Virus record (IMG/VR): IMGVR_UViG_3300042507_004948 | Location: 1 to 21,585 of that record | Reading direction: 5' to 3' (one strand) | Length of the DNA: 21,585 bases | DNA from: a virus | Shown: in pieces, positions 1-21,585 of the stretch | Layout of the letters: every line of letters starts with the position of its first letter | Numbering within the stretch: position 1 is the stretch's first letter | Position numbers and translations under genes: made by a program | The notes under the pieces: model-generated | The model's database searches: none | What the model was told of the DNA's origin: nothing | The model's input: the letters and a program-made list of their open reading frames with translations, nothing else

Positions 1-69
1 AGTTTCGGCGCAATGCGTGGCATTGCTGCAATATTTCTCCGATTTCCCGCAAATCGTGATTATCGGCAC
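1..69 (-). CDS. possible 5' end of an unknown gene running off the left edge
   Basis: A GTG at 69 opens a frame that stays open to the window edge (23 codons). It would encode a start rich in cysteine (ICGK, YCSN, HCAE). There is an in-frame TAG two codons upstream, so the gene could not start earlier in this frame. No convincing Shine-Dalgarno sequence precedes it. A second possibility is an ATG at 23 in another frame, with GGAG about 12 bases upstream. Too little is visible to name a product, and the stretch could be non-coding. Confidence 0.25.
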   Translation of the reverse strand, partial: MPIITICGKSEKYCSNATHCAET

Positions 70-155
70 GGGCTACGCGGCAAACCGCCTACGATCGCGC
101 CTGAGGCGGGGGGCGCTTGACCCCTCCCGACACCCTGCCTCGGCGCTCGGACGGC

Positions 156-812
156 TCAGGCGGGCTTCCCCGCCGCCAGTAGGCCGCGCGCGGCCAAGCC
201 AAACGCGCCCCACCGCTGCCAGAACTCGCCGACAGGCACGGGATTGAGCGGGCGGTTCAGGTCGTCTACCCACTGGCCGTGTTCGTCGCGCGTCTGCTCG
301 TAGTAGCCGTTCGCGGTCGGCGCGGCCCGCGTCCCGCCGCGCAGGAGATCGGAGACGGCGATGAACCACGGAGACGGCCAGTGCTCGGGGTGCGACGGCG
401 GGCGCGGCGCGCCCCACCCGACCAACCGGTCGACGATCTCGCCGACAAGGAGCGGGTTCGCGGTCATCACCAGACGGCGGTCGGCCTCGCGCTCCTCGGC
501 GATCGCGTGCGCGCGCTCGGCGCGCTTCGCCTCGACGAGCTGCGCCTCGCGCGCCTTCGCGGTGCGGTCGACGAGTACGACCTTGCGCGGCTCGGGCTGC
601 GCCTCGTAGTACTTCAGGAACCGCCCCGCGATGAAGCGGCGCTTCTTCCCGCCGTCGTGGAGCGCGTACTGCTCCATCGCGGCCATCGCCCGAATGAAGT
701 CGAGCTGCGCGGCGTGGCGCATCCAGATCGCGCCGATCTCCGCGTGGTCGTCGCCGTCGCCGAAAAGCGCGGCCATCCGACCGCGCAGCGTCGCAAGTTC
801 CTCTTTCGTCAT
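156..812 (-). CDS. unrecognised 218-aa phage protein, possibly replication-related
   Basis: I do not recognise this protein. The ATG at 812 is well supported: AAAGGAGT (819-826) lies about seven bases upstream. The N-terminal third is helical and rich in W, F and Y (IWMRHAAQLDFIRAM, then RRFIAGRFLKYYEAQP). That pattern loosely recalls phage helicase-loader or loading-inhibitor proteins, where a short helical repeat of this kind precedes a disordered tail. This is only a resemblance. Residues about 78-118 are highly charged and probably a helix (KAREAQLVEAKRAERAHAIAEEREADRR). The C-terminal third has several W, P and G residues (HPEHWPSPWF, EFWQRWGAFG). The gene stands alone behind its own promoter (987-1016) and a leader of about 170 bases with a terminator-like hairpin, next to the repeat cluster at 1084-1206. 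That context fits a replication or early regulatory role but does not prove one. Confidence 0.75.
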   Translation of the reverse strand: MTKEELATLRGRMAALFGDGDDHAEIGAIWMRHAAQLDFIRAMAAMEQYALHDGGKKRRFIAGRFLKYYEAQPEPRKVVLVDRTAKAREAQLVEAKRAERAHAIAEEREADRRLVMTANPLLVGEIVDRLVGWGAPRPPSHPEHWPSPWFIAVSDLLRGGTRAAPTANGYYEQTRDEHGQWVDDLNRPLNPVPVGEFWQRWGAFGLAARGLLAAGKPA

Positions 813-880
813 GTGCCGACTCCTTTGTGTGCGGTCGCGCTTCCTGCGCCACCAACTGCGTTACGCACCCGTATCGACTC

Positions 881-914
881 CAAAAACCAAACACACACAC
901 GATAGTGTGTGTGT
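881..914 (-). terminator. leader hairpin with T-rich run: terminator or attenuator
   Basis: On the minus strand a perfect 10-bp stem (ACACACACAC, loop TATC, GTGTGTGTGT; 905-914 with 891-900) is followed at once by TTGGTTTTTGG. This is the form of an intrinsic terminator, though the stem is mixed A/C and G/T and so weaker than GC-rich ones. It lies between the promoter at 987-1016 and the gene starting at 812. It could therefore act as a leader attenuator or an antitermination target rather than a simple end-of-operon signal. Confidence 0.55.
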
Positions 915-980
915 GTCGGGAGTCCGTGTGCGATGTCTCCGAATGGACACGCGTCACCCGTGAAAACCACTTGTTGTGGT

Positions 981-999
981 GGGGGGGTTTTAGGGGGGG
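981..999 (+). other. G-quadruplex-forming G-runs
   Basis: The plus strand reads seven G, TTTTA, seven G. Each run can supply two GGG tracts, so a four-tract quadruplex is possible within 19 bases. A third run of six G follows at 1017-1022. The motif covers the spacer and -10 box of the minus-strand promoter, with G on the template strand, where a folded structure could hinder RNA polymerase or a replication fork. Confidence 0.45.
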
Positions 1000-1016
1000 A
1001 GGATTGCATCTGTCAA
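987..1016 (-). promoter_or_regulatory. sigma70-like promoter for the 156-812 gene
   Basis: On the minus strand a perfect -35 box TTGACA (1016-1011) is followed by an 18-base spacer and TAAAAC (992-987, 4 of 6 to TATAAT). Transcription would start near 980 and give a leader of about 168 bases before the ATG at 812. The spacer contains a run of seven C, the complement of the G-quadruplex motif. Confidence 0.6.
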
Positions 1017-1083
1017 GGGGGGAAAGTGGTCGGATTTCTGACTATGCATCAAATAGGTGGATATGCAGCGGAGGCGATTGCGC

Positions 1084-1099
1084 AAGTTGTGATTGCAGT
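1084..1099 (+). repeat. direct copy of the AAGTTGTG(A)TTGCAGT repeat
   Basis: AAGTTGTGATTGCAGT matches the arms of the inverted repeat at 1159-1196 except for one extra A. It continues into TTGCGTTGCAA (1099-1109), whose exact reverse complement is at 1196-1206. The copies look like binding sites (iterons or operators) for a phage protein. Confidence 0.7.
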
Positions 1100-1158
1100 T
1101 GCGTTGCAATTGCGTTTCGTGCAACCGATATAACTCCCTGCATGGCAGGCGCTTGCGG

Positions 1159-1196
1159 AAGTTGTGTTGCAGTGGAACACAACTGCAACACAACTT
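1159..1196. repeat. perfect 15-bp inverted repeat
   Basis: AAGTTGTGTTGCAGT (1159-1173) and its exact reverse complement (1182-1196) are separated by the eight bases GGAACACA. Each arm is a copy of the repeat also found at 1084-1099. On the minus strand there is no T-run directly after it, so it reads better as a protein-binding or origin element than as a terminator. Confidence 0.85.
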
Positions 1197-1207
1197 TGCA
1201 ACGCAAA

Positions 1208-1240
1208 GGGCGGCGACGAGGAACGCCCCCGCCGCCGCCC
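1208..1240 (-). terminator. hairpin after the recT operon
   Basis: On the minus strand, 14 bases after the stop codon at 1255, GGGCGGCG (1240-1233) pairs with CGCCGCCC (1215-1208) across a 17-base loop, and TTTGCGTT follows. It is placed correctly for an intrinsic terminator of the leftward operon. The long loop and short T-run make it a weak example. Confidence 0.4.
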
Positions 1241-1254
1241 GCGCGAATGGTCGA

Positions 1255-1641
1255 TCACCGACGACGATGCCTGAGCGGCAACGCGGCGGCGCGGGTGGAG
1301 ATGACGAGCCGCATGGCGCGGCGCACCAGTTCCGCCCGAAGCACGGGGTCGATCCCCTCCCACCGCAACTCGCGGCGGCGGATCGTGCGCACGGTCACCC
1401 CGAGCCGACGCGCCATGTCGGCGCGGCGCGGCTGTAGGTGGTCTGGCATCGTGTCGAGTACGAGGCCGACCTCAACGATCCCGCGCACCGCGCGCGTCAG
1501 CTCGTCGTCGTCGCGGATGATCCGCGCGACCCGCAGCGATTCGTCGAAGGTATTCGGCCTGAAGACCATCGGGTCTTCCTGCTCAATGCCGAGCGCGATG
1601 CGGATCGCCTCCGCACCTGGCTCGTACGCGCGCTCATGCAC
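1255..1641 (-). CDS. unknown 128-aa protein with a helix-turn-helix-like segment
   Basis: The start is GTG at 1641. It overlaps the upstream stop by eight bases and has a near-perfect AAGGAGG six bases before it, which makes this start much better than any later codon. I do not recognise the family. Residues about 72-95 (RADMARRLGVTVRTIRRRE) read like a helix-turn-helix: short helix, glycine turn, then a helix starting TVRTI. The rest is charged and mostly helical, and the C-terminus ends in basic residues. As the last gene of the recT operon it may be a small DNA-binding or regulatory protein. This rests on the motif alone. Confidence 0.75.
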   Translation of the reverse strand: MHERAYEPGAEAIRIALGIEQEDPMVFRPNTFDESLRVARIIRDDDELTRAVRGIVEVGLVLDTMPDHLQPRRADMARRLGVTVRTIRRRELRWEGIDPVLRAELVRRAMRLVISTRAAALPLRHRRR

Positions 1642-1927
1642 TGGCCACCTCCTTCGGCTCGCGCATCTCCATCGCGACGGCGGGGCCGAACTCGCGGCAG
1701 ACCGACGCGGCGGCGTGGTCGCCCCGCGCCTCCATGATCTCGCCGAGTGCGTCCCGCAGGATCGCGGCTTCGATGCGGCAGTCGTCGGCGGTCGAGACGA
1801 CCCCGCGCGTGCGCGCGCCGAAGTCGCGGATCAGCCATTCGTGGTACAGGCGCGAAACGAGGTCGGTCGCCAGGTAGTCGCCGTTCGGCTTGCGCGGCTT
1901 CTGCTTGATCCCCTTGGGCTTAGGCAT
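1634..1927 (-). CDS. unknown 97-aa protein
   Basis: This is a small protein with a lysine- and proline-rich start (MPKPKGIKQKPRKPNGDY), then a predicted helical body (LVSRLYHEWLIRDFGARTRG and IEAAILRDALGEIMEARG). The ATG at 1927 overlaps the recT stop by eight bases, and the gene overlaps the next gene by eight bases, so all three are probably translated by coupling. A GGTGGAG stretch lies immediately upstream. I recognise no domain. Position beside recT suggests a role in DNA metabolism, without direct evidence. Confidence 0.75.
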   Translation of the reverse strand: MPKPKGIKQKPRKPNGDYLATDLVSRLYHEWLIRDFGARTRGVVSTADDCRIEAAILRDALGEIMEARGDHAAASVCREFGPAVAMEMREPKEVASA

Positions 1928-2795
1928 TCTCCACCCCCGTGATCACGCGCTTCCCCTCCGCTGTGAGCTTCCACCGCACTTCGATGGTGTGGCCAAATGC
2001 CGACTCGGCCTCGAGGCTGTGCATGAGGTCGCCGTCGAGCACGGCGAACGGAGCGTCGCAGCCGTCGACATCGACGCGGTAGATGGTCGTGCCGTTGGGG
2101 CGCTTCACCGCCGAGGCTTGCCACCCGCGCGCGACGAGGGTCAGCGTGCCGCCGCCATGCGGCGCGGGCGCGCGCTCGGCCTGTGGCACTGGCGACAACA
2201 GCGCCTCCGTGTCCGCGCGGCGCTCCTCGCGGGTCGGCGCGGCGGGCGCGGGGAGCGCCTTGCGCGGCGGCGGCGGCGCGTCCTCGACGATCTCCGTCTC
2301 GCCGTGCGCCTCGACATAGACGGGGGCCGCGCCGAGCGCGTCTGGGCAGTGCTGCTTGTAGCCCGCGCTGATGCAGCGGGCGAACAGCATGGCCTTCGGG
2401 TACTTGCGCCAGTTGTCGCCGCCGAGGCCCGCGCGCTTCGCGTCCTCGAGCGTGAACGAGGTGTCGCCAATCGGCTTCCACTTCCCGCCGTCCCGCCCGA
2501 GGAACTCGATGCGGCACTCGGTGTCCGTGGCAACCGATCGGTAGTCGTACTTGCCGCTCCGCTTGATCGCCGCCGCCATCAAGTTTGCCGCAAGGACGGC
2601 CTTTCCCTTGATGATGTGGAGGCCCGCCATCGCGTCGTAGTCGGCGAGGCCCAGGCCGCGCCCGATGATCAGCTTGGCGCACGCCGCCGCCTCGGACTGG
2701 ATGTCGGGGAACATCCCGCTCGCGCGGAAGACCTTGGCGACCGTCATCGGGTCGAGCTGCGCGTGCGGCGCGGGGGTGTGGACGAGATCACTCAT
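1920..2795 (-). CDS. recT: RecT-type single-strand DNA annealing recombinase
   Basis: Phage annealing proteins of the RecT family coat single-stranded DNA and pair it with a complementary strand in replication-linked recombination. The first ~165 residues show the family's pattern: a SGMFPDI segment near 26-32, IIGRGLGL (43-50), the IIKGKAVL stretch (61-68), a KRSGKYDYR segment (78-86), the WKPIGDTSFTLEDAK block (106-120) and WRKYPKAMLFARCIS (129-143) with CPD after it. A proline/alanine-rich linker (about 173-215) leads to a C-terminal domain of about 75 residues that I do not recognise. The ATG at 2795 overlaps the end of the 32-aa gene. No partner exonuclease (RecE or lambda Exo type) or single-strand binding protein is seen in the window. 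The family call is firm. The role of the C-terminal part is unknown. Confidence 0.85.
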   Translation of the reverse strand: MSDLVHTPAPHAQLDPMTVAKVFRASGMFPDIQSEAAACAKLIIGRGLGLADYDAMAGLHIIKGKAVLAANLMAAAIKRSGKYDYRSVATDTECRIEFLGRDGGKWKPIGDTSFTLEDAKRAGLGGDNWRKYPKAMLFARCISAGYKQHCPDALGAAPVYVEAHGETEIVEDAPPPPRKALPAPAAPTREERRADTEALLSPVPQAERAPAPHGGGTLTLVARGWQASAVKRPNGTTIYRVDVDGCDAPFAVLDGDLMHSLEAESAFGHTIEVRWKLTAEGKRVITGVENA

Positions 2796-2886
2796 CGCGC
2801 GCCCCCTTCCCGAACAACGAGGCGACGAGGACAGGGCCGAACACGACGGCGGCCACGACGAGGAAACTCAGGTCATACTCTGGCAT
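2788..2886 (-). CDS. 32-aa single-helix membrane protein
   Basis: The ATG at 2886 follows GGAG by six bases (GGAGTCACCAATG) and opens a 32-codon frame that ends inside the start of recT (ATGAGTGA, eight-base overlap). The peptide has a short acidic start (MPEYD), one hydrophobic stretch of about 19 residues (LSFLVVAAVVFGPVLVASLF) and a charged tail (GKGARDE), so one transmembrane helix is likely. It is the first gene after the leftward promoter. Many phages carry early membrane peptides of this size that alter the host membrane or block superinfection, but nothing here identifies its job. It is too small to be a typical holin. Confidence 0.65.
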   Translation of the reverse strand: MPEYDLSFLVVAAVVFGPVLVASLFGKGARDE

Positions 2887-2893
2887 TGGTGAC

Positions 2894-2942
2894 TCCGATT
2901 GCGCCGCGCGACCTGCGCGGAGCGGACATTTTGTCCGATTGC
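2894..2942 (+). repeat. pair of 9-bp direct repeats TCCGATTGC
   Basis: TCCGATTGC occurs at 2894-2902 and again at 2934-2942, exactly 40 bases apart (about four helical turns). The second copy runs from the edge of the 2923-2937 palindrome up to the -10 region of the leftward promoter. This spacing would put a protein bound at each on the same face of the DNA. Confidence 0.45.
2923..2937. promoter_or_regulatory. palindromic operator candidate CGGACA-TTT-TGTCCG
   Basis: This perfect 15-base odd palindrome has arms of six. It lies where transcription from the leftward promoter would start (about 2936), so a dimeric repressor bound here would block the recT operon. Placement between two divergent promoters is typical of phage early control. 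Confidence 0.55.
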
Positions 2943-2970
2943 ATCATCGGCCATCACGCGGCTGAGTCAA
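2943..2970 (-). promoter_or_regulatory. sigma70-like leftward promoter for the recT operon
   Basis: On the minus strand TTGACT (2970-2965, 5 of 6 to TTGACA) is followed by a 16-base spacer and GATGAT (2948-2943, 4 of 6 to TATAAT). It would give a leader of about 50 bases before the ATG at 2886. The downstream side overlaps the palindrome at 2923-2937. Confidence 0.5.
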
Positions 2971-2982
2971 CAGAAATCCGCG

Positions 2983-3006
2983 ATATTCCGCGAGAACGCG
3001 GTATAT
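2983..3006. promoter_or_regulatory. second operator candidate, overlapping the rightward -10 box
   Basis: ATATTCCGCG (2983-2992) and CGCGGTATAT (2997-3006) form an inverted repeat with one mismatch around AGAA. The right arm overlaps the -10-like TATATT (3002-3007) of the plus-strand gene. A protein bound here would cover that promoter, as expected for autoregulation or a divergent switch. Its sequence differs from the palindrome at 2923, so the two may bind different proteins. Confidence 0.55.
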
Positions 3007-3007
3007 T
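3002..3007 (+). promoter_or_regulatory. -10-like box of the plus-strand gene
   Basis: TATATT (5 of 6 to TATAAT) ends seven bases before the ATG at 3015. That would make the transcript leaderless or nearly so. No good -35 box lies 16-18 bases upstream, so the promoter would be weak or need an activator. Confidence 0.35.
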
Positions 3008-3014
3008 CACTCCA

Positions 3015-3272
3015 ATGCCCGAACAGATTCCGACCAAACTCCGCTCGCGCCGCGTCCGCGTCCATGTCGAGACAACGCTCGTATGCATTCGGCGGATGAA
3101 TATGCAGCGCGACGCGGTGCGCGTCCGCGCGATCGACGAGGTCTCGTGGGAGTCGCTCGACCTCTACACCCTGGCGCTCGACACGGCAGAGGACGACGGG
3201 CTGCGCGCGCTTGTGCTTCAGGCGCGCGGCGCGATTCAGTCCGCGCTACTCACGCGATCAGCGTGTCGCTGA
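3015..3272 (+). CDS. only plus-strand gene: unknown 85-aa protein
   Basis: The frame runs from ATG at 3015 to TGA at 3272 and uses codons rich in G or C at the third position like its neighbours, and no minus-strand gene covers most of the span. The N-terminal half is basic (KLRSRRVRVHVETTLVCIRR). The C-terminal half is acidic then helical (EVSWESLDLYTLALDTAEDDGLRALVLQARGAI). I do not recognise it and see no clear helix-turn-helix. It starts at the divergent control region with an operator-like repeat on its -10 box, which suggests a regulator. Its 3' end overlaps the last gene of the late operon by 23 bases, tail to tail. No ribosome binding site is seen, consistent with a leaderless start. 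Confidence 0.55.
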   Translation: MPEQIPTKLRSRRVRVHVETTLVCIRRMNMQRDAVRVRAIDEVSWESLDLYTLALDTAEDDGLRALVLQARGAIQSALLTRSACR

Positions 3273-4629
3273 TCGTCTCCGTGTTGCTGTAGTTCTGCGG
3301 CAGCGACAGCCCCTTGCCGTACATATCGAACAGCCGATCGAACGCGCGGACGAAATCGCCCTCGTCGTTGTTCGTGAAGGTAAATCTGCCGTTGTCGTCC
3401 GCGCGCCAATCGGTCGACCCGGCAAGCAGGCCAACGGCCTGACCGCCTTGCGCGATCGGGACAAGCTCCGCGAGGATCACCTCGTCGATGTACGCCGCCG
3501 CCGTCGTCAGGGCGGTCGTGCTTTCGATGTGCAGATAGGTGTCCTGCGGGATGTTGCGCGGCGACCTAATCGTGATGGAGGAAATCGTCCACGATGTCGA
3601 ACCGCTCGTCAGCGTGAGACTGCTCGCGAACGCGCCCGAGTCGATGATGTTACCCGACCCGTCCTTGACGCTGATTCGGATGACGCCAGTGCAGCCTGTG
3701 TCGATCTTGTACGCGACCGCGATCACATACGGCCTGTCGGGCGTGAGCCGCCCGAGCGTGCCGCCTGACGCGCCGAGCTGCTGGCGAATGTTGAACGCGC
3801 CGCTGCCCGCGTTCAGCTTGATCGACCGCGCGCCACGGTAGAAGGTTCCCGTCTCCGTCTGGAACTGCGTGCCCGCCGTGCCAGTGACGACCGCCCATTG
3901 GTCGGGGAGGTTGCTCGTCTGATCCTCAAAGTCGCTGTTCGTAAGTTGGTTCTCGTAGATGCCGCCCGCGTCGATCGCAGCGGAGACGGACACGACCCGC
4001 GTGAGCGTGCCGCTGCCCGCAGGGAAGCGGTAATCGAGCGGAGCGTACGCGGGCTGACCGCGAATCTCGAACACCTCCGCGCCGCGCGAGATCGCGCCGT
4101 TTGCCGCGTCCTGCACGCACCGCGCCTCGAGCGTCTCCGTGCGCACATTCGGCCAGTCGTTGGTCGACCCGAGCAGGATGTTCGGCGCGTCGAAGTTGTA
4201 CACGAACTGTCCGTTTCCGACATTCGTCCCGCCGTAGGTCGCGCTGGACTTCGTGATCGTCGTGCCGTTGATCTTCTCCGAGTCCGCGTCCATCTGGCGG
4301 ATGAGCCAGACCAGCGCGTCGGTGATCTGCCGCGACCGCATCGTGTTCGCCGCGCCCGAGGTGTTGGCCTCGGTGAAGCACATTTCGATGATCGTGCGCT
4401 CGGCGGCGGCGCGGACATCGTTGAGCACGCCGCCCGCCTCGGCGATGCGGCGCTCGATGTTGCCCGCAAGCACCTCGATCATGTACGCGTCGGTCGATGA
4501 GTACTCGAGCTGCACATTCGCAAGGAGCGTCTTCAGGTTGAGCTGATGCGTGCGCACCGCGTCCATCATGTAGACGAGCACGCCGAGCCGCGTGAATAGT
4601 CCGTTCGAGCCGTCGTAGGTGAGCGCCAT
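3250..4629 (-). CDS. virion surface protein with a carbohydrate-binding-like domain
   Basis: This 459-residue protein is the last gene of the late operon. Residues 1-225 begin with a segment seen in phage virion proteins (LFTRLGVLVYMMDAV) and a helical region. Residues about 226-390 look like a beta-sandwich carbohydrate-binding module of the CBM4/9 type: NQLTNSDFED, then QWAVV, GARSIKLNAGSG, PYVIAVAYK, GVIRISVKDGSGN and YIDEVILAEL. The last 60 residues (DFVRAFDRLFDMYGKGLSLPQN) resemble the N-terminal part in style, so the module may be an insertion. Position at the end of the tail genes fits a host-surface-binding protein on the tail tip or head, by inference. The ATG at 4629 lies three bases after the previous stop. 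Confidence 0.75.
   Translation of the reverse strand: MALTYDGSNGLFTRLGVLVYMMDAVRTHQLNLKTLLANVQLEYSSTDAYMIEVLAGNIERRIAEAGGVLNDVRAAAERTIIEMCFTEANTSGAANTMRSRQITDALVWLIRQMDADSEKINGTTITKSSATYGGTNVGNGQFVYNFDAPNILLGSTNDWPNVRTETLEARCVQDAANGAISRGAEVFEIRGQPAYAPLDYRFPAGSGTLTRVVSVSAAIDAGGIYENQLTNSDFEDQTSNLPDQWAVVTGTAGTQFQTETGTFYRGARSIKLNAGSGAFNIRQQLGASGGTLGRLTPDRPYVIAVAYKIDTGCTGVIRISVKDGSGNIIDSGAFASSLTLTSGSTSWTISSITIRSPRNIPQDTYLHIESTTALTTAAAYIDEVILAELVPIAQGGQAVGLLAGSTDWRADDNGRFTFTNNDEGDFVRAFDRLFDMYGKGLSLPQNYSNTETISDTLIA
3255..3275. terminator. perfect hairpin at the convergent gene ends
   Basis: CGATCAGCG (3255-3263) and CGCTGATCG (3267-3275) form a nine-bp stem with a TGT loop. The hairpin sits in the overlap of the two convergent genes, and the plus-strand stop codon (3270-3272) is in its right arm. 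Being symmetric it could work on both strands. Neither side has a clear T-run, so it may instead be a 3'-end stabiliser or just coding sequence. Confidence 0.4.
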
Positions 4630-4632
4630 AGG

Positions 4633-4881
4633 TCAGTCCTCTGTGTGTGTATCGGGCATCGGGAGGAGCCTGTTCAGCGCGGCGCGTCGGCGCGCGCAGC
4701 CGCCGCAGTCTCCGACCACGCGCGCGATGCCCGTGGCCTTCGCGGCGGCGTGGACGATGTCGCCCGCGCCGCGCGGCGCTCCGTGGTAGCGCGGGCACGC
4801 GGCGCACCGATCGGCGCTCGTCTCGCCGCCGAGTTCGGGGTGGCGGCACTTCGCCGCGACATCGAAGATGCACCTAGGCAA
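4633..4881 (-). CDS. small six-cysteine phage protein, probable zinc binding
   Basis: This 82-residue protein has cysteines at 4, 12, 26, 29, 59 and 62, including two CxxC pairs, so it may bind zinc. The second half (RGAGDIVHAAAKATGI, then CGGCARRRAALNRLLP) matches a pattern common in small phage proteins of unknown function that lie among tail genes: a GD.V segment, K.TGI, C..C, RR..LN, then P. The start appears to be TTG at 4881, because an in-frame stop lies two codons upstream and no ATG or GTG follows nearby. It overlaps the preceding gene by eight bases. No function can be assigned. Confidence 0.7.
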   Translation of the reverse strand: MPRCIFDVAAKCRHPELGGETSADRCAACPRYHGAPRGAGDIVHAAAKATGIARVVGDCGGCARRRAALNRLLPMPDTHTED

Positions 4882-5752
4882 CGGTCACCGCCTGTTGACG
4901 CGTGAAGGTGGCGACCGCGTCGCCGCAGACCGTATCGACTTGGCAAATCAGTTCAAAGAACGGCGGCACATATGTCTCGCGCAGAAATGTCGCCCAAACG
5001 CCGTGCGTGAACGCGACGCCCGTCTCGCTCGTCGACTCGCTCGTCCACATCGTGCCTGGGGCGCAGCCGCGCGAGTATGCGAAAGGAGAAGCGGCGTTCC
5101 CTGGCGTGTCAAGTTGCAGCGGGATCATGCCCGACGCGTCCCACGGTTCCGTGGTTGGGTTGCTCGGCAGATTTACATCTGGACAGCGGTAGGTCGTCGT
5201 GACCGTGCCGCTTCCGCTCTTGGCGACGAACCAAAGACCAGATCCGACATCCCAAGTCGAGCCGCCAATGAACCACGGGTAGCATCGAATCTCGGCATCG
5301 ACCGACACCGATCCCTGATACCGCACCTCCGCCAGCCTGAACGCCTGACACACGCTGTCGCAGTCGGGATACCACGGCATCCCGTACTCGCACTCGCCAG
5401 GGGTGTAGCCCTCTGGATACGAGACGGTCACGCTCCCGTTGAGGTACTCGGGAGCCTCGCCGCCGCCCGTCACCGATCCCGACAGCGTGCCGCGATAGAC
5501 CCCGTCTACGCCGCGCGCAAGCGTTCCGACAAGCGAGACGGCGTAGGTGTGCGGCGACAGCACGCCCGCCTGAAAGCGCCACTCCTCCCAACTGCTGCCA
5601 TCGGGCATCCGAAGCGTGTCCGTCACGACGAGCGAGTAGGTGACGGTCACGGACGGCGGCGACGGGCAAGCCCGCCAGATGTCGCAAATCTGCTCGTACG
5701 GAACGCCGAATCCCTCGCAGCAGCAGCCCGCCGACGCTGCGTCCAGAGTCAC
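4874..5752 (-). CDS. cysteine-rich distal tail or virion protein
   Basis: The start is GTG at 5752, overlapping the previous stop as GTGA. The 292-residue product has 13 cysteines, three in a row near residue 10 (GCCCEGFG), which is unusual for a protein assembled in a reducing cytoplasm. The middle is rich in T, S, V and G with beta-strand character (SVTVTYSLVVTDTL, LNGSVTVSYPEGY, SGSGTVTTTYRC). I recognise no named domain. In the order of tail genes it stands where minor tail or receptor-contact proteins usually are. Disulphides formed after release, or metal sites, could stabilise it. Confidence 0.65.
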   Translation of the reverse strand: MTLDAASAGCCCEGFGVPYEQICDIWRACPSPPSVTVTYSLVVTDTLRMPDGSSWEEWRFQAGVLSPHTYAVSLVGTLARGVDGVYRGTLSGSVTGGGEAPEYLNGSVTVSYPEGYTPGECEYGMPWYPDCDSVCQAFRLAEVRYQGSVSVDAEIRCYPWFIGGSTWDVGSGLWFVAKSGSGTVTTTYRCPDVNLPSNPTTEPWDASGMIPLQLDTPGNAASPFAYSRGCAPGTMWTSESTSETGVAFTHGVWATFLRETYVPPFFELICQVDTVCGDAVATFTRQQAVTVA

Positions 5753-6219
5753 GCCTCGACCCCGTAGAGCGTGACCGTGATGCGGTCTGAGTTCGCGGCG
5801 CTGCACCAGATGCGGTCGCCGCTAGTCATGTAGATCGGCCCCTCGTAGCGCGTGGTCGTCTTCCCGTTCGTCGTCACATCGTAGAAGATCGCGTTTGCCG
5901 TGGTCGGCGATTCGCCCGGGCGAGTGTGGTGAAGCCGAAAGTCCGTGTTGTTCGATGTGATCGACGACACATAGAGCACCTCGACGACCGCACTCGACCC
6001 GTTCGGCACTTCGTAAATCTGCTGAATGGCAGTCTTCGCGACCGTCCCCGAGAGCTTGCGGCGCGGGAACGATCTCCATGTGCGCGTGTTGTAGCCGCTC
6101 GGCAGCGTCGAAGCGCGCGAGTCGATGCCGCCGCCCGCCGCAGACGGCGCAAGCGTCTCCTCGCTCGCGGTCGGAGCGGTGAACGACGCGGATTCCTTTC
6201 CTGCTGCTGCTGCCATCAT
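5749..6219 (-). CDS. 156-aa virion-associated protein, beta-rich
   Basis: The first ATG (6219) overlaps the previous stop by four bases; the second (6216) overlaps by one, and either could be used. After an Ala/Ser/Thr-rich N-terminus of about 40 residues the protein is beta-rich. It has a C-terminal pattern known from small phage structural proteins: FRLHHTRPGE, an ANAIFYD strand, GDRIWCSAAN and a closing TVTLYGVEA. Such proteins are usually decoration or minor tail components of unknown exact role. Context places this one among distal tail genes. Confidence 0.65.
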   Translation of the reverse strand: MMAAAAGKESASFTAPTASEETLAPSAAGGGIDSRASTLPSGYNTRTWRSFPRRKLSGTVAKTAIQQIYEVPNGSSAVVEVLYVSSITSNNTDFRLHHTRPGESPTTANAIFYDVTTNGKTTTRYEGPIYMTSGDRIWCSAANSDRITVTLYGVEA

Positions 6220-6944
6220 GGTTCTCCGCTTGGACAGGTGAACGCGTAGCCGTTCGGCATCGAGAATACCCAGAGGTTCGCGGTGGGAACCTTCGACGCA
6301 ACGACGATCACGCCCGTTCGGATAGGTCGGCGGATCGCCGTCACGCCCGCTGGGGGCACGCTGCCGACTCCGATGATGCCGCCATCGTCGGGCCGAATCT
6401 CCGCGATGTTCCACATGGTGTAGGTCGGGCCGAACTCAGTGGCCGTCACGACGCTTCCGAACGGCGGCACGACATCGAAGCCGATCTGCACCTCGCGGCC
6501 CTCGTATCCCCACTGGTACGAGAGGTTGCTCGCGTTCACGCCAGTGATCTTGATCGCCTTCTGCCCGCCGCCGCTGCTTGCGACGATCGCCCACCAAGAC
6601 TGACCCGTCTTCGTGCGGCGCGGAGTGACGAATGCGATCGCGCCCACCGCGTACGCAGCGCCGTCGAGCGAGAACGCGGGCGCGGCTCGAGTGTCTCCGT
6701 CGAGCGTCGAGTTGCGCCCGCCGACCACGACCTCGTAGTCGCCGTCGTCCTTGAGCACGACCTCGCTCCACTGGTACGCGCCGTCGACCGCCGCGCCGAG
6801 CTGCGCAAGGACGAGCGGCCCCGAAGCGATCGGGCGCGCGCCGCCGATCGCGGGCGAAGACGCTTCGATCAGGTCGAAGGCTTCGTTCAGGTGATGCCAC
6901 GCAAGCTCACCGACCTTGCCGTTGTTGAAGCGTGGGAGAGTCAT
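6216..6944 (-). CDS. 242-aa putative minor tail protein
   Basis: I do not recognise a named family. The N-terminus (MTLPRFNNGKVGELAWHHLNEAFDLIE) looks like a short helical anchor. It is followed by a G-, S- and V-rich beta body (LVLAQLGAAVDGAYQWSEVVL, YEVVVGGRNSTLDGD) and ends in PNGYAFTCPSGEP. The start overlaps the previous stop by one base (TGATG). Short N-terminal anchor plus beta body is common in phage tail-surface proteins, so a minor tail or fibre-type role is likely but unproven. Confidence 0.6.
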   Translation of the reverse strand: MTLPRFNNGKVGELAWHHLNEAFDLIEASSPAIGGARPIASGPLVLAQLGAAVDGAYQWSEVVLKDDGDYEVVVGGRNSTLDGDTRAAPAFSLDGAAYAVGAIAFVTPRRTKTGQSWWAIVASSGGGQKAIKITGVNASNLSYQWGYEGREVQIGFDVVPPFGSVVTATEFGPTYTMWNIAEIRPDDGGIIGVGSVPPAGVTAIRRPIRTGVIVVASKVPTANLWVFSMPNGYAFTCPSGEP

Positions 6945-7306
6945 CAGTCCGCGAGGATGTAGTACTGGAGGTTCACGGCGGCGGTGTTCGCGCGCGCGGT
7001 CGGCGCGGTCGTCCCGAGCCGCATGATCGCGGCCTCGCCCGCCTTGAGCTTGGCGAACGCGACGAATGTCGTCGTGCCCGTGCCGATCTCGACGAAGTTC
7101 GTCGGCCCAAGGTTGCGGAAGTACGCGTACCCGGGCGTCGAGACATCGGTGACGCTCAAGGCTTCGCCGCTCGTACCGATGGCCTGAACGCCCCCCGTCG
7201 CGTTCGTGCCAGTCATGTCGACGAGGAGAGTGCCAGGGTCTTCGCGGTGCGCGAGGAACCCCTTGGCGACGGTCATCTTGAGCTGAATGGTGATCTCGTT
7301 TGCCAT
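6944..7306 (-). CDS. 120-aa small virion protein
   Basis: The protein starts MANEITIQLKMTVAKG and has the segments TLLVDMTGTNATGGVQAIGTS, PGYAYFRNLG, TNFVEIG and LKAGEAAIMRL. This set (DMTG, QSIGTSEEAL, G.A.F.NLD.TN.V.I, LKAGE) recurs in many small phage structural proteins. The role is not established, and they probably line or decorate the tail. It overlaps both neighbours by one base, so it is translated by coupling. Confidence 0.65.
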   Translation of the reverse strand: MANEITIQLKMTVAKGFLAHREDPGTLLVDMTGTNATGGVQAIGTSGEALSVTDVSTPGYAYFRNLGPTNFVEIGTGTTTFVAFAKLKAGEAAIMRLGTTAPTARANTAAVNLQYYILAD

Positions 7307-8136
7307 CAGAAGTTCTCGCTCAATGCGTTGAAGTCGGTGAAGTCGGGGAACGGCTGCTCAAACGCCACGGTCGCCGCGCGCAGGATGCCGGGGCTTGCCT
7401 CGCTCAAGAGCACCTGTCCGTCCGCGCCACGGCGCGGGACTTGGATGAGGTGCATCTGCGCGTCCTGCGCGAAGTAGTGCGTGAGGCTCACCTTGTCGAG
7501 CGCGACACGCTGCGCCTTTGCGCCCTTGTAGACGACCTGTCCGCGCGGCGCGCCCTGAAAGTCGACCGCGTTGCGCGTGCCGCGCACGGCGCGGATGTTC
7601 AGGCTGCGGTCGGGGATCGTCTCGAGCGCGACCGTCTCGGTGAACTCGATCGTCGAGAAGAACGCGAGGACGCTCAGGGGAAGCCCTGCGCTGTCGACCT
7701 TGCGTCCGCCGATGTCCGATTGCAGGACATTTGGAGAGCCGAACGGGGGAAGCAGGAGTCCTGGGTTCGTGCGCCAGACATCGCGGAACTCCGCGCTCCA
7801 GTCGATCGAGAACTGGGTGTACCCGATCTCGAGCGGCTGAAACTGGAACGGTTCGCCGTTCTCGTAGTTCCACTCGAGGTTCCAGACTCCGCTACCGTCT
7901 TCGCGCGCGGTGATGCTGTACGAGCGCGCGTAGATGCCGATCTCCTCGGGGAACAGCGAGTTTCGCACGGGGATGTCGACGGAGCCGACAGTCGTTCCGA
8001 ACGCCTCGCGGACTCGCGCGGGAGTCGTGATCGGCACTGCGTCGTCCCAGATGGCGAATCGGCGCGTGGCGGAAATCTTGCCACCGCTGTAGTTCATGTT
8101 TCGCGTTTCCTGAAGTTCGATCGCTGCAAGTGCCAT
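7306..8136 (-). CDS. 276-aa putative distal tail or baseplate protein
   Basis: This gene follows the tape measure gene directly (one-base TGATG overlap), where siphoviruses encode the distal tail protein or tail-tip component. The sequence is beta-rich with many aromatic residues (VWNLEWNYENGEPFQFQPLEIGYTQF, FRDVWRTNPGLLLPPFG). I see no motif that fixes the family. The function is inferred from order alone. Confidence 0.6.
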   Translation of the reverse strand: MALAAIELQETRNMNYSGGKISATRRFAIWDDAVPITTPARVREAFGTTVGSVDIPVRNSLFPEEIGIYARSYSITAREDGSGVWNLEWNYENGEPFQFQPLEIGYTQFSIDWSAEFRDVWRTNPGLLLPPFGSPNVLQSDIGGRKVDSAGLPLSVLAFFSTIEFTETVALETIPDRSLNIRAVRGTRNAVDFQGAPRGQVVYKGAKAQRVALDKVSLTHYFAQDAQMHLIQVPRRGADGQVLLSEASPGILRAATVAFEQPFPDFTDFNALSENF

Positions 8137-9404
8137 CAGGTGAACCCTCCGCTTGCGGCTTGCGCCTTGATCGACTCAAGAGCCTTCACCATTCGCTCGT
8201 CGTTGCGCTTCTTGTCGGCGGCGGGGTACGCGTCGAAAGAGAACGATCCGAGCGCGGTGGCCGCGCTTCCGATTCCAGCCGACTGCGCCGATCGGCGCTC
8301 CTCCTCGAACGCACGCTGCCGCTCTTCGATCTCGACGCGTATCTGTTCCATGCGCTCCGCATGAGCTTCGGCGGCGACGCGCTTTTCCTCGTCAGCCTCC
8401 TGATTGCGAAGGTACTTCTTGTATGCGAACTGGTCGCGGATCAGGTTCTCCGCATCGGCGAGAACCTTCTTGAACGCATCCTGCTCCTCCGCGCTGCCGA
8501 TCAGTCCGCCGCGCTCGTCGGCCCCGTACTGCTCGTAGATGCGGTTGCGCTCCTTCTGGATCTCGCGCTCAAGCTCGATGGCGAGCGCGGCCTCCTCGTT
8601 GCCCGCTTCGCGCGCGTTGCCCGCGCGGTACTCGGCCTCGAAGTCGAGGTTCTTCTCTATGAGGTCGCGCTCGAGGCGGGATGTCACCTGACCCGTGCGC
8701 ATGATCCCGTCGACGCGATCCTTTTCCCGCTTCGCGTCTGCTGCACGCGCTTCTTCGACCCGCTTCTCTTCAAGCGCCAGCTTCTCCTGATGCGCCTCGT
8801 TCTCCGCGATCATGTTGCGCTCGTAGTCGAGGTCGATCATTCGCTGCAATGACGCGTCACGCGTGCCGCTGCCTCCGAGCGCATCCCAAAGGGAATCGGA
8901 AATCGCGCGACCGATGTCGAACGCAGCGCCGATTACGGGAGTTGACGAGAGCGCGTCGGCAAACGCCTCTCCGAGCGTCTTGTCGCCACGGATGGCATCT
9001 GCAAGCGAGCGCATCGCCTTGTCGGCCATGCCGATACCGACCACCTGACCGAATATCTGCCCGAGCTTGCGGTCGCTGAACTCGCGTTCAAGGAACGAAG
9101 TCGCTTCCTTGGCGAGCACTGGCGCTGCCGCGCGACCGACCGCCGTTCCCATCTTGACCCCCACGGGGCGCATCCGCTCCGTCGCGCGCTCGACGCCTTC
9201 GTGGACTGCCTTCGACACGGCCCGCGCGATCGGCGCAACGGCCTTGTCGCCGACATCCTCGCTCATCACCATCCCGACCTCGCCACGGAACGCCTTCGCG
9301 GCGCGCTGCCCCGCCGCGAGGAACGCGCGCTCGATGCCGTCGAACTGCGCCTCGAGCGCCTTCATGTCCGCTTCGATGGAGACTTGGAGTTGCGCGGGGT
9401 TCAT
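8136..9404 (-). CDS. tape measure protein (short)
   Basis: The tape measure protein sets tail length and is injected with the DNA. This one has 422 residues. It begins with a helical N-terminus (LQVSIEADMKALEAQFDGIERAFL), then a G- and A-rich central part with hydrophobic helices (KLGQIFGQVVGIGMADKAM, PVIGAAFDIGRAISDSLW), then a long charged coiled-coil region from about residue 190 to 395 (for example EKLALEEKRVEEARAADAKREKDR). Its place after the frameshifted chaperone pair is diagnostic. At about 1.5 angstroms per residue the tail would be near 63 nm. The ATG at 9404 lies two bases after the stop of the upstream frame. Confidence 0.8.
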   Translation of the reverse strand: MNPAQLQVSIEADMKALEAQFDGIERAFLAAGQRAAKAFRGEVGMVMSEDVGDKAVAPIARAVSKAVHEGVERATERMRPVGVKMGTAVGRAAAPVLAKEATSFLEREFSDRKLGQIFGQVVGIGMADKAMRSLADAIRGDKTLGEAFADALSSTPVIGAAFDIGRAISDSLWDALGGSGTRDASLQRMIDLDYERNMIAENEAHQEKLALEEKRVEEARAADAKREKDRVDGIMRTGQVTSRLERDLIEKNLDFEAEYRAGNAREAGNEEAALAIELEREIQKERNRIYEQYGADERGGLIGSAEEQDAFKKVLADAENLIRDQFAYKKYLRNQEADEEKRVAAEAHAERMEQIRVEIEERQRAFEEERRSAQSAGIGSAATALGSFSFDAYPAADKKRNDERMVKALESIKAQAASGGFT

Positions 9405-9406
9405 GG

Positions 9407-9595
9407 CTAGGACAGGTATCGGCGCGACCTGTCTCCGCGTTCAGCGCCCTCGTACCCGCGCACGGCGAGGACGAGATGCCGATCGAACTCCCAGCAGCAA
9501 AGGTCAAGCGGGTTGCCGAGTCCTGGCGCTGACCGCGCGATGATGTGCGCTTCCGCGATGGGGTCGCGCTCCATCGGCGGCGCAGCGCCTACCCG
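9407..9595 (-). CDS. downstream part of the tail-assembly chaperone, reached by a -1 frameshift
   Basis: This is the counterpart of lambda T. After a -1 slip on GGGAAAC the frame gives 62 residues (from RVGAAPP on) and ends two bases before the tape measure start, so the fusion would have about 192 residues. An ATG at 9574 could also start a separate 55-residue peptide, but it has no good ribosome binding site. The segment contains EAHIIARSAPG, DLCCWEFDRHLVLA and ends SRRYLS. A tryptophan/cysteine-containing stretch of this kind is common in the T part of phage tail chaperones. In lambda the G and GT proteins keep the tape measure soluble and recruit tube subunits. Confidence 0.7.
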   Translation of the reverse strand, partial: RVGAAPPMERDPIAEAHIIARSAPGLGNPLDLCCWEFDRHLVLAVRGYEGAERGDRSRRYLS

Positions 9596-9984
9596 TTTCC
9601 CCGCTCGTCGCCTTCCATCTCCTCGGTGTCGATGCCGAGCGCCTCGAGACAGGTGCGCGCCAGTTCGCGCGGAGCGACCTTGTCGGCGTAAGACAGCGCG
9701 GAATCGACGCTGCCCATTGCGACGCTCAGGACTCGGATAGCGCCGTGGATGCTGTAGCAGTCCATGTAGAGCGCGCCCGCGCTCATGGCCTTGCGCCGCG
9801 CCTCGGCGATGTGCGCCGCAGCGTCGGACTTCGGCATCTCGGCGAGCTTCGCGTCCTCCGCCGCCTGCCGCACGCGCTCGAACGCAAGGTCTTCCGTGAT
9901 CGCGAGGCGCTCGCGCACCGTGATCGGTCGCACCTTGAACCTCTCGCCGCGAGCCTCCACCGTCCATTCGGACATCCGAATCAT
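9589..9984 (-). CDS. tail assembly chaperone (lambda G-like)
   Basis: This 131-residue protein is encoded between the tube and tape measure genes, the usual place of the chaperone. It has a beta N-terminus (WTVEARGERFKVRPITVRERL), a helical body, and an acidic C-terminus (LEALGIDTEEMEGDERGNG). The stop codon comes six bases after a GGGAAAC slippery heptamer, so most ribosomes would make the short form and some the longer G-T fusion. The ATG at 9984 overlaps the upstream stop by four bases; MSEW at 9975 is a possible later start. Homology to named families is weak by eye. Position and slip site carry the call. Confidence 0.75.
   Translation of the reverse strand: MIRMSEWTVEARGERFKVRPITVRERLAITEDLAFERVRQAAEDAKLAEMPKSDAAAHIAEARRKAMSAGALYMDCYSIHGAIRVLSVAMGSVDSALSYADKVAPRELARTCLEALGIDTEEMEGDERGNG
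9595..9601 (-). promoter_or_regulatory. -1 ribosomal frameshift site GGGAAAC
   Basis: On the minus strand the zero-frame codons read (cg)G GGA AAC, an exact X XXY YYZ heptamer. Three codons of the zero frame (GGA AAC GGG) precede the TAG. In the -1 frame the reading continues to 9407. Downstream structures are available: GGCG-CTG-CGCC (9589-9579) and a six-bp stem CGATGG/CCATCG (9576-9571 with 9561-9556). Lambda uses GGGAAAG at the same place. Confidence 0.75.
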
Positions 9985-10253
9985 GTTCGCATCCTCCGCA
10001 TACGCGCGAGGAACGCGTCTGCGGGCGACAGGTCGAGCGACCTGTCCGAAGCCCGCCGCGCCCTCGCGAAGTCGATCTGAGCCATGCCCACGCGCTCGGC
10101 TGCAAGGGCGTACGCGACGGCCTGTTCCTCGGTGACCGTGCCAGGGGAAATGCGCCTGTTCCGCACCGCGCCGTTGCGATGGACAATCGTCACGACCCAA
10201 TCCGAGTCGCTGGGCGCGAACACTTCCGCAACCGATCTGAGGTCAGGAATCAT
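9981..10253 (-). CDS. 90-aa unknown tail-region protein
   Basis: The ATG at 10253 overlaps the tube gene's stop by one base (TGATG) and is preferred to a TTG twelve bases upstream. The protein has a beta N-terminal half (WVVTIVHRNGAVRNRRISPG), an alanine-rich helix (EEQAVAYALAAERVGM) and a basic C-terminus (AFLARMRRMRT). It lies between tube and chaperone genes, so a tail assembly function is likely. No family is recognised. Confidence 0.65.
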   Translation of the reverse strand: MIPDLRSVAEVFAPSDSDWVVTIVHRNGAVRNRRISPGTVTEEQAVAYALAAERVGMAQIDFARARRASDRSLDLSPADAFLARMRRMRT

Positions 10254-10678
10254 CACACAAGCCAAGTCACGACAGGCGCAACGCCATCGGCGTTCGAGAA
10301 GTTGCAGGACAGCGTCGAGTCGGCGGTCTTGTCGACGGCGAATGCAAACCCGTTGAAGATGCAGTTCGCCGCAATCCGCGCGTCGTTGGTGCCCGCCGAC
10401 ACATCGAACAGGGTCAGGGTCAGCGCGGCGGTCGCAGTCGCGACGAAGAAGTTCGTCGTGGTCGTGCTAGCCGTCGTGTCCACCCCGGGCACGCCGCTCA
10501 GGCTTCCCGTGAGGTCGAGCATCCCGAGACGACGGCGACGGCCCGTGTCCGCAAAGCCCGTCAGATCGGACTCTGGGCGCTCGAGCGTCGCGCTATAGCT
10601 GCGGACTTGAACGACCGTGCCGCCCGAAGGCATTGTGACGGCTCCATCGTTCCCGATCAGATAGGTGTTGACAGGCAT
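10253..10678 (-). CDS. major tail (tube) protein
   Basis: This 141-residue protein is rich in T, S, V and A with strong beta character (GGTVVQVRSYSATLERPESDLTGF, MLDLTGSLSG, AALTLTLFDVS). The tube family normally has a beta-sandwich that stacks as hexameric rings. It lies after the tail terminator and before the chaperone and tape measure genes. A ribosome binding site (GAGGAAACACCCATG) is present and there is a ten-base spacer upstream, one of the few in this operon, as expected for a highly expressed gene. Its size matches short tube proteins. Confidence 0.75.
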   Translation of the reverse strand: MPVNTYLIGNDGAVTMPSGGTVVQVRSYSATLERPESDLTGFADTGRRRRLGMLDLTGSLSGVPGVDTTASTTTTNFFVATATAALTLTLFDVSAGTNDARIAANCIFNGFAFAVDKTADSTLSCNFSNADGVAPVVTWLV

Positions 10679-10688
10679 GGGTGTTTCC

Positions 10689-11081
10689 TCAGATGTCGAA
10701 GGCCGTCACGCGGTACGACTCTTGAATCGTCCAAGAGTCGTCTGCGAATGAGGGCACGCCCGCCGCCGCGCGGATGAAGACGGCGCGGTCGAAGCCCGTC
10801 ACCGTCAGCGGAGCGGCCAGCGCCGCCGACAGCGCGGACGCGGCGGCGTGAATGTCCTGCGTTCCGCTGTTCGCGAAGAAGAACTGGAACACGACATCCA
10901 TCGTGTGCCGCTTCGCGGTGTTCATGTTGTCGATCCTGTAGTTCTCGGCGCGGTAGACGAGGAGCGGAAGCGCCGCGTTTGACGGGCCGACATCGAGGTA
11001 GATGCGGCTCGACACGATCGCGATCAGCCCTGCGTCCGCTGTCAACCGCGTCTTGAGCGCGTTGAGGATCGACTGACTCAT
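10689..11081 (-). CDS. tail terminator / tail completion protein (DUF3168-like)
   Basis: The 130-residue protein opens ILNALKTRLTADAGLIAIVSSRIYLDVG and goes on to ALPLLVYRAEN and a TMDVVFQFFF strand, then helix IHAAASALSAAL. This pattern (short helix, IY strand, PLLVY, then VxF strands) is that of phage tail completion proteins which cap the tube at the head end. The ATG at 11081 overlaps the previous stop by four bases. Longer readings upstream in this frame would run inside the neck gene and are not used. Confidence 0.7.
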   Translation of the reverse strand: MSQSILNALKTRLTADAGLIAIVSSRIYLDVGPSNAALPLLVYRAENYRIDNMNTAKRHTMDVVFQFFFANSGTQDIHAAASALSAALAAPLTVTGFDRAVFIRAAAGVPSFADDSWTIQESYRVTAFDI

Positions 11082-11605
11082 GTCGCGTTCGGGCGAAACA
11101 GCCCGCTCCTTCGGTAGCGGTTCATCTGCCGCGCGATCTCGTCGCGCATGATCTTGACCGCCGAGTTGCTGACAGCCGCCATCACGGGCCTGATGTACGG
11201 GCGCGGCTTCATGCGCGCCGTTCCGAACTCGAGGAACCTCGCGTACTTCAGGTTCGACCCGAATGAAAGCGATACCCCAGTGCTTGTCATGCTCATGCCG
11301 AGCGTCGAATCGGACGAACCCGAGACCGACATTCCGTTTGGAACAAGCGTCCAACTGGCGCGAAGCCTGTTCGTGTTGACTGCGGGCGGTTGACCAGGGG
11401 CCGAGGCGACATGGATTCCGCGTGCGCGAAGATTCCTGCCGCCCTTCTTTCCACCGCTGACGCGGTATCGGCGACCCGTGCCCCGCTTGCTCAGTTCCTT
11501 GCGCACGATCCTCGACGCGACAAGCCTCACGGCGTTCGCGCCACTGACCATGCCTTGGCGCATGGCAATCCGAATCCCGTCGCGATCCATCGCGAACTTC
11601 GTCAC
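11078..11605 (-). CDS. HK97 gp10-like neck / tail completion protein
   Basis: The C-terminal half carries the family signature YARFLEFGTARMKPRPYIRPVM (about residues 121-142), and the middle has APGQPPAVNTNRLRASW as in HK97 gp10-type proteins. The N-terminus is helical and basic (RLVASRIVRKELSKRGTGRRYRVSGGKKGGR). These proteins join the completed head to the tail. The gene overlaps both neighbours by four bases (ATGA). Confidence 0.8.
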   Translation of the reverse strand: MTKFAMDRDGIRIAMRQGMVSGANAVRLVASRIVRKELSKRGTGRRYRVSGGKKGGRNLRARGIHVASAPGQPPAVNTNRLRASWTLVPNGMSVSGSSDSTLGMSMTSTGVSLSFGSNLKYARFLEFGTARMKPRPYIRPVMAAVSNSAVKIMRDEIARQMNRYRRSGLFRPNAT

Positions 11606-11970
11606 GATGCCACCTCAACCGCGTCGACGGCGGTCATGCTCAGGTGCGGCGCGGCCTGAGTCAGCCCCAGTTCGCCAGGGTTCACCGCGCCGATGACGCG
11701 GTAGTTCCGCGCCGTCGTCGCGAGGCTGTCGCGCACCTCGTCGTCGATGCGGACATCCACCGCGCCCTCGAGGTAGATCGTGCAGGAGGTGCGCCCGTCC
11801 ATGCGGCCTTGCGCGACATCGCTCGACTGCGTCGTCGGCTGCACGAACCCCTTGACGCAGCACACCGCGGCGTAGGTGCGCGTGACCTCGCCATCGGACG
11901 CGACTCCGACCGTGGGTCGGTAGACCCACAGCTTGCGCCCGAACCGCGCGACGAGGCCGCCGATGCTCAC
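11602..11970 (-). CDS. head-tail joining (stopper) protein
   Basis: A GTG at 11970 overlaps the adaptor gene's stop as GTGA and gives 122 residues. The pattern LVARFGRKLWVYRPTVGVASDGEVTRTY, then VKGFVQPTTQ, YLEGAVDVRIDDEVRD and NYRVIGAVNPGE is that of the phage head-tail joining family (SPP1 gp16 / HK97 gp9 type). That family is a small beta-barrel that closes the portal after packaging. No ATG is available nearer the N-terminus. Confidence 0.75.
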   Translation of the reverse strand: MSIGGLVARFGRKLWVYRPTVGVASDGEVTRTYAAVCCVKGFVQPTTQSSDVAQGRMDGRTSCTIYLEGAVDVRIDDEVRDSLATTARNYRVIGAVNPGELGLTQAAPHLSMTAVDAVEVAS

Positions 11971-12776
11971 CGAAGCCTCCGATACGGGCCAAGCAGCCCC
12001 TCGATCTCGCGGCTCATGTCCTCGCCCGAGCGCCTCGAGTACGAGTAGCCGCCAAGCGATTCGGACGCGACCGAGGAATCCCGCGTCCGATCGCGGAAGA
12101 AGTTCGCCGTCATCGTCAGTGTCGCGTGCACGACATCGGCGGGGATCACCGCATAGCCGCCCGTGTAGTCCACAAGCACGCTCTGGTACTGGTCGAGCGA
12201 TCGCCCGTAGACGATGCCGCGCTCCTCGTCCAGATGCCAATCGCCGATGGCCTCCGTGTACCCGAGCAGCGCCGCGCCCGCCTGCCGCGTGTCCACGCCC
12301 GCCGCGCGCGCGAGGTAGCGGCTCGGCGCGGCCACGCCCGCCGTGGCGCTGAAGCCCGCCACGGCGTTCGCAGCCGCCGCGAGGAGCGCCGAGGTCGGAT
12401 AGGTGTCGAGCGATAGCACATTGTCCCAGACGGCCCCAGACGCATCCATGCGCCGCAGTTTGAGCGACCCGTCGAGCACTGACGCTGTCGCGATCACATC
12501 GGTCGTGTTCGTGCTCTTGACGGTCAGCATGATGTCGCGGGCGACCCCGACGAACGCCACCTGAGTCACGGGCTGATTGCGGAGGACGAGCCGCTCGCCG
12601 CCGCCGTCCTTGACCTCGTAGTACCGCTGCGACACGAAGACCCGCCCGCAGTAGCGGTCGACCCACTCGGACGCGCGTTCGAGGCAGGAGTCGAGGATCG
12701 CGTCGGTGTCCTGAGAGGTGATCCCGAGGAACGCCTTTGCGTCGGAGAGCGATGCGTGTGCGAGTGCTGATGCCAT
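11967..12776 (-). CDS. head-tail connector adaptor (gp6-like)
   Basis: The N-terminus has the adaptor pattern: SDAKAFLGITSQDTDAILDSCLERASEWVDRYCGRVFVSQRYYE. This is the L.FLgI...D..L...I..A......CGR form of gp6-type connector proteins that form a ring below the portal. At 269 residues it is longer than the usual 100-200. The central part has beta strands, and the C-terminus has VHATLTMTANFFRDRTRDSSV and LLGPYRRLR, as expected of the family. The start overlaps the previous stop by one base (TGATG). Confidence 0.8.
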   Translation of the reverse strand: MASALAHASLSDAKAFLGITSQDTDAILDSCLERASEWVDRYCGRVFVSQRYYEVKDGGGERLVLRNQPVTQVAFVGVARDIMLTVKSTNTTDVIATASVLDGSLKLRRMDASGAVWDNVLSLDTYPTSALLAAAANAVAGFSATAGVAAPSRYLARAAGVDTRQAGAALLGYTEAIGDWHLDEERGIVYGRSLDQYQSVLVDYTGGYAVIPADVVHATLTMTANFFRDRTRDSSVASESLGGYSYSRRSGEDMSREIEGLLGPYRRLR

Positions 12777-12994
12777 CAGGTCTTCCTCTGCCTTCTCTTC
12801 GGCACGGCGGCGAGTTGAGCCGCGTCCTCAAACAGCGGCGCGGGCTGAACGAGCCGCTCGGCGCTGCCGCTTGCGACGAGCTTCTCGGCGATGCGCTCGT
12901 CAACCTCCACAATGCAGCCTGGCCTCAGATCACGCCGCCCGTGCAGCGCCTCCCAGACGGCGCAGTTGCGGCGGATGACTAGTAGGTTGCGCAT
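12776..12994 (-). CDS. 72-aa connector-region accessory protein
   Basis: The ATG at 12994 has GGGAGG eight bases upstream and overlaps the end of the glycosyltransferase gene by 16 bases. The body (LRPGCIVEVDERIAEKLVASGSAERL) shows the phrase pG..VeVde..A..Lva.G.Ae, common in small phage proteins encoded near the connector genes. The C-terminus is basic (VPKRRQRKT). The function is unknown. A longer reading beginning at 13066 is not supported by a ribosome binding site. Confidence 0.7.
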   Translation of the reverse strand: MRNLLVIRRNCAVWEALHGRRDLRPGCIVEVDERIAEKLVASGSAERLVQPAPLFEDAAQLAAVPKRRQRKT

Positions 12995-13995
12995 TCGCTG
13001 GGCCTCCCCTCGTCGGTGTGCTTGGTGCTGTACTGGTGGATCGCCTTGAGGTCTTCTCCTGGCCATGTGATCACCAGCTGGAGATGCCCGATGCGGACGC
13101 GCGGCGTGGCGCAGATGCGCCCCGTCTTCGCGAACGCCTTCCAGAAGAAGATGTCATCGTCGACGCGCCCGTCGCCCCACTCGCCGGCCGCGTTCGGCTG
13201 CGAGACGAACCACGGCTTCTCCATCCGCTTGAGCGCGTCGACGCGGATCAGCGACAGGCCGAAGTGCCCCGTCTCGCAGTCGACCACCTCGCGGTGAAAC
13301 ATCTCGGCGGGGACATGGGTGATGCGCTGGCCCTTGTCGTTCTTGATCGACAGAAGCACCGTGTCGCGGTCGCGCCCGATCTGAAGCGGGAACAGCGCGT
13401 CCACATCGGGGTTCGACTCCATGATCTGCCACAGGCGGATGATGTCCTGCTCTTCAAAGATCGAGTCGAAGTCGATGGTCAGGATGTACTTGCGCTCGCC
13501 CGAGTTCACGATGCCTTCCATCATGCGTTGGAGGCACTGGCCCCAGAAGACGCCCGTTGCCTTCGTGAAGTCGATGCCGAGGCGTGCGCAAGCCATGTGG
13601 GTCGCTCCCATCGTCTCAGTCCACGCGATGCGCGGGAGCGACATGATCGCGGCCACCTCTTTCATAGGGAGCGTCGGCCTCGGGCGCTTGCATCGGCGCG
13701 CAAGCACCGAGAGCCAGCCGTCGCCGTCCGACCACGACACGCCCGTCGCGCCTCCGAGGATGTCCCACCCTGCGAGGCTCAACACCTTCGACAGCTTCTC
13801 GCGGTTCCAGATCGACTTGTACTCGCCGCGCGCGAGGACGGCCTCCTCGACGCTGCCAGTGCCGTCCGTGTACATCCGAATCGCCGCGTCGAAATCGGGC
13901 ACATCGAAGCGCGCCTCGTCGCCCTGCACGCCTTTCGCCACATCGAGTTCCGTACCGCTTGCCGCGCGGGCAAGCACATCGTTTCGCTCTGACAT
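12979..13995 (-). CDS. GT-A type glycosyltransferase
   Basis: The 338-residue protein carries the metal- and nucleotide-sugar-binding DxD motif in YILTIDFDSIF (about 170-180), followed by helix EEQDIIRLWQIM and DVDALFPLQIGRDRD, as in GT2-like enzymes. Further features are HFGLSLIRVDALKRMEKPWF (244-263), an acidic DDDIFFWKAF (279-288) that would hold the catalytic base, and a late histidine (IGHLQLVITWPGE) that can bind metal. The first 115 residues are a separate, unrecognised helical part. The ATG at 13995 follows GGAGGT by four bases; an upstream ATG (14094) has no such signal. It lies between the decoration-type and connector genes. The sugar and acceptor are unknown; a virion protein, phage DNA or host surface glycan are all possible. 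Confidence 0.8.
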   Translation of the reverse strand: MSERNDVLARAASGTELDVAKGVQGDEARFDVPDFDAAIRMYTDGTGSVEEAVLARGEYKSIWNREKLSKVLSLAGWDILGGATGVSWSDGDGWLSVLARRCKRPRPTLPMKEVAAIMSLPRIAWTETMGATHMACARLGIDFTKATGVFWGQCLQRMMEGIVNSGERKYILTIDFDSIFEEQDIIRLWQIMESNPDVDALFPLQIGRDRDTVLLSIKNDKGQRITHVPAEMFHREVVDCETGHFGLSLIRVDALKRMEKPWFVSQPNAAGEWGDGRVDDDIFFWKAFAKTGRICATPRVRIGHLQLVITWPGEDLKAIHQYSTKHTDEGRPSECATY

Positions 13996-14103
13996 TCGCA
14001 CCTCCAGTGTGTCGCCGCCGCGTAACACGCCGTCGCATCTGAACAGCCTCGATGTTCGCGTGCGGCACAGGTTCCATCGGCAGGATAGCCGCACAAACGC
14101 ACA

Positions 14104-14134
14104 GCGGCCCGACCCCGTGAAGGGGCCGAGCCGC
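14104..14134 (-). terminator. 13-bp GC-rich hairpin after the decoration-type gene
   Basis: On the minus strand, 20 bases past the stop at 14155, a 13-bp stem with two G-T pairs closes on the loop TTCAC (14134-14122 with 14116-14104). There is no T-run after it. It stands in the largest spacer of the late operon (14000-14154), so it may end part of the capsid transcripts or protect their 3' ends. Confidence 0.5.
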
Positions 14135-14154
14135 CGATGCGAAAGGCGAGTGCC

Positions 14155-14577
14155 TCAGATGTCGGCGAGATGCGCCGCGCCGTTCTGCGCGGCGGTCACG
14201 GGCGCATCCGCCGCGAGGCCAAGCTCGACGGCGATGATGGGCTGCGTGGTCGCGTGCAGGGTGAAGGTCGGCTTGAGGTAGCGCTTGCGGCCACGAAGGT
14301 CGACCTCGTAGATGAGGCGCGCCTCGGTCGTGGCGACCGTCACGCTGGAGGGCGTGTACGCCGTGCCAGCCGCAGCAGCCGCGATGGGCGACCAGGTGCT
14401 GTTGTTGTCCGAGTCCTCGAGGGTGTTGTTCGTGAGAACGGTCGAGAGGCCCGGGTTGCCCGTCGAGATGCACAGGATGCGCGCGAAGCTGAAGCCACGG
14501 CAGTCGATGCTGGCCGTGAGCTGCGAGGCGTTCGTCGCGCCGATTGCGGCGATCTGGAACTTGGTGTTCGGCTTCAT
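14155..14577 (-). CDS. putative capsid decoration / head-associated protein
   Basis: The 140-residue, T-, A- and S-rich beta protein follows the capsid gene directly. It shows a pattern recurrent in small phage head proteins: IDCRGFSFARILCISTG, TLEDSDNNSTWSPI and RGRKRYLKPTFTL. These are normally annotated as head decoration or structural proteins of unknown detail. A good ribosome binding site (AGGAAGGAAAGATTCCATG) precedes the ATG at 14577. Hairpins on both sides (14599-14625 and 14104-14134) suggest its expression is adjusted separately. Confidence 0.65.
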   Translation of the reverse strand: MKPNTKFQIAAIGATNASQLTASIDCRGFSFARILCISTGNPGLSTVLTNNTLEDSDNNSTWSPIAAAAAGTAYTPSSVTVATTEARLIYEVDLRGRKRYLKPTFTLHATTQPIIAVELGLAADAPVTAAQNGAAHLADI

Positions 14578-14598
14578 GGAATCTTTCCTTCCTGCTCA

Positions 14599-14625
14599 GG
14601 GGCGGCGGGGGTCGCCCGCCGCCCC
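14599..14625 (-). terminator. 11-bp GC-only hairpin after the capsid gene
   Basis: GGGGCGGCGGG and CCCGCCGCCCC pair perfectly around a five-base loop, beginning 11 bases past the capsid stop (14637). On the minus strand the next bases are TGAGCAGGAAGG, with no T-run, and include the next gene's ribosome binding site region. It is a very stable structure that could partly terminate transcription or block 3' exonucleases. Confidence 0.5.
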
Positions 14626-14636
14626 GTCGCGGTGAA

Positions 14637-16007
14637 TCAGAGGGTGAGCTTGATGACTGCGCCGCTGGCGGACGCGGAGCCGACATTGGAGTTGACGATG
14701 TCGAGGCGCTCGGTGGCGCGGACTGCGATGAGATCGTTGGCCCACGCGTCGCCGCCCGTGTTCGAGAAGTCGACGGCCGTCTGGCGGCGATCGCCGAAGT
14801 ACGAGGACAGGCGAAGGTCGCCGATGAAGGCGAAGGTCGCGCCGCCCGACTCCGTCACGGGGATCACCTGAGTCCAGACAACGGGGTAGCCGAGGAACTG
14901 CGGGGTGCGCAGTCCGTCCGCCAGCGTCTGCATGGTGTTGCCGCCAGCGGTCGCCGCGAGACGCTCGAAGATGCCGTGCCAAGCCGACTTGGAGCAGTAG
15001 ATCTTCACATTGTTGCGCGAAGCGGCCCACGCGGGAAGCTTGCGGAACGCCGCGACGAGGTCGGCGAGGGCAACGCCCGAGTAGGCGGTGACCGATCCCA
15101 TGTCGGCCTGCTGGAAGGTCGCGTCAGAGAGGATCGTGTCGAGTCCGACGATGCCGCCAAACGCGGAAGTGCCGTCGCCGAGGAAGCCCGCGCGGTCTTC
15201 CGCGAAGGCAAGCGCCTGAGCGATCTCGTCAGCGGCCTCGTCGCCGAGGTTCACGAGCGAGTCCTCGTTGAGTTCGCTGGAGATCTCCGTGAGAACGCCG
15301 AGCTTCTTGGCGACGAGCTTGTTGGAGCCGAACACCTGATCGCTCTTGGTGATCGGTGCGCCCTCGCCGATCCAGTACGCGGTGAGGCCACCAGTGCGCT
15401 TGTTCACGACGCGCGTGTCGCTCGACATCGGGATCGTGCGAGACTCGCGACGGAACACGCCATACTCCTCGCGGAGCGTGACGAGCTCGCTGTCCATCTC
15501 CTCGGGGACGAGGAAGCCACCCGCCGAGTTGATGCCCTCGACATGGGCCTTCTCGCGAACGAGAGGCACGCCGTTCGTCTTGCACCACTCGAGCGACTTG
15601 GTGTGTCCCATCGCGGCGGCGCAGAAGCGACCGAAGCGGTAGGCGGAGTCGATGCCCTCGCGGGTGTTCTTGAACGACTTGAGCTTGCCGTACGCGCGGG
15701 GAGCCTCGACGCGCGGCTGCGCGGCGACGGCCTTGGTGTTCACGATGTCGGCGAGCGCGGCCTTGACGGCGCTTGCGATCTTCTCTTCGGTCATCTCGTC
15801 CTCCTTGGCCATGTCCTGCTCCACTGCGGGAGCGGCTGCGGTGATCACGATGTCAAGCGATTCGGGGTCGACGGCCATGCCAGCCTCGTCCACGATCATG
15901 TAGTTCTCCAGGATGAGCTTCTTCTGGGCAATGACGCCCGGCTCACCCTTGATGCGACCCGCGCGCTGAAGGGCGCTGCGGAAGTCGTCTGTGTTCATGG
16001 TCTTCAT
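14637..16007 (-). CDS. major capsid protein (HK97 fold)
   Basis: This 456-residue protein has the HK97 organisation. Residues 1 to about 105-115 form a charged helical delta domain used as internal scaffold and removed by the protease. The mature part includes GINSAGGFLVPEEMDSELVTL (159-179), the E-loop-like region, LGVLTEISSELNEDS, DRAGFLGDGTSAFGGIVGL and a C-terminal strand set ending SGAVIKLTL. The phrases GG.LVP.e....l...l and FL.GdG....GI.G are family hallmarks. The ATG at 16007 has AGGA eight bases upstream. The upstream in-frame sequence overlaps the protease gene in another frame and is not used. It builds the icosahedral shell together with the protease and the decoration protein. 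Confidence 0.9.
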   Translation of the reverse strand: MKTMNTDDFRSALQRAGRIKGEPGVIAQKKLILENYMIVDEAGMAVDPESLDIVITAAAPAVEQDMAKEDEMTEEKIASAVKAALADIVNTKAVAAQPRVEAPRAYGKLKSFKNTREGIDSAYRFGRFCAAAMGHTKSLEWCKTNGVPLVREKAHVEGINSAGGFLVPEEMDSELVTLREEYGVFRRESRTIPMSSDTRVVNKRTGGLTAYWIGEGAPITKSDQVFGSNKLVAKKLGVLTEISSELNEDSLVNLGDEAADEIAQALAFAEDRAGFLGDGTSAFGGIVGLDTILSDATFQQADMGSVTAYSGVALADLVAAFRKLPAWAASRNNVKIYCSKSAWHGIFERLAATAGGNTMQTLADGLRTPQFLGYPVVWTQVIPVTESGGATFAFIGDLRLSSYFGDRRQTAVDFSNTGGDAWANDLIAVRATERLDIVNSNVGSASASGAVIKLTL

Positions 16008-16087
16008 GTGAGAAATCCTGCGGGAACCGCGCGTCTCTGCTCGGCCCAAGGCTCCTCTGTAGGCGCTGCGCCGTCGAGCAAGCCAGG

Positions 16088-16768
16088 TCAGTCGATGTAG
16101 ATCGCGCCTCGCCGTCGAGCGATCTCGCGGCGAACGATCCCGTCGATGTTGATCGGCGCGCGCTTCACCTCGGTTGAGGGCGCGGGAATGCTCACGGTCA
16201 CCACCACGCGCTTGGGAGCCTCGATGCCGAAGAACCGCTTCGCCGCGACTGGCGACACGATGCCCTTCTTCACGGCGGTGATCAGCGCGTCGGGGTTCGA
16301 CTGAAGCGGCGCGAGGCTGACCTCGAGCAGCTTCCACCGCGAGTAGATCGTGTGCGCGCGGTCGCCGTACTTCTTGCGGTCGACCTCGCTCGCGCGGCGC
16401 GTGCCGCCGTCCTCGGGCACATAGCCGACAGACACGCCAGAGACAACGCCCTGACCGACGAGCGCGGCGGCGACCTCGGGGAAGAACTCGCCGCCGTAGC
16501 CCTCAGGCCGCTGCGCGAATGTGAAGTCGCCGACGATCGTGGTGTCCTTCCGCTTCAGGCCGTTGCACTTCCCCACGGGCTGCGCGTAGTCGTGGTTCCA
16601 GAAGAGGATCGGGTTGCGCTCAAACTCCGTGGCGTTCATGCCCTGCGGGATTAGCACCTCGCCGTCACGGTCGAGCGTCTCGGCGGTGATGACGGCGGTG
16701 AAGCCCTTCGGCGTGGCGCGGAGTTCTGCGGGAAGCGCCTTGCGGACGATCGTCTCGGTGATGCTCAT
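16088..16768 (-). CDS. prohead protease (HK97 family)
   Basis: The 226-residue serine protease matures the capsid by cutting off the delta domain. The family features are visible: GFTAVITAETLDRDGEVLIP near the start, the histidine in NPILFWNHDYAQPVG (H59), the nucleophile region GVVSGVSVGYVPEDG (S113) and LLEVSLAPLQSNPDALI (147-163), the usual L.EvS.v..paNp.A strand. The start overlaps the portal gene's stop by four bases. It lies just before the capsid gene, as usual. The 80-base spacer to the capsid start shows only that gene's ribosome binding site. Confidence 0.9.
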   Translation of the reverse strand: MSITETIVRKALPAELRATPKGFTAVITAETLDRDGEVLIPQGMNATEFERNPILFWNHDYAQPVGKCNGLKRKDTTIVGDFTFAQRPEGYGGEFFPEVAAALVGQGVVSGVSVGYVPEDGGTRRASEVDRKKYGDRAHTIYSRWKLLEVSLAPLQSNPDALITAVKKGIVSPVAAKRFFGIEAPKRVVVTVSIPAPSTEVKRAPINIDGIVRREIARRRGAIYID

Positions 16769-19596
16769 TGGATTCCTGCCTCAAGGTTGATGCGGCGGCG
16801 CTCGGCCTCGATGTCCCCCGACTCCTCGATCTCGCGGATTTCGCGCTCGAGCGCATCGCTTAGAACGGGCTGCATCGAGCAGCGACAGTTCGGATGCAAC
16901 GGTGGCCCCTTGATGTCCTCGTAGTCGAGCACCATCTCGCCGCCGTCCGCGCCGTTCAGCACCTCTCCGCGTGCGTAGAACGAATCGCCGAGGCCGATTG
17001 ACTTCTGTGCGTACGCCTTGCTTGCCGCCTCGCAGAACTCACACGGATCGGGCGCGAGCAACCAAGTCTTGCCCTGCACCAGTCCCGTCGCCGTCCACGC
17101 GTCGACCTCGGCGGTGCGGGCGGCGCGCTGCGCCTCCGTCCGCGCGACCGTGCGCGCGCGCGACCACGACCCGTCCTGATCCTTCTGGGAGTCCGCCCAT
17201 GTCTGCACGCGGGTCGCAAGCTCGTCGACCGTCTCACCCTTCTCGAGTCCCTCGCCGAGCACCTCGCGCACGCGGACAGATGTCTGCTCGGCCACGCCCG
17301 ACGCGGTGCGCCGCGCGAGGCGCACGGACTCCGTCTCGGCATATGCGCGAAGGTCGGCGCGCTCGACATCGAAGTCGACGGTGGTGGCAACCTTGGCGAC
17401 CGTGTCGATGCCGAGGTCGACACCGACCGAGATCGCGTCACGAAGGTACGGCGCGAGCGCGTCGACGAGTGCCCGCTGATACTGGCGCGACCGAAGCAGC
17501 GCCTCGGCGCGGACGATCAGCTCGCGGGACGGCGCGCCCGCCTTCGCCAGTTCGTCGAGCACGGCCTTCACCTGGTCGTCGAACACGCGCGAGACGCTCG
17601 CGGCCATCGTGCGCTCCGCGTCGTTGATCTCCCGGCCCTCGCTCTCGGCGCTCTTGCGGTGTATCCCATCGGATACAGCCGATTCCCACATCGCCTTCTG
17701 CGAGATGCGCTTTGGCTCGGCGCAGCCGCAGCCGCAGGACTTCGCGGCGGGCGTGGGCGGGCGCGAGGCGAGAACCTCGTCGAGCGTCTTCCCCTCCGCG
17801 CACATCGAGTACGCGATCGCCACCGCCTGATCCTGCGCGTAGCCCTCGGCGAGAAGCGTCTGAATTTTGCCGCTCACGCAGTCGCCGAGCGCGTCCTTTG
17901 TCTCCACGGCTTTCGCGGCCACGGTCGGCTCCTCGGCCTCTGGCGGCGCGTCGAGCGGCCCGACAAGGCCGTCAGGCGCGGAATCTTGAGCCACAACGGG
18001 CGCGGCCTCGCGAGGTACGATCGGGTCGAAGATCGCGTCGATCGTCTCGCGCGGGATTGCGGGGAACGCCGCCGCCGCCATCGCGCGAACGCTGTCGATC
18101 GGGAGAAGGCCGTTCGCCGCGCTCGTCGCCAGTTCGACAAGGCTCGTCACCTGAGCGCCGTTGAGCGCGGTCGCGGCAAGGTCTTCCTGCGCGGACGGCT
18201 CTGGCGCTGCGGGCGACTGCGTGGGCGCGGCGGGAATCGGCGCTGCAACTGGCATCGGAACGCCCGCGCCCAGAGACTGACCGCCGATCATCGGACGGTT
18301 CGCCATCGGATCGGGCAGAGGCTCAAGCCCTTCCTGCTGCCTCGCCTCGTTGATGGTGAGGATGCCGCCCGCCACATAGGTCGTGCGCTTCGCCGTCTCC
18401 TGCGCCTCGTCCGCGCGCACGGGGTTGTCGTACGCGAGGAACGCATCGTCCTCGATGCCGAACAGCGGGAGGAGCTGCTGATTGAGCACCTCCTCGTCCA
18501 TGCGGAGGAGCGGGAGGATGGTCGTTTCCTTCCACGACGCGAATCCGACCGTTGCGCTTGCGAGGTTCGGGTCGTTCGCGCGGAGCATCGACACGGGCAC
18601 GCCGAACACGGCGGCGATCTCCTCGACGATCTCCTCGCGGCCTTGCAAGTCCTTCGGCGGGAACTGCAGTGGCTTCAGGTCGACCTCGCCAGTGACCGCG
18701 AGGAAGCGGCCCGTCTTGTTCGTGCCGCGCAGCTTCGTCTCGACCTGTGCCGTGAACCGCTCAAGTTCCTCGTCGGACGCGTTGCCCTTGCTGACGAGGA
18801 GATAGTCGGGCCGCGACTTGTTCGCGAAGAAGTGGTAATCCATCTCATGCAGCGCGACATTGCTTGTCACCGCGCCCCACGCCGCCTCGACCTTGCCGAG
18901 GCCGTAGTAGATGTCGCGCGGGTTCGGGTACTTGAAGTGGATCACCTCGTCTGGCGTGAAGTCCTGACGCTGCGCGTCGTTGCGCCCGTACTCGTAACCC
19001 TTGACCAGTTCCTCGCCGCGCAGCGGGTTGCCCGGCACGATGCGCATCCACTGCGACGGCATCGTCCACAGTTCGACAGGAACATTCAGCGAAGGATCGA
19101 GCACAGGGTGGAGGTACGCGTTCCCCGTCAGCTCCATGTACAGCACGCGCAGGACGGTCGCGTCGAAGCCGTTCTGGTAGGGATTGACCTTCGCGAGGAG
19201 GTTGAGGAGCGGATGCGTGTCCGTGACGACCTCGTAGTCGTCGCCGTATTCCGCTGCCTTCATCATCGCGTAGCGCGACGGGAGCTGCGCGAGGTCGCCC
19301 GACAGGTACGCCTTCGTGCGGCGACCCGTCCTGCGCGTGTTCCATGCCTTCGTGCCAGCCGATCGGTTGCGCACATACAGGCGCAGCGGCTGCGAGGCGA
19401 CCGAGATTGCGTTGAGCCGCGCCGCGGCGTAGACCCAACTGCGGTTCTCGACGACCGCGCGGTGATAGTCGAACGGAGGCGGCACATACTCGCGCCCAAT
19501 CAAAGTCGCGGTGCTCGCGACCTCGTACCGCTGCGGCTGATCGTTCGTGTACGCGGCCTTGCCGAGGATGGACTTGATGCGGTCGATGATGCTCAT
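16765..19596 (-). CDS. portal protein fused to a MuF-like head-morphogenesis domain
   Basis: One frame of 943 residues from ATG at 19596, which overlaps the terminase stop by four bases. Residues 1 to about 430 are an HK97-type portal: NRSWVYAAARLNAISVASQPLRLY, VLYMELTGNAYLHPV, PDEVIHFKYPNPRDIYYGLG, VFGVPVSMLRAND, and NEARQQEGLEPLPD. A Pro/Ala-rich linker follows (442-475), then LNGAQVTSLVEL (478-489), a motif found after many phage portals. A CVSGKIQTLLAEGYAQDQAVAIAYSMC module (573-599) and a KSCGCGCAEPKR patch (619-630) come next. Residues about 750-912 form a Mu gpF/SPP1 gp7-like domain ending CEFCEAAS and GPPLHPNCRCSM, a probable zinc site. The two functions are usually on separate genes. 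Confidence 0.85.
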   Translation of the reverse strand: MSIIDRIKSILGKAAYTNDQPQRYEVASTATLIGREYVPPPFDYHRAVVENRSWVYAAARLNAISVASQPLRLYVRNRSAGTKAWNTRRTGRRTKAYLSGDLAQLPSRYAMMKAAEYGDDYEVVTDTHPLLNLLAKVNPYQNGFDATVLRVLYMELTGNAYLHPVLDPSLNVPVELWTMPSQWMRIVPGNPLRGEELVKGYEYGRNDAQRQDFTPDEVIHFKYPNPRDIYYGLGKVEAAWGAVTSNVALHEMDYHFFANKSRPDYLLVSKGNASDEELERFTAQVETKLRGTNKTGRFLAVTGEVDLKPLQFPPKDLQGREEIVEEIAAVFGVPVSMLRANDPNLASATVGFASWKETTILPLLRMDEEVLNQQLLPLFGIEDDAFLAYDNPVRADEAQETAKRTTYVAGGILTINEARQQEGLEPLPDPMANRPMIGGQSLGAGVPMPVAAPIPAAPTQSPAAPEPSAQEDLAATALNGAQVTSLVELATSAANGLLPIDSVRAMAAAAFPAIPRETIDAIFDPIVPREAAPVVAQDSAPDGLVGPLDAPPEAEEPTVAAKAVETKDALGDCVSGKIQTLLAEGYAQDQAVAIAYSMCAEGKTLDEVLASRPPTPAAKSCGCGCAEPKRISQKAMWESAVSDGIHRKSAESEGREINDAERTMAASVSRVFDDQVKAVLDELAKAGAPSRELIVRAEALLRSRQYQRALVDALAPYLRDAISVGVDLGIDTVAKVATTVDFDVERADLRAYAETESVRLARRTASGVAEQTSVRVREVLGEGLEKGETVDELATRVQTWADSQKDQDGSWSRARTVARTEAQRAARTAEVDAWTATGLVQGKTWLLAPDPCEFCEAASKAYAQKSIGLGDSFYARGEVLNGADGGEMVLDYEDIKGPPLHPNCRCSMQPVLSDALEREIREIEESGDIEAERRRINLEAGIQ

Positions 19597-20771
19597 ATGA
19601 CTCTCATCGTCATCGGCGGTCGCGCGCGGCGGGAATGCACCGCAAGCGCGAGCGCACATACGCCGTCGTCGTGCCCCGCCGTCGCCTCGTACGAGACGCT
19701 TCTCCCCGAGTATCGGTAGCCGAACGACTCCAGTTCCGACCTCAGCCACCCCTCGGGGAAGCGGATGTCGGCGGTTTGGATGGAGACTTGCAGCCCCTCC
19801 ATAAGTTGCTGCTTCGACTGCGAGGTGAACTTGAAGCCGACCGCGCGGCGACACACCTTGGTCAGGTCTTCGACGATCGGGTCGCCCACGCCCGTCGAGT
19901 CGATCATCGCGGGAGCCGCGCCGATCATGTGCGCGAGGCGCTCGCGCGTCACCGACCACGGCGACTGCCACCGCTCGAGGCGGCAGACCGCGCCGTCCCT
20001 GTCGATGGCCACGGCCACCGTGTAGTCCTGGCTCTTCGCGAGGTCAACGCCCCAGTGCGCGGGCACGGCGACCGACATCGGCCCGATGCACGCGCGGATC
20101 GCGTCGAGGCCGAACGGGTTGCCGCCGTCCTCGGCGGGAATGCCCTCGTACTCCTGCGCGAAGACCTCGGGCGGAAGCGTGCGCCGAGCGGCCTCGACCT
20201 CGTCCGGGTCGATGTGCGGATTCTGGCGCGTTCCGATGCGGAAGGCCCGCATCGTGCCAGTGGTGTCGCCTTCCGCCTCGGTGAACAGGCGGTGGAAGTC
20301 TCCCGTTCCCTTCGGCGTACCGAGGAAGAGCGCGGAACCCTTGCGGTCGGCGAGCGTCGGGCGCGCCGCGTTGCGCCACCATTCCAACAGGTGCGGGACG
20401 AAGCCCGCCTCGTCCACGACGATCAGGTCGTAGTCGCGGCCTCGGCCCGCGTCGATGTCCTCCAGCGACCAGAAGTCGATGAGTCCGCGAGTCGTGAGTT
20501 CGATCCGCTTCTCTACGCGATCCATGCGAGCCGTCACGGGCGCGAGCGCCCGCTCAATGTCGCGCATCGGGTCGGCGAGGTACTTGTAGGTCGGCGCGAA
20601 CCACCCGACCTTGCGGCGGTTGATCGCGGCGCGCTGCGCCTTGACGCGCCCGTAGGTCGTCTTCCCCCACCGTCGACCGATCTCAAGGACGCTGAACCGC
20701 GCGAGCGCCTTGTCGACCGTCAACTGCGACGGGTGCAGGATGGAGGACAGCGGTTGCAGCCGAACGATCAT
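19593..20771 (-). CDS. terL: terminase large subunit
   Basis: The 392-residue packaging motor and nuclease has a Walker A motif GRRWGKTT (32-39), a Walker B LIVVDEA (116-122), and a coupling motif FLGTPKG (149-155). The RNase-H-like nuclease domain has its acidic residues in GVDLAKSQDY (D243), MIDSTGVGDP (D291) and TAGHDDGVCALALA (D368, D369). The ATG at 20771 overlaps the small subunit's stop by four bases. At 392 residues it is at the short end of the family but both domains are complete. It docks on the portal encoded next. Confidence 0.9.
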   Translation of the reverse strand: MIVRLQPLSSILHPSQLTVDKALARFSVLEIGRRWGKTTYGRVKAQRAAINRRKVGWFAPTYKYLADPMRDIERALAPVTARMDRVEKRIELTTRGLIDFWSLEDIDAGRGRDYDLIVVDEAGFVPHLLEWWRNAARPTLADRKGSALFLGTPKGTGDFHRLFTEAEGDTTGTMRAFRIGTRQNPHIDPDEVEAARRTLPPEVFAQEYEGIPAEDGGNPFGLDAIRACIGPMSVAVPAHWGVDLAKSQDYTVAVAIDRDGAVCRLERWQSPWSVTRERLAHMIGAAPAMIDSTGVGDPIVEDLTKVCRRAVGFKFTSQSKQQLMEGLQVSIQTADIRFPEGWLRSELESFGYRYSGRSVSYEATAGHDDGVCALALAVHSRRARPPMTMRVI

Positions 20772-21130
20772 GCGTCATGCTGCACCTTCGGCGCGATCTC
20801 CTCGATCGTCACGACCTCCTCGCGAATCGTCTGCTCGGCCTTGTCGCGCTGCCCGAGGTACTGCTTGCCGAGCCAGATCAGGAGCGGGACGCTGCCCTTC
20901 ATGGCGAGGTCGACTTGCTTTGTGCGCAACTGGTCGGCGAGTCGGTTCCTCCCGAGTGCCACCTCCGCTGAAAAATTGGCGGTGATCGTGTTGCGGTGAA
21001 CGCCAAGAATCCCCGCGATTTCCTCGACCGTGCAGCCGCGCGCCGCCATCTCTTCGATGGATTTTCTAGGCAGTTCGACCTTCGGCCTTCCACGCTTGCG
21101 CTTCGGCTCAGGCTTCGGCTTCTTGCTCAT
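20768..21130 (-). CDS. terS: terminase small subunit (DNA recognition)
   Basis: This 120-residue protein lies directly before the large subunit. A basic, AT-hook-like start (KRKRGRPK) leads to a helix-turn-helix (IEEMAARGCTVEEIAGILGVHRNTITANF, about 25-53). This is followed by ALGRNRLADQLRTKQVDLAMKGSVPLLIWLGKQYLGQRDK, a conserved helical stretch of small terminase-like phage proteins. It would recognise the packaging site on the phage genome. Its start overlaps the end of the methyltransferase gene by 23 bases. Confidence 0.8.
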   Translation of the reverse strand: MSKKPKPEPKRKRGRPKVELPRKSIEEMAARGCTVEEIAGILGVHRNTITANFSAEVALGRNRLADQLRTKQVDLAMKGSVPLLIWLGKQYLGQRDKAEQTIREEVVTIEEIAPKVQHDA

Positions 21131-21584
21131 TCAGGAGGCTCCTGATCTGCGCCGCGACATCTGCGGCAAGGTGCGCGGGAGTGATCCCGCCGTCGACCCA
21201 CCAATCCTCGAACGGCGCACGGGCCGCGCCCTTGCCGATGCACACATCGGGCGCGACAAGTTCGTACCCCGCGTCGCGCAGGATGCCGCGCATGGCCGAG
21301 CGTATCGCGGGGTTCCCACGGTAGAGGTCGTGCTCGACCGTGATGCAGTCGAAGCGGATCAGGTCGAGCGGAAGCCTGACGAGCGCGGCAAGCGTCAGCA
21401 TCGGCGGCTCGAGGTCGAGGCTCAGGTAGCCGATGCGCCCGTCTCGCGCGAAGTCGAACAGGATCGCCCGCCAGTCCTGCGCGAAGAAGTCGCCGTAGAC
21501 CGCGTGCGCCTTGCGCTCGGCGCGCAGCGCGTCCGCGTGCTCGATGTCGCACAGGATGCCAGTCCACCCAATGTCCTCAAGCGC
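21108..21584 (-). CDS. FkbM-type methyltransferase, 5' end outside the window
   Basis: The frame is open from the right edge, so only the last 158 residues are seen. They match the C-terminal part of FkbM-family S-adenosylmethionine-dependent methyltransferases: IGYLSLDLEPP (the yLSlD.Ep strand), LPLDLIRFDCITVEHDLYRG, MRGILRDAGYELVAPDV and a closing FEDWWVDGG. FkbM enzymes O-methylate sugars or natural products in bacteria. The gene stands before terS in the late operon. It may modify the glycan made by the phage's own glycosyltransferase (12979-13995), or a host surface sugar. Confidence 0.8.
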   Translation of the reverse strand, partial: ALEDIGWTGILCDIEHADALRAERKAHAVYGDFFAQDWRAILFDFARDGRIGYLSLDLEPPMLTLAALVRLPLDLIRFDCITVEHDLYRGNPAIRSAMRGILRDAGYELVAPDVCIGKGAARAPFEDWWVDGGITPAHLAADVAAQIRSLLNEQEAEA

Positions 21585-21585
21585 C

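Follow-up and report, generated by a model that had tools for sequence, protein, structure and literature searches.

Restriction-site avoidance is known biology. A survey of viral genomes found that roughly one in ten had eliminated sites completely or almost completely; the sites concerned were nearly always of the orthodox Type II kind, and non-temperate phages showed more elimination than others (Rusinov et al., 2018; PMC6286503). The DNA analyzed here, a stretch of 21,585 bp that we call the window, resembles the dsDNA phages of that survey in its near-complete elimination of short palindromic orthodox Type II sites, for which no modification is needed. Its family differs from them in the many words eliminated for a 34-kb genome and in word sets that vary between close clades, where ACGT and AGCT are lost reciprocally.

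We applied the same method to stretches of up to 34.6 kb from seven phages as a yardstick, and it gave seven eliminated words for D29, six for T7 (for example GATC, 4/120, and CCAGG, 2/74), five each for N4 and Juno112, three for phi29 (for example GGCC, 0/22), two for lambda and none for Valrath. Compared with T7, N4, phi29, and D29, the near-complete relative L006 has 11 such words and the 21.6-kb window has eight, with two 4-bp words lost outright. The two tetramers lost from the window, CCGG and ACGT, are exactly the Type II recognition sites of the HpaII/MspI and MaeII types, respectively. By this measure the family belongs to a known kind and ranks high within it; what is rarer is that closely related sister clades have repeatedly exchanged one word set for another.

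The window is an entire IMG/VR virus record, classed as linear, and amounts to about 60% of the genome of a small tailed phage (~34 kb). Nearly all of its genes, including those for connectors and tail proteins, lie on the minus strand (Table 1). The contig ends of two close relatives overlap, by 797 bp at 94% identity in L006 (contigs L121 and L122) and by 135 bp in L003 (L119 and L120), and these overlaps give genomes that are circularly permuted and measure about 34.6 kb (L006) and 33.6 kb (L003). Close relatives encode RecT-like, Gam/Gp157-like, and RusA-like proteins, and L006 has a fusion of a ParB-like domain with an N6/N4 DNA methylase. Among the genes searched in the near-complete relatives, which are a part of the full set, there was no integrase. 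A megablast search of the window against phage records returned no match, and tblastn searches with the terminase, capsid, and portal proteins gave only matches below 60% identity that carried no host signal; early genes gave the same outcome. To judge from these searches of phage records, the phage appears to have no close known isolate.

Table 1. Genes and residual CCGG sites of the window.
Feature	Position	Strand	Remarks
Terminase large subunit	19593..20771	-	basis of family tree
Portal protein, C-terminal Mu-F-like domain	16765..19596	-	
Prohead protease (Peptidase_S78)	16088..16768	-	
Major capsid protein (Phage_capsid), HK97-type	14637..16007	-	
Head-tail connector (gp6-like)	11967..12776	-	
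RecT-like annealing protein	1920..2795	-	via homologue L122:6895-7794
Residual CCGG, ACCGGT context	426..429		ACTGGT in L006
Residual CCGG, CCCGGC context	3419..3422		kept in L003
Residual CCGG, CCCGGG context	5916..5919		kept in L012; lost in L003, L005, L006
Residual CCGG, CCCGGG context	7131..7134		kept in L003 and L012
Residual CCGG, GCCGGG context	7388..7391		kept in L005 and L012
Residual CCGG, CCCGGG context	10485..10488		lost in all aligned relatives
Residual CCGG, GCCGGC context	13184..13187		kept in L003, L012
Residual CCGG, CCCGGG context	14451..14454		kept in L003, L012
Residual CCGG, CCCGGC context	15938..15941		kept in L033 only
Residual CCGG, CCCGGC context	17632..17635		CGCGGC in all seven relatives
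Residual CCGG, CCCGGC context	19032..19035		kept in L003, L012, L033
Residual CCGG, TCCGGG context	20204..20207		lost in all aligned relatives

An initial annotation of the window had described CCGG as almost absent, and this is borne out. At a GC content of 66.4%, the window holds exactly 12 CCGG sites, far below the 262 expected from base composition and the 149 expected from a maximal-order Markov model. All 12 sites that had been listed by eye were found, six at the exact position and the others 1–4 bases away. Within the tested codons, 11 sites were observed where synonymous-codon shuffles gave 123 ± 7.5 (z = -15), and the lowest count among 300 shuffles was 104; both the Markov and the codon-shuffle expectations are thus nowhere near a dozen. 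The depletion is present in each codon phase (observed/expected 4/54, 5/31, and 2/38 by codon shuffle) and remains when base composition, codon choice, and the encoded amino acids are accounted for. CGCG, GCGC, and TCGA are not depleted, as had been remarked for the first two, and GGCC is only mildly low (122 vs. 150 by the Markov model, 106 vs. 159 by codon shuffle).

ACGT is wholly missing from the window, with 0 copies against 70 (Markov) and 63 (codon shuffle) expected (z = -14 against synonymous shuffles), a stronger case than CCGG that the initial annotation had overlooked. We scanned palindromes with at least 15 expected copies and regarded as eliminated those with observed/expected below 0.1. 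This gave 18 partly overlapping words in the window, 25 in L006, and 21 in L003, while ten of twelve distant control contigs gave 0–2 words and the other two, both of low GC, gave 9 and 6. Because expectations from a maximal-order Markov model are unreliable for any word with a purged word inside it, we used a greedy conditional search to obtain non-overlapping words. Eight were eliminated in the window (observed/expected): CCGG (12/150), ACGT (0/72), GGACC, corresponding to GGWCC (0/53), GRCGYC (6/67), RCATGY (0/27), CGGCCG (2/30), CCGCGG (2/28), and GRGCYC (1/28). The same search gave 11 words for L006 alone and 17 for the window and L006 together; five synonymous shuffles of this pair gave none. 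Avoidance of CCGG thus stands, and the premise of one word and one enzyme does not, since ACGT and several 5–6 bp words were eliminated as well; a single CCGG enzyme is ruled out as the whole story by these other words.

We ranked by depletion the 1,549 non-palindromic 5- and 6-mers that could be tested in the clade, and the top eight were GGACC, GAGCCC, GAGACC, CACGAG, GGCACC, ACATGC, ACCTGC, and GACGCC. By the recognition sites in REBASE, these eight fall in the Type II sites GGWCC, GRGCYC, GGTCTC, CACGAG, GGYRCC, RCATGY, ACCTGC, and GRCGYC, and mixed members of degenerate sites are among them. That non-palindromic words are avoided where they are part of Type II sites favors enzymes over mutation as the cause. 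Against enzymes, three further eliminated words, GCGWCGC, CCGNCGG, and GGCNGCC, are not known to match any of them.

The losses are shared by close relatives and change between clades. Both CCGG and ACGT are lost in the relatives with capsid identities of 84–95% (L001–L007, L012, and L013). In L008–L011, which have capsid identities of 71–73% and a GC content equal to that of the window, CCGG is normal (for example 130/114 in L008), and all but one of the four also have normal ACGT counts (46/51 in L008; 14/26 in L010). The wider terminase family (L032–L110, 70–97% identity) is a patchwork, with ACGT gone in some clades and AGCT in others; AGCT stands at 0/116 in L059, L061, and L054 together and at 0/108 in L098, L102, L106, and L109. 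Within this family, CCGG is nearly gone only in the clade of the window and in the L003 group. On a terminase tree that ignores recombination, the fewest changes needed are eight for ACGT, six for AGCT, and two for CCGG. Recombination is evident, since the capsid of L003 is 95% identical to that of the window and its terminase belongs to another clade. The exchange of words is reciprocal: the window keeps none of the 126 aligned ACGT sites of L059, L063, L066, and L071, and these keep none of the 60 aligned AGCT sites of the window. By comparison, 11 of 22 AGCT sites are conserved between the window and L042, a relative at a similar distance in which AGCT is not purged.

Selection on the phage lineage by many orthodox Type II restriction enzymes of the host population, acting over long exposure, is very probably the cause of this pattern. 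We infer both the role of nucleases as the selecting agent and their origin in the host population. Phage DNA entering unmethylated would be cut at Type II recognition sites, variants in which a synonymous change had abolished a site would survive better, and newly arisen sites would be removed again. The site count would then fall toward zero for every enzyme met often (CCGG, ACGT, GGWCC, GRCGYC, RCATGY, CGGCCG, CCGCGG, GRGCYC, and others). Sister lineages would have met other enzymes (AGCT, GGNCC, CCWGG, RCCGGY) and hence would have purged other words. The number of purged words suggests many strains or hosts, each carrying some of the enzymes. Restriction enzymes of the phage's hosts, past or present, had been proposed before as the selector, and they are strongly supported in this role.

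If new sites are continually selected against, the residual CCGG sites should turn over, and this is what we observed: L006 keeps none of 11 residual sites of the window, while other tetramers are kept at 48–71%. Some residual sites are apparently not transient, given that L003 keeps five of 10. The CCCGG/CCGGG flank is present in 10 of the 12 residual sites, as against 30% of the CCGG sites in the sister clade L008–L011 (binomial p about 2e-4), and CCCGGG is unavoided in L003 and L012 (13 vs. 17 expected). These flanks bear on whether the loss of CCGG from the window reflects one 4-bp enzyme or the combined effect of several 6-bp specificities (RCCGGY, WCCGGW, GCCGGC, TCCGGA, etc.). The second account is a possible one, if the less likely; the tolerated CCCGG contexts speak for it, as does clade B, which avoids RCCGGY (15/191) and WCCGGW (14/106) and spares CCCGGC and CCCGGG. 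However, GCCGGA (0/46) and CCCGGC (5/30) are depleted in the window although both fall outside RCCGGY and WCCGGW, and it is simpler to assume a single CCGG cutter with low activity on CCCGG. Between one 4-bp cutter with a flank preference and several 6-bp cutters, we favor the 4-bp cutter for the window because nearly all CCGG contexts are depleted there. To our knowledge, the tolerance of CCCGG cannot be assigned to any particular known enzyme.

The replacement codons, tallied in the window and one relative, bear on a mutational origin, which had been raised together with base modification. If an enzyme of the host or the phage methylated cytosine in CCGG and ACGT, subsequent deamination would turn these words into CTGG/CCAG and ATGT/ACAT. 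Such an origin is very improbable. It would account for ACAT/ATGT exceeding its codon-shuffle expectation more than any other tetramer (1.79-fold) and for aspartate before GT, where GAC is used once in 61 codons (87% elsewhere) and GAT in 60 of 61; however, this enrichment fits either process, because C-to-T is the sole synonymous escape in xAC|GTx. Threonine before T is never encoded by ACG (0/124; 64% elsewhere). Proline before G does avoid CCG, as had been noticed (7/266, against 405/496, or 82%, elsewhere), and it is replaced mainly by CCC (65%), far above CCA (18%) and CCT (15%), not by the C-to-T or G-to-A changes that deamination of 5-methylcytosine would mainly give. Arginine after C shifts from CGG (2%; 28% elsewhere) to CGC (73%), a change that deamination cannot produce. 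Transversions thus dominate at degenerate positions, so 5-methylcytosine deamination cannot be the main cause. Moreover, at least eight unrelated words were removed together, and words lacking CG (GGWCC, RCATGY, and GRGCYC; AGCT in sister clades) are equally purged. No C5 cytosine methylase was found in 23 of the 24 relatives' records searched, L099 being the exception, and protection of the phage by a C5 methylase of its own is likewise not supported; the window itself is a fragment.

Phages encoding their own endonucleases exist, and several genes here have no known function, so nucleases of the phage that destroy host DNA might have required its own genome to be cleared of their sites. This is very improbable, as a genome of 34 kb would have to encode at least a dozen specificities, the set would need wholesale exchange between sister clades, and no endonuclease was recognized among the genes searched. 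Composition, codon usage, or assembly might have produced the depletion as an artefact, and the 66% GC and strong codon bias of the window might speak for this; it can be practically dismissed given the minimum of the codon shuffles, the five shuffled sets with no eliminated word, the normal counts of equal-GC relatives, and the same purge in contigs from many separate metagenome records.

As to the hosts whose enzymes would have driven this selection, a contig with a terminase at 75% identity sits in a Rhodobacteraceae MAG of more than 300 contigs, which may offer a weak lead. Against selection by host enzymes, none of the phage's words is eliminated in this MAG; a terminase search of 385 genomes of its class and 296 of its family returned only distant matches besides the MAG itself. 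A search of candidate hosts for HpaII/MspI-like genes had been proposed; RE_HpaII was found in none of 248 genomes of the candidate family, which also counts against host enzymes; RE_HindVP had no match in these genomes and none in the controls, which makes its search uninformative, and no cognate CCGG restriction-modification genes were located in Rhodobacteraceae family genomes. Nor did the searches made locate any CCGG- or ACGT-type enzyme for this phage. For host matching by tRNA genes, the window has none, and one doubtful call lies within the capsid gene of a relative. HIP1 is a cyanobacterial mark, and we rejected it as a signal here, as GCGATCGC has only 5 copies in the window.

If restriction by host enzymes is the correct explanation, the phage genome is a list of the restriction enzymes used by its hosts, the sister clades are natural replicates of site purge and regain, and the number of restriction systems that a lineage of phages can escape by sequence change alone becomes open to testing. 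Long-read metagenomes, in which methylated motifs can be set against the words that a phage has purged, could be of help in assigning hosts to uncultured phages. More tentatively, the word sets might record, in rapid rotation, which restriction enzymes an uncultured host pangenome contains. Each small clade would have its own set of up to about 20 words, with several changes within 70–97% terminase identity and recombined genes aligned to the new set, and host specificities, including CCGNCGG, GGCNGCC, GCGWCGC, and the CCCGG flank rule, might be readable from phage sequence alone. Outside this family, the same method gave at least 30 eliminated words for the halovirus Hardycor1, many of them non-palindromic, a pattern that may reflect something else.

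The tetranucleotide ACGT does not occur at all within the window (positions 1-21585; 63-72 copies expected), and its loss is a stronger case than that of CCGG, which was the word singled out in the initial annotation.

Nine sister phages from the window's terminase family (L059, L061, L063, L066, L071, L098, L102, L106, L109) have lost all or nearly all AGCT and retain both ACGT and CCGG; some of them additionally lack GGNCC or CCWGG. Among the distant low-GC relatives found in MAGs, several 4-bp palindromes are likewise missing: L113 lacks CATG, CTAG, GGCC and TCGA, and L115 lacks CCGG and GGCC. The same word search applied to the halovirus yardstick, Halorubrum phage Hardycor1 (L155, positions 1-34600), returned at least 30 strongly depleted words, many of them non-palindromic, for example CATCG (2 observed/116 expected), CCTCC (2/108), GATGC (0/50) and AGCTC (0/49). 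Word depletion in this phage may have a cause other than restriction.

Two types of methylase gene are listed below. The C5 cytosine methylase is the only one of its kind found among 24 records of this phage family, and the place matching the fusion gene lies beyond the end of the window.

Methylase genes in relatives of the window
Feature	Record	Position	Strand
ParB-like domain and N6/N4 DNA methylase fusion	L006 (near-complete relative)	L121:11034-12209	minus
C5 cytosine methylase	L099	L125:558-1520	

The contig ends of L006 overlap by 797 bp (L121:1-797 and L122:14650-15446) with only 94% identity, and therefore represent either strain variants joined in assembly or a diverged repeat.

Follow-up and report, generated by a model that had tools for sequence, protein, structure and literature searches.

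A putative control region with divergent promoters, a probable operator dyad and a repeated leader hairpin in uncultured tailed phages

The 128 bases at positions 2887-3014 of the sequence analyzed here (the window, which is a whole IMG/VR record of 21,585 bases) appear to serve as the principal control region in a family of uncultured tailed phages, with two promoters placed back to back. The best explanation overall, which we hold with moderate confidence, combines a repressor-controlled master promoter with a hairpin in the 5' leader of its transcript that is repeated elsewhere in the genomes. The operator and divergent-promoter parts of this explanation rest on position and co-occurrence, and the hairpin part on covariation and repetition. 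RNA polymerase would start leftward from TTGACT-N16-GATGAT at ~2936 and rightward from TATATT at ~3014, the latter yielding the mRNA of an 85-aa protein. A dimeric regulator bound to a dyad at the leftward start point (dyad A) would block leftward initiation and, because both promoters share upstream DNA, would leave the rightward promoter free or favour it. The 128-aa helix-turn-helix (HTH) product of the leftward operon would repress its own promoter in a Cro-like negative feedback, and a second element, hairpin B, lying between the start point and the ribosome-binding site, would set translation or stability of the mRNAs. The genes of the window are oriented leftward throughout with the 85-aa gene as the sole exception, and this region would govern a long leftward transcription unit.

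Predicted divergent promoters and the genes they serve

The features of the region and of the adjoining genes are:

1255-1641, minus strand: 128-aa protein with a predicted HTH (helices 73-80 and 84-95; AlphaFold2 pLDDT 87), the best candidate reader of dyad A
1920-2795, minus strand: RecT-like single-strand annealing protein (PHROG 561, E 2e-14)
2788-2886, minus strand: 32-aa membrane-helix-like ORF, first gene of the operon, with a homologous start MP(E/D)..D.. in clade-1 relatives
2893-2896, minus strand: ribosome-binding site GGAG, 7 nt past hairpin B and preserved in relatives
2904-2920, minus strand: leader hairpin B, CCGCGC-AGGUC-GCGCGG, with a pentaloop R-N-G-N-N closed by C-G; identified by covariation, model match at 2902-2922 minus
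2923-2937, no strand assigned: dyad A, CGGACA-TTT-TGTCCG, probable operator at +1 of the leftward transcript
2943-2970, minus strand: leftward promoter, -35 TTGACT (2970-2965), spacer of 16, -10 GATGAT (2948-2943), predicted start ~2936
3002-3007, plus strand: rightward -10 box TATATT, 7 nt upstream of the ATG, predicted start ~3014
3015-3272, plus strand: 85-aa helical protein, the sole rightward gene, conserved in all clades

The window comprises a block of terminase, portal, capsid and tail genes together with the 85-aa gene and the RecT operon. It was compared with ~50 related uncultured phage contigs; 36 viral loci were recovered with the 85-aa gene and further loci were added via the 128-aa gene. 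The closest fetched relative, G001 (35.4 kb), has an identical gene layout and carries the same 140-aa gene at either end, suggesting that the genome is circularly permuted and close to complete. G001 also encodes a ParB-like/DNA methyltransferase fusion and a Mu Gam-like end-protection protein (L102 11037-12494, L103 3588-4106). In L101 (3027-3941) and L122, from clades 2 and 3, RecT is missing and its place is occupied by an unrelated, annealing-protein-like ORF. No relatives or prophages of the window's kind were found in ~85,000 bacterial and archaeal (GTDB) genomes, and the matches of RecT and TerL in named phages were too distant to assign a host.

The leftward TTGACT/GATGAT promoter proposed in a first-pass annotation of this DNA lies on the minus strand where it had been placed. 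It is the sole promoter-like site in positions 1-4700, where 0.4 would be expected, and its hexamers and spacing are kept in L066, L067, L070 and L072, which share with the window the form TTGACT-N16-GAT(GAT/ACT). Furthermore, the CGAT of the -10 region is preserved in nearly all relatives. The 32-aa ORF downstream overlaps the start of RecT and is conserved as the operon's first gene in clade 1. On the rightward side, TATATT, TACACT or TACAAT occurs at a similar distance in clade-1 relatives; the distance from box to start codon is 7-9 nt in several lineages of clade 1 and 22 nt in L093-L095. Because only 7 nt separate it from the ATG in the window, the 85-aa mRNA is probably leaderless. At its far end the 85-aa gene converges with a 459-aa gene, and their 3' ends overlap at 3250-3272.

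The lone rightward gene had been described as encoding a protein without a clear helix-turn-helix, and family searches agreed, detecting no HTH and no DNA- or RNA-binding or other family match. The fold of the 85-aa protein is predicted to be all-helical (pLDDT 88.9), with a basic, conserved start in which K8, R12 and R13 lie in a helix. Foldseek returned nothing with an E below 1. YmgB led the VIA list at Z 5.5, a value too weak for a helical bundle, and a YmgB/AriR-like assignment was rejected. Searches of PDB sequences with profiles of the 85-aa and 128-aa proteins gave chance matches only.

Every string named in the first-pass annotation is present in the region at its reported position. 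In dinucleotide shuffles of the 128 bases, however, at least one perfect 6-bp palindrome arose in 19%, at least one 10-bp arm with one mismatch in 3.6% and at least one repeated 9-mer in 5.8%. As such features of a single sequence are not rare in shuffles, the evidence must come from relatives, and here the two palindromes that had been reported part ways: palindrome 1, our dyad A, is conserved in related phages, whereas palindrome 2 (ATATTCCGCG-AGAA-CGCGGTATAT at 2983-3006, 9/10 pairs) is not. The latter is disrupted in L066 (where it reads GATATTCCGCGATTTGCCTGTATAT) and in L005, although their 85-aa proteins are 96-99% identical and the TATATT -10 box persists. Lost in the nearest relative, palindrome 2 was set aside as a chance feature. 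The 9-base direct repeat TCCGATTGC, with copies at 2894 and 2934 and thus the 40-base spacing that had been pointed out, is likewise gone even in the closest relative and was rejected as a functional element.

Dyad A and its candidate regulators

The palindrome at the leftward start point proved to be conserved across relatives, with covarying flanks. Its core, GAC-N5-GTC, is identical in all 30 of the 30 aligned loci that possess the dyad. Positions +-6 and +-7 are always Watson-Crick paired and change together (G-C or T-A; C-G, A-T or G-C), giving 2-3 pair types per position and no G-U. The dyad was found throughout the window's clade except in one phage, and in a second clade, and in every lineage it begins 5-8 nt past the -10 box. 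It occurs where the 85-aa gene is present, and none of 41 loci carrying a similar RecT without the 85-aa gene contained it; L076, which has the 85-aa gene, has lost it. From these observations we infer that dyad A is probably a DNA operator bound by a repressor. Since dyad A, lying where the transcript begins, can also fold into a hairpin as RNA, and the clade 2 dyad is itself the stem of hairpin B, the RNA and DNA roles of the dyad are not cleanly separated.

When the palindrome was sought elsewhere in the genomes, as had been proposed, GACA-N3-TGTC proved mostly single, and extra copies appear at about the chance rate except at the 85-aa start of L093-L095, where an exact second dyad, CGGACAAAATGTCAG, spans the start codon. 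The window holds one probable operator, and three related groups have a second site, weaker or exact. Additional GACA-N3-TATC half-palindromes lie 17-19 bp from dyad A in three groups.

It had been suggested that the regulator might be encoded elsewhere, and the 128-aa protein, whose gene sits at the far end of the leftward operon, supports this, as it has a predicted HTH with a recognition helix that tracks the dyad. Its predicted structure may be related in fold to DnaA domain IV (3pvp_A, aligned over 85 residues at Z 8.1; Foldseek E above 1) and, at Z 4.9, to TrpR; no Pfam or PHROG model matched this HTH family. Twenty residues are invariant among 17 dyad-bearing 128-aa sequences, and the only one altered in both of the dyad-less loci found first, L076 and L101, is R89 in the recognition helix (R89I and R89S, respectively). 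Further, held-out loci were fetched using only the 128-aa protein. Of these, L122-L124 retain both R-T-x-x-R-R and the dyad, and in six groups (L126, L128, L142-L150, L149, L153/L154 and L155) the motif [RK]-T-x-x-R-[RK] has been lost and the promoter carries no dyad; the motif was widened to this form after inspection of L126 and L128, both of which retain R89. Mapped onto a tree built from the adjacent 459-aa protein, the dyad undergoes just two changes, and with about two independent changes the match between recognition helix and dyad is suggestive but falls short of proof. Moreover, L093 and L094 differ symmetrically at +-6 despite almost identical regulators, which counts against the proposed explanation. 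On balance this protein is most likely the regulator at dyad A, and a small HTH family would thereby be linked to a defined operator.

Less probably, the 85-aa protein is itself the regulator, acting as a non-HTH DNA-binding repressor or as an arginine-rich reader of hairpin B in the manner of N and boxB. Its gene adjoins the control region in all clades, its basic helix residues are conserved, and the exact second dyad of L093-L095 lies at its own start codon; co-occurring universally, this protein is tied to the control region as well, in a family from which no phage has been cultured. The weak likeness to the small regulator YmgB/AriR points the same way. The 85-aa gene of L076 also leaves room for this reading, since, like the 128-aa gene, it differs from that of the sister phage L075. 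Against this stand the lack of any DNA- or RNA-binding family match or Foldseek match in the searches above, and invariant residues that are unchanged (bar I74L) in the dyad-less L076. That dyad A serves a host regulator instead of a phage protein is unlikely: its flanks differ between near-identical phages, and between L075 and L076, sisters by their 459-aa protein, the 85-aa gene, the 128-aa gene and the dyad all differ, as if the whole regulatory block had been exchanged in the way of phage immunity modules.

Hairpin B in the leftward leader

Hairpin B escaped the first-pass annotation and adjoins dyad A in the leftward RNA. MAFFT alignment of whole leaders misaligned it, and loop-anchored alignments of fixed length were therefore used. 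In these alignments, which were anchored by hand and are biased towards the structure, the six pairs are 98.7% kept in 13 clade-1 sequences, with 21 double-change cells, and 96.2% paired in 26 distinct sequences from all clades, with 54 double-change cells; the covariation score for the 26 sequences was 0.864, compared to 0.239 when shuffled, and sliding the pairing gave 0.19 or less. Neither the C-G pair that closes the loop nor the G at loop position three varies, and the loop in the 26 sequences is described by R-N-G-R-N. The pairs include U-G in the leftward sense, which on the opposite strand would give A-C mismatches. Clade 1 has two stem-loops, one from dyad A and one from hairpin B, whereas clades 2 and 3 have one hairpin each: in clade 2 hairpin B (GCGGAC-ACGGU-GUCCGC) and the dyad are one stem, and in clade 3 hairpin B stands alone.

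A covariance model identified further copies in near-complete genomes, situated just 5' of ribosome-binding sites of other gene clusters, at only ~1-4 per genome (2-4 in near-complete relatives) and on the sense strand only. When all copies at the leftward promoter, from which the element had been discovered, were left out, 15 of 81 hairpin B-type hairpins preceded an SD-start compared to 50 of 1125 other hairpins (odds ratio 4.9, p 1e-5, a p-value that serves as a guide only because the 12 records tested are related). No copy preceded an SD-start on the opposite strand of these 12 records, four control motifs showed no such enrichment, and Rfam gave nothing above its gathering score. Taken together, hairpin B would be an RNA element of a start-associated type, separate from dyad A and located in the 5' leader. 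Its likeliest role is control of translation or stability. As it is reused before several gene clusters, its loop is probably read by a common factor, of phage or host, or by the ribosome or RNase machinery. The 218-aa gene of the window has a leader of the same plan (812-876), with a leftward CGATAC at 876-871, a hairpin GCGC-AGGAA-GCGC at 849-837 whose stem is just 4 bp, GGAG at 823-820 and the ATG at 812.

A fixed loop on a freely covarying stem points to RNA recognition and offers a concrete, testable signal. We tentatively suggest, while regarding it as somewhat doubtful, that these phages have a phage-wide post-transcriptional regulon with hairpin B as its recognition element; one RNA-binding factor, perhaps the 85-aa protein, would read the C-G-closed R-N-G-R-N pentaloop in several leaders and so coordinate translation, stability or antitermination. 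In phage lambda, boxB in the early leader is a pentaloop hairpin, GNRA-like, that is bound by the arginine-rich motif of N. The phages studied here likewise have a pentaloop hairpin in an early leader and a small arginine-rich phage protein encoded nearby; however, their loop is R-N-G-R-N and not GNRA-like, the protein gene is divergent, and no boxA was seen.

The main rival to translation or stability control is antitermination, with dyad A and hairpin B forming a tandem RNA like the HK022 put sites that would modify RNA polymerase and let it pass terminators; put RNA antiterminates via the beta' zinc-binding domain. putL, just downstream of PL, consists of two stem-loops (PMC9378689), and in at least 12 distinct clade-1 sequences the leftward RNA opens with two stem-loops separated by 0-6 nt, a 5'-terminal position comparable to that of the HK022 putL and putR stem-loops in an early transcript; nearly all genes lie downstream in one direction, so that the transcript heads most of the genome. 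We nevertheless consider this reading quite improbable. put RNA is ~70 nt with two long stems (PMC9378689), whereas the clade-1 stems are short and regular, of 6-8 pairs, not long and interrupted, and span ~45 nt together; clades 2 and 3 have a single hairpin, nothing in Rfam matched, and the recurrence of hairpin B right before ribosome-binding sites fits a role in translation or stability better.

Comparison with known systems and neighbouring features

Since 2011 mycobacteriophages have been known to carry repeated, dyad-containing elements at gene starts, to which no function is assigned. In cluster K mycobacteriophages, SAS and ESAS recur where translation of several non-structural genes begins; ESAS are imperfect 17-bp inverted repeats of conserved sequence with a 4-13 bp spacer, beside the 13-bp GGGATAGGAGCCC (PMC3203893). 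Hairpin B is also a dyad element repeated at translation starts within one genome. It differs in that its stem is free and covarying while the 5-nt loop and closing pair are fixed, which argues that the conserved entity here is an RNA hairpin. Furthermore, GGGATAGGAGCCC had no match at two or fewer mismatches in five records, and a single chance-like match with three mismatches in the window. With the 13-mer absent, the stem free and the loop fixed, hairpin B is not a member of the SAS/ESAS family.

The region had been read as having the layout of a genetic switch. The divergent control region, the leftward promoter and a regulatory dyad at its start hold up, whereas a lysis/lysogeny switch is unsupported because searches of 21 related records, some of which are fragments, turned up neither a tyrosine nor a serine integrase. 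Like lambda and PY54, these phages have predicted divergent promoters, a probable palindromic operator between them with varying peripheral pairs, and an expected leaderless rightward mRNA (PMC4488713). In lambda-type CI/Cro systems divergent HTH repressor genes flank the operator, which is present in several copies between the promoters; here the flanking rightward 85-aa protein is not an HTH repressor, the 128-aa HTH protein is encoded at the far end of the operon, and there is usually one full dyad, with the second site noted above in three related groups. Given the missing integrase, the lack of an HTH_3 match above its cut-off in the related records searched and the lack of prophages in the GTDB genomes, a lambda-like switch is very improbable.

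Two further non-coding features lie close to the operon. The stretch at 1064-1206, which adjoins the 128-aa gene, is rich in inverted repeats, among them TTGCGTTGCAA/TTGCAACGCAA and a perfect 15-nt pair AAGTTGTGTTGCAGT; these repeats are shared with L005 only, and not with L013, L061 or L007, and the stretch is a possible replication origin, to which the 128-aa protein may bind. At 890-917 a leftward, terminator-like (CA)n/(TG)n hairpin is followed by T-rich sequence, and L013, L061 and L007 have comparable CA/TG hairpins in the interval that separates the 128-aa gene from the 218-aa gene.
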